Assembly: GCA_001599355.1 (NCBI GenBank)
Contig: BCGQ01000001.1
Span: forward strand, 1,243,135-1,307,134
Source of the DNA: Nakazawaea peltata
Taxonomy: Eukaryota > Ascomycota > Pichiomycetes > Alaninales > Pachysolenaceae
DNA length: 64,000 nt
Direction of reading: 5' to 3'
Of this stretch, positions 1-64,000 are shown one piece after another. The first letter of the stretch is position 1, and each line of letters begins with the position of its first letter. Both the position numbers and the translations under genes were made by a program. The notes under the pieces are model-generated. The model did no database searches and had not been told where the DNA came from. It saw only the letters and a list, made by a program, of their open reading frames with translations.

Positions 1-150
1 CAACATGCTGGTAATTTGAAGAAGATGGCCGTTACTATTTCGAAGGAGACTGATAGCCAAAATAAGCGTATGAATGATATTGAGGAGGATGCTGATAAGT
101 TGGATATTAGTGTACATATGAATAATCATAGACTTAATGGGATGAGATGA
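1..150 (+). CDS. SEC9: SEC9/SNAP-25-type t-SNARE, C-terminal end (partial)
   Basis: The window opens inside a reading frame of 49 codons ending in TGA at 148-150. The peptide reads like the C-terminal half of the second SNARE helix of Sec9: a KETDSQNKRMNDIEED stretch followed by DKLDISVHMNNHRL and a short end in GMR. Yeast Sec9 ends in nearly the same way (a DSQ..RL..IEE..DDLDI..H.N..RL motif with a terminal GIR). Sec9 is the plasma-membrane SNAP-25 homologue that pairs with Sso1/2 and Snc1/2 in exocytosis. The 5' part lies outside the window. Spo20 is an alternative only in species with that paralogue. Confidence 0.85.
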   Translation, partial: QHAGNLKKMAVTISKETDSQNKRMNDIEEDADKLDISVHMNNHRLNGMR

Positions 151-184
151 TATGGGGGTATTGAAGTGATTGTGTAGGAAAGGG

Positions 185-275
185 AAGAATTAGAGATGTA
201 AAGAAGTAAAGACGTAGAGTAGAGAGGTAAAGAAGTAGAAGAGTAGAGAAGTGAAGAAGTAGAGGTGTAGAGGTC
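185..275. repeat. GA-rich imperfect repeat downstream of SEC9
   Basis: A purine-rich run built from variants of AAGAAGTAGAG (GTAAAGAAGTA, GTAGAGAGGTAAAG, GTGAAGAAGTAGAG). It lies directly after the SEC9 stop. It is simple sequence with no coding sense. Confidence 0.7.
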
Positions 276-342
276 TGCCTAGATGACTGTAAAGGAAGTG
301 ACTCTGGTTCTGCAGTACTTTGTAGTATGTTCTGTGATGCAG

Positions 343-447
343 TCAGTGCTTGCCAGTGCTCGTGTCAGTGCTTGCCAGTGCTCGTGTCAGTGCTTGTCAG
401 TGCGTCAGTGCGTCAGTGCGTCAGTGCGTGTCAGGACGTCAGTGCCC
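343..447. repeat. CAGTGC-based tandem repeat upstream of RKM5
   Basis: Two near-identical copies of a 22-bp unit (CAGTGCTTGCCAGTGCTCGTGT) are followed by four copies of the 8-mer CAGTGCGT. The block ends about 75 bp before the RKM5 ATG, so it sits in the promoter or 5' leader. The short frames crossing it are repeat artefacts. Confidence 0.85.
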
Positions 448-524
448 ATCCCTTACCTGCCAGTGCATGTGCGCGCACACTATAACAACTCCCTCACTTT
501 TTCCAATTTACCCTACCTTCCACA

Positions 525-1448
525 ATGGATTTCACCGTGGATTGGACGCCTCTAACCACGAAGGAAGAGGCAGAAGATCACGTATTTGAGTTATATTCGG
601 TCAATGGAGTGATATCAGAACTGAATTTGGGGTTCATCAGCTCTCTGCTGGGGAAATTAGTCGTCACCGTGGGAGATGAAGAGTACCAAATAGAGCAGAT
701 GCCGGCACTTTTAAAGTCGAATTCTTTGAGCTCTACTACTGGGTATGTTGCTTGGAAGGTGACTCCATTGTTTTTAGATTGGTTTAGGAATCAAAATTGG
801 GTCAATTTCAATATTTCAGGTCCAGGAGATGCTGATCAGTTTGATCCCCTGGCTCCACTCAAGACAGCCTCTATTTCATCGATCTTAGAATTGGGATCAG
901 GAGCAGCTGGTATTCTGCCAATGTTTCTAGGACATCGAGTATCTCATTTCATTGCCTCAGACATTGACCACACCATTATAAAGCTCCTCAAATCCAACAT
1001 TGTAAATAACGTAACCAATCCCTTCACTTCTTCAACTATAGACACAGCTTATCAAGGCCAAGGAAGAAACTCTAAAAGTAAAAGAAAGACAGGAGGATCT
1101 AAAATATCTAAAAGTTCGATCAATGTCATAGAATTGGATTGGGAGAACCCTGAACAAGGCATATCTTTCATTGAAAATTCGCTACCTTCGGCTCCGGATC
1201 TCGTCATTCTGTGTGATTGTATCTACAATGAGTATCTTATTCCTCATTTTATATCTACACTTGTACTGACTAAAGCTGTTCATATATTAGTTCTGATCCA
1301 ATTGAGAGATACAGATGTCATTGAACTGTTTCTCTATGAATGTATAAATTATAAGGAAGATTTGAGACTTTGGCATATAAATACTGAGTTTCTAAGTGAG
1401 GATCTTCAGAAGGGGTATGGGATTTATTATATGAGGAGACAAAATTGA
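525..1448 (+). CDS. RKM5: Ribosomal protein lysine methyltransferase Rkm5
   Basis: 307 residues, class I SAM-dependent methyltransferase. The N-terminal part contains SSTTGYVAWKVTPLFLDW, which matches the STTGYV.W..TP.F..W signature of yeast Rkm5, the enzyme that monomethylates a lysine of the large-subunit protein Rpl1. The SAM-binding motif I is ILELGSGAAGILP at about residues 121-133. A later strand (DLVILCDCIYNEYL) carries the family's D.IYN acceptor-side motif. At 307 residues it is somewhat shorter than the S. cerevisiae enzyme (about 367). The ATG at 525 gives the conserved N-terminus and lies just after the CAGTGC repeat. It is on the same strand as SAC3, 566 bp upstream of it. Confidence 0.85.
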   Translation: MDFTVDWTPLTTKEEAEDHVFELYSVNGVISELNLGFISSLLGKLVVTVGDEEYQIEQMPALLKSNSLSSTTGYVAWKVTPLFLDWFRNQNWVNFNISGPGDADQFDPLAPLKTASISSILELGSGAAGILPMFLGHRVSHFIASDIDHTIIKLLKSNIVNNVTNPFTSSTIDTAYQGQGRNSKSKRKTGGSKISKSSINVIELDWENPEQGISFIENSLPSAPDLVILCDCIYNEYLIPHFISTLVLTKAVHILVLIQLRDTDVIELFLYECINYKEDLRLWHINTEFLSEDLQKGYGIYYMRRQN

Positions 1449-2014
1449 GAGAAATAGCTTCGTATACTCTCTATTGATCATTCCCTTCGTAGGCAGTCGT
1501 ATACACACTAGCTTCTACTCACCCTGCCTCTATTATTCTGTCGTGTAATCGCCTATTGCATTTAATGAAACAACTCATAATATGTAAAGTATTTAGTGAA
1601 ATATCAATTCATGTCTATTTTACATAAAAATGTAAGTTCTTCCAGTACATCCATTACTTCTTACTGTCCTGAACAACGTCTCTTAGACCACCTCCAATGA
1701 CCCACCATAGCCCACCATAGCCCCTAACACCCCCTTCTCCCCCATCACCCCCATTTCTTCTCATACTCCTCTTAACCGTACAACCTCATCACCCCCGCCA
1801 CAACCGGACTCACAATAAAGTCGTGCAAATCATCCCAAAATCATCCTCCAATTTCCTCCAAATTTCCCATAGATAAAACTTCCAAATGAGTTGATGATTT
1901 GAAAGGTATCGAGCGCCACCAAAGACGAACCAATTGGACTAATTTTCACCACCACCATCATCCTGGGACCAGCCAATTTCATCCCATACCCAATTCCCAC
2001 CTAAAAATCCCACC
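1449..2014. other. Intergenic RKM5-SAC3
   Basis: AT-rich 3' flank of RKM5, then a C-rich pyrimidine stretch (about 1690-1810) and the SAC3 leader. A frame beginning near 1899 overlaps SAC3 out of phase and is a shadow. I recognise no RNA gene or motif here. Confidence 0.6.
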
Positions 2015-5000
2015 ATGTCGTCGGCGTTTGGACTCCCAACGTTCCAAGGAGCCGGTCAAAATCAGAAACAGCGACCACAACAGTCTAATACTCAAGGTGG
2101 ACGTAACCCAGGTGGCCAAAATGGAGGTCAGCAATCAGCTAACAACCAGAGAAAACCATCCCGTCAACAGCGGCGTACTCCGTCCAATAATAATGGACCT
2201 AGACAGGGCGAAAGAGCTGGAACCACTTCAAATAATGGAAATCATCCCAATCAACAAGGAGGAGATGGCCCACAAGGCCCAAGAAGGACCAAAAAACCGA
2301 GTATCCCAAATAAGAATCCCTCTCAAACCATATCTCAACCTCAAAATCCCAACCCCCCCTCTCAAAATCCACCTCAAAATCATCCAATTCCATCAAACCC
2401 CAAATTCATTGATGGACCATCCAAAATTCATGACCAATTCATAGGTCCATTACTTAAGAATGCCAACCAAATTGGATACCAGCCACTTCAGAGCCGCCAG
2501 AGTCACCAACTACCCTCATATTTGATCCAGGAAAAACGTATCCTCCTATCAGAATCTTCTCCCCATTTCGATCAATGGGATTTAGCCAACCAACAACAGA
2601 TGATGCAAATTGCGTCCTCATCTGGCGACCAGAAAGACTTAATGGATGTCCTTGAATCGATGAGAGCGAAAGAGAGAACCCAAATGGAGAATAAAGGACT
2701 CGTAGACCGTCTGAATGTAGCCAAAAGTTTGAGTGATCTGATCGTCTTCAGAGGAAGTTGTCTTTATATGTGTCCTGTCTTTGAGACGGTAAAGAGGAAG
2801 TTCAATGGAGATATCAGTAAATATGAGAAGCCCAAGGCCGCCTCTACCTCCGAAATCACCATAACCTCCATAATCAGCTCGGCTATCAAGACTTTCTCCA
2901 GATCAGAGCTGGGCCAATTACCCCAATTACCCTCCGATGTTCGTCCTCCTCATATCCTTGTCCAGACCCTCGATTACATGATCGATCACTTGGTAGATCA
3001 ACTCCCCGATCTGGAACTGTTCATATGGAATAGAACTCGTAGTATCAGACAAGATTTCACCTACCAAAACTATTTCGGTCCGGAACTGGTTTATTGTACC
3101 GAGAAAATCGTAAGAATTCATATCATCACATTGCATATTATGGCCGGGAATGACGTTGAATACTCTCAGCAGCAGGAATTGGAGCAGATGAACAAATCTT
3201 TGGAGACTTTGAACGAGATTTATGACGAAATTAGAGCTGCTAATCACATAAAGACCCCGGAAAAACTGTCTTTACTTACAAATGAGGCTGAATTTCGTAG
3301 TTATTACTTACTTTCATACTATGACAGGCCAGAATTGAACCAAATGATCCAGAATTTACCCTCTGAGGTTTACAATCATCCATCAATTCAGCAACTGATC
3401 CAACTCCGAGGTTATTTATTACAAAGAAAAGGTGTGGGAAGTTTCAACTACTTTTCTGGGTTCTTTTCCACCGTGTTGAAGAGCCAGAAGATCTCATTTT
3501 TGACTCTGTGTCTTGTAGAGACTCATTTCAACGACATTCGTTTCAATCTGTTGAAGCTGATGAGTCAGTCTTATCACAGTGGAGGAAAACCTTACTATGC
3601 TCTGAGTTTACTGGAGATGCTCGGTTTTGATTCGGCGAATGATCTCTTGAAGTTCGTGACCTACTATGATTTGAAGGTAGAGAACGAGGGTGGTCAAGAG
3701 TGTGTGTATTTGTCACCTTTCAAGTATAATTCCGTCAGAGATAAAGAGAGACCAAAGCAACTGTATACTAAGAAATTGGAGACCAAAATGGGTGGATTAA
3801 GTTATAAAGAGATTATTCATGGGCTGGGCAAGGGTAGTGAGATGTTGGAGAGTGTTCAAAATATGGCCAAGCAGTCGATGCAGATGCTCGAGAAGTTGGA
3901 ACCGATCAGTACGGTTGATTTTTCACTGATCCAAGAGCAAGAACTGGAGAAATTGAAGCTTAAAGAGCAACAAAAAGCACTGGAAATGCTGAAATCTGCC
4001 CAACAATTGGAAGCTCAGAGGGCTCTGGAACTGCAAAGAGCTCTGGAACTACAGAAAGCCGCGGAACTGCAAAGAGCTTTGGAGCTGCAAAGAGCTCTTT
4101 TACAACAGAAGCAACAGCAAAAGCAACAGCTTCAACTCCAAAAACTTCAACTGGAAAAAGAACAGAAAAATTCCGAGCAACAAAGGCTCCACAATGCTGC
4201 CGCTGCCTCCATTTATGACGCTCTTCTTAGAGAGACCATTCATGAGCTGCTTATTACTCAGATCCTTCCTTCCCTGGTGGAGAATGAGATCCAGACCCGT
4301 CAACGTGGCGAGCTTATCAACCTGTTCAGTAACGAGTTGTACGCTCTGTTTGTTCATGAATTGACTGCGCTTAGCGTAATGGAACTGAGCCTGGAGGTAT
4401 TCCGTAAGAAACAACTCCAAAGGAAAATCATCCACGCCGTTTCCCCCGTCCTGCAGCGAGCCCTCCTCAGAGCTCAATCGAAAAAACGTAGAATGAAAGA
4501 GCTCGAAGAGTTCTCAGGAAGATTACCGCACCTGCAGCTTGACTCCAAGCTTGTGCAAAGGAAATTGAAGAGAGCAAGACTTGAGACTCAGCGTAAACTG
4601 GACGAAGAGAAACTGTTCTTGATGCCTATTGATATTCAGCACGACATCGTAGCCCGTATAGGAGGTTCTTGGAGATTACAGATGCTTTTAGTAGTTCAGG
4701 ACTGGTCCGCGCCGAATTCCCAGTGGTTACTGACCAAATTGGGTCTAGATCAGACTGCTTACGAACGTAGAATTGTAGAGGCTAAAGAGAATGAGTCGAA
4801 ATCGTTACGTATACGGACGATCCCGGCCGATTTTGACGAACGTCGTTTATTCCATAGATGCGGCTTAGTTTTATTTGAGTTTGGGATCGTTTCGGCATCT
4901 CTGCCTGTTTCAGAGGACTCTTTAATCCTGAAACTTCGTCTAGATAGCAAGGTTTTACTGAGAGTGCTTTCAATGCTGCAAAAGAATTCGGTATTCTCTC

Positions 5001-5671
5001 GTATACGAGTAGGTATTCTTATCTATGGAGGAACTAAGGTGTCTACAGAAGAAGAATTGAAGATTCCGCAATTAAAAGAGCAATTCGGGCCATTTTTAGA
5101 CTCGATAAATATTTATGATATGCAGCTCAAGACTTCCACAACCCCCAACGTCAACATTGCAATGTCCGAATCGTTGACTACTTGTTTGGCTGATTTGTCC
5201 ACGACTTTCCAACCTGAAGAAAAGGCGACGAAGCAAAAATCGTTACCCCCTTCGCTTCCTCTGCCATCGGTAGTGGTCCCGGAGAAACAAGTATCACCAC
5301 AAATGCTCCTGTCTCGACGCAAGCGTGTGGATTTCCTCAGGTCTTCAATTCTGCATAATAATGGAGGAGGTTTAAGAAGTTCTCGCAGTAGAAACACTTC
5401 GTTTAACAACTCCACTTCATTCCAGACCACATTCTTGCCCCAACCTCAAGGTACAGGGGCTCTCCAGTCGAGACGTCGTATTTTCAGCATCAACAATACA
5501 ACCGCAGCCGTTAACACTTCCGGGATTACTTTGGGACCCTCTTTAGGTGCAGGAAATCACGCGGGAAATATTAGTCGGAATGTTAGCTTCAGCAGTACTA
5601 ACAGCGCCGGAGGATCTAAGCTTGCAGATTTACGGAAACTTACAGCTTCTATTTTGAGTAAGAAACAATAA
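2015..5671 (+). CDS. SAC3: mRNA export factor Sac3 (TREX-2 scaffold)
   Basis: 1218 residues. The N-terminus (about 1-190) is low-complexity Q/N/G/P, typical of Sac3. The SAC3/GANP helical domain follows (about 235-560) with landmarks RGSCLYMCPVFE, ELFIWNRTRSIRQDFTYQN and a KIVRIHI helix. Residues about 640-720 form a long Gln/Glu/Ala-rich helix with tandem QRALE-type repeats. The helix after it (about 725-830) corresponds to the CID region that binds Cdc31 and Sus1. The tail is Ser/Asn-rich. The family scaffolds TREX-2 (Thp1, Sem1, Sus1, Cdc31) at the nuclear pore and couples transcription to mRNA export. Many CTG codons fall in the central helix, so the true protein is richer in alanine than a standard-code translation suggests. 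Confidence 0.93.
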   Translation: MSSAFGLPTFQGAGQNQKQRPQQSNTQGGRNPGGQNGGQQSANNQRKPSRQQRRTPSNNNGPRQGERAGTTSNNGNHPNQQGGDGPQGPRRTKKPSIPNKNPSQTISQPQNPNPPSQNPPQNHPIPSNPKFIDGPSKIHDQFIGPLLKNANQIGYQPLQSRQSHQLPSYLIQEKRILLSESSPHFDQWDLANQQQMMQIASSSGDQKDLMDVLESMRAKERTQMENKGLVDRLNVAKSLSDLIVFRGSCLYMCPVFETVKRKFNGDISKYEKPKAASTSEITITSIISSAIKTFSRSELGQLPQLPSDVRPPHILVQTLDYMIDHLVDQLPDLELFIWNRTRSIRQDFTYQNYFGPELVYCTEKIVRIHIITLHIMAGNDVEYSQQQELEQMNKSLETLNEIYDEIRAANHIKTPEKLSLLTNEAEFRSYYLLSYYDRPELNQMIQNLPSEVYNHPSIQQLIQLRGYLLQRKGVGSFNYFSGFFSTVLKSQKISFLTLCLVETHFNDIRFNLLKLMSQSYHSGGKPYYALSLLEMLGFDSANDLLKFVTYYDLKVENEGGQECVYLSPFKYNSVRDKERPKQLYTKKLETKMGGLSYKEIIHGLGKGSEMLESVQNMAKQSMQMLEKLEPISTVDFSLIQEQELEKLKLKEQQKALEMLKSAQQLEAQRALELQRALELQKAAELQRALELQRALLQQKQQQKQQLQLQKLQLEKEQKNSEQQRLHNAAAASIYDALLRETIHELLITQILPSLVENEIQTRQRGELINLFSNELYALFVHELTALSVMELSLEVFRKKQLQRKIIHAVSPVLQRALLRAQSKKRRMKELEEFSGRLPHLQLDSKLVQRKLKRARLETQRKLDEEKLFLMPIDIQHDIVARIGGSWRLQMLLVVQDWSAPNSQWLLTKLGLDQTAYERRIVEAKENESKSLRIRTIPADFDERRLFHRCGLVLFEFGIVSASLPVSEDSLILKLRLDSKVLLRVLSMLQKNSVFSRIRVGILIYGGTKVSTEEELKIPQLKEQFGPFLDSINIYDMQLKTSTTPNVNIAMSESLTTCLADLSTTFQPEEKATKQKSLPPSLPLPSVVVPEKQVSPQMLLSRRKRVDFLRSSILHNNGGGLRSSRSRNTSFNNSTSFQTTFLPQPQGTGALQSRRRIFSINNTTAAVNTSGITLGPSLGAGNHAGNISRNVSFSSTNSAGGSKLADLRKLTASILSKKQ

Positions 5672-6457
5672 TCTAGTCAGTATAGGCACCGGTAAGGGTT
5701 TAGGCATTGCTAGTGTCATCGGGTCGGCATCTATCGACATCGGCATCGGCATTTCCAATGCCACAAACCTTCCCATCAATAGGGGCTCATCGCATGAATC
5801 AAGATCGACCTTAACGGTTTGCCCTGCTTTTACCTGCTTTTGTTTGCATTGTGTGCCCTTTGCCCATCTCTCTATCGACTTCCCACTTTGGCCAAATTGC
5901 TCGTCTGACCTAATTTTCTCCACGACGGAGAAAATTTGCGAAAAAAAATCACGCACCCAAATCTGTAAATCCATTTTGGGAATCGGTTGCGCCGCGGAAA
6001 GACCACCTGTTTTATCCTAAAATTCCCAAGAGCAAATTAGAATATTTGTAAAAAAGATTAGCCGATCTACAGCGGACTGCCGTACGGAGACGGTGCGAAT
6101 AGTGACCCGTATAGAAAGGTGGATATCTGAGACACGGATACAAGAAAGGATACAAGAAAAGATACCAAGAAAACGGCACGCTAAGCCAGTGCCATACACC
6201 CACCTGTATATTACTATATCTACAATTGTATATTATTATTTACTACGCATTGTATATCCTTTATCAGCTCCCCTTGTATTTTCTTTATCACCACCCCTGC
6301 TCTATTGTTTATCACCACCCCCTCTATCATTTATCTACATCTATCACTTAATATTAAAATTTTGTATTAAATTCCCAAACGCCTTCCTAAATAAATATAA
6401 ATAATGAGATTCAATTCAATTGAATCAGGGGATTTCCACCCATCGCGCAAACAAAGC
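5672..6457. other. Convergent intergenic region after SAC3
   Basis: Region between two convergent genes. It contains short imperfect repeats (CGGCATC near 5729-5752, TTTATCACCACCCC near 6281-6325) and AT-rich 3' flanks. No gene recognised; small frames on both strands lack codon-like composition. Confidence 0.55.
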
Positions 6458-7789
6458 TTAAGCAGTGACACTAACCCATCTGCTCTCACTTCCCTTGCTC
6501 ATGCATTGACGTCCAGACGATAACCCAATGATATTATACAGGTCTTGTCTTGGAGGTAACACCACATTAGACCACAATTTCTCTCTCAGTAACAAAGCCA
6601 TACGGATATTACTTGATTGTGGAATGAGATGTTGATTATGAAGGTAGTAATCCAATTCCTCATCAGAGTAAATTGAAAGACCACCATTAAGTTTTGATGA
6701 ATAATCATGAGCGTAGATACGAAGGAATTTCGAGTTGATTCTGGTCTCACGTTGACGTAATAAACAACATGGATCCTCGATTTCAGTAACGGTGCCGGTG
6801 TAGTCATCTTCGTCATCACTTATGAAATCATCGTCTGACATTTCTTCGTCGGTCTCGCTCTCATCTTCAACTGCGATATCAGATTTGAAGGTGACCATTT
6901 CTGTCTCCATAGTTTCTTGGATACCAACCTTGCTCTTTAAAGATTTGGCACCTCCCATACGGAACTTGTCGTCAGTAAGTCTCAGATTAAATCTAAGCAT
7001 ATCTTGTCTAACTAAGAATGAAGACTCAGCAGTCGATGAAGTTTGAAGTGACCATTGGTGAGCAAGATCAGTTACTTTCTTGAAAATCTTACTCAATCCA
7101 GAAGCTGCCAGCAGTGGTTTAGTAACATCTTTGGTATTGTTACCAGTAACAAAATCCAAATTAGTAGCACTCTTATCGTGGTCAAATGTTTCCTCCAAAA
7201 TATTGATATGTTCATCAGCCAAAGGATGGTCGTCTAAGGAACAAGGAGTGAAGCTTTGATTCCAACTAAGAGATGGGGTATCCAGCATGCTATTAACACT
7301 GCTACTTCTACTGCTTTGCTCATCTTCAGCACACATATAATGGTAGTAATCTTCTTCGTCTTCTTCGTCTTCTTCTTCCGTTTCATTAACGGAATAACAT
7401 GCGGTACGGACCAATCCGTTCTTCTGCAGTAATACACTGTTCAATGATGGTGTAAGAGCGAACATAATATCGGTAGTACCACTTGCCGAGGAAACACTGC
7501 CCTTCTTGCTCTTATTAATAGCGGACTCTTCAGTCATAGACATCTCCGACATATCAGCCCAACTCAGATTATGAACTAACTCATCGATAGATGTAACCGC
7601 CAACGGAACAGTGGTCGTCTTCTGTTCAATAGTATTGGTAAGAACATTAAATTTGGTAAGGTATGTTGTTGTGGAAGCCGCGGAGACCTGCGCTTGGCCA
7701 TAACTAAGGCGCAAAGCATCGGATGACAAGAGATTATCCCTGTCTCTCATATGGGTCGTCTCCGTAAAGCAACTATTATGGATAAGCAT
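6458..7789 (-). CDS. Uncharacterised acidic fungal protein
   Basis: 443 residues from an ATG at 7787-7789. I do not recognise the family with certainty. It is Ser/Asp/Glu-rich with several acidic clusters (EEEDEEDEEDYYHY near residue 137; a SETDEEMSDDDFISDDEDD segment near residue 310). A better-ordered C-terminal part has FLRIYAHDYSSKLNGGLSIYSDEELDYYL and a basic-aromatic motif that reads RMALLAREKLWSNVVLPPR once CTG is read as Ala. That motif resembles a short conserved element I associate with regulatory fungal proteins, but I cannot name it. No membrane segment. It is divergent from the ELO gene across a 1.4-kb promoter region. Confidence 0.85.
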   Translation of the reverse strand: MLIHNSCFTETTHMRDRDNLLSSDALRLSYGQAQVSAASTTTYLTKFNVLTNTIEQKTTTVPLAVTSIDELVHNLSWADMSEMSMTEESAINKSKKGSVSSASGTTDIMFALTPSLNSVLLQKNGLVRTACYSVNETEEEDEEDEEDYYHYMCAEDEQSSRSSSVNSMLDTPSLSWNQSFTPCSLDDHPLADEHINILEETFDHDKSATNLDFVTGNNTKDVTKPLLAASGLSKIFKKVTDLAHQWSLQTSSTAESSFLVRQDMLRFNLRLTDDKFRMGGAKSLKSKVGIQETMETEMVTFKSDIAVEDESETDEEMSDDDFISDDEDDYTGTVTEIEDPCCLLRQRETRINSKFLRIYAHDYSSKLNGGLSIYSDEELDYYLHNQHLIPQSSNIRMALLLREKLWSNVVLPPRQDLYNIIGLSSGRQCMSKGSESRWVSVTA

Positions 7790-9183
7790 CCTTTTTGTCT
7801 ATATAAATGCAATGAACAGAACCAAATTCGATTACTGGTTTTATCTTCAACTCTGGGACCCCACCGTATTAAATACCCCCTTTGTTAAGTGGAAAAATTT
7901 CAAACAAAGGGCGAAAAAGAAAAGAGAGATAGGAGAAAAAACAACCTGCAGGAGTGGGATAGGAAACGGCAGAGAGAAATGTAAACGCAAGAGCGATTTA
8001 GAGCTTAAAGGAAGAGCGAGTGTAGGAAAAAAGATAGGTTGAGCCGAGGGAAAATTGTCTGAATTTGGAAATGGGCTTATAGGTTGAGAGCGAAAAATAG
8101 AGAGGGAAGGAAGAGTGACTGGCATTATGATGGGGGAATTAGGTGTGAGGAATTAGGTAGCGACGGGCGCGAAATTGAGGCGAAGGGTCATAATTTGGGG
8201 TCATAATTTGGGCTTTGAGTCCAGACTTCAAGTCCAAGACAAGTAATAATTCAGGGCGATCAATATCTGGCTTCATGCTCGGAGCCCCACAGCTGTCCTT
8301 CGCATTCCACCGCTTCTCTTTGCGCGCTACAAACCCTACACGGAACTGTGTGCCGGTCCTTGTCTAATAACCTTTTTGTTACTCTTTTCCTTTTTGGGTG
8401 TTTTCCTTTTTCATAGCCTTTGGGCGCCTACACATTCCATGTCTATTTGTGGAAAACTGAAGCGCCCATCTCCAAAACCGTACTCCTATTTTTTTTCTTT
8501 CCTTCCCGCGCAGGACGTTGGAGAATCCAGTGACCTCTTACATGAACACAAGGATTTTTCGACGGCATAAAATCTTCTCCAAATTGGAGAAAAACTCAAA
8601 GCCTCAAAAGTTTCTAAAAACCGCAACTACGAGCGCTGTTTTTTTTTTTTTTGCCCTTTTTTCTGGGGACACACTATTTGAGTTGTCCCGAGGCCCCTTA
8701 CGGTGGAGCGCGGAACCATCTATTGATCTGACGGTGGATAGTTCCGAGGGATCAAACTACGGCATTTTTTATTGTTAATCATATATTAAGACTGGCATAT
8801 AAGCGAGACTATTTACGAGTTCATTCCTGCGGGCATGTATACATAATGATTGACACTTCTTTGGGTGGTTGAGCTGTAGTTGGTTCCTGGTTCTTCCTAG
8901 TTCTCTTTCTTTCCGGTCTAGATCGAGTACTAGATGATTTCTTCCAGCCTGTCCATTTCCATATTTCTGTAATTATCTGACTCCTTTCCTCTGTCCTTTA
9001 CCTCACCGATGACTTCACCTTCTCCACATTCGTCGTGTACTTCACCTCAAATAATCCGTTTCAGCGGAATTTGAAAAATTTCTTTCTCTCCTGTTGTCCC
9101 ACCGAGATTTCCGTTGATCCTCATCACTTGACTGGAGACAGCCGAATTGTGATCGATTCCAAGCGGATATCAAGCCCCCCAAA
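7790..9183. other. Large divergent intergenic region
   Basis: 1.4 kb between divergent genes. It holds purine-rich sequence (7895-8110), a run of 14 T at 8639-8652 and a pyrimidine-rich ELO leader (8880-9180). Small frames near 8376-8778 have no family resemblance. I see no RNA gene; it is probably a long regulatory region for both flanking genes. Confidence 0.5.
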
Positions 9184-10224
9184 ATGTCTCTTCCACAGGC
9201 TTTAGTCAACTTCAATTGGGTTCCAAACCCACAGGTATTCAAGCTGCCTTTCTTTTCCGACTATGAGATGCCTCAATCTCCGTTCGACCAAGAATGGTTG
9301 ACTAACTTGTTCTACTCTTCTTTACTGGGTCACGTCCCAATCGTGATCCTGCTCGTCTACTTTACTACGGTACACCTTTGTAACAAGTACGTAGTAAAGC
9401 CTAGACTTCACGCTATCAAAGCTAAGAACAGTTCTCCTGCTACTGTCGCCGAGTTGATCCCTTATCCAATTGCTAGAACTTGGATCTTCAAGCAGTTTGT
9501 CATTTTGCACAACGTCGCTCTTTGTATTTACTCTGTCTGGACTTTCATTGGAATGACAACAACCATCCATAAGTTGTCTCATAGAGTGTTGCCAGTCTTT
9601 TTCACCGATTTGGGCCACAAACAATCAAACAGTGCCTTTTTCTGGCAACTGATTTGTAACTTGGAAAATGGAATCTGGTCTCCAAATCTCTACACCGAGC
9701 AAAGTCTCAAGGGATTGGCTTTCTTCAGTTGGTTCTTTTACATCTCCAAGTTTTACGAGGTAATTGATACTATAATCATTCTTTTGAAAGGAAGACCTTC
9801 GTCATTATTGCAAAGTTATCATCATGCTGGTGCCATGTTGAGTATGTGGAGTGGAGTCAGATTCCAATCTCCTCCAATCTGGGTCTTTGTTGTCTTCAAC
9901 TCATTTATTCATAGTATTATGTACCTGTACTACACTTTGCTGTGCTTCAAAGTGAAAGTTCCTAAAGCATTGAAACAATCATTGACCACGATGCAAATCT
10001 TGCAATTCATCATTGGTGGCTCTTTGGCTGTCTGTCACTTGTTCGTCGAGTATTACGATATGTTTACCGGCTCTTTCAAGAGTTGTATTGCTGACCTGAA
10101 CCAACTGATGCTGTTGTGGATCAATGTCATTTACTTGACCCCACTCACCTTATTGTTCGGTCTGTTTTGGATCGACTCTTATGTCAAGAAGAAGAAGGTA
10201 ACCCTGGAGAAGAAGAACAAATGA
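9184..10224 (+). CDS. ELO-family very-long/polyunsaturated fatty acid elongase (QxxHH type)
   Basis: 346 residues with several membrane segments. It carries the ELO signatures FYISKFYEVIDTIIILLKG and a histidine box in LLQSYHHAGAM (about residues 212-222), followed by FNSFIHSIMYLYYTL. ELO proteins are the condensing 3-ketoacyl-CoA synthases of fatty-acid elongation in the endoplasmic reticulum. S. cerevisiae Elo1-3 have HTYHHG in the box (HxxHH). This protein has QxxHH followed by AGAM, the form usual in elongases acting on polyunsaturated acyl-CoA. It is therefore probably not a plain ELO1/2/3 orthologue. The lysine-rich end (KKKKVTLEKKNK) would serve as a dilysine-like ER retention signal. 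Substrate specificity is inferred. Confidence 0.88.
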   Translation: MSLPQALVNFNWVPNPQVFKLPFFSDYEMPQSPFDQEWLTNLFYSSLLGHVPIVILLVYFTTVHLCNKYVVKPRLHAIKAKNSSPATVAELIPYPIARTWIFKQFVILHNVALCIYSVWTFIGMTTTIHKLSHRVLPVFFTDLGHKQSNSAFFWQLICNLENGIWSPNLYTEQSLKGLAFFSWFFYISKFYEVIDTIIILLKGRPSSLLQSYHHAGAMLSMWSGVRFQSPPIWVFVVFNSFIHSIMYLYYTLLCFKVKVPKALKQSLTTMQILQFIIGGSLAVCHLFVEYYDMFTGSFKSCIADLNQLMLLWINVIYLTPLTLLFGLFWIDSYVKKKKVTLEKKNK

Positions 10225-11101
10225 TATAAAAATATTACGAAGTGATTAGAATTAATTTTGAACTTTAAATACGATAAATTTAAGTTTGATAGAAGGTGAT
10301 TAAAGATGATGTAAAAAATCAAATCAAAATGAAATTGATGTAGCTTGTAGAAAATCAAATCAAAAGGTGAAGTTTGGTGTATCTTGTAGAGGATCAAATC
10401 AAAAATAGATCAATATGCAAGTTGGTAACTGTAGTAACGACATCTCACCTGGCAACCAACTTCATTACAGTTTTGCAATTCAACTCACAACCAATCCAAT
10501 GCAATTATCCTCGCTCATATGCAGCTCCTCCACTTATCTCCTGCACAATCTCAATTAAACTTTATTAGATAACCCCTTTTCACTTCATATCTCCGCGGCA
10601 GATTTGATCTACCCCGAATCTCAACGGAATCGCGCGCCTTAACTATGTACAGCCCCATTTTCTCATAACCTGCTCACACTACTGAAAAAAAAGTCCCCCC
10701 TCCTTGAGTGCGTTTCTTCCCCTGTTTTCCCCTCGATACAACTTTAGAAACATTACCAACAAGACGTGATAAGCAGACACGCCAAGAAAGGTTAATCTGT
10801 AGACGATTTCGCTGACAGCAGATACATTGCAGACGATAGACCTGAAGTCACAGAGCAGTTGAGCTGAAACGCGTATCATTTGCCCACTACAACAAACACT
10901 TCAGCGGAGCAACTCACAATTAATATTAAGACAGGGTACGCATAGAGTTGATAGAATAATACCGGGCAAAAAAGCACTGCGGTTTATAGAGGACAAGACG
11001 AGCACATATTACTTGAACGACTATCCATTCGTCACTTATAACTTTGATATTGCCACCATCAATTTGGCCAAAAACCATACCAAGATATCACCAAATAAAT
11101 T
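10225..11101. other. Intergenic ELO-sugar porter
   Basis: Contains three spaced copies of AATCAAATCAAAA at about 10317-10405, two of them inside a longer imperfect unit (CTTGTAGA..ATCAAATCAAAA). The remainder is the promoter and leader of the MFS gene. No gene recognised. Confidence 0.55.
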
Positions 11102-13150
11102 ATGACGTCATCGGGAGGTCCAAATTATCAACGATCAGAAATGGAAACGGGAGTGACAGATTCAGGGGCAGGTAGCGAAGTGAGGAACCAGGATCCATTT
11201 GCCGAATCTGACGGGTCAGGGTCAGGATCAGGATCCGTTTTTTCCGAGATCGAGATGAAACCAAACTCTCTGAAAGTGATGCATCACCATCATTTCAAGC
11301 CAACGACAGAGAACCCATTTGCGGACTCAGCCGACGCGGCCGCACTGGCCCTGGGTGGAGCCGCTGCTTCTAAACTGCGCTTGAGCTCTTTCAACAATAA
11401 ACCCGAAACTTCGTTTTTCGATGTCGGCGACCAGGGGGGTGAGGAATATGAGCTACACGGTTTAGACGGGGATCTGAGACGGTTAAGACGGGGGTCGAAT
11501 GATGAAGATCAATTTGATGCCGAAGCTGACGCTTTTATTGGACTGGATTTCGATACCATTGTGTCTGCTTACCCTCAAGTGAACTTCCACTCACATCCTG
11601 AACAAGGTGTTTGGTTGAAAGGCATGTCTTTACTTTATTTTACCTCTCTGTTTGTATCTTTGGGGGTGTTTGTGTTTGGATATGACCAAGGAGTGATGTC
11701 TGGAATCATCACAGAAAGGACTTTTGTCCAATTTTTCGATGAACCAACCAAACTGCAAATAGGAACCGTCGTACTGATCTTAGAGATCGGCCTGCTTTGC
11801 AGTTCACTTAGTGTAGGAAGAATTGGAGATTCTCTCGGTCGCAGAAATACCATTTCGGTCGGACTGTTGATCTTCGTAATCGGAGGACTCATCCAATGTC
11901 TTAGTAATAAGATTTGGGTGTTAATTATAGGTCGTGTCGTATCTGGAATTTCGATCGGATTACTCTCTGCAACTGTTCCAATGTATCAGACCGAGATTTC
12001 TCCTCCTTCTTCTAGAGGTAAATTGGGATGTATCCAATTTTCCGGAAATATTTGTGGATATATGCTGTCTGTTTGGGTTGATTATTGGTGTTCTTTCGAT
12101 ACTTCACAAATCTCTTGGAGAATGCCTCTTTTCTTACAATCTCTGTTGGGATTTTTGCTTTTTGTAGGAGCATTTTTCATCGTTGAAAGTCCTCGTTGGC
12201 TTTTAGAGAAAGATCGTGATACCGAAGGTTTTAGAGTCTTAAGTTTGTTATACAGTGACTCAAGAAGTATCCTGCTGCCTCCTCAACTGGTGCAAGAATT
12301 CCATCTTATCAAATCTTCAATTCTTGAGGACAGAATCAAATCTCCTCCTCATCTTCGTACTTATAAAGTCATGTTTAAGAAATATTGGTACAGAGTGATG
12401 ATCGCATGCTCGCTGTTGATGTGGCTGCAAATTAATGGTATCAATGTAGTATGTTATTACCTGCCAATGTTGTTTGAGCAGCTGGGTTTCAAAAGTAGAC
12501 TGCTGTTACTTGTCACCGGACTCAATGCCATCGTATATTTATTACTGACGATTCCATCATGGTTCCTCGTAGAAAATTGGGGCCGGAAACCTATCTTGAT
12601 GTATGGTGGATTTGCAATGGGATGTTGTTTGATGGTGATTCTGTTCCTGGAGTTCATCGACAAACCTTCTTCTCCTATTGTTGTGCTGGTGTTTGTAGTA
12701 TTATATATGCTGTTATTCCTGATGTCTTGGGGACCAATTCCATGGTTGATGTGCGAGATATTGCCATTACAAGTCCGTGCCAAAGGTCTGTCTCTTTCCA
12801 CACTGACAAACTGGATCTTCAACTACCTTGTAGGTCAAATGACGCCTGTATTAATGGAGACGATCAAATACAAACTTTATTTCATGCATGGATGTTGTTG
12901 TTTTGGCTCAGTGGTGTTTGTATGGAGATTCTTTAAAGAGACAAGGGGTGTAGAATTAGAAGATATGGATAAATTATTCAATGATGGAGGGGTTTCTGCC
13001 GAAGATACCGATTATAGTGCTTTGGGGGCTCAAAATCATGGAACAGATCATGATATTGTAGTGGGAGATGATCCGCTCAGTGATAATGAGAATCCTTTCA
13101 ATGATGGAGATTCCGATGATGGTAGAAGGAATACACGTAATGTGATTTAA
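11102..13150 (+). CDS. MFS sugar-porter family membrane protein with long acidic tails
   Basis: 682 residues. An acidic, Gly/Ser-rich cytosolic N-terminus of about 180 residues precedes 12 predicted membrane segments, and an acidic tail of about 70 residues follows. Sugar-porter motifs are clear: FGYDQGVMSGII in helix 1, GRIGDSLGRRNT between helices 2 and 3, GRVVSGISIGLLS in helix 4, PMYQTEISPPSSRGKLG, and ESPRWLLEKDRD after helix 6. The helix-7 region (WLQINGINVVCYYLP) corresponds to QQ.(S/T)G.N..(F/Y)Y in hexose carriers, with changes at the QQ positions. That argues against a standard glucose transporter. Both tails carry NPF tripeptides in acidic surroundings. Vacuolar or endosomal sugar porters are plausible relatives. 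The substrate is unknown. Confidence 0.88.
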   Translation: MTSSGGPNYQRSEMETGVTDSGAGSEVRNQDPFAESDGSGSGSGSVFSEIEMKPNSLKVMHHHHFKPTTENPFADSADAAALALGGAAASKLRLSSFNNKPETSFFDVGDQGGEEYELHGLDGDLRRLRRGSNDEDQFDAEADAFIGLDFDTIVSAYPQVNFHSHPEQGVWLKGMSLLYFTSLFVSLGVFVFGYDQGVMSGIITERTFVQFFDEPTKLQIGTVVLILEIGLLCSSLSVGRIGDSLGRRNTISVGLLIFVIGGLIQCLSNKIWVLIIGRVVSGISIGLLSATVPMYQTEISPPSSRGKLGCIQFSGNICGYMLSVWVDYWCSFDTSQISWRMPLFLQSLLGFLLFVGAFFIVESPRWLLEKDRDTEGFRVLSLLYSDSRSILLPPQLVQEFHLIKSSILEDRIKSPPHLRTYKVMFKKYWYRVMIACSLLMWLQINGINVVCYYLPMLFEQLGFKSRLLLLVTGLNAIVYLLLTIPSWFLVENWGRKPILMYGGFAMGCCLMVILFLEFIDKPSSPIVVLVFVVLYMLLFLMSWGPIPWLMCEILPLQVRAKGLSLSTLTNWIFNYLVGQMTPVLMETIKYKLYFMHGCCCFGSVVFVWRFFKETRGVELEDMDKLFNDGGVSAEDTDYSALGAQNHGTDHDIVVGDDPLSDNENPFNDGDSDDGRRNTRNVI

Positions 13151-13218
13151 TGACTCCCTGAAGTCCTGAAGTTGGTGAATTGGTGTAACCCCCTTTGAGA
13201 GTCGTGTACGTATCAAAA

Positions 13219-13232
13219 TCCCCAATTAGGAA
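13219..13232. promoter_or_regulatory. Weak Mcm1 P-box-like site
   Basis: CCCCAATTAGGAAT fits the CC(N6)GG core with one flanking GAA. It is weaker than the two downstream copies, and its position close to the 3' end of the porter makes function uncertain. Confidence 0.35.
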
Positions 13233-13297
13233 TCGTAATTACTTTATTCGCTAAATAGCTGCGCTCGCTACTTAAATGCGGCGCGCAAGGCAGGCGG

Positions 13298-13313
13298 TTT
13301 CCTTATTAGGAAA
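13298..13313. promoter_or_regulatory. Mcm1 P-box-like palindrome
   Basis: TTTCCTTATTAGGAAA differs from the ideal Mcm1 palindrome TTTCCTAATTAGGAAA at one position. It is about 360 bp upstream of the EIS1-like ATG. MADS-box binding is inferred from the motif alone. Confidence 0.55.
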
Positions 13314-13550
13314 TGTATAGCTTAAAAGAGACTTAATAGATAAAGTGAGAGTAGCAATGAGGAGGGAGGTAGAATGTAGATGGAGGGGAGAGAGGAGAGG
13401 GGAGAAAGGAGCTTCAGATTTGGTTAAGTGAGCGACCGTTTGCATTTCCCAGCCCCAAACTCCCCCCCCCAATTTCCCCCAATTCCCCCAAAATTTCACA
13501 CATAGTTCCTGCCTCAATATGTGGCTGCTTGCTCCGCCGATTGTACCTGA

Positions 13551-13567
13551 TTACCCAATTAGGAAAG
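13551..13567. promoter_or_regulatory. Mcm1 P-box-like site
   Basis: TTACCCAATTAGGAAAG contains CCCAATTAGG flanked by GAAA on one side. It is about 110 bp before the EIS1-like start codon and is the second good match in the same promoter. Confidence 0.5.
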
Positions 13568-13673
13568 AGGTTCATTTTTGCTTCCCCCCCAAATTTCATA
13601 TTAAGATTGTGTCGAGATTAATTCAAAGTTTAGAAGGAGAGTGAATTGAGAAGCAATTGAGATTGACCTGAAT

Positions 13674-16600
13674 ATGAGTGAGGTACTGTCGCCTAAGAGT
13701 GACCGCAAGTCATCATTGAAGAAGGTTGTCGAGTCCAATAAGAAAGCTAGTACTGGAAGTTGGGTCTCACCTTTTAGAAAGAACAGTAAGAAGGTAGAGA
13801 AGAAGGTTGAGAAGAAGGTTGAGAAGAAACCTGAAGAGAAGAAAGAGAAGGTGAAAGATGAGGATAAGGTTGAGGATAAGAGTGAGGAGGTTGCTGAGGA
13901 GGCTGCTGAGGAGGCTGCTGAGGAGAAGGGCGAGGTAGAGGGAGGTGAAGAGAGTGGTGAGGTTGCTGAGGCTAGTGAGGTTGCTGAGGCTAGTGAGGCT
14001 GCCGAGGCTGCCGAGCCAGCCACTGAAAAAGTTGAAGAATCAGCCACTGAAGAAGCCACTGAAGAAGCCACTGAACCAGTTGAAGAGCCAGTTGAAGAGC
14101 CAGCTGAAGAGCCAGCTGCCGAACCCGCTACTGAAGAACCTGTCGAACCTGCTGCTGAACCTCTGTCAGACCCATTGGCAGAAAAATACGAATCTCAACC
14201 AAAATTACTCAACAGATACTATGAAAACGTCGAATTGGCCACCAATTCCTTAGAACAAAAAGGTGTATCGAACCCAGATCGTGTTGTCAACTTGGGAGCC
14301 GGCTTAAACTTGACCGAGGCCCAAATTATGGCCATTCTGCAAAAGAGAGTCAAGCCAATCTTGAGCAACATCGACAAAACCGTCCTGAAAAATGTGGCTA
14401 GTGACGAGAAGAAACAACAAGAACTCAACACCAAGTACACCCTGCAATTGGAGTCGAAACTGCAAAAAGAGTTGAAGAAATACCAAGGCAAGATCGAGAA
14501 AGAGAACGTCAAGATCAATGCCCAATATGACCTGGAGATCAAGAAATTGGAGCTGAAATTGGCCCAAAACCTGAAAGATCATCTGAAATTCTTGAAGGAT
14601 ACCAAGAAGCTGATGGAAAAGTATGACTCTGATGCCAAGGAGACCGAGACAAAGCTTGCTGGGGAGCATGAGACCAAGTTGGAGTCGATTAAGCAAAAAC
14701 TGATCGACTTGAAGGAGTCCAAGACCAAAGCTATTGAGGATCTGAAGCTGAAACAAGAAGAGGAAGCTCAATTGGAGCTGAGTCTGTCTGAGGAGGCCCT
14801 GCTGAGCGAGAAGAAGCTGGACGAGCTCGAACTGGAGATCGAGACCGTCAAGCTGGACTTGGAACTGAAGCAGGCTGCTCTTGCTGAATTGGAGCTGGAG
14901 AAAGAGCACCATTTGAAGGTGATTTCCGACTCTCAACTGCAGAAGGAGAACTTGACCAAGAGTCTTGAAGAGCTGGATGCCAGTTTGAAGACTGTTGAGA
15001 AGAAGCACTCCAAGTTGACTGGCCATGTTCTGTTGTTGGCCTCTACTTTGCTGCTGCACCAGGCCAAGTTGTCTGGGTTGACTGGAGACGAGGTTTCCCA
15101 AGCTCGTTCTGCTCAATTGGATGAGCTGAAGAAGACCAAATCCGAGTGGGATCTGGAGCAAGAGCTGATGAGAATTGCTCTGTATAAAGAGCAAGAGAGG
15201 ATCAAGTTTGAGAACGAACTGAAGAGATTGAGAGAGGAGGAAGAGGAGCTGGAGAGATTGGAGAGAGAGAGGATTCTGAAGGAAGAGGAGGAGCTGAGAT
15301 TGGCTAAAGAGAGGGAGGAGGAAGAGCTGAGATTAGCCAAGGAGAAGGAGGAAGAAGAACTGAGATTGGCCAAGGAGAAGGAGGAAGAGGAGCTGAGATT
15401 GGCCAAAGAGAAAGAAGAAGCTGAAGCTCGTCTGGCTAAAGAGAAAGAAGAGGAAGAAGCTCGTCTCGCTAAAGAGAAAGAAGAAGCTGAGGCCCGTCTG
15501 GCCAAAGAACTGGAAGAAGCTGCTCTGAAAGCCGAGCTGGAGAAGATCAGAATCGCCAAAGAAAAGGAAGAAGAAGCCGCTAAAGCTCTGGCCTTGAAGA
15601 AGGAACGTGAACTGGAACTGATCCAATTGCTGGAAGAGGTCCTGCTGTTGAAGAAATTGAACGAATTGAAGCAACAAAAGGCTGAATACGAAAGACAATT
15701 GGCTGAGCTGGAACTGTCTCTTGTTAAGAAACAAGAAGCTGAAGAGGCTGCTGCTAGAGCTGAGCTGGAGCTGGCTGAATCTGCTGCTGCTAGAGCTGAG
15801 CTGGAGCTGGCTGAATCTGCTGCTGCTCTTAAGCTGAGTGAAGCCAAAGCTGCTGCTGCTGCTACTGCTGCTTCTGAGGCTGCTAAGGCTCCTTCTGCCG
15901 TCACTCCAACTGCGAGTAAAGACTTAACTGGGGAACAGAAGAAGTCTTCATCTGCTCCAATTGCCGCAGCTGTTGCTGCTGGTGCTGTCGGAGCTGGTTT
16001 GACCGTTGGAGCTGTCGAAGCTTCTGAAGCTACTGCCAAATCTGCTGGTATCAAGGCTGTTTCTGTTACTCCAGTCAAACTGAAACTGTCGTCAAAGCCA
16101 GTCGAGAGATCTTCTAGTTTCAAATCGTTTAGAAACAAGTTATTTGGAAAGAGCGAGGCATCGAAGGAGCCAAAGGTTGTGGCTAAGAGTCCAGTTAAGA
16201 GTAAGAGTAAGGCACCAAAGGCAGCTGTAGCTGCTGCTACTACTGGGGCTGCTGCTACTGTTGGAGCTGTTGCTGTTGCAGCTGATAAGGTGGAGGAGCC
16301 AGCTGAGACTGCTCCTGCTCCAGAGGCTGAAACTGAAGCTACTGAGACTGCTGAGACTGCTGAACCTGAAGCTGCTGAAGCTGCTCCTGAAACCAAAGAA
16401 GAAGTCTTTGAAGAACCAACTGTCGATGAACCTGTCGCCCCAATCACCGACGAAGCTGCTCCATCTGAGTTGGAGAAAGAACCTTTCGTAGTTATTGATG
16501 GAGATGTTCCTCAACCAGAGGATATTCCAGTTCAAACTGGAGCTGAAGAAGTTCTGGAGGCTGTTCCAGAAACTACTGAAGCTGCTCCGGAAGCTGCTCC

Positions 16601-17150
16601 AGAAACTACTGAGGTCGTTCCAGAAGTTGCTCCAGAGGCTGTTCCAGAAGCTGCTCCAGAAGCTCCAGAAACTACCGAGGCTGCTCCAGAAGTTGTTCCA
16701 GAAGCTGTTCCAGAAACTGAAACCAAAGCCGTCGAACTGACCGAAATCCCTTCAACTCCAAAAATCACCGAAACTTCTCCAGAACCAATCTCCCCTCCTG
16801 CTGAAGTTGCCAGTGCCATCCCAGTCACCATCACTTCTGCTAAATCCTCCAAACAAAAGAAGAATCTGAAGAAGCGTGAACTCTTCAAATTGAAGAAGAA
16901 GTCCAAGAAAGCTCTGGACAAGGCTGCTCCTGTCGACACCACCCCAGCTTTAGTAGCTGCCGCCGTCACTAACACTCCTATCTCGGCTGTTCAGGAGATT
17001 ACTGACAAGGTGTCGGAGAAAGTCACCGACAAAGTCACCCCTCAAGTAAGCTCTTCTGAGTATGATGAGGTTACCACTTACGAGACAGTTTCTGACTCGG
17101 AATATGAAAAGCACAAGGATGATCCAGATTACCTTGAGCTTTCTGATTAG
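13674..17150 (+). CDS. EIS1: Eisosome Eis1-like long coiled-coil protein
   Basis: 1158 residues. A basic Ser-rich start (SSLKKVVESNKK, WVSPFRKNSKK) is followed by an acidic E/A repeat region (about 60-165). A conserved block at about residues 166-260 has PLAEKYESQPKLLNRYYENVEL and VVNLGAGLNLTEAQIMAIL, which resembles the Eis1/Ykl050c eisosome family. A coiled coil of roughly 450 residues follows. It includes a tandem (K)EKEEE-x-RLA array at about 15285-15530, where position x is written either as GCT/GCC or as CTG; this fits CTG meaning Ala. The C-terminal third is Ala/Glu/Pro-rich with basic SSKPVERSSSFKSFRNKLFGK and KKNLKKRELFKLKKKSKK segments. Eisosomes organise furrow-like plasma-membrane domains. 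The family assignment is moderate, because low-complexity sequence dominates. Confidence 0.72.
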   Translation: MSEVLSPKSDRKSSLKKVVESNKKASTGSWVSPFRKNSKKVEKKVEKKVEKKPEEKKEKVKDEDKVEDKSEEVAEEAAEEAAEEKGEVEGGEESGEVAEASEVAEASEAAEAAEPATEKVEESATEEATEEATEPVEEPVEEPAEEPAAEPATEEPVEPAAEPLSDPLAEKYESQPKLLNRYYENVELATNSLEQKGVSNPDRVVNLGAGLNLTEAQIMAILQKRVKPILSNIDKTVLKNVASDEKKQQELNTKYTLQLESKLQKELKKYQGKIEKENVKINAQYDLEIKKLELKLAQNLKDHLKFLKDTKKLMEKYDSDAKETETKLAGEHETKLESIKQKLIDLKESKTKAIEDLKLKQEEEAQLELSLSEEALLSEKKLDELELEIETVKLDLELKQAALAELELEKEHHLKVISDSQLQKENLTKSLEELDASLKTVEKKHSKLTGHVLLLASTLLLHQAKLSGLTGDEVSQARSAQLDELKKTKSEWDLEQELMRIALYKEQERIKFENELKRLREEEEELERLERERILKEEEELRLAKEREEEELRLAKEKEEEELRLAKEKEEEELRLAKEKEEAEARLAKEKEEEEARLAKEKEEAEARLAKELEEAALKAELEKIRIAKEKEEEAAKALALKKERELELIQLLEEVLLLKKLNELKQQKAEYERQLAELELSLVKKQEAEEAAARAELELAESAAARAELELAESAAALKLSEAKAAAAATAASEAAKAPSAVTPTASKDLTGEQKKSSSAPIAAAVAAGAVGAGLTVGAVEASEATAKSAGIKAVSVTPVKLKLSSKPVERSSSFKSFRNKLFGKSEASKEPKVVAKSPVKSKSKAPKAAVAAATTGAAATVGAVAVAADKVEEPAETAPAPEAETEATETAETAEPEAAEAAPETKEEVFEEPTVDEPVAPITDEAAPSELEKEPFVVIDGDVPQPEDIPVQTGAEEVLEAVPETTEAAPEAAPETTEVVPEVAPEAVPEAAPEAPETTEAAPEVVPEAVPETETKAVELTEIPSTPKITETSPEPISPPAEVASAIPVTITSAKSSKQKKNLKKRELFKLKKKSKKALDKAAPVDTTPALVAAAVTNTPISAVQEITDKVSEKVTDKVTPQVSSSEYDEVTTYETVSDSEYEKHKDDPDYLELSD

Positions 17151-17948
17151 TATTATTTGTTTAAATTAAATGTGTTGTATTATTGAGGATAGAAGTAGTG
17201 GTTAGTAGGTAGGTTGTAGGTAGTAGTAGGTTGTAGGTAGTAGTAGGTTGTAGGTAGTAGTAGGTTGTAGGTAGTAGTAGGTTGTAGGTAGTAGTAGGTT
17301 GTAGGTAGTAGGTAGTAGAGTACAGTAGATGTAGATAGTAGGTAGATTGCGATTGATAGATAATAAATGATATGTAAACTTTAGCGAATGCACCCTGAAT
17401 ATGTGATGATGCATGAGTGTTGATTTGAGGGGATACTTCAACTCTACATTATCTCCAATCTATATGAGAATTTTCTCGATTCAATACATTTAAACTATTA
17501 CTGATAATGCACAGACTCAATTAAAGTTTAACGCATGAACTCCATTCAAATATTAATTATGCACAATCTTAATTCAAACTCAATTCCTTTTGCAGTTAAT
17601 TTGAGACTAAAATTGAATACGAGCTATCAGTTAACCCCTCTAGCTCCTTTTCATTTAAAAATGATATAAAAGGCAGAAATAACCCCTTTAGCATATATCT
17701 TTTTTCAAGAAAGTAGGCTATTGACCAGACAATTGATATTAGTTATAGTCAAAGTCACCACTGTCTTTCGGTGACGATATAGACGAATCAAAGATGGTCC
17801 ACAAGGTGATTCTTATAAATTATTGAGATCTTATTGATTCTCTGTTTAATTATGACTTAACTTTCTTTTACCAGTAAACTTCTCGTAAAGATCAGATATC
17901 ATTTACAGTAAAATTTCGCTATGACTTCCATTATTTTCATATTCATGA
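17151..17948. other. Convergent intergenic EIS1-MSL5
   Basis: Contains a 17-bp tandem array (annotated separately) followed by AT-rich sequence with many TTAAT and AATTC words. No gene is recognised. Confidence 0.6.
17202..17318. repeat. 17-bp tandem repeat, about six copies
   Basis: Unit GGTTGTAGGTAGTAGTA repeated about six times with little divergence, starting about 50 bp after the EIS1-like stop codon. It has a G-rich strand with GG at regular spacing. Confidence 0.9.
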
Positions 17949-19514
17949 TTATTTAGTAGCTGGAGGAGCTGGTGGTGCAGGTCTTACAGACGGAGGTGGG
18001 GGAGGAGCAGGTCTACCAGTTGGAGGAGCCGGTGCTGGAGGAGCCGGTGGCTTAACAGCAGGAGGTGGCGGTGCTTGTTTAGCTACAGGAGCAGGAGGTG
18101 GAGGAGGCCTGATAGGCAGTGAGATAGGAGCCGGAGGAGCCGGAGCCGGAGCAGGTGGAGCAGGTGCTGATACCACCGGCACAGAAGGTGCCCCAACAGG
18201 TGCCATTCCAGCAGGTATATCCAATCCCGGAGGTCCTTGCCTCACCACAGGAGTAACAGACTCACCATCTTCTTTCCTTTTCTTAAGAGGAGGTTCAAGG
18301 TCTTCGCTTCCCTCTTTATCACCCTCCAATTCCATTGGAACTCCCGTCAAATCTTGCATAAACAGACTAATCTCATTATCAATGGCATTATCACCACCAA
18401 CAGCACCTGTAGAACCGGCTGCTCCAACATTTTTACAATCTCTCAGGATATGACCCGTGTCACCACACAACCGACACACAATCGCGGCCATGGAGTTAGC
18501 TCCAGTACCCACAAACCGAGGTGAATCTTTCTCAGGACATGCCCATCTACGATGCCCAGGCAACCCACACAACGTACAAGGCCTACCATCATCATGGAAG
18601 ACACGTAATGTACCGTTCAATACGGCCAAGTCACGAAGCTGCGACCTTTTCAATTCGTTCTGCCCTACAGGTGCATTGATCAGTTTATCGATCACTTCTT
18701 GGACTAACTTGATCAGTATTTGAATCTTCGATGGTTGATCGGCAATGATAACCACATGAAGTGGTTCTTCCTGGTTATTATGAATGACACCTCCATTACT
18801 GGTAGTCATGGCTCCACTTGAACCTGATCCATTATGGTTTCCTTTAACGGAACCTTTCCCTCTGATTGCAATACGAGCCCCACTGTTCTGTTGTAACTGT
18901 TTCAATGTGTTACCTCTTGGGCCTAATAACTGTCCTATAAAATTGATATCCGGGTAATCTCTCAGAGGAATGAAAACCTTCTCTACTGTCTTTGCAGGCT
19001 TATTATACTCTGCTGGAGGCAGGTAGCCTGGCAAAGTCAGAGCTAATTCTTGTACTAGCACATGTCTTTCTTGCTCAAGACTTTTCCTGAATCTAGCCAG
19101 ACGGGTATTAGTTCTCTTACCATTGGAGTCATACTCAGGCAGAGGAGAAGGTGACCTGGCACGACCTGCCATTGAGGCGGCAGCTTCTGCCACGGCTAAC
19201 AATTGAGAGTCGCTTGATTGATCAAGCTTAGCGCTGATTTCATTGACACGGAAAAGTTTCTCATAGCATGAAAGTTGCTCCAATGTCAATGCTCCAGTTA
19301 TCTGTGTTGGCATACCTTTCCCATCACGACTTACCTTCTGCCATTTGTTCACAGGACCATTGCGACCACTCCTTCCACGGTTACTGCCATCTGCCAGAGG
19401 TGGCACATTTCTGGGGCCATTAGGAGCACCTCTTTGACGATCTTTCCCACGATTTTCCAACCGGGGCAGATCTCCAGGCTCTGGAGATCTTGTTCTTCGG
19501 TATAAATCACTCAT
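17949..19514 (-). CDS. MSL5: Branchpoint-binding protein Msl5 (BBP/SF1)
   Basis: 521 residues. The N-terminus is basic and Gly/Arg/Asn-rich and carries the SF1 helix-hairpin block (NKWQKVSRD, ALTLEQLSCYEKLFRVNEIS at about 76-95). The KH-QUA2 RNA-binding domain spans about 167-290 with VEKVFIPLRDYPDINFIGQLLGPRG and the GPRG loop near 198. It is longer than usual because of a Gly/Ser/Asn insertion at about 231-258. Two CCHC zinc knuckles follow: C323-x2-C-x4-H-x4-C336 and C357-x2-C-x4-H-x4-C370. The last 90 residues are Pro-rich. Msl5 binds the UACUAAC branchpoint in the commitment complex with Mud2. The two introns I could define in this window have exactly TACTAAC, which matches this reader. 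Confidence 0.95.
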   Translation of the reverse strand: MSDLYRRTRSPEPGDLPRLENRGKDRQRGAPNGPRNVPPLADGSNRGRSGRNGPVNKWQKVSRDGKGMPTQITGALTLEQLSCYEKLFRVNEISAKLDQSSDSQLLAVAEAAASMAGRARSPSPLPEYDSNGKRTNTRLARFRKSLEQERHVLVQELALTLPGYLPPAEYNKPAKTVEKVFIPLRDYPDINFIGQLLGPRGNTLKQLQQNSGARIAIRGKGSVKGNHNGSGSSGAMTTSNGGVIHNNQEEPLHVVIIADQPSKIQILIKLVQEVIDKLINAPVGQNELKRSQLRDLAVLNGTLRVFHDDGRPCTLCGLPGHRRWACPEKDSPRFVGTGANSMAAIVCRLCGDTGHILRDCKNVGAAGSTGAVGGDNAIDNEISLFMQDLTGVPMELEGDKEGSEDLEPPLKKRKEDGESVTPVVRQGPPGLDIPAGMAPVGAPSVPVVSAPAPPAPAPAPPAPISLPIRPPPPPAPVAKQAPPPPAVKPPAPPAPAPPTGRPAPPPPPSVRPAPPAPPATK

Positions 19515-20476
19515 ATCACAAGTGAAAGTGTCTTTTACTGATCACTTTGAACTGGCACTGTCTCTTCTGAAGTTAAGTCAGCTTGGATTAAAAATTTTCT
19601 TTACCTTAAACGGAATCACCTGAACAGGAAGTCAAAATTGAAACTTTTGTAATGCCTCAATAGGTAATATTCCATCTTATACTACATATAGTAATTATAT
19701 ACAAGCCGAAAAAATTTTCACTTTAAATTTTCAGTATAAAAAGGAGCAGATCTCTCATAGAATTCAATTATAAAGGGGTCAGTAGATAGACGGTGTATGA
19801 TGAGAAGAACGGGTAGGGGGACTCATTAAACGTTGAATACACGTTCTAAACGTGTCAGAAGACAGTTTACAGGGTGTATTCATGAACAATGTGTTATTTT
19901 GAGTACTCCTGATCCCATCTCTCTCCTCTTTCACCTTGCCTACCCTCCAAATATTCAGCTGGAGAACCCATTTCCAAACTCCAATGCTTCACAGGTGATC
20001 TACCCTTCGTCCATAAGTTTATGGTTTCGTTCATAAATGTATATCCCATTCAGATACTTAATGATGATTAACATAATGCGTGAACAATCTCTTAGTATAA
20101 AATACTGTGAGGAGAAACATGTTGCCTTCCTACTGACAGATATTTGAATGGGATATAACATTTATGGAAGATATGATGGGGTGGATGTAATGTTGGGTGC
20201 ACTTTAAATATAAGTAGGGGTGTAGTGTGGTCATGTAGATTCTCGATCCATCACCCTGAATATCCTTTACTATGGGCCATCTATTGCGCACGTAAATCTT
20301 TAACTATGAGCTTAACTATGGCGCACTGTAAAGTTTTAACTATGGGCTTAAGGTAGCGCACTCTCTGACCATAACAATTCATAATCTGCTAAGTAGTGCA
20401 CACCCAAAACAACACCTCATATCTAACGGTCCAAATTATTAACCTATTCATACAATCTATCCATTGATCATACACA
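19515..20476. other. Divergent intergenic MSL5-YIP4
   Basis: 962 bp. The MSL5-proximal part is AT-rich. A small frame at 19833-20036 has no recognisable features. A repeat block lies near the YIP4 side (annotated separately). No RNA gene recognised. Confidence 0.55.
20282..20362. repeat. Imperfect repeat around AACTATGG and GCGCAC
   Basis: TTTAACTATGAGCTTAACTATGGCGCAC is followed by TTTTAACTATGGGCTTAAGGTAGCGCAC, after an isolated TATTGCGCAC. That is about 2.5 copies of a 35-40 bp unit, some 120-195 bp upstream of YIP4. Confidence 0.7.
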
Positions 20477-21595
20477 ATGTCATCGCAATGGAAACCAACT
20501 AATGTCACACCCGAGAATGTGGCCGATTTCTCAATTGATGACGAAAATAACGATTTGTTAGATATCAATGGCTCTAATAACAATAACTACAATTCAAATC
20601 CGTTCGAGGCCGACGACGATGTGATGATCGAACTGGATGAGGTCAGCAATGTTAAGCCGGCTAGTGATTCTGGATACGTTGGTGGTGCTACTACGACTAC
20701 CAATACTGGAACTGCCAACGCTGATTCTTCCAGCTCCGCCGGTGGATTTTTCGCCAACTATACCAACCCATTTTCAGCTAATGCTTTCACTTCCTCGCTT
20801 AATAACGAGATTAACTCTACTATCAAGACCCGTGAACGTCAATTTAGCGGGGGAAATACGCTTGACGAAAGTGTATTACTGACAATTCGTCGTGATGTCG
20901 ATAAAATCGGTTTGAAATTACTTCATATCTTTTGGCCTATCCTGTTAAGACGTAAATTGGTGAATGTACAAAAATTCGCCAGAGTTCTGAGGAACCAAGG
21001 GGCCGAAGAAGATGAAGAAGAGGAGACTGAAACTGGAATAGGTGCTTCAGAAGCTGAAGAGATTTCTGCTGATTCAATTATCAAGATTCTCGACTGGGAT
21101 TTATGGGGTCCTTTGGTCATCACCCTTCTCTTCTCATTAACTATAACTTTCCTTCAAATTAGATCTCTTGATCCTAAATATGAGACCAAGCTGTCACAAA
21201 TTTTCAGTGGATCCTTCTCTTTAATTTGGGCCTCCTTGCTGGTACTTGCAATCAACACACAATTACTCTCTCCATTCCACGACAAAAGCTCTGGTTCAGC
21301 TGCTGGAACTGGAACCATCTCCCTCTCCCTCTTCCAAGGTATTTCAATCTTTGGTTATGCCATCTTCCCTATAACTGTGCTGCTGATAATCTCGGTATTC
21401 GTTACTATCAAACTTGTGAGGATTCCAATCTTCGCCGTTCTGTTACTGTGGTCAATCTATTCCACTTATCTCATCATTAAGATCATCAATAACTCTGGTG
21501 CCAACAAGGGTAAAGGTGATGACCGTATTTTCTTGATTGTTTATCCAATTTTCTTGGTCTTTGGAACCTATAGTTGGCTCTGTATAATTAGTTAG
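20477..21595 (+). CDS. YIP4: Golgi Yip1-family protein Yip4
   Basis: 372 residues. The cytosolic N-terminal half is acidic and Asn/Ser-rich and contains two NPF-type motifs (SNPFEADD, TNPFSAN). The second half begins with ILDWDLWGPLVITLLFSLTI, the DWDLWGPL signature of the YIP4/YIPF6 branch, followed by five hydrophobic segments to the C-terminus. Family members are small Golgi membrane proteins that bind Rab GTPases (Ypt family) and act in vesicle biogenesis. An acidic insert (EEDEEEETETG at about 177-187) lies before the first membrane segment. The ATG at 20477 opens MSSQWKPTNVTPENVADFSID. Confidence 0.9.
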   Translation: MSSQWKPTNVTPENVADFSIDDENNDLLDINGSNNNNYNSNPFEADDDVMIELDEVSNVKPASDSGYVGGATTTTNTGTANADSSSSAGGFFANYTNPFSANAFTSSLNNEINSTIKTRERQFSGGNTLDESVLLTIRRDVDKIGLKLLHIFWPILLRRKLVNVQKFARVLRNQGAEEDEEEETETGIGASEAEEISADSIIKILDWDLWGPLVITLLFSLTITFLQIRSLDPKYETKLSQIFSGSFSLIWASLLVLAINTQLLSPFHDKSSGSAAGTGTISLSLFQGISIFGYAIFPITVLLIISVFVTIKLVRIPIFAVLLLWSIYSTYLIIKIINNSGANKGKGDDRIFLIVYPIFLVFGTYSWLCIIS

Positions 21596-21836
21596 TTCTA
21601 TATATTAACTTTAAGCTATAGTGTTGTAATGGTGAGTATGTATTGTTCAAGCTAAGTGACTACTGAACTGTGAAGGGGTGATTTGGCGTAACCAAAGGTC
21701 GTGCACGAACAATTGCCTAATTAAGAAATCATATTACAATCAGAAGTCACAAAAGTCGTGCATTACTAATACATACTAATTGGGATAAGCTTACGTAATC
21801 ATCAAAGGTAAGTTTATATAAGATTTAACATTGTCT

Positions 21837-23090
21837 TCAATAAAACCCGAATCCCTGTTGCTGCTGTTGTAATTGCTGCTGATAGAGCAGTTGTTGTTGT
21901 AATTGTTGTTGTTGTTGTAATTGCTGCTGCTGCAACTGTTGTTGCTGTAATTGTTGCATTTGTTGTTGCTGCTGTTGCAGAAGTTGACTCAGAATTTGCA
22001 GTTTCTGCTCTTCAGTAATTGCAACAGGTGAACTATATAAATCTGGACGTTGATATAATGACATAATAGTAGATTTATCATAACCAGTAGCTTGTGGGAT
22101 CTGCAGTTGCATTTGTTGCAGTTGCAGAACAGAATTTTGATCTAAATATTGTTGTCCAGTTATCGGATCTACATAAACAATTAAACCCGTAGACTGATCT
22201 AAGAATGGTTGCAATTGAGCACCATTAGGCAGAACCATTGACTGAGCCTGAGCTTGAGATTGTTGCAGCAGTGGTTGTTGCAGAGACAGACCAGGATTAT
22301 CACTCAACCAATCAAACTGTTGAGCTGCAACATTGCCCAGAACACCAGTCTTGTTACTAGAAAGGAAATTCTCTCTTCTTTTAGGTAATGGAGGCAGAGG
22401 CAGATCATCCGATGGTAAAGATGAAGATCCATTGCGTTCTTGGTCTTGTAAAACCAGTTCCACAGCAATACGAGAATCTCCTCCAGTTAAAGCCAACAGT
22501 TCGATCAACAAATCTTGGTCTAAACCCATATCACGAGCCAACCGATAAGAAGCCAGATAATACTTCTTCTTATCATCTATTGAAGGAGGTAAATGGGACA
22601 ATTTAGGAATTCTTCTAGCAACAGATGAACCTCTTGAGCTACGAGAATGTCTCGAATCACGTCTTGGATAAGAATCTTCAGAATTGTCATCGTAATCATC
22701 TTCATATCCTCCATAACCATCAGCACGCTTGAACTTACCCTCGACGTATTTAGCCCTCAAATAACGATCAAGCAGACTAGAATCATCATCCAGCTCTATT
22801 GGGAACGGTTCTTTAGTGGCATTGTAAAGTTTGTTAACTCTACGGTTACCCCATTTGGATAAATTGATAAGGTCAGCTTCATGCCAAACATCCAATGATA
22901 ACGATTTGACCTTGGATACATTAGGACCCAATTTGCGATGCAGTCCAGCACATCTACCACATAAAAAGATACCAATATTGTAGGAGGCCCACGTTGGGTA
23001 AGTGGAGCCACATTCCCCACATTTATTCGAGTTTTCTGGGGCGTTTAAAAGAGAGATCAAGCGTCTTTCTGTTCTTTCTTGGTTACCCAT
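21837..23090 (-). CDS. GTS1: ArfGAP-domain protein Gts1-like
   Basis: 417 residues. The N-terminal ArfGAP zinc finger is intact: C24-x2-C27-x16-C44-x2-C47, followed by AGLHRKLGPNVSKVKSLSLDVW, whose Arg52 is at the family's arginine-finger position. A UBA-like segment lies at about 195-215 (LIELLALTGGDSRIAVELVLQDQ). The rest is Gln/Leu/Pro-rich and ends in a CAG/CAA-encoded polyglutamine stretch over the last 55 residues or so. That is the Gts1 architecture, a GAP for Arf with roles in metabolic oscillation and flocculation. The CTG codons inside the Gln-rich tail should read as Ala. It is divergent from ATG1. Confidence 0.88.
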   Translation of the reverse strand: MGNQERTERRLISLLNAPENSNKCGECGSTYPTWASYNIGIFLCGRCAGLHRKLGPNVSKVKSLSLDVWHEADLINLSKWGNRRVNKLYNATKEPFPIELDDDSSLLDRYLRAKYVEGKFKRADGYGGYEDDYDDNSEDSYPRRDSRHSRSSRGSSVARRIPKLSHLPPSIDDKKKYYLASYRLARDMGLDQDLLIELLALTGGDSRIAVELVLQDQERNGSSSLPSDDLPLPPLPKRRENFLSSNKTGVLGNVAAQQFDWLSDNPGLSLQQPLLQQSQAQAQSMVLPNGAQLQPFLDQSTGLIVYVDPITGQQYLDQNSVLQLQQMQLQIPQATGYDKSTIMSLYQRPDLYSSPVAITEEQKLQILSQLLQQQQQQMQQLQQQQLQQQQLQQQQQLQQQLLYQQQLQQQQQGFGFY

Positions 23091-23389
23091 GATGATAGAA
23101 GGTAATTGATGGGGATTGCAGTATAAGAATTGGCCTTAGTGGTATTATGGGTGATCCGGAATTGAGGAGTAATATATGGAAAGATAGTACCGGAAGGGGA
23201 ATTGGGGGTACACGACTAAGGGGGCAGAAAACGCAAAACTGAGGGCACAAAAAGAGGAAAAAGGCAAGGCAGGGCAAGGCAAGGCAAGCCTGAGATAAGA
23301 ACAGAAAGCAGCTCGATTCGCTTTATCGTATAGTCGTATAGAGGGTCGTGTGAGTGGTGCGCGGAATAGTAAGAGATAAGAGAAACAGA

Positions 23390-23562
23390 TAGACACAGCA
23401 TAGACAGCATAGACAGCATACACATTTTATATAGTATAGATAGTATACACAGCAGACACAATATACACCTTACATAGTATAAACCTTACATAGTATACAC
23501 CTTACATAGTGTACACATCATACAGATCATACACAGCATACAGAATACACACCTTATATACA
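23390..23562. repeat. CATAGACAG / CTTACATAGTATACAC repeats
   Basis: Three copies of AGACAGCAT are followed by several copies of TAGTATACACCTTACA and related ATACACA words. It is a degenerate minisatellite in the GTS1 promoter or leader. Confidence 0.7.
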
Positions 23563-23982
23563 TAGTGAAATACCTTACACTTCTTTCCTCTCTCACTATA
23601 TCCCATCATACGCACCCCCCCTCTAAATTTCTCTCCCTTTATGTTTCCCTCTGTTTTTCCTCTATTTTTCCTCTATCTTTCCTCCACAGTTATGTGTCAC
23701 TCACCTTTCCCACATAATTTCTCCTCTTACGCTCACACTATAAATTAATTTTCTTTATTTTGCTACGAGAGTCATCTCATTCAAACGCCTAGTGATCCGA
23801 TCCAGCTTGATCTGCCCCACTTTCTTCCTCCTGACTTCGCTAGTCTTCTCGTACTGACACCTCACCCCACTTCCTCACCCTAAATCTTCCCCCTCTCATC
23901 CCCTTACCCCCCTCCTTTACCTGACCCTTCCTTTTCTCCTTTTCTCCCTTTCCCTCTCCCCCTTCTGCCTTGCCCCTTTACC

Positions 23983-23996
23983 TTTCCCAATTAGTC
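23983..23996. promoter_or_regulatory. Half-conserved Mcm1 P-box-like site
   Basis: TTTCCCAATTAGTC keeps the left half and core of the P-box but not the right flank. It is about 430 bp upstream of the ATG1 start. Function is uncertain. Confidence 0.25.
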
Positions 23997-24424
23997 ACCC
24001 TTATCGCGCCATCACAAAAAAAATAATAAAAACATCGCCATCGCTTTAATTAATTAACTCATCCGAATAGCATACAGTGTACATAGATACTACACAGATC
24101 GCTATTAAACAGAGCTGCTGCTCAGATAGACAATACTGCGCTTAGCACGTTCAACACAGTGTCGCCACTGGTATTGTAACTTATATTTATTGACCACACT
24201 TTTGACCCTTTAAGGGCGCTTAATTCAATTTGACTATAAGGAGGTTTAGAACTCTCAGTTAACTTCACCTGTCAACCCGCCGTTGCAAATAGGCTTGAAA
24301 ATAGATCGCCAACCACCATCGCCCATCTGTGAACCACCGGTGAACCATCCGTCAACCACGCGTTACCCACTTGCCACCCATTACCACCCTTATCTCCCCA
24401 TATAATAGCCCCTTTAGATCAACC

Positions 24425-26893
24425 ATGCCAGAAAAACAAGTCGGCCGTTTCATAATCGGCCCGGAAATAGGAAGAGGTTCCTTTGCAAACGTCTATAAAG
24501 GATATGACTCCACCACTCACCAGCCTGTTGCCGTCAAGTCGGTCTTCAGATCCAAATTAAAGAACAAAAAATTATTGGAGAACTTGGAAGTGGAGATTTC
24601 CATCCTTAAATCGTTGAAACACCCTCATATAGTGTTACTTTTAGACTGTCAACGTACCGAGCAACATTTCCATTTGTTTATGGAGTATTGTTCGTTGGGT
24701 GATTTGTCGTATTTCATCCGCAAACGTGACCAACTCACTCAGACTCATCCATTGATTAAGAACATCCTTGAGAAATATCCATCGCCACCAGGTTCTCATG
24801 GTTTGAACCGTGCTATAGTTATCAATTTCCTCAAACAGTTGAGCTCTCTGTTGCGGTTTTTACGTGACCTGAATTTAGTCCATCGTGATATCAAACCTCA
24901 GAATCTTCTTTTGACCTACACCCCACATACGAAGCTGGAATTCGTCGCCCTGGGTTATTCAGGTTGTAACCCTGATCTCCCCATTCTCAAGATCCTGGAT
25001 TTCGGGTTCCTGAGGATCTTACCATCCACTTCCTTGCTGGAAACTTTGTGTGGTTCTCCTCTTTATATGGCTCCTGAGATTTTACGTTTCGAGAAATACA
25101 ATGCTAAGCTGGACTTATGGAGTGTTGGAGCTGTTCTTTATGAGATGAGTGTCGGCCATCCACCTTTCAAACTGTCGAACCATGTCGAACTTCTCCGTAA
25201 AATTGAGAAGACTAAGGATCGTATTACTTTCCCACAACTGTCCCAAGTGGATGAGGATGTGATCCGCTTGATTTGCGGTTTATTGAAATGTAATCCTACC
25301 GAAAGAATGGGATTCCAAGAGTTTTTCCTGGATCCGTTGACTTCTGATGATGACGGCAACTTATCCGGTGATAATTCCCTTACTGAGGATCCGCTTGTAG
25401 TACAAAATGTCGACGAGAGTTTGTTTATTAGTGAGTATTTGCCTCGTGAGAGCCATAAGAAAGAAAGAGGGGAACAACCACTGGTTTGGGAAGAAGAAGA
25501 TGATGATCACGAGAAGGAACCTGAGCTGCTGCAACAGCTGAAATTACCTCATAATTCGTCGGTTTCTCCTGATGATTCTTTACTTGTTCCAACTCCCAAA
25601 CGTAATCCTAATCTGTCAGAACTTTCCTTCGAGAAAGAGTACGTCGTTGTCGAGAAGAGAACTGTCGAGGTTAATCTGTTAGCCGATGAGTTACAATCGG
25701 CTGCGGTTGCTAATCAGGGTGCTGACAGATTACCTGTACTGGTTCCTGGAGCTTCTCAAGGTGCTATGCGTAGATTTTCATCTCGCTCGTCTTCAGGAGG
25801 AGCTGCAAATGCTTCTGGAAGACGTCCATCGATGAATGAACGTCGTATTTCCATCTCCTTGAGTCCAACTAACGCGTTAACAAAGCTGCTTGGTGTCGCA
25901 TCTACCAGGTTATTTGGCCAGCAACAGATATCACCTTATGTGATCGAAGGCCAAGGAATAATCACCGAGCAACTGCCAGTCTACAACCAATATCAACCTC
26001 AGTTGGGTAACACTGACCATAAACTAACTATTGGAAGTTCTTCTAGACCTATTTCGAGATCAATCTCTCGCTCAGGATCCAATAGCAGCTATGGAAGTAG
26101 CCCTGCAGCAGTCTCGGGATCCCCTGAACCTATTTCTTCAGCCGACTACGACACCATTATCGCCTTGGAATCACTTCTGACCAAATCACATGCCATCATG
26201 TTGTTTGCAGATATCAAATTCTCGCAATTGATGCCTCTTCCACCTTCACTCACAAACAGTGGAGTGTCACAAGCACAACAACAACATCAAGTGGACGATT
26301 TACCACTGGCAATGATCTTGACTATCAGTGAAGAAGGAATTCTGCTCTACATCAAGACCCTCTCGTTGTTATCACGCCTGATGAAGATCACCACTGCTTG
26401 GTGGAGCCAATACGGATCGTCCAGACAACCTCCTTCACGTCTTATCAGCCTCGTTCAATGGATTAGAGAACGTTATAACGTGGCCTTGGAGAAACTGGAG
26501 CATTTGAGAGCTTGCAAACTTAGGGCCGGTCCCGAGGTTTCTGCAGCTTCAAAGAAGAGCAAAGTAGTGCCTGAGAAATTGATCTTCAACCGAGCATTGG
26601 AGATCTCCAGAGCTGCTCTGGAAGATGAATTAAACGGAGTCAGATTAAGCGAATGTGAATTAGCTTACTCGACTCTGATTTGGATGCTCGAGCTGGTTCT
26701 CGATGAAGACCCAGCTTCCTCAACCCTCGAGAACGAAGAAAATGGTCCTCGTCTCGACCCAGAAGATGCTCTGACTGTAGAGAGTTTCATCGAGAGTATC
26801 GGAAAGAGACTTAATATACTCAGGAAGAAGATCGAATCTCAACAGCAGCAGCAACTTATTGCTTCGGGATCCCCTGTCTCGATGCATGAGTAA
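24425..26893 (+). CDS. ATG1: Autophagy-initiating Ser/Thr kinase Atg1
   Basis: 822 residues from the first ATG, MPEKQVGRFIIGPEIGRG. The kinase domain spans about 8-302: glycine loop GRGSFANVYKG, Lys38 in AVKSV, HRDIKPQN at 153-160 and DFG at 192-194. Residue 191 and the residue after FGF are encoded by CTG; read as Ala they restore the Atg1 motif KIADFGFA, and two more CTGs restore STSLAETLCGSP and NAKADLW. A long Ser-rich linker (about 330-570) and the conserved C-terminal EAT/tMIT helices (about 580-800), which bind Atg13, follow. Atg1 starts autophagosome formation with Atg13 and Atg17. The 5' flank has an in-frame TTG 18 codons upstream, which I do not use. Confidence 0.96.
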   Translation: MPEKQVGRFIIGPEIGRGSFANVYKGYDSTTHQPVAVKSVFRSKLKNKKLLENLEVEISILKSLKHPHIVLLLDCQRTEQHFHLFMEYCSLGDLSYFIRKRDQLTQTHPLIKNILEKYPSPPGSHGLNRAIVINFLKQLSSLLRFLRDLNLVHRDIKPQNLLLTYTPHTKLEFVALGYSGCNPDLPILKILDFGFLRILPSTSLLETLCGSPLYMAPEILRFEKYNAKLDLWSVGAVLYEMSVGHPPFKLSNHVELLRKIEKTKDRITFPQLSQVDEDVIRLICGLLKCNPTERMGFQEFFLDPLTSDDDGNLSGDNSLTEDPLVVQNVDESLFISEYLPRESHKKERGEQPLVWEEEDDDHEKEPELLQQLKLPHNSSVSPDDSLLVPTPKRNPNLSELSFEKEYVVVEKRTVEVNLLADELQSAAVANQGADRLPVLVPGASQGAMRRFSSRSSSGGAANASGRRPSMNERRISISLSPTNALTKLLGVASTRLFGQQQISPYVIEGQGIITEQLPVYNQYQPQLGNTDHKLTIGSSSRPISRSISRSGSNSSYGSSPAAVSGSPEPISSADYDTIIALESLLTKSHAIMLFADIKFSQLMPLPPSLTNSGVSQAQQQHQVDDLPLAMILTISEEGILLYIKTLSLLSRLMKITTAWWSQYGSSRQPPSRLISLVQWIRERYNVALEKLEHLRACKLRAGPEVSAASKKSKVVPEKLIFNRALEISRAALEDELNGVRLSECELAYSTLIWMLELVLDEDPASSTLENEENGPRLDPEDALTVESFIESIGKRLNILRKKIESQQQQQLIASGSPVSMHE

Positions 26894-26997
26894 TCTGGCC
26901 CGGTTTACGATATATTTCAATACTTATTACTGGTTTTATTTATGGAGCATTATACATTATATAGCATTAATCAGATACTGTGAAATGTCATTGTAGT

Positions 26998-28296
26998 TCA
27001 ATTATACCCATAGAGGACCTGTTGCTTCTCTTCATCACTAAGTAATATGAACAGTGGATCTTCTCTCTTGGAATGATTTGGGGTCACCCCATCTGGAAGA
27101 GGAATATCGTTGACGAGGAAGAATCGTGACACACATGACCATTTATGCCATGTGAAGTCCTTCCGAGGACGACAATTACAATGTAATTCACGACGGATGT
27201 CCCCTTGAGGTGGACAGTTTTGGTTTGGACGGTGGTAATATCCAGTATTATCGAAGTACTGGATCTGATCAAGAGGGAGTAACAATGACAGCAGCAAAGT
27301 ATGGACGGGAGCATCGCCCCATCTCTCGTAGAAGAAGCCACCTTTTTTATCCAAATGCTGGAAGAACAGTTCATACTCCTCACTCTGGAAGAAACTGAGT
27401 CTCAGAATCTCAAAATTGGACCAGAAATGACAAAGATTATACGAGTCACCATTGTTATCACTGATGAATTTTATATTGGAGTCTGGCAGTAACCATTCTG
27501 GATGCTGATCGAAAAAGAACTCTCGTGTCAGAGGCCAGAGTCCCTCTATAGTATTGGAAAGCTCCTGCATCAGCATATTAAATCCGTAGGTTTTGTTGTG
27601 ATCCACCATCACTTTGAACGGATCGTAGTTAATATCACATTCGAATCTGATATCAGGCTCGACTCTCCAGTAGAATTCGTACGGTTGGAGAACGTCCATC
27701 TTGTAGAAAAACCCGGAATTGAACCTGCACATATGTCTATAACTCTCACTACCCCCGTACATGATCTTCTTCAGTTTCATTCTACTACGACGTTCGGCCA
27801 GCTTGTCTTGGTCAATGAAATCAGGGTATGACCAATAGGCTTCTGGGATCTTCAGAAAGATGGCCCTCCCACTTACGGCAGAAGACACTTTATTTTGAAA
27901 TTCTTCGGTGAATTCTTCATCATTCATGAATATCCAGTCATAATGAAATTGATGGTTGAACCTCTGTTCAACATATTGTATAGATTGGAGCATCCCTTCG
28001 AGGTCCGAATTTCGCACCAACGACAACAAGGTTGCGTTCTCTCTATTGTCGTCGTAAACCTTGGCCTTTTGGCCGGCATTCTGGCCCTCATCATCACTAT
28101 CAATATACTTGTAAGTCCCACTCAACCATCCACTGGCCTTCTGGGCAATCTGCTGCACCATAGGATGGTCTATAATCTCCAGCATCATTGCTCCTTCCCC
28201 GGCCTCAACATAGTATAAGGTAGAACCTAAAGATACCACCACAAGGGCGAAAATGGTGCCGAAAACGACCACCAAGCGTTTCCTAGACAATTCCAT
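26998..28296 (-). CDS. KTR/KRE2-family alpha-1,2-mannosyltransferase
   Basis: 432 residues from the ATG at 28294-28296. An in-frame GTG 14 codons upstream is not used. It is a type II Golgi membrane protein: a short basic cytosolic tail (MELSRKR), a signal anchor at about 8-29, a stem, then the GT15 catalytic domain with NSDLEGMLQSIQYVEQRFN, YDWIFMNDEEF, YRHMCRFNSGFFY, YEFYWRVEPDIRFECDINYDPF and FYERWGDAPVHTLLLSL. These enzymes transfer mannose from GDP-mannose to O- and N-linked glycans. It cannot be assigned to one S. cerevisiae paralogue (KRE2, YUR1, KTR1-7) by eye. It is convergent with ATG1, about 100 bp away. Confidence 0.9.
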   Translation of the reverse strand: MELSRKRLVVVFGTIFALVVVSLGSTLYYVEAGEGAMMLEIIDHPMVQQIAQKASGWLSGTYKYIDSDDEGQNAGQKAKVYDDNRENATLLSLVRNSDLEGMLQSIQYVEQRFNHQFHYDWIFMNDEEFTEEFQNKVSSAVSGRAIFLKIPEAYWSYPDFIDQDKLAERRSRMKLKKIMYGGSESYRHMCRFNSGFFYKMDVLQPYEFYWRVEPDIRFECDINYDPFKVMVDHNKTYGFNMLMQELSNTIEGLWPLTREFFFDQHPEWLLPDSNIKFISDNNGDSYNLCHFWSNFEILRLSFFQSEEYELFFQHLDKKGGFFYERWGDAPVHTLLLSLLLPLDQIQYFDNTGYYHRPNQNCPPQGDIRRELHCNCRPRKDFTWHKWSCVSRFFLVNDIPLPDGVTPNHSKREDPLFILLSDEEKQQVLYGYN

Positions 28297-28809
28297 ACTG
28301 CCACGCACACGTCCGGATTCTATTTGTCCTGGATCCACTCCTAAATCTTGTCTTTTTCAAGGGTGCTTTCTCTGTGACCATCGCCGTTCTCCTCATTTCG
28401 GTGAATGTTCAAAGTTTCCCAATTAGGAAATCGCTTAGCGCCATAAACAGATGATAAGCCTTGGGGGGCGTGGTAGCCAGGAGAATGAGCTGGCGATTCA
28501 GGTGGGAATCAACGGGAATCGGATCAGATCAGAGCATCTCGACCAGACTTTCTCAATCCAAACCCCTCCCACTTCTACTACTTCCCCTCCATCGCTTCCA
28601 CTTCCTCAAATCTCACTAATGCATGTTTGAGGTACCTGCAGCATTTTACAAATTCTATGCATCGATCTAGATCACCAGATCAATTCGACAAATCTGAGCA
28701 TTTTACGAACTATCACCACCTCCAAGAACCCCCTTAAAGGGTCATCTTTACACCCTAACATATATCATACACCTTTATTCACATTATATAACTTGACTCA
28801 TGTCCACTT
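28297..28809. other. Intergenic upstream of the KTR-type gene
   Basis: Promoter of the mannosyltransferase (-), abutting the 3' end of SAK1 (-). It contains a strong P-box palindrome (annotated separately). Otherwise no feature is recognised. Confidence 0.55.
28415..28430. promoter_or_regulatory. Mcm1 P-box-like palindrome
   Basis: TTTCCCAATTAGGAAA differs from TTTCCTAATTAGGAAA at one base and is the strongest P-box match in the window besides 13298. It lies 119 bp upstream of the mannosyltransferase ATG on the minus strand. Binding is inferred. Confidence 0.5.
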
Positions 28810-31800
28810 CTACCTCTTCATCTGCTGCAATATTCCAATTGTAATCGAGTTGTTCCTATGAAGTTTTCCATTATCCTTCTTCTGTTGTCTCGAGGTATAT
28901 TGGGTCTCCAGGGTATCCTTACCTGCGTTCCCGAGATGATGCAGTTTAGAGAATGGGATCACCATAGCTTCTTTTGCGTAATGATTTTTATAAGTATCAA
29001 GACTTCCCTTCTCAACGTGCGCCAAAGGTGATGGTTCTGTAGCCCCCTTTGCTCCACGAATAGACTCACCACCACGACTAGACCCACTTCCAGAGATAGT
29101 CGGATGGATTTCACCTTTAATAGTCTCCACAGACGATGTCATTTGCGCATCTCTTCCTACCCTTGGTTGAGGTCTTTCTCTCGGACAGAAAAAATCTTGC
29201 TCGTCAGATGATTCACCCGACGAATCACTACGTTGATGTCTTAATGGTGAGGACGAGAAGGTTGCTCCAGCTCCCATCTTTTGAACTGGAGATTGTAACT
29301 CGGGAATGAACCCTTGGAATTCCGCTGGCAAGTCTACACTATCGTTATCCAGTCCATCAGGCATCATTAAAGATGACGGAACAACATACTCACTAGCACC
29401 ATCATGATAAAAGAACGAGGCGGTCGAATCATCTCCGTTATTAGCCTCATTCAAGTCACTAAGAGACATCGCAGGTCTCATTGGAGGACGAGAAATTCTT
29501 CCAGGAGGATGGGCAATACCCGAATAACGACTACGTCCAAACAGGAAAGTCAATTCCTTATCACTATCCTCATCATCGTCATCGTCGACATCAACCTCGG
29601 CCTCTCCAGCCCAACTACGTCTTGAACCACGAACTCCTCCTCCAATTATATTATCACTATCAGCATCACTGTCATCTTCATCATCTGAAGCCTTTGTGAG
29701 GGAGAAAAACGATGCCTTACCACCCTTCAGGGCTGGTTTATCGCTGCCGTTAACACCCTCAGAACGAACCGATGTCTGCTTGAGTGAAGATGTCGAAGAA
29801 CAATGACTGCGGGTCTTAGAACGAGCTGTACCTGTTCCGGTTCCAGTCCATGATGAACTTGAACCAACAGACCCAACAGAACCGGTAGTATCATCAGGAG
29901 CATAGCTCAGTAATTCCCCAGCATTTGAATACCGCAGAAGAGATGAGCTTCCTCTCCGGAAACCGATCGGAACATACAGACTTACGTCGATCACAGTATC
30001 ATTAGCATCGAGCGAGTCCAACGAGGCAAAACTGGCCGTCTTACGGACATTGGTAGGTGCCGGTGTCGGTTCCAAAGTGGGGTCTGAATTGGATGCCGAT
30101 TGAGCATCAACCAGTTCCAGTTCAGATGAACTCCCCAGACCATATCCACTGCTTAAGAGTGAAAGTGATTCTTGCAGCAAATTAGGTTGCAGTTTCTCGA
30201 AACTTCCCTCTACAGTCTCATGAGTCAGCACAAGATCCAGAGATGGTCTACGATCATATGGCGATGACGGTTGTGATGAAGACAGCGATGAGGAAGATTG
30301 CGTTGTGTGTAACTGCTGAAGTCTACGAGCCATGACTGAGAATCCATGGCCATGTCCTTGGCTCTGAGCATGCATTTGTGGACTAGGAGAAACCAGCTCC
30401 GAGAGTAACAAACTACGAGTACTAGTGCCAACAGACTCGTTCAATTTCAGCGATGACGACGACAGCGAGGAATCAAAGTCAGAAGTAGCGTCAGACGTAG
30501 TAGAACTAGTCCTCAAATTTCCATGTGAACTATGACGAGAACTGCTATTACTGCTAGAAGCAGCAGCCGTCGCAGCAGCTCCATGACGTTTGAACAGAGC
30601 CACCAATTTACGTTTTATCTTACTTCCAATTCCAATGATCAGCAGACTATTGATCTCCTCATTGGAGACATACAATTTCTCCACGTCAGTCTTCTCCGGG
30701 AAGTATTGCAGTAACTGTTCTTGAGATAACCCATGAAGGAAGAAATCATGTTGTCTGATCTCCGGAATATCGATTCTTTTAGCCGGGTTCTTCTGTAAAA
30801 GCTTCTCAAGAATATCTACAGTAAAGAGCCATTCCTCTTCTGTCACATTCTCACTGTCAACAAGTGTCGATTTGTCAGGAATTTGTAATGGCTGAGTATT
30901 AATGACTTCGAATAATTTGAATTCACTTTCTGAATTGAAGGGAAGTTTACCAAAAAGAAGACAGAAGAGGGTGACTCCAAGTGCCCAAATATCGATCTTA
31001 TGTGACACAGTCATTTCCACCTTGTCATCGTCTGCTTTATGTACGGTGGTGGTGCTGTTATGCCTACTTCCAATAGAACTTGTCCGACATAACTCGGGTG
31101 CCAAGAACAGTGGAGTACCCAGAGTCTTACATAACTCATATTCATCATAAGAAGGCACAAATGACACACCAAAATCACTGATCTTGACACTCCCCGACAG
31201 TGAGACCAACAAATTAGCAGGCTTGATATCTCTATGAATAATCCCTTGGTAATGCAAATACTCGAGACCACAAACTACGTCTCTGAAGATCTTTTGGACC
31301 TGATGCAACTGTAGAATTGGGCGTGGCTCATTCTCAGTAACATTGTTCTCATAACTCTGCCACCTCACCTCTCCCCTCTCAAGATACTCCAATACCATAT
31401 AGATCTTTCTCGAGGTGACATCATCCAATACCTCAATCAACTTCACTACATTCGGATGGTTACATTTCTTCATGATAGCAATCTCTTTACGGATCTTTTC
31501 CTCCTGTGAATTCTTATTGCCATTAGCAAAGTTGGACTTCCCAAGCCTTTGTTTCAGTTTCCTGTCCACTATCTTAATCAGTACAAGCTGATTTGTAAGC
31601 ATATCTTTACCTAACTTGACTTTTCCATGCTGACCACGACCCAAGTCCTTGAGAATCTCATATGTGTTCAATACTTTACGTCGACTGATAGGATCGTAGT
31701 CAACAGAGACATGCTTTGTCTCTTTCACGTCCGCTGATGAGGCTGCAAATGATTCACATGTCGGTGATTGCACACCGGAACCGAACCCTGATGTCGTTCC

Positions 31801-31974
31801 AACCGAACTGATCCCTCCTGTATGTTTAATATGCCTTGTCATTGAATCCAGAGCTTCATTTGAGTTCATTATAGCCGATATTGGGGGGCTATTCACAGGC
31901 TCTGGGCCTGATGCCACGGGCTCTGAGACTGATACCACTTTGGTTTCGGCGCTTCCGCCGTTCTCTTCATTCAT
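28810..31974 (-). CDS. SAK1: Snf1-activating kinase, Sak1/Tos3/Elm1 family
   Basis: 1054 residues from the ATG at 31972-31974. An in-frame GTG upstream is leader. The kinase domain is at about 105-402: LGRGQHGKVKLGKD (Gly loop), Lys124, HRDIKPANLL (Asp249), SDFGVSF (Asp267), LGTPLFLAPELC. The residue two before Lys124 is CTG; read as Ala it gives the canonical VAIK. The activation-segment GTPLFLAPEL and the GQHGKVKL loop are typical of the Sak1 branch, the upstream kinases of Snf1/AMPK. The kinase domain has a small insert (about 290-315). The roughly 650-residue C-terminal region is Ser/Asp-rich and low-complexity, as in Sak1. Among the paralogues the size favours SAK1. Confidence 0.9.
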   Translation of the reverse strand: MNEENGGSAETKVVSVSEPVASGPEPVNSPPISAIMNSNEALDSMTRHIKHTGGISSVGTTSGFGSGVQSPTCESFAASSADVKETKHVSVDYDPISRRKVLNTYEILKDLGRGQHGKVKLGKDMLTNQLVLIKIVDRKLKQRLGKSNFANGNKNSQEEKIRKEIAIMKKCNHPNVVKLIEVLDDVTSRKIYMVLEYLERGEVRWQSYENNVTENEPRPILQLHQVQKIFRDVVCGLEYLHYQGIIHRDIKPANLLVSLSGSVKISDFGVSFVPSYDEYELCKTLGTPLFLAPELCRTSSIGSRHNSTTTVHKADDDKVEMTVSHKIDIWALGVTLFCLLFGKLPFNSESEFKLFEVINTQPLQIPDKSTLVDSENVTEEEWLFTVDILEKLLQKNPAKRIDIPEIRQHDFFLHGLSQEQLLQYFPEKTDVEKLYVSNEEINSLLIIGIGSKIKRKLVALFKRHGAAATAAASSSNSSSRHSSHGNLRTSSTTSDATSDFDSSLSSSSLKLNESVGTSTRSLLLSELVSPSPQMHAQSQGHGHGFSVMARRLQQLHTTQSSSSLSSSQPSSPYDRRPSLDLVLTHETVEGSFEKLQPNLLQESLSLLSSGYGLGSSSELELVDAQSASNSDPTLEPTPAPTNVRKTASFASLDSLDANDTVIDVSLYVPIGFRRGSSSLLRYSNAGELLSYAPDDTTGSVGSVGSSSSWTGTGTGTARSKTRSHCSSTSSLKQTSVRSEGVNGSDKPALKGGKASFFSLTKASDDEDDSDADSDNIIGGGVRGSRRSWAGEAEVDVDDDDDEDSDKELTFLFGRSRYSGIAHPPGRISRPPMRPAMSLSDLNEANNGDDSTASFFYHDGASEYVVPSSLMMPDGLDNDSVDLPAEFQGFIPELQSPVQKMGAGATFSSSPLRHQRSDSSGESSDEQDFFCPRERPQPRVGRDAQMTSSVETIKGEIHPTISGSGSSRGGESIRGAKGATEPSPLAHVEKGSLDTYKNHYAKEAMVIPFSKLHHLGNAGKDTLETQYTSRQQKKDNGKLHRNNSITIGILQQMKR

Positions 31975-32621
31975 ATCTCTCTCTGTCTCTCTTCTCACCC
32001 CAGTATCACTTGGTGGCTGCTATGGGCTCTCTTCTTAGCGCCGTTGCTTCTATATTTAAGTCCGTATCTGGGTATATACGGGCCAGGTTTTTTCTGATTT
32101 ATCAACTTTCCAGACCTTATCGATGACGTTTATCCAAGAAAATCCCCTACTTGCCATACAATTATGCTCTCTTTCAACTCCTTCAATTCTAGGCCACCTT
32201 TCAACTTTTGTCATCCAACAAAAATTTTCTTTGTCATCTTTTGCTTTGGCAGGGCGCCCCGCATAAACCGGACACAGGGACTATCGTGTGCGTCTAGGGG
32301 TGGATGTGCGGATGTGGAATGCACGGCTATACCGGGGGTTCAATTACATCAGTTGACCGGCAAGTTCGGAGGATCGGTAAAACGTTGGGGGGAGATCATA
32401 GGAGGGCCAATTAAGGTTTGTTGAGTGTGTTACAAGTATCGACATTGTGATTCTCAGCTTTTACTGCTGTGCGACATTTTGTCCCCATTGTGGATCCTCT
32501 AATGGTCGTCTGACCCAAAATTAGGGGCGTTTGCTAACCCCTCTACCACTCTACAATTTTTATATCTCAAGATAAATATTACATTTATTTTACCGGTATC
32601 CTATTCCTTCCCTAAAACCAC
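31975..32621. other. Intergenic SAK1-kelch protein
   Basis: SAK1 promoter and leader (pyrimidine-rich near 31975-32100), then the 3' flank of the next minus-strand gene. An AAAAATTTTCT element occurs at about 32220. Small frames show no family resemblance. No gene recognised. Confidence 0.5.
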
Positions 32622-34712
32622 CTAGTCAAGATCTTTTTCTGTTTCTTCCCCAGACACGACTCTTTTTCTAGCACTTTGCATCATCTTTCCTTCGTCCAAG
32701 GTGACGTTTGCGAGATCATCATCCTGGTCGATCATCTCGAATAATTCGTTCATGTATTCTTCATTTTGTCCAAATATATGATCCACTGGCTGTTCTGGTT
32801 CAGTGGTCTCCTGTTCAAGATCTGGGTTCATCACTCTTAATTTCGATCTTCTCTTGGACGAGACCAAAACTTGAACGTCGAGTCCGAGTTCTGGGTCATC
32901 TTCATCGGTGGGTACTACATGGTTCTTACTTCCATTACGACTACTTAATTGACTCAATTGACTCAATTTCGCAGGCTGTTGAGGTGTGAAATGGAATCCA
33001 TGATTAATATCTTCTGTACTTGGGAACTCTCCTGTAGCATCCTCATAATAAGTGGTAGCACTCAAGATCGACTTGGAATCTCCAAGGTGCTGCTTCATAG
33101 CGTAATCCTCTTCGATAAACTGTAAAGTGGATCTAGATTTCTCATTAGAATTGTAATAAGATGAAGCACTGGACATACTAGACTCCTCTTGAATATTAGG
33201 CATAGAGCTCTTCTTGATAAGTCCCTTGGAGAAATGGGAGAATCCAGACAAGCTTCTTTGCATAAGTGATTGAGATCTCGATGGAGTTTGTTGCATTGGT
33301 AACTCAGGTAAAGCTCTGTTAGGCGAAGAAACAGATCTCTTAGAGTTGATAGCACGGTCAAATTCTTCTCTCTTTCTTCTCCAGGAATCAATCGAGAGAT
33401 TATCGTTATCCTCATAATCGTTAACCTTGACTTCATCATGGCCATAATTTACAGAGTTCTTCTTGGATAAGTTGTTATAGAAGTCCATGACATCGAAACT
33501 CTCAAAGTTATTCGTAACGTCTTTGTTGTTCTGATGTCTTTTGTAGAAGTAGTAACCGATTGCTCCAATAATCAAAAGAACCACAATAGGAACCACAACG
33601 CTCACAGCGATGATCACGCTTTTGTCACTTTTACCACTCTTAGAACTAGAAGAATAGTCCACAGAATCAATCTTACCAACATTAGAAGAAGAAACATCGA
33701 ACATGGAGATCGAGTATCCAGAGCTTCTTCTCTTAAGACTTGAAGAAGAATCAGTGAAAGTGATCAAAGTCTTGTAAATGACACAGCTTCCGATGATGGA
33801 ATTCAAATCTAAATTGTCCAAATCATCATCAAGAGAGCTCCAATTCCAAGTAGTGGAATTCAATCTGATCACTTGAGGAGTGGAATAGTCATCGATCAAT
33901 TCTCCTCCTACTAAAATAGCACCTTCAATGGTGGTTCCAGAAGAGGAACTTCCACCATTTTGGATCTCTTCTGATTCCAGTTGACTGAAAATTGGAAGCA
34001 GTTGAGCAAATTTACGTGAATTAATATCAGAATCCATAGAAACAGTCTTAAATGACCATGATTCATATTGCCATAAAGCCAACTGTTTTAAACTAACCCA
34101 CCCATTTGAAGCTTTACCCCCAATGACCAATTGAGTATTATAGTTAATCAACAAATTGGAAGCGCCATAGAAATTGGTAGGTGATACTGAAGTAGTGATA
34201 TTATCGTTGAAAGTTGAAGAAGAAGTATCGAACTCCAAAAGTCTAGTAGTAACATCAGAACTGTTGTCCACCAGAACTCCTCCATAAATATACACCTTTG
34301 AAGGGGAATCTAAAGTGGTCAAATAAGTAGAATAATTGTAGAATTGGAAATCCGAATCGTTAACAACATCCATTTGCTCCCATTCTGAGCTTGAATTGTC
34401 CGGAGATAACTTATAAGCTACAATAATCCCATCACTATCACCTCCAAACGCATATAAGTAGTCACCTACAAGAGTCAAACTGGAATTCACCGGTGGTGAC
34501 AGCAACTCTTTATACTTTGAGGACTCCAAAGATGTACCTGAGCTGAAATCCTGGTCAAATGCCACCGATATCAACTCGTTACTGCTCATCCGAATATACA
34601 GTTCTCCCTTGTCATAATTGTAAAGTGCCTGTTGATTAGCGGAGGAAACCGTCGAAGCCTTAGCAGTTAAAGCCGTGAACAAGAGTCCAAATATTGTATA
34701 AGTGATTTTCAT
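32622..34712 (-). CDS. Kelch-like single-pass membrane protein
   Basis: 696 residues. I do not recognise the gene. A hydrophobic signal peptide (about 1-18, ending in TAKA) leads into an extracellular or lumenal part of about 345 residues. That part has kelch-style repeats: LVGDYLYAFGGDSDGIIVAYKL, VYIYGGVLVDNSSDVTTRLLEFD, LVIGGKASNGWVSLKQLALW and AILVGGELIDDYSTPQVIRLN. It also carries many N-glycosylation sequons. A single membrane helix follows at about 367-390 (VIIAVSVVVPIVVLLIIGAIGYYFY) with a basic stop-transfer KRHQNNK. The cytosolic tail is about 300 residues, Ser-rich, with several RS/RSxS stretches and acidic segments. The topology is that of a type I surface or Golgi sensor-like protein; its function is unknown. 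Confidence 0.85.
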   Translation of the reverse strand: MKITYTIFGLLFTALTAKASTVSSANQQALYNYDKGELYIRMSSNELISVAFDQDFSSGTSLESSKYKELLSPPVNSSLTLVGDYLYAFGGDSDGIIVAYKLSPDNSSSEWEQMDVVNDSDFQFYNYSTYLTTLDSPSKVYIYGGVLVDNSSDVTTRLLEFDTSSSTFNDNITTSVSPTNFYGASNLLINYNTQLVIGGKASNGWVSLKQLALWQYESWSFKTVSMDSDINSRKFAQLLPIFSQLESEEIQNGGSSSSGTTIEGAILVGGELIDDYSTPQVIRLNSTTWNWSSLDDDLDNLDLNSIIGSCVIYKTLITFTDSSSSLKRRSSGYSISMFDVSSSNVGKIDSVDYSSSSKSGKSDKSVIIAVSVVVPIVVLLIIGAIGYYFYKRHQNNKDVTNNFESFDVMDFYNNLSKKNSVNYGHDEVKVNDYEDNDNLSIDSWRRKREEFDRAINSKRSVSSPNRALPELPMQQTPSRSQSLMQRSLSGFSHFSKGLIKKSSMPNIQEESSMSSASSYYNSNEKSRSTLQFIEEDYAMKQHLGDSKSILSATTYYEDATGEFPSTEDINHGFHFTPQQPAKLSQLSQLSSRNGSKNHVVPTDEDDPELGLDVQVLVSSKRRSKLRVMNPDLEQETTEPEQPVDHIFGQNEEYMNELFEMIDQDDDLANVTLDEGKMMQSARKRVVSGEETEKDLD

Positions 34713-35183
34713 CGTGGTTGTTCTAGTATCTGTTCAACTTGAGTCCTATCTTCACGTTTGTCTTATCCTTCCCCTGATCTTCTTAGGTCTCTGTCTTCTG
34801 CCTTCATCTCCAGAACCCCCCGAAAGTGAAAAAAAGAGAGGTGCGTTGTTTATGTTTTTCCCGATTGGGTTAATAGTACTTTATGAGAGGGATGGGAGGA
34901 GACGGGGAGTAGACGGAGAAACGAGGAGGGGATGAAGAAAGGAAGAGGATGACCGTCAAAGGTGAAGCATGACCAGTAATATCTTACTGAACCATTTTTG
35001 TAGCTACCAGAATTTCAGAATCAAATCTGTTAATAAGTGAATTATTTTATACCATTTGGTGTTATGATGCTACTTTATATTTTTTGGTGTCACGATGTAA
35101 CATATCTTTTGGTGTAACGATGTAACTCAAACGATCTACACTTGTTCATCTACTTTTAATCTCAATTTCTATCACTATATACC
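34713..35183. other. Intergenic kelch protein-ARO2
   Basis: Promoter of the kelch-like gene and 3' flank of ARO2. The words TTTTGGTGT(C/A)ACGATGTAAC occur twice near 35080-35125, with a related TTTGGTGTTATGATG just before. No gene recognised. Confidence 0.5.
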
Positions 35184-36612
35184 TTACAGAACAACAGAAC
35201 GAGCATAGTTTCTAGATTGTTGCATCAAAACAGCATCGGCAATAACCAAAGAGGCCATAGCTTCAACAATTGGAACGGCTCTTGGAACAACACTTGGGTC
35301 ATGTCTACCTCTAGCCAGTAAAACACCTTCCTTACCATCGTAAGTAGAAGTAGATTGATCTTGAGAGATTGTCAGCAGCGGTTTGAACAGTACAGAGAAG
35401 TAGATGTTCTCACCGTTGGTGATACCACCTTGGATACCTCCAGAGTTGTTAGTCTTAGTTCTCAATTTACCGGTTTCCTTGTCCAAGTAGAATGGATCGT
35501 TATGCTTAGAACCTGGGATAGTAGTTCCGACGAAACCAGAACCGATCTCGAATCCCTTGGTCAGTGGAATACTCAACATCAGGTGCAGCAACATGGCTTC
35601 CAATTTGTCGAACAGAGGCTCACCTAATCCAATAGGAACATTTCTAATGACACAGGTTACGACACCTCCGATAGAATCGTTTTGATCTCTGTAGTGTTCA
35701 ATTTGCTTGACCATTTGTTCTTGAATCTCAGAATCTGGACATCTAATAGGACCCAGCAGGTCGACTTGTTCTCTTGTAATATCGTTAAGTAAACTGATGA
35801 ATTTTTCAGATCTTGGGTCACGGTCCATCGAAACTGGTCCGACAGCACTTACAAAGGCAACAACTTCGACATTGTTAACCTTAGTTAAGAATTTCTCAGC
35901 AATAGCACTGGCTGCAACTCTACCAATAGTCTCTCTAGCAGAAGATCTACCACCACCAGACGACAGCTTAATACCGTACTTCTCCAAGTAGGTGTAATCG
36001 GCATGAGAAGGTCTTGGGTACAAGTCAGTTTCAGAGTAATCGTGAGGTCTTTGATCTTGGTTCTTGACAATCATCAGAATTGGTGTACCAAGTGTCTTAC
36101 CATGTTCGGTACCAGATTGGATCTCAACTTTATCCTTCTCATCTCTTGGGGTGGATAACTTACTTTGACCTGGTCTTCTTCTGGTCAACTGAGGTTGAAT
36201 GTCGGCCTCGGTCAATTCCATTCCAGGAGGAATACCGTCGACGATACAACCGACGGATTTACAGTGGGATTCACCGTAAGTGGTGACACCTGTTAATGTT
36301 AGTATTCGGATAAGTTAACACAAAGAGGCGGTAACGGTAGCACCAAGTGACACCAAGTGGCACCGAGTGCACCAAGTGGAGAGTAAGTACGCATTAATAG
36401 GGTATGGTAACAGGACTATGATCAAGATAAACGCAGAGCACAATAACTTGTCATTCTCTTGTCTTCCCTTCCCTGATCCACCCCTTAAATCACCCCTACT
36501 GACCCCACAGGGACCCATCTCTCACCCCCAAAACACCACTTTTCAATTCATTTCCAAACCGCCCTATCTCTTCAAACTCTTACTTACGGAAAATATTACC
36601 AAACGTAGACAT
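35184..36612 (-). CDS. ARO2: Chorismate synthase Aro2 (two exons)
   Basis: Exon 1 is 36588-36612 (25 nt, encoding MSTFGNIF plus one base), the intron is 36290-36587, and exon 2 is 35184-36289. Spliced, it gives 376 residues, the same length as S. cerevisiae Aro2. The join creates FRVTTYGESHCKSVGCIVDG, the conserved chorismate synthase N-terminus with its active-site His. Later signatures are RRPGQSKLSTPRDEKD, RPHDYSE, SSGGGRSSARETIGRVAA and RTKTNNSGGIQGG. The enzyme converts EPSP to chorismate, the last common step of aromatic amino acid synthesis, using reduced FMN. CTG codons at 35562-35564, 35580-35582 and 35586-35588 fall on the three alanines of LAHAMLSIPA. Starting at the first ATG of exon 2 would lose about 32 residues. 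Confidence 0.96.
36290..36587 (-). other. ARO2: ARO2 spliceosomal intron
   Basis: 298 nt on the minus strand. The 5' splice site is C|GTAAGT. A perfect TACTAAC branchpoint is at 36298-36304, and the 3' site is a close AACAG| 8 nt after it. Removal restores the conserved N-terminus and the family's exact length. S. cerevisiae ARO2 has no intron as far as I recall. Confidence 0.95.
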
Positions 36613-36886
36613 CTTTCTTTCTAATTATCGTTCAAATGATGGTCTCTTCGATGGTCTTCTACACCTTCAAGATGACTCTAAGTCTCCTGATAAAATTTTC
36701 ACTTCGATGAATGATTGGGAGATTTTACACGACCGATGGGATCTTGGGGATAGATTGGATTAATGTACACGACCTTTTTATTCGAGGTCGACGTAAATTA
36801 GTTTTTTGCGCACTACTTTTCGGATCTTTATAAAGTCGTCCAGGGATCAGGTACATTTAAAGGTCATATCAACTCATTGTATCATT

Positions 36887-37663
36887 ATGGACTCGACTAA
36901 CTTGATCATCACAGCCGTTGCCGGGATTTTCATCTTATTGATATTGATACTATTCACAAATGGAGTGTTCTCAAGTTTATTAGGCTCCGCCTCCTCCAAT
37001 CAACACCTGTTCCTCATTCTGGGACCACCAGGAAGTGGAAAGAGTTCACTTTTCCATCTTCTCACCACTGGTTCGACACCTAAATTCAACCCTGTGTTGT
37101 CTCAGACTCCTAATGAGATCACTAACTTCGTGGCCGATGATTCCATCTCTGAAAAATACCTCTTGAGAGAGTATCCAGGCTCTACAAAATTGACCAGCTT
37201 ATATTTATATCGTGATCTCGGTGAGAGGAAGTTCTTGAAGAAATTGAAAGGGATTGTTATCGTGGTTGATAGTTCTGTTTCAGATTTACAACCAACTCTG
37301 AACTTGGTCTACAATATCTTACAACATACCGAGTATTTACCTACTGGTGTTGATATTTTATTGCTGTGTAATAAGCTGGATTTATTCCAAAGTAAACCTG
37401 TGTTCAAAATCAGAGAGATTTTGGAGACCGAGATTGCCAAATTGATCGTCTCTAAACAACAGGGACTTGGAGAAATCGATCATGATCTGCTTAAGGCTGA
37501 GTCCACTGCCGATTTCTCTGATACTCCAAGGTTGTCATTGGACTCTTCAGGTCGTTTCAAATTCGATAGTATTGAGGGAAATTTTGACTTCATCGAAGGT
37601 TCGGTCACTAAGAACAAAATAGATAAATGGACTTGCTGGATAGCCGAGAGAGCTGTTAATTAA
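36887..37663 (+). CDS. SRP102: Signal recognition particle receptor beta subunit Srp102
   Basis: 258 residues from the ATG at 36887. A single N-terminal membrane anchor (about 6-29) is followed by an Arf/Sar-like GTPase domain: P-loop GPPGSGKSS (46-54), a G3 region replaced by REYPGSTKL, and VDILLLCNKLDLF as G4. CTG codons lie just before the P-loop (37019-37021) and in G4. Read as Ala they give LIAGPPGSGK and LLACNKADLF, matching the family. The protein anchors the SRP receptor alpha subunit to the ER. The in-frame sequence upstream starts with TTG and is leader. It is divergent from ARO2 (274 bp). Its stop codon lies inside the end of the convergent VFA1 gene. Confidence 0.93.
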   Translation: MDSTNLIITAVAGIFILLILILFTNGVFSSLLGSASSNQHLFLILGPPGSGKSSLFHLLTTGSTPKFNPVLSQTPNEITNFVADDSISEKYLLREYPGSTKLTSLYLYRDLGERKFLKKLKGIVIVVDSSVSDLQPTLNLVYNILQHTEYLPTGVDILLLCNKLDLFQSKPVFKIREILETEIAKLIVSKQQGLGEIDHDLLKAESTADFSDTPRLSLDSSGRFKFDSIEGNFDFIEGSVTKNKIDKWTCWIAERAVN

Positions 37664-38291
37664 GCTCGGGCAACCCAGCTACACTTGGGAAATATCCTTC
37701 CTCTTGCATCCTTGCCAGTCTCTCTTTCTGTTTCTCGATCTCCGAGTATCGTTTGAGTCTCATTTGGAAATAATGTGCATCTAATTGATAATGTCTTGAT
37801 TTCTTGAGTAGAGAATCTAGTTCAGCAGTTACTTCTTGTAATTCTTTCAGTATCTCGGCTTCTGTATCTTCGAGGTCCTTCCCGCTTTTGTCCTCCTTCT
37901 CATCTTTCTCAGGCTTGAATAAATATCCCATCACCATGTCTTTGGCTGTCTTTTGGAAGCTTGCCAGGGCATCTTTTTGCAGTCGGAGCTTCAATTTACG
38001 TTCATTGAGCTTGAATTTTCGCCCTTTCAACTCATTGATCTTGGAATTTAGCACTTTATAAGCTTCTTGGTCTTCAATATCGTCAGGAACGAACTTCTCA
38101 CTGCAGAAATTCGAGTCCAAAGTATGTGATTTGCAAATGTAAAAGAACTCTTGTGGAGACGAGAATAATACCCCTGTTGTTGGTTTATAACAGATGTAAC
38201 ATGCTTTGGAATCTGTATCAGCCACAGTTCGGAGTTTGTATATATTGTGAAATGGGAGTTTTCTAGACATGTCAACTGACCTAGTAGACAT
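37656..38291 (-). CDS. VFA1: Vps4-associated protein Vfa1
   Basis: 211 residues. The N-terminal zinc-finger-like segment has KACYICYKPTTGVLFSS and FYICKSHTLDSNFC, giving a CxxC pair and a C..H pair as in Vfa1. The middle is a Lys/Glu-rich helix, and residues about 110-150 are a charged linker (DEKEDKSGKDLEDTE). The C-terminal helices resemble an MIT-interacting tail. Vfa1 binds the MIT domain of the ESCRT-disassembly ATPase Vps4 and stimulates it. Two in-frame ATGs (38291 and 38270) could start it; I use the first. It overlaps the convergent SRP102 by 8 bp. Confidence 0.85.
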   Translation of the reverse strand: MSTRSVDMSRKLPFHNIYKLRTVADTDSKACYICYKPTTGVLFSSPQEFFYICKSHTLDSNFCSEKFVPDDIEDQEAYKVLNSKINELKGRKFKLNERKLKLRLQKDALASFQKTAKDMVMGYLFKPEKDEKEDKSGKDLEDTEAEILKELQEVTAELDSLLKKSRHYQLDAHYFQMRLKRYSEIEKQKERLARMQEEGYFPSVAGLPELN

Positions 38292-39511
38292 TTATGACAT
38301 CAATCAACTTGATTGAGATTAAATGTAATAGTCGTGCAAGATAGGTTAATATTCTATTTTAGGAATTGTGTGGAGAAAGCCGGGTAACAAAATTTTGACG
38401 GGATGGCCAGGTGATGACGGGATGGAATGATTTGTATGGTGGAATTGAGGTCGAAATGACCAAAATGGAAGTTTAGCCGTATCCTGTTCACCGAATTCAT
38501 CGAGTCCACGCATTGTACGGACATTTCCCGCACATCTCTCATCCGATTGCCACACCCCACTCACCTTATCAGCCCATCAACAAGGCAGTGGCGATTTAAT
38601 CTGAAACAGGAAATTATCAGTAAAAATTACAAGCGACAGCACAGCTCTTCGCGCGCGCCGCCTTTGCATAAAACTTGGCTGCTCTCTTGGTTATGAGTCA
38701 CTGCACCCACCGGAAGCAAAAAAGGCAACTTGCTAAAATTGGGGGGATTGACAGATATTTGATAGGCCAAGCCGTGAGCTCGTACGGGGCAATTCAACAA
38801 TGTACAGAAGGTGTGGCGAGCAGTGCTGCTTACTAGTCTACGGACCGTCATTGATCGTTTAAATGCTCAATATTCAATTGTAAATTACGTGTTCTTGACA
38901 GCAATCACTATAAATTTGTAATTAGCTAAAGAGATAAGAGCAGAATAGAATAATGGCTGGAAGGGTCCTTACCTCGCTGTCTACCTCGTCATTCTAGGCA
39001 ATATCTAAACTAAATAACCATCTACACAAGATCCCAATACTTGTCTACCCTCAATTGACCTTCTTTCATTCCCCATCCCCCTCTTTTCTTCACCGTTCAC
39101 CCACCCCTCCACCCGCTACTTCCCCCCCTCTCGTAATCGCCCCCCTGCAATTCCCCCTCCCTACCGTGCCTCCCGTATAAATTCGTCTCATTTTCCCGCT
39201 CACGTCTCAAAATCACAGAGAGAAAAAATTTTCTCCTACAAAAAAAATAAAAATAAACAAAATTTGGTTATTAATTAATAACTTTGTCTAAATAGATCTT
39301 GAGATATAGGTATATAAGAACCAGCTGATCCATCTTGTAGAGTATCAGAAGCGAAACCGGGAGTCGATATTACATATAGATTGATTCAACTTTTCAAAAA
39401 CACGGTTTTATCGTCATACGCTCTCCCCCCATTTATACACCTATTAAAGCGTTTAAGTGATAAATATTAACGCCGTCATCACATCGAGCAATATATCTCA
39501 CGGCGCCCATA
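38292..39511. other. Divergent intergenic VFA1-GLC7
   Basis: 1.2 kb. The VFA1-proximal part holds small frames without family resemblance. The GLC7 side is a pyrimidine-rich block (39050-39215) followed by AAAAAATTTTC and an A-rich leader. No tRNA or other RNA gene recognised. Confidence 0.5.
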
Positions 39512-40507
39512 ATGACCGATCAACAGGAAGCAGACATAGATTCTATCATTGATAGATTATTAGAAGTAAGAGGCTCCAGACCAGGGAAGCAAGTACAATT
39601 ACACGAGTTTGAAATCAGATATTTATGTACTAAAGCCAGAGAGATTTTAATTCAACAGCCAATTTTGTTAGAGTTGGAAGCCCCAATCAAGATTTGTGGT
39701 GATATTCATGGTCAATACTACGATTTATTAAGATTATTTGAATATGGTGGATTCCCTCCAGAACTGAATTATTTGTTCTTGGGTGATTATGTCGATCGTG
39801 GTAAACAATCTTTAGAAACCATATGTTTGTTATTACTGTACAAGATCAAATACCCAGAGAACTTCTTCATATTAAGAGGAAATCATGAATGTGCATCAAT
39901 TAATAGAATCTACGGATTTTACGATGAATGTAAAAGACGTTATAATATCAAATTGTGGAAGACATTTACCGATTGTTTCAACTGTTTGCCAATCCTGGCG
40001 ATCATCGACGAGAAGATCTTTACTATGCATGGTGGTTTGAGTCCTGATTTGAACACGATGGAACAAATTAGAAGAGTCATGAGACCAACTGATATTCCTG
40101 ACGTTGGATTATTATGTGATTTATTATGGAGTGATCCTGATAAAGATATTACAGGATGGAGTGAAAATGATCGTGGAGTATCGTTCACTTTTGGTCCAGA
40201 TGTCGTATCCAGATTCTTACAAAAACATGATATGGATTTGATTTGCAGACTGCATCAAGTTGTCGAAGATGGTTATGAATTCTTTAGTAAGAGACAATTG
40301 GTGACATTATTCTCTGCTCCAAATTATTGTGGAGAATTTGATAATGCCGGTGCTATGATGAGTGTTGATGAAAGTTTGTTATGTTCTTTCCAAATCTTGA
40401 AACCTGCTGAGAAGAAACCTAAATATTCATCATATGGACTGCCTTCACCAATGGTGGGTCAAGGTGGAGTCCAACAACAGAAGCAAAAGAAGAAGCCTGC
40501 CAAATAA
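39512..40507 (+). CDS. GLC7: Protein phosphatase 1 catalytic subunit Glc7
   Basis: 331 residues, close to full identity with PP1 enzymes across eukaryotes: [56 protein letters not shown] and [14 protein letters not shown] contain all metal-binding residues. CTG codons at 39836-39838, 39995-39997 and 40250-40252 sit in LLLxYKIKY, LPIxAIIDE and ICRxHQVVEDG, where PP1 has an invariant Ala. The CTG at 39764-39766 sits at the GFPPExNY position, which is Ser or Ala in PP1. Glc7 controls glycogen metabolism, mitosis, transcription termination and glucose repression through many regulatory subunits. S. cerevisiae GLC7 has an intron; this copy has none in its coding region. The C-terminal tail is short and lysine-rich. 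Confidence 0.98.
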
Positions 40508-41358
40508 ATTGGAATTAAATAAACTCATCTTTGCACCAGGAGTCGAATTTGAGTGTTTAGTTTCTCAATTGTGTTTTTTTTTATTTGGTTATCTTCATTT
40601 CTAATGCCTGTCATGATAGTTTGTTTTTTGTGAAGTTCCTCGGAGAAGAGACAGAAGAGGCAGAAATGGGAGTTTAAAGTGATAAAAAAGCAAACTAGGT
40701 CGAGGAGACAGGATGTCTCCCTTTAATTAAACTGCTCCAAACTGAAATCCATCTTGGTCTCTTTCTCATACCTTTTATTTTTTATTACTATATAACTAAC
40801 TAACTGGCTCTATCTACCTTATATGGTATAACCATATGACTTGAATTGATTGATTTGATTGTTGAAAAGTGTAGAAGATTACTTAGAGTTGTGAGGGAAT
40901 GTAGTTGTTCCGTAGCATGTACTTGTCCGCAGTGTGACCGTGTCACCCTATCAGCCTGATCCTCCCCCTCATCTCATCCTCCCACCTCATCCACCTCACC
41001 TGCCTGTCACTCCCTGCCCTTCTTCATAAACCCACAGCGCGACTCCAAACCACAAAAGGAAATCACAGTCACACCCTCAAAACTGAGGCTGCCCACCTCC
41101 CGCGTAATTTTCATCACACCCTCGTTTCTTTTGCTTACATAATCATTTCCAATGCATACCTCACAAATTGTTCTCTCCCGCACTACTCAGCACTTTACAA
41201 TATTTCCTCCCCAATTCTCTACTGTAAAATTTTTCACTGAGAGGGAAAAAATTTTTCACTCAATTCCTGATGGTAATTTTTTTCATATTGAAGGATTCGT
41301 TAATATATTTGTAATAGTTCCGTGTTATAGTAATATAGAAATTACAGATTAAATCAGA
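40508..41358. other. Intergenic GLC7-RPS27
   Basis: 3' flank of GLC7, then the RPS27 promoter. C-rich sequence occurs at about 40950-41110, and GAAAAAATTTTTCACT lies at about 41243, 100 bp before the start codon. No RNA gene is recognised. Confidence 0.55.
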
Positions 41359-42092
41359 ATGGTATGTGGATATGATAGCATGTAGAGTGAGATGATAGAA
41401 TAGATTGGATGAACAAAGTGGAATGGATTATTGAAGAAAGAAGGGAACGTAGATATGGAATGAAAGGAGAATAAAATGGATATTGAAATAAGAATAGAAT
41501 GGGAATGAATGGATATGAGGATATAGTAATTCAGTGGATTCATTAAGAGTGACTGTGAGAATAATAGAATGCCCGTCATAAGGGATATGAATATTGAATA
41601 ATTCAAGAAGTAAATGGAAATTAGAAGTTAACCAGGGAAGAGGGTTAAATCGAACCAAGAAAGTATTGAATGCTCAGAAAGAAGCAGGTGATAAACACCT
41701 GAGTATGATCTTAAATGACCTCAGACCTCCAAGATATCAACGATGGCCATACCCGTACTTATATCAATTCCCACAGTGTCAGAACTCCAGTCTATCCTAT
41801 CATTAACTACTCAATTTATTAGACCAAAATACTAACTCATTTATAGGTTTTAGTTCAAGATTTGTTAAACCCAAACCCAGCTTCTGAGGCTAAGCAACAC
41901 AAGTTGAAGACTTTGGTTCAAGCTCCACGTTCTTTCTTCATGGACGTCAGATGTCCAGGTTGTTTGAACATCACCACTGTCTTCTCTCATGCTCAAACCG
42001 CTGTTCAATGTGACTCTTGTACCACCATCTTGTGTACTCCATCCGGTGGTAAGGCTAGATTGTCTGAGGGATGTGCTTTCAGAAGAAAGTAA
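41359..42092 (+). CDS. RPS27: Ribosomal protein S27 (eS27), spliced
   Basis: Exon 1 is just the ATG at 41359-41361, the intron is 41362-41846, and exon 2 is 41847-42092. The spliced product has 82 residues, the same as yeast Rps27. It starts [25 protein letters not shown] and contains the C4 zinc ribbon CPGC-x14-CDSC ([26 protein letters not shown]), then [14 protein letters not shown]. It is a component of the 40S subunit. The one-codon first exon is also found in S. cerevisiae RPS27 genes. No CTG codon is used, as expected for a highly expressed gene in a species where CTG is reassigned. Taking the first ATG in exon 2 instead would lose six conserved residues. Confidence 0.97.
41362..41846 (+). 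other. RPS27: RPS27 intron after the start codon
   Basis: 485 nt. 5' site ATG|GTATGT at 41362, perfect TACTAAC branchpoint at 41830-41836, 3' site TTATAG|GTT ending at 41846. The body is purine-rich with many GAATGGA-type words. I see no snoRNA boxes that I can support. Confidence 0.95.
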
Positions 42093-42368
42093 GCTCAATA
42101 CCTGAATGCATGAATTCAAACACATACTCATCTAATGTGAACTAAACGTGTTTAGTTTATTTATCCACCTCCATCCACTACCTATATAAATAAAATAAAA
42201 ATACAGAATGATAAACATCGTAACACCAAGTAATATTCACTACTCAATGCTTATTATCACTGCAATACCAACTACCCCACTATAGTCACTGTACTACCCA
42301 CTACCCACTACATAATATTCTCGGTTCTTGCTCCAGAGATTCACCCCTTCATCATTCCTTAGTTCCCT

Positions 42369-42437
42369 ACCCTCAGCTCTGTACCCTTAGCTCTGTACCC
42401 TTAGCTCTGTACCCTCAGCTCTGTACCCTCAGCTCCC
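42369..42437. repeat. 14-bp tandem repeat, about five copies
   Basis: Unit ACCC(T)CAGCTCTGT / ACCCTTAGCTCTGT alternates at one or two positions over about 4.7 copies, ending in AGCTCCCAATTACCCC. Confidence 0.85.
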
Positions 42438-42939
42438 AATTACCCCTATTTTGCGCACTCAAACGCCATTTTTCTGTGCCCTGTGCTTTGAGCTTTGTGC
42501 GCTTTGTGTTAACTATGTGTTAACTATGTGTTCACTGTGTGCTATAACTGTGCGCTTCACCTTTGCTCGCTTACTTCGTCTCCTTGTGAGTGCGCGGTGT
42601 GCACTCCCAGCCTACAAAATCCTTTCTTGCCCTTTCTGACAGACAATCACCGATCACATCCCACCACTACTCTTCACTATCCACTCGACTCTTAACCATC
42701 CCCTCGTCTCTTCTTCAACTTACTCCACCCCTCCTTCTCCTTCACCTACCCCACATCGTCCAATCCCCCAAACCTTCTCACTTGCTCATTCTTACACCCC
42801 TCTGTCACTTCCTCTATCTGCCCTCTACCTGCCCCCTATTTGCCCTGCCCTGCCCTCCCAGGTCGTGTACTCCCAATTCCCAACCAAAGACGTGTTTGTT
42901 TTCAGATCGAAAAAACACCAAAATCGCAACGTTAAACGC

Positions 42940-42984
42940 TGTCGAGTCTGTCGAGTCTGTCGAGTTTGTTGAGCCTGTCGAACC
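42940..42984. repeat. 9-bp tandem repeat in the EMP24 leader
   Basis: Five copies of a TGTCGAGTC-like 9-mer with slight changes (GTCGAGTCT, GTCGAGTTT, GTTGAGCCT). The array ends about 8 bp before the EMP24 ATG, so it is probably transcribed in the 5'UTR. Confidence 0.75.
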
Positions 42985-42991
42985 TTACACA

Positions 42992-43606
42992 ATGTTGCAA
43001 TTTACTCATCTCTTCACCCTCTTGATACTGTTCCTCACTACTCTGGTTCATCTGCACCATAACGTGTTATTACCCCCAAATGGCAAGCACTGTTTCTTCG
43101 AAACCTTGAAAAGAAATGACGAATTAGCTGTCACATTCCAAGTCGGTGATAGAAATCCTCAAAGTTCTTCTCAATTAACTCTGGATTTCTGGATTGCCGA
43201 CCCAAGAGGCCAAATCGTCAAGCAATTATCCGACGTTTCACACGGTGACACCTCTATTAAGGCTGCTAGCAATGGAAAGTACACTTACTGTTTCTCCAAT
43301 GAGAGATCATCATATGATACCAAAGATATCACATTCTATGTCCATGGAGTAGTTTACTTCGATGTTAATGATGAGAGTTCCGACAGTTTGGAGGTTGCTA
43401 TTAAGAAATTGACCGAGTTGACTTATGACGTTAAGACTGAACAAAGTTATATTGTTGTTAGAGAACGTACGCATAGAAATACCGCCGAGTCTACTAATTC
43501 GAGAGTTAAATGGTGGTCTCTTTTCCAATTGATTGTTGTTGGACTGAATTCTGTATTTCAAGTTTATTATTTGAAGAGATTTTTCGAGGTTCGTACACCT
43601 GTTTAG
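42992..43606 (+). CDS. EMP24: p24-family COPII cargo receptor Emp24
   Basis: 204 residues. Signal peptide (about 1-21), then the GOLD domain beginning HNVLLPPNGKHCFFETLKRNDELAV and containing FQVGDRNPQSSSQLTLDFWI and YTYCFSNERSSYDTKDITFYVHGVVYFD. A coiled-coil stem with SYIVVRERTHRNTAESTNSRVKWW leads to a membrane helix and the short cytosolic tail YYLKRFFEVRTPV, with the FF ER-exit signal. It matches yeast Emp24 along its length. Emp24 works with Erv25 in COPII vesicles, sorting GPI-anchored proteins. A CTG at 43544-43546 in the membrane helix falls on a conserved Ala (VVxANS in yeast). Confidence 0.96.
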   Translation: MLQFTHLFTLLILFLTTLVHLHHNVLLPPNGKHCFFETLKRNDELAVTFQVGDRNPQSSSQLTLDFWIADPRGQIVKQLSDVSHGDTSIKAASNGKYTYCFSNERSSYDTKDITFYVHGVVYFDVNDESSDSLEVAIKKLTELTYDVKTEQSYIVVRERTHRNTAESTNSRVKWWSLFQLIVVGLNSVFQVYYLKRFFEVRTPV

Positions 43607-43955
43607 TGAAGTATATAGTTCAATATATAGTACGTCAGTAGAACAGTACATCAGTAGAGCAGTACATCAGTAGAACAGTACACCACTAGGACAGTACACC
43701 AGTAGACCGTACACCGGTACACTAGTACACCAGTACACCAGTACACCAGTACACCAGTACACCATCAGTAGACCTCCACACATCAGTACAACAGTTTTTA
43801 GTAGAGTATAGCAGAACAAGTCCAGTCTACTGGTTTAGTCTACTATTTTCTCCTCTACTTCTCTACTACTCCCTCCTCTACTACCCTACTAATTTCCTCC
43901 TCTACTTTTCTACTTCTCTACTACCCTTCATATAATACATCCATTATTTATACAC
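43607..43955. repeat. AGTACACC minisatellite in convergent intergenic
   Basis: The 349 bp between EMP24 and PRP8 3' ends hold AGTAGA(A/G)CAGTACATC units that grade into at least five pure 8-bp AGTACACC units (about 43625-43770). A pyrimidine-rich stretch with CTACT words (43830-43930) completes the gap. Confidence 0.85.
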
Positions 43956-46900
43956 TCACTCAAATACATCCCCCCTATCAACCTCCCCCTCCATCTCATT
44001 AAACATTTGGAAATGTAATGGACGATGTTTAGCATCATAAAACGATAACGGAGTATTGATCTTCAAAGAATATCCCATCTCCATACTGAAATTAGCCCCC
44101 ATAAATGCATAATTCCAAATCTCATCATCAGGAACCATAAAGAACCCAGTAATACGATCAGAAACCAACATTTGACTAGTAGAAGCGGCGGTGGAGAGCT
44201 GGTTTTCGTCCAATTGCTGGAGTAACAGCAAATCTTCGGAACATTGCTTGGCTAACTCACTTCCTTCACCGGTTAATCGGTACAGAGTAAGAGAAACGGA
44301 ACCGGGAGTAAACAGAACGTTCATACAAACCAAGTCACGTGCGATCTCGTCACGTGATTTTTCGGATTTTTGGTCACGTGACCCAAATCTATAAATGTTC
44401 ACTAATTCATCACCACTAACAGTTTTTGACTCTGTCAGTTGGGTATGAATCCAACCTAACAATTCCATCCCCTCCAACATCTCATCTTCAACTGCTGGTG
44501 CCATTTGGATGCTATGGCTATTACCCAACTGAGGTACCAAAACTACCAGTCTGATCTCTTTGACTTGGTCGTTATCTTCAGGAGATGCACCATACAAATA
44601 CAGACCAACTTGACATCTCAAATCGGAGATTTGAACGAGTTTCTTCAATAAGTTCTTAGGCAACACATAAGCTATTTCATTACTCTCGTCAGCCAAATGA
44701 GTATTCACATAAATGTTCTTCAATCTATGGTGTAATTGGACCAGGGAAATCAGTCTGTTTCTCCACTCGGATTTTGAGCTGAACAGTTGTTGACCGTAAT
44801 TGGAGGTGGTAACAGTGGTTATTTGCTCACCATGAGCATTGAGAGTGGTTGTTTTGATAGCCGTGAGGTCGGACAGATGTTGCTGCTCCAACTGTTGTTG
44901 TTCCTGCTGTTGTTGCTCAGCAAGTTCCTGTCTTTTCACCGATGGCAGTCTTATATCTTGTCCCAATATGATATCCCTGATCTCAGTCTGAGTCAACGAC
45001 AGAATATTCACATTGTACTTCTTACCATAATCGTTCAAAATCAAATCTCTCAACTGATTCTCCACCTCAATCCACTGGGCATCGTTCAAACTTGGCCAAA
45101 TATGATTCTCCCTAGTAGTCACACTCTCGTCTGGGGTCAATATCTGTTTAGTTCTCATCTCATCGACATTCAACCCCCTCAAGATCAAGATCAACCTCGA
45201 AAACAGAGTGTAAGAAGAGATACTCTTCAACCAATCGTCATACAAATTGAACAAGATCATCTGAGGTTCCTTCAGCTTCAATACAGTGTCACTCAACTTG
45301 TCGATCTTCATAGATGCGGCAAATGGTAACCTCAACTCCGATGGCCGGATGCTAATGTTAGGGAAATCCAACATATGAACCTCCAATGGGTCCATCATAC
45401 CTTTTCTGGTGACGATCAACTGCTTAGGCTGCTCTTCAGTAGGTAACGAACGTACTAACAGAGCTACTTCTTCGGCAGTCTTCCATTTCAGCAACTGTCC
45501 AAGACGTTTCTGACCAGCCCAGACCGACGTATGGATCACTTTCAAGAACAACTGTCCCGTCTTTGCATTCAAAATGAATATACACCCATTTATAGGTTTG
45601 GTAGTGACATTACCTTCGAATGTCTGATGAACAGTCACTCTATACACGTTGGTATCGTCGATGAACAACTGAGTATCGTTACTGAACAACTCAGCATAGT
45701 TATTGGAGTTCAAAAACAGCTCCTGGGGTTGCGATTGGTACAATTGTAATCCCTTACGGATACGTTCTCGAAGAACATACAAAGCAGGGTTCAGTTTCAT
45801 GATAGTTTTCATCAGGTTTTGCATCAATGGCTTAAGACCAGGGAACCAGTTGCCGTAAACATCGTACATGTTGTACAGGAGATCGATACCCACGATTATA
45901 CCGGTTGGAGATGGGTAGAAAGACTGTTCATCGGTGGTATAGTCGAGGAATTTAGCACGAGTATAACGGGAGATGTCATGAGAATCATAGTCACCGTATC
46001 TGAGTTGGACATCGATCCAGAATTTGTTACCAGCACCAGCATTAGCACTAGACCCTGGCCCAGCACCTGACCCTGACCCTGACCCATCTTTATCATACAA
46101 TAACGAAGGTCTACTAACCCCCCATCTACTCTGTCCAACCAACACAATATCAGCACACGAACTGTTCATCTTATAACTCTTCCTTGGATGAATCAGCTCC
46201 TTCTGAACAGTATCAATCCCCAACACCTCCAATTCCCCATCAAATACCTGACAAAGATCAAACACCACACTCTCATGGATCTTCTGCCATAAATGAGCCC
46301 TGAAAATCTGGATCAACGAGATCTTCAACGTCGGAATCTTACCGTGCAAGAAGATCCCCGTCAAGTCCAACTGTACAAGGAACCCTACATACACATTGGC
46401 TCTATTGATAGTCGGAGACCACCACAAGGTGAACCTTCTGTTAGGAATCTGGCTCAAACCAGACCGTTGAGCATTGGTCAATTTCTTGAATTTCAACGAA
46501 TCTTCAAACCCACTCAGTTTCTCCCAAAACAACCCTTCCCACGAATCGAACCCGGTCCCCTTGAACAAAGTATGTTCCAAGATGGTCTCGATTCCACCAA
46601 GCAGCTGGATCACATCGGTTCTATAAGCATTCAAGTTCCATAACTTGCCGTCATGATGGTTAGAAGTCCACCAGAACGGATTATTACGGGCAAGTGAGTA
46701 TTGTTTGTACTCTCTACGGATTCTATGGCCCTTATCATACAGCAAGGTGTGTCTATCCTTCTGGAAAAGTGTACTAATACGAGGCAAACCTCTGTCCCAA
46801 CTCTCTTCCAAGTCTTCAAAGGCAAGTCTACGGTTTTCTATGGCCAGCTGTTGTCTTTTGAGAGCATAATCGGCCCATACTCTCTGGGAATCGATGAACT

Positions 46901-49900
46901 CGTCTTCCCAAGTGGTGATGTATCTGAAGATGGTGGGGATGATCTTGTCGTCGTCATGAGACATACCTGACCGGAAGTGAGTGATACCTGTGTCGGTCTG
47001 TTGAGACCATCTCAAGTCACTCAGAGGGATCAAGATATGAGAAGCACTCAACATCCCGAGACCACCGAGCTCTTTTGGAGTGTAAAAGACGGCAGGAGGG
47101 AATCTTGAGGGCATCTTGGAGTTCAATCCAAGCTTGACTCGGGTTTGGATCTTGGTCTCCAGCTTAACGAGACTATCAAGTAAAGCCGGAGTGGAGATCA
47201 GCAGCTCTCGATAGTAGACGAACATTGAGATGAGGGCCGTGTTCCATTTGCTGGCTATTTTGGTGAAGGTAGTTGAGCCTGAAGACATGAGGATTTGACG
47301 AATTCGGTTATTGAATTTGTCGATGTGGGGTTGAGATACTTGGAGGAACAGTTTCAGGGTACGGTGTTTAGTGGTGAAGTTGATGAGGTCCCAGCACCCC
47401 TCTGTGCTCTGCAACTCTGTGCCCGGCAATGAACTTGAGCCGGACAGAGAGCTGCCAGAGTTGCCGGGCACAGAAGCCGAGCCGGGCACAGAACTGCTAG
47501 GCTTAACTCTAATCTCAAACCCTCCCATACTCATCAAAACATTAGGATTATCCTCACTATACACCGACAGCATCGTATCCTCCCAATTCATACTAACCAA
47601 CGACCTAGGTACCCTCCCCTCAATATCCCAATACACAGCCCTCCCCAAATTCACATCTCCTCTCATCAACCTCATCCTACAATCACGAGGCCAACATCTA
47701 CGGTTATTATACCCTACGATATTCTCAAAGTTGGGGTCCGGATGCATCGAGAGATAGTCCAGGACCAACTCCTCAGCCTCCTCCAGCTCAAACCTCAAGA
47801 AAACATACACCTTGTCGATATATCTCAAGTAGCCTCTGATAGGATGTCTTCTCTCGGTGGAAAGATCACCAAATTGAAGCAACTCGTTCGGCAGTCCAAC
47901 AGGTCCAGCTATATCGGTGGCTCTCTCAAGTCCAAGGATCAACAAATCAATAGCCAACCCATAATACTGAACTATAAACGATGAGAATTGAAGTCCTCGA
48001 ATCAACCCATACTGATTGACATGGCTCATGTCTTTATAAGTGAGTCCTACATTGTTCTTCAGAGTAATATAGTCGGCAATATTGGAGTCGACGACCAATC
48101 TCAACAACCTGTTCAATAAGGTGAGATCCACTTTCTCACAAAGTTTGTTCAAATTGGTCTCGAACATGACATTCTTCTGGCCCTTTGAAATATCCCAAAC
48201 CTGATCAAGGTTGTTGATCCCCTGGCACCATTTATATACCAACAATGGAGTGATCTCCAGGTCGGTTGGTTTGACCCAGTTGGGGAACAACTGTCTCTTA
48301 TCACTCTCATACCATAAGTATTGATCCAAATACAGATCGGTGATCTTCTCCAATGGGTCTACATCGTAGCAAGGACTGAGATGGCTGTAATGGTCCATCA
48401 TTTCGATGCCCACCTCTTTGAATACTCGCTGGGTTAAGAGTAATTTCTTGATCCTTGCGAGACATTCATGAGGATTATCGTACAGTTGCTCGATCAACAG
48501 CAATTCCTCACGTTGACTGGCATTCAACCGGCCCTTGGCCGAGTAACTCTCCTTCAACCCTTCCAAAGCAAGTACAAGTAACTTGGTGTCATGTTTATAA
48601 CTCAATGGAGGGAATGGGATCGGTTGGAATTGTCTACTTTCCAACCAATGGACCATCGTTTGGAATACCAGAACCAGTTCTTTAGCAGAGACGTAGGGAC
48701 CTTCTTTTTGGAAGTTCTTCTGTCTCTCTTGCTCGTTCTTGACCCATAACCGAGTCAATCTCCCCAAATTCTTCTTCAGAACAGCCTTGTCTACGGTAGC
48801 TCCTCTTCTTATTCTCTCCCGATTGTATTGAGCAACACTAATCCACCCATCCAGCTTCAGTTTCACATACTTCTCAATAATCAGCTTCACAGGCTCGGGC
48901 ATCCCAGGAACATTCCATGGAATATTCAGTTTCCAACATCTCCACAGTTCACTCAAATGCTGAAGAACCACTTTAGATTTGTCCTGTTTCATTCCAGCCG
49001 GCATCATCTCAATAATGTCATGTAATACCGAGGCTCGTAACTCCAAATCATAGTACGAATCCACACGTTGCTTAGTGATCGTCTTGGCTACACTCTTGGA
49101 CTGTCTTCCTTCGAATTGTCTCAGTAATAAGTTACCCAACCATCTTTCGAGCAATGGGATGATTCCTCGAACAAAGGCTATCCAGACTCTCCAAGCTGGT
49201 TGCCAGAACCCGTTACCGGGACCCTTCCCAACCTCTTTAGTGTTGAACATATAGTACAATACATGCTTGAGGTCTTTACATTTACGGATTTGATGCATCA
49301 CCTTGTATTTGTACCGGTAGATCCCTGTGAGTTGACCCAAATGGTTCAAAATGTAGTGGATCCCGTCGGCAAGTTGGTAAGCATCGACATTACCCAACCG
49401 GAACTGAACATGAGTGTCTACGATCAACTTCAATACTCTCAAGAGCTCTCTCATGAGATGGAACAGGTTCCCGAACCTCGATCTTTTACGTTCTTTGGTC
49501 GTCAAGGTCTTGGTGGGTTTGAGATTGAAATTGTAATCCAAATGAAGGTAAGTGAGACCTTTCCTGTGGATGAGAAGGTTCAACATATTGAATCCTTGTT
49601 GGACTACTTGGAGACCGGCTTCTACCCAGTCGACAGTGGTCTCTTGGAAGTATTTGGTGTTCTTGAGGGTTTTAAGAAGCGAGATTTTATGGTGTTTGTT
49701 CTTCTTGGTGTGACGTTTCTTTAACTCGTTCAGGACATGGGTTTTGAGTAACTTTTGATATGAGACTCTCACTTTGACAGGGTAGTCGTTGACTTGACGG
49801 GAGGTGTACCAGTTTTTCAGGAGAGGGACGTCTTCAGCTCTGATGGTCTTACCTGTGTGAGAGTTGAAGGGATGAGGAGCGAATAAGAGTTGGAGGGCAT

Positions 49901-51440
49901 CGGGAGAGCCAGAAGGTTCGAGGGGAGCATCATTAAGAAGAGGGATGGGGACTTCGTCGTCATCGTCAGTGTCCGCATCCTCTGTGCCCGGCTCATCACT
50001 GCCCGGCCCATCACTGCCAGCCCCCCCTCTTCTACTTCTGCCCGCTTCTCTCCCTATCACATTCAACTCCCGTCCAAACTCAAACCCACCCTCTCCTCCC
50101 ATCCTAACCCCCTCATAATACCTACCATTCACCACCCCATAAACATTCGAATTATACAAATAAGGAAACAGAACCTTATACTCACTCCTGATCTGAGTCC
50201 TGAAGAATATCCTATCGATCGAATTGAACTCATTGAAATCCTCTTCATCAGGATTAGTCTGGTTCTGAGGCAATGGCTCAAACTTCGGCCCCCCAGGAAT
50301 CGCTATATTCAACAGTTTAGCTGTGAGAAACGACTCAGTATCAAACAAGTACTTAGGGTCCAGATCCGATAAGAGGGGTGTAGAAAGACGGTACAACGTG
50401 GCCAATTTGCCCAAACTCAACTGCCATTCACGATAAGACTCTCCGTTCACCGATTTGGGGTCGTCGACTAACGGTCTCTCGTCGTAGATCCAGTCACTCA
50501 CATCACCGTCTTCCTCGGTGTCCAAGTCTGCCATGATAGGTTCCGGAGGTTGGACATCCTGGATGTTATCACTCCAATTGATAGGAGGTTCTTCATCGTC
50601 GAACAGAGGGAACCTCATTCTCTTGAAATGCTTTCTGGCCAGCTTCTCTCTTCTCATCAGCTGCCACATCGTAGCCCATTGAGCTGTATATACAGGTTCG
50701 ATTACTCTTGGAGTCTCGTTGACAAACGTGATGGCTCCCGTGATGTGATATAGCACCTTGACTTCCTTCTCGGCTTCCCATGGTTGAGGCATGTTCTCGA
50801 GTAACTTCAACACAGCATGAGGGAGGTACTTCAAAGAGCCCAAGTACAGTCTCTTATCGGCCGAGAATCGTTTCGATGACAAATCTCCATGCTCTTCCAT
50901 GATCTTTCTGAGATGCTCTGGAGGCATCTCCAGTTTGGTGGAATGGACAAATGATGACCCTGTAGCTTTTCTTATAGATTGGTGTCTTCTCTTTTGTAAT
51001 TGAAGCCATTTGGCTTTCCTCAGATCGAGATCTTGGGTTGAAATGTGTCTTGAAGTGTGAGAGGAGTTAGCTCTTGCTGCTGTTCTGAGGGGAGGAGGAC
51101 CAGATGGTGTTGTGTCAGGTCTTACTCCGGGTCTTACTCCGGATCTTGGGACATTAGGTTTTGGTGGAGGTGGGGCGACCCCTGATCTTGGCGGTGGTGG
51201 AGCTCCAGATCTTGGTGGTGGGGCAACTCCAGATCTTGGTGGAGGTGGGGCCACTCCAGATCTTGGTGGGGGAGGCGCTCCTGTTCTTGGTGGGGGAGGC
51301 GCTCCTGGAGGCGCTCCTGAGCCGTTAGTTCTTGATGGAGGCGCTCCTGACCTCGTCAGAGGCACACCTCCTGGCCCTGAGGCACTCGTTTTTTGCCTCT
51401 TAGGCCCATTTCCAGGCGGTGGCGGTGGTGGAGGAACCAT
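43956..51440 (-). CDS. PRP8: U5 snRNP core splicing factor Prp8
   Basis: 2494 residues from the ATG at 51438-51440. In-frame sequence 9 bp further upstream is a TTG and is not used. The N-terminus (1-120) is Pro-rich with RSG(A/V)PPPP repeats. The PRP8 core follows: [37 protein letters not shown], the reverse-transcriptase-like and linker regions, [50 protein letters not shown], then the endonuclease-like, RNase H-like and C-terminal Jab1/MPN domains ([36 protein letters not shown]). Prp8 is the scaffold at the spliceosome active site. The CTG at 48060-48062 lies in YITxKNN, where Prp8 has Ala. There is no intein. CTG codons elsewhere need the Ala reading. Confidence 0.98.
44336..44380. promoter_or_regulatory. 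Cluster of three CACGTG sites inside PRP8
   Basis: CACGTG at 44336-44341, 44351-44356 and 44375-44380; the last is in the extended palindrome GGTCACGTGACC. This is the core recognised by Cbf1 and other bHLH factors. It lies in coding sequence near the 3' end of PRP8, about 750 bp from the EMP24 stop, so a regulatory role is speculative. Confidence 0.3.
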
Positions 51441-52369
51441 ATTATTCAATTAATCTCCGTTTCCCGTTTTCCTTCCTTGTTCAGCTTAAGTTGTCTCTTG
51501 TTAGTAGTTAAAATTTTTATATCTTTTTTCAATTAGAAAATTTTGCTACTTATTTATGAAAGGGAGGGGACCCATAAAGGGGTACAGTAGGGGGTAGACG
51601 TAGGGAGGGAGGGGTTAAAAGAGGGGGCCCTAGAGAGAAGGAGTGATAGTATAAATACACAATAATTGAATCGAAATGAGATTGTGAATTCTATACTACT
51701 GTGGTGCTAATATATAATTATATACATTAATAGAGGCTAATAGAATGCATAGTGTACGATAAATGATATTACTTGATATGATGTATTGGAGGGTATTTGA
51801 TGGTATTTATAATTATTTCTAATTGATCTTGGCGCAATTAGTTGGGAAATTAGAGAAGGAAGAGAAAGAGAAAGAGAGGGATAACAGAAAGGGGGAAGAA
51901 AGTGTTAGCAGAAAGGGGTCAACAAAAAGGGGAGTGAAAGGGGGCAGAAACGGGAAAGAAAGGACAAGGAAAGGGGGGACAACACTACTCAGAAGATCAA
52001 TTGTAATCTAAATAGTAGATGACCCAGATGTCGAGTACACTTATTTATCTCGAGAGGTTTAGTGATGAGATTATGTAATGATATTAGTGATTATATACCG
52101 GATAACTAGGGAAGTTAAGGGTCAGTTAGGGGTAAAGGGGAGCGAAGGGGTGACCTGAGGAGACTTAATGGGATCGAAATAGAAACCAAATCTAAAGGAT
52201 ACCTGAAACGATATCACCAACAGATATACCAAATATAACTCTGCAGATGACTCTCTACTATAACTACTTCTCTTTAGTTGAACCCCTCTATAGTAAAACG
52301 AGTCCACCTAACAGAACTCTCCAGTAGAACTACCAACCTCTACAATCCTAACCTCATCCTTTGTTTGTC
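51441..52369. other. Intergenic upstream of PRP8
   Basis: 929 bp: PRP8 promoter (AAAATTTTTATATC, G-rich near 51560-51650), an AT-rich middle, a purine-rich block (51850-51980) and the 3' flank of the next gene. No gene is recognised. Confidence 0.55.
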
Positions 52370-52843
52370 CTAAAAAATCGTTAACGACGTCCACCCTGCC
52401 GTCCTCAGTCCATCCCATGTCTTTTCATCTAACTCAACCTGAATATGTTCCCATCTTAACCAAATATCCAATCTTGAAGGATATCCCCCTCCCTTTTCTA
52501 AAGGTTCTCCATAATTAGACACAAAATCAACCCCAGTGAAATCCCAATTGACACCTTTCGCTCCAACACGAGGCAAACATTCAAATTCTTCAAATAATTC
52601 TCGTGTACATGGTTTGAATTTCGCCATATTGGACCCCCTAAAGAAATCAATACTATCTAGTACATCATCAACCAAATAGAAACTGATGCCTTTGTCATAG
52701 AAATTGAAGGTGATTGTATTACGCACTTTATGAACCAGATTAGGATCCGAAAGTGTACCTATATCTATTCCTAGCAGTAATAAATGTGGATTTGTCTTTA
52801 ACGAGGTCAATTTTTGACCAATCAACTGCAAACAATCAATCAT
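52370..52843 (-). CDS. Small conserved-looking protein of unknown function
   Basis: 157 residues from the ATG at 52841-52843. I do not recognise the family. It looks like a compact globular protein: an N-terminal helix (MIDCLQLIGQKLTSLK), a strand-rich middle (HLLLLGIDIGTLSDPNL, TITFNFYDKGISFYLVDDVLDSIDFFRG), and a C-terminal part with ELFEEFECLPRVGAKGVNWDFTG and GYPSRLDIWLRWEHIQVELDEKTWDGL. Complexity is high with no repeats, and the frame has coding-like composition. A TATATAAA element lies 40-50 bp upstream on the minus strand, which supports a real promoter and this start. No signal peptide or membrane helix. Confidence 0.75.
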   Translation of the reverse strand: MIDCLQLIGQKLTSLKTNPHLLLLGIDIGTLSDPNLVHKVRNTITFNFYDKGISFYLVDDVLDSIDFFRGSNMAKFKPCTRELFEEFECLPRVGAKGVNWDFTGVDFVSNYGEPLEKGGGYPSRLDIWLRWEHIQVELDEKTWDGLRTAGWTSLTIF

Positions 52844-53464
52844 ATATTCAGCGTTGTCACTTTGATAGGTTTGTATTTGAGGTTATAAAATTTATATACG
52901 AGAAAATTTGGAGGAGAGAACACAAAGAAGGGGATGGAAATTTGGGGAAAATAAAAGAGACAGATTTTGACAAATTGTAGGGATTCTGATCTTTATTTAA
53001 TTGGAAATGGATCTAATACGATCTGAGAGTATCAAGTCATCCTCAAATAACCAAATACCTTATCTGTACTTCCATTCATCTACCCCCCTTCTATCGCTTC
53101 CATCGCATCTCATCGTGAGCACTTTACGATTTTAATTCTGAAAATTTCTCAAGCTCCTTGGCCTTATTTGATCTCTCGCTGCGCACTTCAAGGTTTCGGA
53201 AAGAATTTTTTCTGCTGGGTTTCCCACTGAGCCGATGATCCGGAGAGATGACAGAGGGATGAGAATGGGAGGAGAATCAAGTGAGGGGAGAATAGACGGG
53301 AGAATAGAGGAGAGAATAGAGAGTAGAGAATAGAGAAGATAAGAGATCGCAGAACAGAGAACAGCAGAGACAGAAAAAAGAGAGAACAGATTTTACCCTC
53401 CTCCCCTAATATTATGCTCTGAAAACCTACAATCATTAACAAATCATACCATATATCGTATTTA
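52844..53464. other. Intergenic between two small minus-strand genes
   Basis: Promoter of the 157-residue protein, AT-rich sequence, then a GAGAATAGA-rich simple repeat (about 53260-53395) near the 3' end of the next gene. A frame reading through the repeat is not a gene. Confidence 0.6.
53255..53395. repeat. GAGAATAGA purine-rich repeat
   Basis: Imperfect repeats of GGGAGAATAGA and GAGAGTAGAGAATAGAGAA, purine on the plus strand. It sits in the 3' flank of the 53465-54037 gene. Confidence 0.7.
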
Positions 53465-54037
53465 CTACTTCTTTCTACCAAATAATCCACGCTTCTTCTT
53501 AGTAGTCTCAGCCAGAGGAGCTGGTGCAGTATAGACCAGTTGTTGCTGTGCAGGAGCCTCATATTGTCCATACAGTGCCAGTGATACACCGCCTGCGGCG
53601 TCGTACGCACCCCCACCATATCCGTTATCACCGTAGTTAAACGAAGATCTTAATCTCCATCCCAACTGGGGAGTTTCCAACTGATCACGATAAGAAGGGT
53701 CTCCTGTGATCAGATACTCAAACGAACGAATAGTATCCATTGGTCTTTCATCTCTTGATCTGGTTGGATTCGAAATGTCCAGATTGATAATAGGATTACC
53801 AAAAGCATCCTTCATACCCGACAACAGATTCAACGAAGACATACGTTGATGTTGATTCAGATTCTGCTCGAAAGGTTGCAGTTCGTTCACCAGGGATAAG
53901 ACCGGATCATGAACATTTGCAGAACGGAACTTCAAATTCCTTTGATCTTCCAGAGTGATCTTGTTGTTAGGAAGATGTGCTCCGGCTCCTCCGGAGCCTT
54001 GACTGCTCAGCGAGTGTTTTCTACCTAAGATACCCAT
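53465..54037 (-). CDS. Small fungal protein with a K/R tail, function unknown
   Basis: 190 residues. I cannot name it with confidence. It begins MGILGRKHSLSS and ends with a basic KKKRGLFGRKK tail, so the GRK motif appears at both ends. The centre has a well-ordered block: FGNPIINLDISNPTRSRDERPMDTIRSFEYLITGDPSYRDQLETPQLGWRLRSSF. This combination looks like a conserved fungal family in which an NPTRSR..RP.DTIRSFEYAI.GDP core is followed by a Gly/Tyr-rich stretch. A cytosolic protein, possibly membrane-proximal through its basic tail, is likely. Gly2 is present, but the following residues are a poor match to the myristoylation pattern. Confidence 0.82.
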   Translation of the reverse strand: MGILGRKHSLSSQGSGGAGAHLPNNKITLEDQRNLKFRSANVHDPVLSLVNELQPFEQNLNQHQRMSSLNLLSGMKDAFGNPIINLDISNPTRSRDERPMDTIRSFEYLITGDPSYRDQLETPQLGWRLRSSFNYGDNGYGGGAYDAAGGVSLALYGQYEAPAQQQLVYTAPAPLAETTKKKRGLFGRKK

Positions 54038-54867
54038 AGTTACACGATAACAAGTTGTGAATCCTGATAAACTATCGATAGATCTAAATAGTTTAGTTTA
54101 GACACGAAGTCTTTTATGGGAAATTTTTTCGGGTTTTTTTAGAGAGCGAAAAGGGCAGGATTTGATGCATAGCCTTGTTTAGAGTAGGAAAATAGGGGGG
54201 ATGTGGGGAGGGCAGGTTTTTGTTAGGAAGGGGGGAAGGGGGATATAGAAAGTAAACAAATTTGAGACAACAAGATAAGATGGGATGTGATTTTGTTGAT
54301 ATTGTTTATACTGTTTAGTGCTGATTGGAAGCTTTGTAGACTTAGACGTTTGAACGTTCCGACGTTGAATGGGTGTGGCTTGACGTGTGTAGACAGGGTC
54401 GTATGAGGCAGAATGCAAGCTATATAAGCGCAGTGAGGATCGCGCAATATCGTGCGCAGAGGCACATGTTTGGACGGTGGGGAATGAGCAGAAGAGTAAC
54501 AATAGGGAAGGGGGAAAAAGGTGCGAAGTACCGAGGGAGTGATGATGAGGTGAGGAGGATGTAAGACAAGATGAAGAAGCCATGAAGCCATGAAGCCATG
54601 AATTAAGCATGTTGAATAACTAAGGTAAATCTCCACTCAAATTTCTCCCTAGACAGTCTCTGTTCAATAGCTGTAGACAGCCCCTGTTTAGTTTAACCCT
54701 ATCTTGACAGCCCCCGTTTATACTTCGCTCCCCTTTCCCCTTTTAGGCAATGAATTGCTCCAAAAATTAACTACTGCCGAACCCTCGGCTATAACTCATA
54801 TAAATTTCAGCCGACATCGATCAACTCATTTATACACACATCATTTGTACGCTTATCAATTCTCATC
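54038..54867. other. Divergent intergenic before the formylglutathione hydrolase gene
   Basis: 830 bp containing AAATTTTTTCGGG near the left side, purine-rich tracts, a triplicated CATGAAGC (AAGCCATG x3 at 54578-54600) and the leader of the hydrolase gene. No gene recognised. Confidence 0.55.
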
Positions 54868-55734
54868 ATGCCATTCACCACCGACTCAACTACCAAGACT
54901 TTCGACGGAAAATTACTCAAATTGTCCCATGACTCTCTGACAGTCAACTCTAAAATGAACGTCAACGTTTACTTGCCTCCTCAATATGATGAGTCCAAAC
55001 CTGAAGCAACCCCAGTTTTGCTCTTCTTATCAGGATTGACTTGTACTCCAAACAATGTCACCGAAAAAGGTTTCTGGTACCCCTACCTGCTGCAATACGG
55101 TTTCCTGTTGGTCTTCCCAGACACCTCTCCAAGAGAAGTCGCTATCGATGGAGAAGAATGGTATGTTGGTACTGGCGCTGGATTCTACGTCGATCTGACT
55201 GAGCCGGAATGGTCCAAGAATTACAAGATGTATTCCTACATCGACGAAGAATTGCCAACCAGTTTACTGGCTGAGTTCCCAGGTTTAGATTTCTCCACCA
55301 ATTACTCGATCACCGGTCATTCAATGGGTGGTTACGGAGCTCTTTTACATTACTTCACCTCTAAAAAACATTCATACAAATCATGTTCTCTGTTTGCTCC
55401 ACTGTCCAATATTTACTCCAACACTTGGGCTGAGCTGCTGCTTGCCAAATATTTAGGTGAAGATCGTTCCCTGTGGGCCAAATACGATTTGGCTTCTATC
55501 ATTGAAAACTACAAAGGTGACCTTTCTGCTGACGTTTTAGTTCACGTCGGTTTGGCCGATAACTTCTACGATGTGTTGAAATGTAAAACCCTTGTAGACC
55601 TGAGCTCCAAGAATGATTTATTGAAAGACAAAATCAAATTAAACGAAGTCGAAGGTTATGACCATTCATACTTCTTTATTAGTTCCTTTGTCAAGGACCA
55701 TGCTCTGCACCATGCCAAACACCTTGGTTTGTAG
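54868..55734 (+). CDS. S-formylglutathione hydrolase (esterase D family)
   Basis: 288 residues, alpha/beta hydrolase of the esterase D family, orthologous to S. cerevisiae YJL068C. Landmarks are MNVNVYLPPQY, LFLSGLTCTPNNVTEKGFW, VFPDTSPRE, EEWYVGTGAGFYVD, YSYIDEELP and the nucleophile elbow GHSMGGYGALL (Ser at about residue 152). The Asp of LADNFYD and the His of GYDHSYFF complete the triad. The enzyme hydrolyses S-formylglutathione to formate and glutathione, the second step of glutathione-dependent formaldehyde oxidation. CTG codons at 55390-55392 and 55402-55404 lie in SCSxFAPxSN, where the family has Ala at least at the first site. No C-terminal SKL is visible, so a cytosolic location is expected. 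Confidence 0.95.
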   Translation: MPFTTDSTTKTFDGKLLKLSHDSLTVNSKMNVNVYLPPQYDESKPEATPVLLFLSGLTCTPNNVTEKGFWYPYLLQYGFLLVFPDTSPREVAIDGEEWYVGTGAGFYVDLTEPEWSKNYKMYSYIDEELPTSLLAEFPGLDFSTNYSITGHSMGGYGALLHYFTSKKHSYKSCSLFAPLSNIYSNTWAELLLAKYLGEDRSLWAKYDLASIIENYKGDLSADVLVHVGLADNFYDVLKCKTLVDLSSKNDLLKDKIKLNEVEGYDHSYFFISSFVKDHALHHAKHLGL

Positions 55735-55768
55735 CAAGCGAAGCTTTGATGGAGATTTATATAATTTT

Positions 55769-57580
55769 CTATCCCATATGCAATAATTGAAGTCTAAGTC
55801 TGTAGACCAATTCCATGTTCTTTTGAGTAGCCACTTCCATCTCCAGAGCGAATCTTTCCATGTCTTCGATTCTCAGAGATGGGATGAAATCTGTCCTTAA
55901 AAATCCGGTGTTATGGTCGAATTCATTCAAATAAGTGAGACGGAAATCGGCTGGTCCACTAACATCGTCGGTACCCAATGACCCAAACATGTGACTCAAC
56001 CCTGTCAGTGAAGTATTATGAGCTCCCATGAATAAAATACCTTCATGATGATACTCGGTCAGAGCTCCAATAGGCGAATTACTGGTGGAAGTATATGGGT
56101 AATTTTCAGGCTGAATATTGGTCAAATTGAAACTGGTAATGGGAGTCTCATGAATGTCTGTCAATTTAACACCTTTAGTTAACAATTTCTGTTGATCTTC
56201 AAATACCGAGTCCAAGGATTTGATCAAAATTTCATTGAATAATAACTGTTGACGTTTCTTGAAAAATTCATAGATCCGGTACAGATAACACAGATGATAA
56301 TTGTAAAGAATCGAGTTCCGTTTGAAGATCTGTTGATAATTACTGGATGAGATACCTAAAAATTCCATACTGAAGAAGAAATTAACCTCTGGGAAGATCA
56401 GATGTAACGCTTGCAGAAGCAGAATGTAGTAACATCCAACTAATCTTTTGGTCTCTGGCATTTCAAAATCGATATAATTCAGGTTAAGTAAATCGCTTGG
56501 GAGTATACTGTACCATCTTGTGACTAAACTGTACATAAACGACAGATCATACGTACTCAACCTGTTCAGATTGTGTTTTTTACTATCAAGTGCAACAATC
56601 AAATCTTCAACGAATTGAATCAACGAATGGAATTCTTTCAAATCTTGTGGGATCGATCTTAAATTACCTAGCACTTCGTTCAAGAAAGTATAATCATATG
56701 AGGGCACGAACACGGCCTTGAAAGATTGGATGAGATTATCCAGCAGTACTATCAAATCGATGGTATTTTTACTGGTTTTATTTTGTTCTTGTTGCATTCC
56801 ATTGGAGATAATAGACAACATTCCCGTAGTGAATGACAGATATTGTGATAATGTGGATTCCTGGTAGATTGTACACCAACTTAAAATCATGGTGGACGAT
56901 GTCAAATACAGATAATGTCTTGGTGTGATCTTTGTAATATTGGAGATCAACTCTTTTTGGATCGAAAGAGACTTCCCAAAATATCCCAACAGTAATGATT
57001 CATATGTGGCTCTATCATGTAACAGATGCTTTTTCAAGTAATTACATGAGAAACTGGAGAAACTCTGGAAATAAAGATCCAGCAAAGCACTCACCAACAA
57101 CATCTTAATAAGATGCAGTTCTAAGAATTTGGTGTGGTTTTTCTTGTCCATCAGGACTCTTCTGTCGGTCATCAGGGCATTTTCTAGCTGTTCAAAACTT
57201 GCGAACTGTCTCTTGAAGAAAGGAGACTTATTTGCGAGGATAATGAAATCATATTGGCCAGCCTTTGTATGGGCGTTTAATGGTCTTCTTTTCTTCGATG
57301 GCCCAGCAGAGGGGCTAACGTTTGGTCTTGAATCTGGCTGAATCAGCTGCAGTTTCTTCCTTCGAAGCAGTTCCAACTCTTCAGGCGAAAGACTGAGGTA
57401 CGAACATGGGGTCAACTCCAGCTTGGTCGCCACTTTTGATGACTCCCATTTGGCACAATTATTACATTTGGGGAGAGTTTCATCACATTTAATTCTTCTC
57501 AGTTTACAATTTTGACAACCGAAATGAGAGTTCTTGTGTTTTCTTCTGCGAGTCTTGGCCTTCAATTGTTCCGCGTTCAT
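55769..57580 (-). CDS. Zn2Cys6 transcription factor with extended last cysteine loop
   Basis: 603 residues. The N-terminal fungal zinc cluster has a basic lead-in (RRRKHKNSHFGC) and cysteines C22, C25, C32, C39, C42 and C59, i.e. C-x2-C-x6-C-x6-C-x2-C-x16-C. The final loop is about twice the usual 6-8 residues. A short linker (SLSPEELELLRRKKLQ) follows the cluster. The remaining 500 residues are mainly helical, without low-complexity runs, like the regulatory domain of Upc2-type and other zinc-cluster proteins. The HKNS..GC..CK.RR.KCDE..P.C..C pattern recalls Upc2/Ecm22-like regulators, but I cannot assign a target pathway. It is convergent with the formylglutathione hydrolase gene, 34 bp between stops. 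Confidence 0.9.
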   Translation of the reverse strand: MNAEQLKAKTRRRKHKNSHFGCQNCKLRRIKCDETLPKCNNCAKWESSKVATKLELTPCSYLSLSPEELELLRRKKLQLIQPDSRPNVSPSAGPSKKRRPLNAHTKAGQYDFIILANKSPFFKRQFASFEQLENALMTDRRVLMDKKNHTKFLELHLIKMLLVSALLDLYFQSFSSFSCNYLKKHLLHDRATYESLLLGYFGKSLSIQKELISNITKITPRHYLYLTSSTMILSWCTIYQESTLSQYLSFTTGMLSIISNGMQQEQNKTSKNTIDLIVLLDNLIQSFKAVFVPSYDYTFLNEVLGNLRSIPQDLKEFHSLIQFVEDLIVALDSKKHNLNRLSTYDLSFMYSLVTRWYSILPSDLLNLNYIDFEMPETKRLVGCYYILLLQALHLIFPEVNFFFSMEFLGISSSNYQQIFKRNSILYNYHLCYLYRIYEFFKKRQQLLFNEILIKSLDSVFEDQQKLLTKGVKLTDIHETPITSFNLTNIQPENYPYTSTSNSPIGALTEYHHEGILFMGAHNTSLTGLSHMFGSLGTDDVSGPADFRLTYLNEFDHNTGFLRTDFIPSLRIEDMERFALEMEVATQKNMELVYRLRLQLLHMG

Positions 57581-57845
57581 GATGTTCAGTTAATGAGTCC
57601 ACAGTCTGTCAGGTAACTTCAATTCACCTGGCAATTAATACCTTAAAATACTTTTTTGTGCTCGCCAGATTTTTATTGTTAGGGCTTTCTTCCGTTTACA
57701 TCTTTCACCTGCGGGTCAGAAAAAGTTGCAGGGGCAAGAAGTGAGATGTAGAAGGATGTAGGAGAAGGAAGGGAGGAAAATGGGGGCAATAATAAGGGGC
57801 AATTATGAGGGGCTTTGAGGGGGGTGAGTGCTAGTGAGAGGGGTG

Positions 57846-57990
57846 CTGGAAGTAGGGAGGGAGGGAATATAGAGGGAGATAGAGAGGGAATAGAGGGAGA
57901 TAGAGAGATTGATAGAGAGGGTGATAGAGAGATAGGTAGAGAGATTGATAGAGAGATTGATAGAGAGATTGATAGAGAGGAGGTACAGAG
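57846..57990. repeat. GATAGAGAG simple repeat
   Basis: AGAGGGAGATAGAGAGGGAA and GATTGATAGAGA units run for about 145 bp on the plus strand. The open frames across it come from the period-9/12 repeat, not from coding constraint. Confidence 0.8.
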
Positions 57991-58847
57991 AATGTAACAC
58001 TAGCCTGTTAATCTAGGGCACGGATCTGAGCGGCAGGATCTATAAAGGGCGGGATCTATGAAATGCTTATGCAAATCTGCCCGTCTAAAACAGGTAATTC
58101 TAAATAATATCACCTTTCTGCCCCACCCCAAGAGAAAACGAAAAAGTTAATTTGCCGGAGTTTCTCGTCAAACGTACTCAAAATATTATTAGCAACCACC
58201 GCATACTCTAAAGTAATTACCTGATTTAAAGAACAAAGCAAACTTTTGTACATCTCGGCACTCTTTAAGACCGAAAGCGCACAATTACATGCAAAGGAAA
58301 ACTTAAAATCAATAGAATTCACTGCGGGCTGCGCACATTCCAGCCCCGGTGGACCAAGGATCTTTACCGCTTCGAGTGTCACGATTCCTTGTTATATTTG
58401 ACTAGACGGTTGACAAGGGTATCAAAAAGAGAACGCCTTGTTAAAATTGACGAATTTCGATTTATTTCTTCCACTGAAAAATATGTTCATCTCATACATC
58501 TTGTATCTTTATCTCCTCAGATCTAATCATGTGAAACAAAAAACTCCCACCGCAAAGCCCAAAGATTGTCGATCGTGGTGATTCACTTGTGAAATCTGGC
58601 AAAAGGTCGTTGCATGCGCGTCGTCACTCACAGATTTTTTGCGCAGGAAAAATGATTTGCCCTTAAAAGATTGAGTGCAAGATAGGTAGGGTGTACGTTT
58701 TGTATTTTAAGTTTGGTTTTTTTGAAACTTTGAGATTACATTAACTGCGCGGTCGGTTTAACCTCGGTTCAAACTTTGTCATATGGAGTTATGTAGTAAA
58801 GGATAGATGTGGGGGGAGAGTATTGGTTGAGAATATCACAGGAACAT

Positions 58848-58957
58848 CACATGGCAGCATCACATGAAAATACCACATGAAGATACCACATGAAAATACC
58901 ACATGAAAATACCACATGAAAATACCACATGAAAATATCACATGAAAATATCACAAT
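58848..58957. repeat. 13-bp tandem repeat ACCACATGAAAAT
   Basis: About seven to eight copies of ACCACATGAAAAT with single-base variants (AGATACCACATGA, ATATCACATGAAA). It lies about 300 bp upstream of the putative COX5 transcription start and contains regularly spaced CACATG half E-box words. Confidence 0.88.
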
Positions 58958-59263
58958 CTTAGTATCAGTATTGCCGTATCACCAGCCTATCCATCTACTC
59001 ACCTCTACCGACTCTCATCACTTACTCTCTATTTTTTCATCTACCACTGATATTCCGCTCCCTATTTATTTCTGCTCGCCAATTACAAATTAATATTCCG
59101 CTCATCACCCTAACCAATAGAATCTAAGAGAAAATCACCAATTTCTCTCCTTGAATTTCTCACAAAAAATTTTTTCTTCATAGAGAACAAAAATCAGTAT
59201 ATTTTCCAAGTTTTATACACAATCCATAACTGTCTTTTTAAAGTCATCGATTTATAAGATAAG

Positions 59264-60106
59264 GTATGTATATATGAGATAATAGTATTCCCAAAATTGG
59301 AGATACCGGAGCACAAGGGTTGTAATTTATAGATTTTGGATTGAGGAAGGGGCTCAATTTATGACGGGGGTTTGGTCAAAGTCACAAGCTTACAGATGGA
59401 AAGGAAGGGTTAGTATCGTGTTAATATTCTGAATAGCGCATAAAATTGAACTGGCCGTTCCAATACGCATCGTATGCATTATAGTCGTCATCTAGACATC
59501 AGAATCTCACTGGACAATCAAATACCACAACAGCGGTAGCGATACTCGAACAAAGCCCGACACATCAATAATTCAATGGGTATGATATTATAAGAAAAGA
59601 AATACAAACGAATCTACATCGTGACACCATAATAATCCATCACAATGACCACTGAATGTCCCAAATGGCCTAACCCCAATCAATGGCATCACTACAATCT
59701 ACCATCAAAATCATCGAATCACAATTTAAATATTTGTAACACACGACAATCACGCACAGATGAACACAATCCAATCCACCGCCGTTGACACTTATACAAA
59801 TTCCATCTCATTCAGAGCTTCACTGCGCCAATCACCACAATGCCCAACCCTCCTTCCAGCTCTATCATCTTTCAACCCCCTTTTAACCGCGCCCTCCATA
59901 TCTCACCTCTCAGCCAATCAGATCCCAGAGAATGCTGATTTTCCCTCCCCTTTTTTTATAGTGAAAATTGGTAGTTCCACGCACGACCTTCCGATTTTAC
60001 TATGGGGAGAAAATGATGTGTTTTTTTTGTCTCGATTTTTGGTGAGGAAAAATTTTTTGGGGAGAAATGAAAATTAGACCGATTAGACGACTAACAATCG
60101 ATATAG
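59264..60106 (+). other. Possible 5'UTR intron of COX5
   Basis: AAG|GTATGT at 59264 is a consensus 5' splice site. GACTAAC at 60089-60095 (one mismatch to TACTAAC) is followed by ATATAG| ending at 60106, 13 nt before the COX5 ATG. That would be an 843-nt leader intron. The sites are good, but no coding join tests them. The small frame at 59760-60077 inside it has no resemblance to a protein. Confidence 0.4.
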
Positions 60107-60119
60107 AAAGCCGATAAAA

Positions 60120-60569
60120 ATGTTGAGAACATCGTTCAGACAATTACCAAGCATCACCAAGGTCGGTATCAGAAACGCTTCTGCCTTGTCCAACGCCACT
60201 GTTGCCAACTTGGAGAAGAGATGGGATGACATGCCATCTGGCGAACAAAAGTCTCTCATTGCCCAATTAAGCACAAGACAACAATTGCCATGGAAAGAGT
60301 TGACTGCTGCCGAGAAGAAGGCTGCTTGGTACATCTCTTTCGGTGCTTGGGGTCCAAGAAAGCCAATCCACACTAAGGAGGACAAGTTGTACATCTTCTG
60401 GGGTGTCGTCATTGGTTTGAGTATTTCTGCTGCTTTCTTCCTCAGCTTCAGATCTCAACGTTACGTTCCAAAGACTATGAACAGAGAATGGCAAATGCAA
60501 TCCGACGAGTACTTGAAGTCCAAGAACGCCAATCCATTCTCCGGTTACTCTCAAGTTCAATCCAAATAA
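60120..60569 (+). CDS. COX5: Cytochrome c oxidase subunit V (Cox5)
   Basis: 149 residues, the usual Cox5a length. The N-terminus is a mitochondrial presequence (MLRTSFRQLPSITKVGIRNAS). The mature protein has LEKRWDDMPSGEQKSLIAQL, QQLPWKELTAAEKKAAWYISFGAWGPRKPI, a single inner-membrane helix (YIFWGVVIGLSISAAFFLSF) and RYVPKTMNREWQMQSDEYLKSKNANPFSGYSQVQ at the intermembrane-space side. This is the COX IV superfamily subunit that stabilises the catalytic core of complex IV. I find no CTG codon in it, as in RPS27, which fits a highly expressed gene. A leader intron may end 13 nt before the ATG. Confidence 0.96.
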   Translation: MLRTSFRQLPSITKVGIRNASALSNATVANLEKRWDDMPSGEQKSLIAQLSTRQQLPWKELTAAEKKAAWYISFGAWGPRKPIHTKEDKLYIFWGVVIGLSISAAFFLSFRSQRYVPKTMNREWQMQSDEYLKSKNANPFSGYSQVQSK

Positions 60570-60982
60570 TCACTTTATTTCTGACCCACTCATATCGCAT
60601 CATCACACACACATTTCCCGATGCACACTTCAACTATAATTAAAAATAAGATCCAGGGATCCTTCCGGAATCACAAACATCCCCATTTAATATCTGTTTG
60701 ATTAGCAGATACATAAATTAAATTATTATTATTATTATTTTATTGTCATTTTATAAAGCAATAACATATTCCGTTTGATCAAATGTAGGGCCTAAATGAG
60801 GCTAGCAACACTCTGACTCAGTCCTGTAGCTTATCTGAATAATCTCTGTTTGTCAGCTCGACCCGTTTCTCCCCCATCTTTCCATCCCATCTCATCGAAA
60901 AAATTTTCCATTCAATTTTGATTTTAATGGTGTTGAAGAGGAAGACGAGAGAGGTGTCGACTAAGTGTAACTAAGATCAAAA
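60570..60982. other. Intergenic COX5-HPM1
   Basis: COX5 3' flank with an ATT trinucleotide run (60722-60742), then the HPM1 promoter carrying a PAC/RRPE pair (annotated separately). No gene recognised. Confidence 0.6.
60889..60908. promoter_or_regulatory. PAC + RRPE-like element before HPM1
   Basis: ATCTCATCG (reverse complement CGATGAGAT, the PAC core) abuts GAAAAAATTTTC, an RRPE-like palindrome. It lies 75-95 bp upstream of the HPM1 ATG. PAC and RRPE together mark ribosome-biogenesis genes in yeasts (Dot6/Tod6 and Stb3 sites). Hpm1 modifies a ribosomal protein, which fits. Confidence 0.65.
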
Positions 60983-62056
60983 ATGTCATTTTCGTTCGGG
61001 TTCTCCAATGAGGACTTCAGTGACGATGAGTTTGAAGCTGGAAGTGTCGTCAACCAGACTCCAAATACCACCGCTCCTTCTAAGAGTCCATTGGAATCAT
61101 TCGAAGTTGCCGATGAAAATTTGCCAGCCGAATGTCCACTTAATGAGACTTTACTGTCACTTGTTGGCCATAGATTCACTTTCAACAAGGTTTCCATCGA
61201 TGGAATCGATATTTACAGAAGAGAGTTATTCGATATCAAGCATCAGTTGATGCTTGAAGAAGAGGAAGAGTCAACTAAAGCAGAGTTCAGTATATTGATT
61301 GGAGAAACCCAAGAAGATTTAAAAAACCAAGTATATGAAGGAGGATTAAAGAGTTGGGAATGCTCTTTTGATGCTGTAAAGTATTTGTCAAAGAATTTAC
61401 CTGCTTTGACTGTCCCTGAACAGTATTTTATTGAGTTGGGATGTGGAACTTCATTACCTTCCATCTACCTCTTCATTAAGAATTTACAAAACCAGAGTAA
61501 AAACCATTTCATTTTAACCGATTTCAATAGAAGTGTACTTCGGTTGGTTACTGTGCCGAATTTGTTGATCAACTGGAGTAAACATATCTTATCTATGGAA
61601 GAATCATCTTCCTTACAGAAGAGTGTTAATCCTGACACTCCTATAGTAGAGGATGAGTTAGAAATCACCGAAGCTTTAGTGGAGCGGTTTAAGAAAGATT
61701 TGGCGCACAATTCCACCACGCTCAGATTAGTTAGCGGATCATGGTGTTCACAATTCTTACAAGTTTTAAAGTTGAATCCTACAATTCCAAGATTAGTCGT
61801 GTCCAGTGAAACCATTTATTCGCCTCAAATTCTTCCTGTGATTAGTGAGGTCATAATTAGCATTCTTAAGCATGGAGAAAACATCGATAACACAGGTGCT
61901 GTGGTAACTGCGAAGGATATTTATTTCGGTGTGGGTGGTACAGTAGGGGAGTTCTTGGATTATCTTTCGAGTAAGAAAGAACAAGGTACCGAATTGGTTT
62001 GGGAGGTTACTAAATTGGATAGTAATTTACAACGTTCCATAATTAGTATTAGATAG
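60983..62056 (+). CDS. HPM1: Protein-histidine methyltransferase Hpm1
   Basis: 357 residues, METTL18/Hpm1 family. An acidic N-terminus starts MSFSFGFSNEDFSDDEFEAG. The conserved VYEGGLKSWECSFDAVKYL precedes SAM motif I (FIELGCGTSLPSIYL). DFNRSVLRLVTVPNL, LVSGSWCSQFL and LVVSSETIYSPQIL follow, and it ends with a YFGVGGTVGEFLDYL strand-turn-helix. Hpm1 methylates a histidine of Rpl3 (uL3) and affects 60S assembly. Length is close to S. cerevisiae Hpm1 (377). The PAC/RRPE-like pair upstream supports co-regulation with ribosome-biogenesis genes. The next gene starts about 220 bp downstream on the same strand. Confidence 0.93.
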   Translation: MSFSFGFSNEDFSDDEFEAGSVVNQTPNTTAPSKSPLESFEVADENLPAECPLNETLLSLVGHRFTFNKVSIDGIDIYRRELFDIKHQLMLEEEEESTKAEFSILIGETQEDLKNQVYEGGLKSWECSFDAVKYLSKNLPALTVPEQYFIELGCGTSLPSIYLFIKNLQNQSKNHFILTDFNRSVLRLVTVPNLLINWSKHILSMEESSSLQKSVNPDTPIVEDELEITEALVERFKKDLAHNSTTLRLVSGSWCSQFLQVLKLNPTIPRLVVSSETIYSPQILPVISEVIISILKHGENIDNTGAVVTAKDIYFGVGGTVGEFLDYLSSKKEQGTELVWEVTKLDSNLQRSIISIR

Positions 62057-62105
62057 TAATAGATAGAGCTAGTTTGAAAATTTCGGTGTAATGATGTAGA
62101 AGTGT

Positions 62106-62227
62106 GATGAGCTACAAGCTACTCATCCGGATGAGTGTCAAAGGGTCCGGCCGAAATGCGCATCGCAGGCGGAACTTCAAAGGGGGTTCCTGCTAGTGAA
62201 AAAAAAAATTGGGCGGAGAAAATTTTT
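62106..62227. promoter_or_regulatory. PAC-core palindrome and RRPE-like element
   Basis: GATGAG at 62106-62111, the 14-bp perfect palindrome CTCATCCGGATGAG at 62122-62135 (two facing PAC cores), and GAAAATTTTT at 62218-62227. They lie 50-170 bp before the ATG at 62276, as expected for a ribosome-biogenesis promoter. Confidence 0.5.
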
Positions 62228-62275
62228 AATATAGTTGAAGATAACGACAAGATACACAAGATACCCCACAGCGAT

Positions 62276-62914
62276 ATGAGTGACGAAGATGATGATCATA
62301 TGATGTCAGGACCAGTTATGGAGTTTGATTTCATCGAAGTTGAACCGGAAATTCCCCTGGAAGACCCAGTTAATGACGAACAAGAATATGAGTTCCCCTT
62401 ATTTGGAGGAGGAATTAGTGTAGGAGATGATAATGAGGCAAATAATGATGAGAACCAACAGGAAGTGCGAAATGTGATCAAAGTTTCACTTAAAGAAGAT
62501 GAAGAAGAGGAATATGTGCCGGCAACTCGCCCGGAAGACTACTATTTTTACCATTCTACCACCGAGATGAGACTGCAAATAGAAGCCAGTCTGATCTCCG
62601 GAGAGATGGTGCTTAAACAGAGCAGAGAAAAAGATGCTGATGCGCATCCATGGAAAGTTACCCAATTAAGTGATAAGATCGCAGCATCTGCCGCTGAAGA
62701 AGCGGCAATGGTGAAGAAACGTAAGCAAAGACCGGGAAAGAAGAAACGCCAACTGATAATCCTGTCTAGAGAACGCAAAGAAGAGCGGCTGAAGACCCAG
62801 AAGAGATTGGAGAGGGCCCTGAAGAAGAAGTTGATGAAGAAATTGTACCATAAGAGAGGAGGGAAGAAGAATAAGAAGGGAGGAGCTGCCGTTCCAAAAT
62901 TCTCTACAGAATAA
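62276..62914 (+). CDS. Probable nucleolar ribosome-biogenesis-type protein
   Basis: 212 residues from the ATG at 62276 (MSDEDDDHMMSGPVMEFDF). An earlier in-frame ATG at 62156 would add 40 residues, but that stretch holds the RRPE-like motif and an A9 run and looks like leader. The protein has an acidic N-terminal half, a central block RPEDYYFYHSTTEMRLQIEASLISGEMVLKQSREKDADAHPWKVTQL, and a strongly basic C-terminus (KKRKQRPGKKKRQLIILSRERKEERLKTQKRLERALKKKLMKKLYHKRGGKKNKKG). The layout resembles the fungal DUF2011-type family from memory; I cannot name an orthologue. Basic tail and promoter motifs suggest the nucleolus. It is convergent with COG5, with 34 bp between stops. Confidence 0.82.
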   Translation: MSDEDDDHMMSGPVMEFDFIEVEPEIPLEDPVNDEQEYEFPLFGGGISVGDDNEANNDENQQEVRNVIKVSLKEDEEEEYVPATRPEDYYFYHSTTEMRLQIEASLISGEMVLKQSREKDADAHPWKVTQLSDKIAASAAEEAAMVKKRKQRPGKKKRQLIILSRERKEERLKTQKRLERALKKKLMKKLYHKRGGKKNKKGGAAVPKFSTE

Positions 62915-62948
62915 AGTCATTTACGTCAAATTTAAGCATAAAGTCAAT

Positions 62949-64000
62949 TCATTTAAGTATTCCGATACTATTTACCATCATTGTAATCTCTAAACCATCT
63001 TTCTTGATCATTCCTTGGTAATTATTATTGAGGAGTTCGGTAATAATGGAGTTATTCATCTCCGAGTAATGCAGTTTCAAGTTCTTCGACACAGGTCCAC
63101 CTTTCGTATAGATTTTTTTCAAGTTTGCCTCGAAGAATTTCAGTAAATCACGGTAAAATATGGAGATGAGATTATTTGAGTTGGGGAAAACGATCTCATT
63201 CTTGATTAACAGGTACTGGATGATCAAGATCAATTTCTGGTACTGTTGCAGCACTTGCAGCATCAGTTGAGAGAAAGTCCTTGGGTTAGTCAACGTCTTT
63301 GTAAGGGTATTGGTGGAGATTGAGATGTTGGAATTGACCAAATCAACAACCTTCTTGGATAATAATTGCACATCATAATGACTGTACAGGACCACCAAAT
63401 GATGGACCAGAACATCTGATGAAGTCGACCCACTCAATTTACGGAAAGCTTCGTTCAATAAATCCTGGGTTTTGAACTCTTTTGTTTGAATTATCGTATC
63501 ATATTCTTTAATTAATTTCAAACTTTTCAAGAAAATGGAATTGGTCTCTTTATAACTCTTCAATGATTGTAAATTCTTAGTCAATTTGGTCAAATGTTTG
63601 GTCGAACTATCCTCTAGACAAGTGGATAAAGACTCTTCTAAATTTTGTACCAAGTATAAAAAGAATTGAATACTTCTTAATAAGATGGATGTAGTGTAGA
63701 TTTTTTTGAGCAGACCATGTAATTCAAGTGATTCATTGTATGGTTTTAGTATATCCTCGTCCAATTTGTCGAATGATTGGTTCAAATCATTCAAAGATGG
63801 TTGTAAAACACCGATCAGATCTTGGATTTTATCCACTTTAGTTACCTCATTCAACAAGATCTCATAGTTATTACCCACCAACTTGCTAAGACGCTTATCG
63901 ATCTCCACCAAATCGAAACCCAATCTTTTGGAAGGCGTTGTTAAATCCAAATCGTTATTTGAAGCTGAGGAATTGGTCAGTAAAAGTAAGGTGTTGGCGA
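62949..64000 (-). CDS. COG5: Conserved oligomeric Golgi complex subunit 5 (partial at 5' end)
   Basis: The frame is open from the stop at 62949-62951 to the right edge (about 350 codons), so the N-terminus is outside the window. It has DLTTPSKRLGFDLVEIDKRLSKLVGNNYEILLNEV, a long helical stretch (LQPSLNDLNQSFDKLDEDILKPYNE, LLRSIQFFLYLVQNLEESL, LKSLKLIKEYDTIIQ), and a C-terminal region ending HYSEMNNSIITELLN...GLEITMMVNSIGILK. The all-helical pattern with LRSIQFFLYL fits Cog5, a lobe B subunit of the COG tethering complex that acts in retrograde intra-Golgi traffic. S. cerevisiae Cog5 has about 403 residues, so roughly 50 may be missing. A CTG at 63978-63980 should read Ala. Confidence 0.82.
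   Translation of the reverse strand, partial: ANTLLLLTNSSASNNDLDLTTPSKRLGFDLVEIDKRLSKLVGNNYEILLNEVTKVDKIQDLIGVLQPSLNDLNQSFDKLDEDILKPYNESLELHGLLKKIYTTSILLRSIQFFLYLVQNLEESLSTCLEDSSTKHLTKLTKNLQSLKSYKETNSIFLKSLKLIKEYDTIIQTKEFKTQDLLNEAFRKLSGSTSSDVLVHHLVVLYSHYDVQLLSKKVVDLVNSNISISTNTLTKTLTNPRTFSQLMLQVLQQYQKLILIIQYLLIKNEIVFPNSNNLISIFYRDLLKFFEANLKKIYTKGGPVSKNLKLHYSEMNNSIITELLNNNYQGMIKKDGLEITMMVNSIGILK

Follow-up and report, generated by a model that had tools for sequence, protein, structure and literature searches.

The question raised by this locus is which amino acid its CTG codons specify. A preliminary description of the window, by which we mean the whole 64-kb stretch of DNA analysed here, had proposed alanine and had pointed to 15 CTG triplets in conserved motifs. 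All 15 are indeed CTG, lie in frame and sit in the motif described, and the CTG that had been mentioned for the NKxD site of SRP102 without coordinates is present as well. Twelve of the 15 fall into columns for which a homologue from the structure database could be aligned, and the homologue residue is Ala in all 12. Two others, in the SAK1-like kinase (31579) and SRP102 (37019), were assessed by the Pfam scores of their proteins, which favour alanine in both cases. The codon at 43544 in EMP24 likewise occupies its motif, but the Pfam score of this protein leans slightly toward Leu. The genes concerned are compiled in Table 1.

Table 1. Genes and sites considered in the window, with strand, number of CTG codons and residue-level evidence.
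Feature	Position	Strand	CTG codons	Evidence and remarks
SAC3 mRNA export protein	2015..5671	+	43	14 in tally, 7 Ala
Sugar transporter	11102..13150	+	30	24 in tally: 6 Ala, 3 Ser, 2 Leu
Long coiled-coil protein	13674..17150	+	63	63 of 228 alanine codons; no Pfam family
ATG1-type kinase, two MIT domains	24425..26893	+	29	10 in tally, 6 Ala
KTR/KRE2-type mannosyltransferase	26998..28296	-	12	10 in tally, 4 Ala
SAK1-like kinase (name from the preliminary description)	28810..31974	-	29	Pkinase bits: 188.1 Ala, 185.1 Ser, 180.1 Leu
ARO2 chorismate synthase	35184..36221	-	13	12 in tally, 7 Ala; aa 212, 214 and 220: Ala in 5/5 chains shown
SRP102 (SRP receptor beta)	36887..37663	+	6	SRPRB bits: 121.1 Ala, 114.9 Ser, 107.7 Leu
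GLC7-type PP1 phosphatase	39512..40507	+	5	4 aligned: 39764 with Ser; 39836, 39995 and 40250 with Ala
RPS27	41359..42092	+		ATG 41359-41361; exon 2 (41847-42092) with 7 Ala codons, all GCT, and 0 CTG
EMP24/p24 protein (exception)	42992..43606	+	5	bits: 171.8 Ala, 173.3 Leu, 169.6 Ser
PRP8	43956..51440	-	63	58 in tally: 32 Ala, 5 Ser, 1 Leu (aa 570)
PRP8 aa 570 (counter-example)	49731-49733	-		CTG; Leu in 3/3 distinct chains shown (9r8v, 9l5r, 3jcm)
S-formylglutathione hydrolase	54868..55734	+	13	12 in tally, 5 Ala; aa 175: Ala in 5/5 chains shown, three being near-duplicates of a single protein
Cytochrome oxidase subunit (COX4 family)	60120..60569	+	0	13 Ala codons

Residues Facing CTG in Conserved Columns

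For a tally of aligned columns, eight window proteins were aligned to homologues of solved structure, with CTG masked as X in seven of the eight. One chain per protein was counted, which left out further PRP8 chains, four ARO2 chains and other FGH, KTR, SAC3, MFS, ULK and PP1 chains; the PDB chains 3jcm and 1r52 are presumably from Saccharomyces. In PRP8, the alignments skip one block, some 100 columns long, that surrounds a low-complexity segment, along with portions of two further blocks that carry an insert; in KTR they skip a block of two residues. The first of the PRP8 blocks contains a single CTG column (VPLxKNWY), at which 3jcm shows Ala, 9r8v Val and 9l5r Ile.

A predominance of leucine or serine at CTG columns had been named beforehand as the outcome that would speak against alanine; the residues found at the 144 columns were Ala in 70, Ser in 14 and Leu in 3 cases. 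Columns of the regular GCN alanine codons (n=144) gave Ala 74 and Ser 15, and the two profiles are indistinguishable by permutation (p ~0.98), whereas identity with the profiles of Ser, Leu, Thr or Gly codons is rejected (p ~0.0005, the floor of 2000 permutations). With BLOSUM62, Ala is likewise the best residue for CTG (248), followed by Ser (100), and by log-likelihood (lnL) it is the best reading in each of the eight proteins taken separately. The sugar transporter, whose homologue is distant, provides the weakest evidence among these proteins. By the same procedure, 59 of the 60 other sense codons came out with their standard residue, the exception being CGC with n=4 sites, and CTA was represented by only two sites; together with Ala for CTG, this is the pattern that marks the CUG-Ala code in sequence data. 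Matching as they do the GCN profile and none of the Ser, Leu, Thr or Gly codon profiles, the CTG columns confirm CTG as an alanine codon in the window.

Profile scores were obtained by scanning 20 proteins, two of which lack a family, with CTG translated as Ala, Ser or Leu, while a set of five proteins and another of three were scanned under the Ala translation alone. Summed over 30 main domains, alanine reaches 5756.5 bits, ahead of serine with 5649.7 and leucine with 5475.1. Four of the 30 domains prefer another residue by small margins, i.e. Ser in ELO and SF1-HH and Leu in EMP24 and Zn_clus, and PROCT is a tie between Ala and Ser. Overlapping families were excluded from the sum, and some of these prefer Leu (MFS_1, zf-CCHC_2, as well as the Arf and Gtr1 matches of SRP102) or Ser (the PK_Tyr_Ser-Thr match of ATG1).

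Serine, Leucine or Mixed Decoding

Serine would be the meaning of CUG if the window followed the code of the Candida clade (Ser1) or of the Ascoidea clade (Ser2), with the alanine-like columns merely representing columns of small residues. This reading is the second best overall and surpasses alanine in the two domains named above, but the Ser count at CTG columns is about that at GCN columns, while real serine codons face Ser in 144 of 314 columns of the same tally. In addition, the CTG profile departs from that of the serine codons at the permutation floor, and the lnL of the CTG columns falls from -293.8 as Ala to -364.0 as Ser, a deficit of 70 units. A serine code is hence extremely unlikely.

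Leucine, the standard meaning, is the best reading in two of the 30 domains as well as in a few of the excluded overlapping families, and PRP8 aa 570 offers one conserved leucine column. Against this, Leu faces the other leucine codons in 310 of 442 columns of the same tally but is nearly absent from CTG columns, and the lnL of -624.9 lies 331 units below that of alanine, so that the standard meaning retains only a vanishingly small probability. Both the serine and the leucine reading are thus refuted at the level of sequence. The preliminary statement that no conserved leucine requires CTG holds for strongly matching contexts, where Leu was found at 0 of 51 CTG columns, but it has to be corrected for one site, PRP8 aa 570.

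The same PRP8 site could also be taken as a sign of ambiguous decoding, in which CUG would mostly yield alanine but in a genuine minority of cases leucine or serine. A mixture fit to the CTG columns has its optimum at 2% for Leu and likewise at 2% for Ser, yet its support intervals (0–7% leucine-like or 0–17% serine-like sites) both include zero, so that a mixed model is not needed. In Pachysolen, alanine was reported at >99%, and an earlier estimate of 10% Leu was called mistaken in a passage of PMC8645108. Substantial ambiguity is thus distinctly unlikely, while low-level mis-incorporation at CUG is possible up to the upper support limits of 7% Leu and 17% Ser.

Abundance of CTG and Codon Usage

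Codon counts were made for 25 genes, with RPS27, the COX4-family gene and a partial COG5 outside this set, after removal of antisense open reading frames that overlap longer genes (14304-15026, 44832-45329 and 49263-49724). CTG is the commonest alanine codon in these genes (441 of 1185). It is as dense in aligned columns (32 per 1000) as overall (31 per 1000), and where the homologue has Ala in strongly matching contexts it accounts for 33 of 75 alanine codons. CUG and GCN are not connected by any one-base change. Base composition was considered as a cause of this abundance, but the share of alanine codons expected at a GC content of 0.42 is 0.22, compared with 0.37 observed, and composition alone is therefore insufficient. 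Given that CUG almost never occurs at leucine columns and that roughly every second alanine codon within aligned domains is CUG, we infer that the code change is old and essentially complete.

The window illustrates the extent that such a change can reach: far from surviving as a relic where residues matter little, CUG encodes a large share of conserved alanines. If the standard code were applied to this genome, about 31 of every 1000 residues would be wrong in the predicted proteins, as well as in alignments and trees based on them.

CTA is depleted among leucine codons (22 of 1193), and the fraction of A among A/C/T endings is 0.056 in its box compared with 0.137–0.465 in seven other boxes. 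A trace of conflict with tRNA-Leu(UAG) was considered as an explanation and set aside, because CTA is described as unpreferred across the whole subphylum in a passage of PMC11540330 and its depletion is thus not specific.

RPS27, for which an intron with a GTATGT start, a TACTAAC motif and an AG end was read by eye from the sequence, and the COX4-family gene contain CTG at 0 of 20 alanine codons (Fisher p 0.00018). This suggests a minor tRNA as the reader of CUG, an argument built on two genes and 20 codons that were chosen after the absence of CTG had been noticed, with high expression being assumed. If avoidance of CUG in highly expressed genes is true, tRNA supply would represent a testable limit on the rate at which a captured codon spreads.

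tRNA Search and Possible Origin

G3:U70 is the alanine identity element of tRNA. Within the 64-kb window, no tRNA was detected by the standard tool or when introns of up to 500 bases were allowed, and an Rfam scan gave 0 matches at the gathering score. Allowing longer introns, ARAGORN proposed a tRNA-Ser at 16892-17651 (- strand) with a 665-base intron, which overlaps the end of the coiled-coil gene and was taken as spurious. By analogy with the mechanism for the CUG-Ala clade, as outlined in passages of PMC5951914 and PMC8645108, a tRNA-Ala gene may have acquired a CAG anticodon by mutation and thus have come to read CUG. Since the anticodon is dispensable for alanyl-tRNA synthetase, this enzyme would still charge the mutated tRNA; the former leucine tRNA(CAG) would have been lost.

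Relation to Known CUG Codes

Taken together, the window almost certainly represents budding-yeast nuclear DNA in which CUG serves as a full alanine codon, corresponding to NCBI genetic code 26. This rare kind of code change is already known as the established CUG-Ala code of the order Alaninales, which in the taxonomy comprises one family, Pachysolenaceae, including Nakazawaea. Seventeen genomes of this order are counted in a passage of PMC12322030. Judged from the code, the source probably belongs among Pachysolen, Nakazawaea and Peterozyma. Conceivably, a yeast outside the Alaninales could have reached CUG-Ala independently, which would amount to a second origin of the code, but this is very unlikely.

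Two other groups of budding yeasts have reassigned the same codon. In the CUG-Ser1 code (table 12, Candida clade) it encodes serine, which is rejected for the window, and CTG is avoided in Serinales according to a passage of PMC11540330, in contrast to its abundance here. The CUG-Ser2 clade (Ascoidea, Saccharomycopsis) possibly features mixed decoding by two tRNAs, while neither serine nor mixed decoding is supported in the window.

A passage of PMC5951914 that spans several clades describes reassigned CUG as comparatively infrequent and as located preferentially where alignment is poor. The window does not fit this statement, as CUG is its leading alanine codon and no less dense in aligned columns than overall. 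In the literature searched, CUG frequencies broken down by species were not found for the Ala clade, and the dominance of CUG may already have been reported. With the CUG-Ala code itself (table 26; Pachysolen, Nakazawaea and Peterozyma), the window shares the translation of CUG as alanine, the yeast gene set and the absence of any other sense codon seen to have changed.

Decoding of CUG in aligned proteins

All 15 CTG codons that the preliminary description had read as alanine are indeed in-frame CTG codons (15/15), and in the 12 with an aligned homologue the homologous residue is Ala without exception (12/12); at positions 212, 214 and 220 of ARO2, it is Ala in 5/5 chains shown. A wider tally took one homologue per protein from the Protein Data Bank sequences and covers 4492 aligned codons of eight proteins; to avoid bias, CTG was translated as X in seven of the queries, and as Ala in the eighth, GLC7. 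The 144 CTG columns contain 70 Ala, 14 Ser, 11 Thr, 6 each of Val, Ile and Gly, and 3 Leu (67/140 Ala without GLC7). This profile is indistinguishable from that of the 144 columns of ordinary alanine (GCN) codons, with 74 Ala and 15 Ser (p ~0.98, permutation), and differs from those of the Ser, Leu, Thr and Gly codons, each at the permutation floor. CTA, CTC and CTT columns hold Leu in 85/128 cases, and Ser-codon columns hold Ser in 144/314. In strongly matching context, i.e. at least 75% identity among up to four neighbours per side, Ala occupies 33 of 51 CTG columns (6 Ser, 0 Leu) and 42/56 GCN columns. Modelled as an Ala-like/Leu-like mixture, the columns peak at 2% Leu (support 0–7%), and an Ala/Ser mixture peaks at 2% Ser (support 0–17%).

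When the meaning of each codon is taken as the residue with the top BLOSUM62 sum, 59 of 60 non-CTG sense codons receive their standard residue and CTG receives Ala; the lone failure is CGC, for which there were 4 sites; CTA was represented by just 2. CUG is the sole codon change detectable in the window. Summed over 30 Pfam domains, keeping the main family where several overlap, Ala (5756.5 bits) exceeds Ser (5649.7) and Leu (5475.1). It ranks strictly first in 25 domains, ties with Ser in one and is beaten in four (ELO, SF1-HH, EMP24, Zn_clus). Several overlapping families were omitted from this sum. Leu scores best for most of MFS_1, zf-CCHC_2 and, in SRP102, Arf, Gtr1 and further GTPase-type families; Ser does so for PK_Tyr_Ser-Thr in ATG1, and Ala for KH_1 and for two families matched by SAK1, PK_Tyr_Ser-Thr and Kinase-like. 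The three remaining proposed alanine sites were assessed by Pfam score only: those in SAK1 and SRP102 favour Ala, and that in EMP24 slightly favours Leu. The further remark that no conserved leucine requiring CTG was seen has one clear counter-example, codon 570 of PRP8, which is CTG with Leu in chains 9r8v, 9l5r and 3jcm.

Gene content

The window is compact nuclear yeast DNA (GC 0.42) with a set of 25 ORF genes (14158 sense codons), named from Pfam and PDB matches, except SAK1, whose name stems from the preliminary description. Two of 20 proteins scanned under three codes matched no Pfam family (6458-7789 and 60983-62056). Three genes outside this set were found later (see table). The antisense frame is likely a by-product of a coding strand rich in GAG and AAG. 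Codon 21 of EMP24 (43052-43054, +) is a CTG just upstream of the likely mature start; if it is read as Ala, a small residue lies, as judged by eye, close to where the signal peptide is expected to be cleaved.

Additional features of the window
Feature	Position	Strand	Remarks
RPS27	41359-42092	+	long intron immediately 3' of ATG; GTATGT and TACTAAC signals
COX4-family gene	60120-60569	+	13 Ala codons (6 GCC, 7 GCT), no CTG
Partial COG5	62949-63998	-	extends past window end
Short repeat	57809-57997	+	intergenic; REID/REGD-like units in one frame
Open frame	14304-15026	-	240 codons, antisense to coiled-coil gene; CTN codons nearly all CTC and CTT

Usage of CUG

CTG is the most frequent alanine codon of the 25 genes (441/1185, 37%), ahead of GCT (393), and its share exceeds the 22% predicted by composition alone. 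In aligned columns it provides 144/288 alanine codons, at the same density as overall (32 and 31 per 1000). No single-base change connects CUG with GCN. Because CUG nevertheless makes up half of the alanine codons in aligned domains, we infer that a long time has passed since the reassignment. Among leucine codons of the whole window, CTA is strongly depleted (22/1193).

The CTG share differs among the 25 genes beyond chance (p 0.0001). RPS27 exon 2, whose seven Ala codons are all GCT, and the COX4-family gene together have CTG in 0/20 Ala codons versus 441/1185 (Fisher p 0.00018), a comparison chosen after the zeros were noticed. As a lead, CTG may be absent from highly expressed genes, high expression being assumed from gene identities. 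CTG is also low in ORF 60983-62056 (1/12), without obvious reason, and not low in GLC7 (5/15).

Comparison with other reassigned yeasts

According to Krassowski 2018 (PMC5951914), each recoded clade gained a new tRNA(CAG) via anticodon mutation of an existing gene, AlaRS does not depend on specific bases in the anticodon, and the leucine tRNA(CAG) of the ancestor disappeared. By analogy, the CUG reader here would most likely be encoded by an anticodon-mutated tRNA-Ala gene (CAG), with AlaRS probably charging its product independently of the anticodon and the leucine tRNA(CAG) gone. The window itself contains no credible tRNA gene.

CUG-Ala decoding was described for Pachysolen in 2016 and then for Nakazawaea and Peterozyma (PMC5951914), and in a Codetta screen the CUG prediction fits the known distribution in 453/462 yeast species (PMC8629427). 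In the NCBI taxonomy, the order Alaninales comprises one family, Pachysolenaceae, which includes Nakazawaea. The alanine assignment is correct and the code itself of a known kind; the part worth following is the thoroughness of the CUG takeover. In three GAL genes of reassigned species, CUG has mean frequencies of 0.003-0.006 according to a 2021 paper (PMC8084343). A 2019 survey omitted five Ala-clade genomes (PMC6701816), and a 2024 survey that included Alaninales states CTG avoidance for the two serine orders (PMC11540330). As these published statements span several clades, the CTG usage seen here may be the norm in some of the Ala clade.
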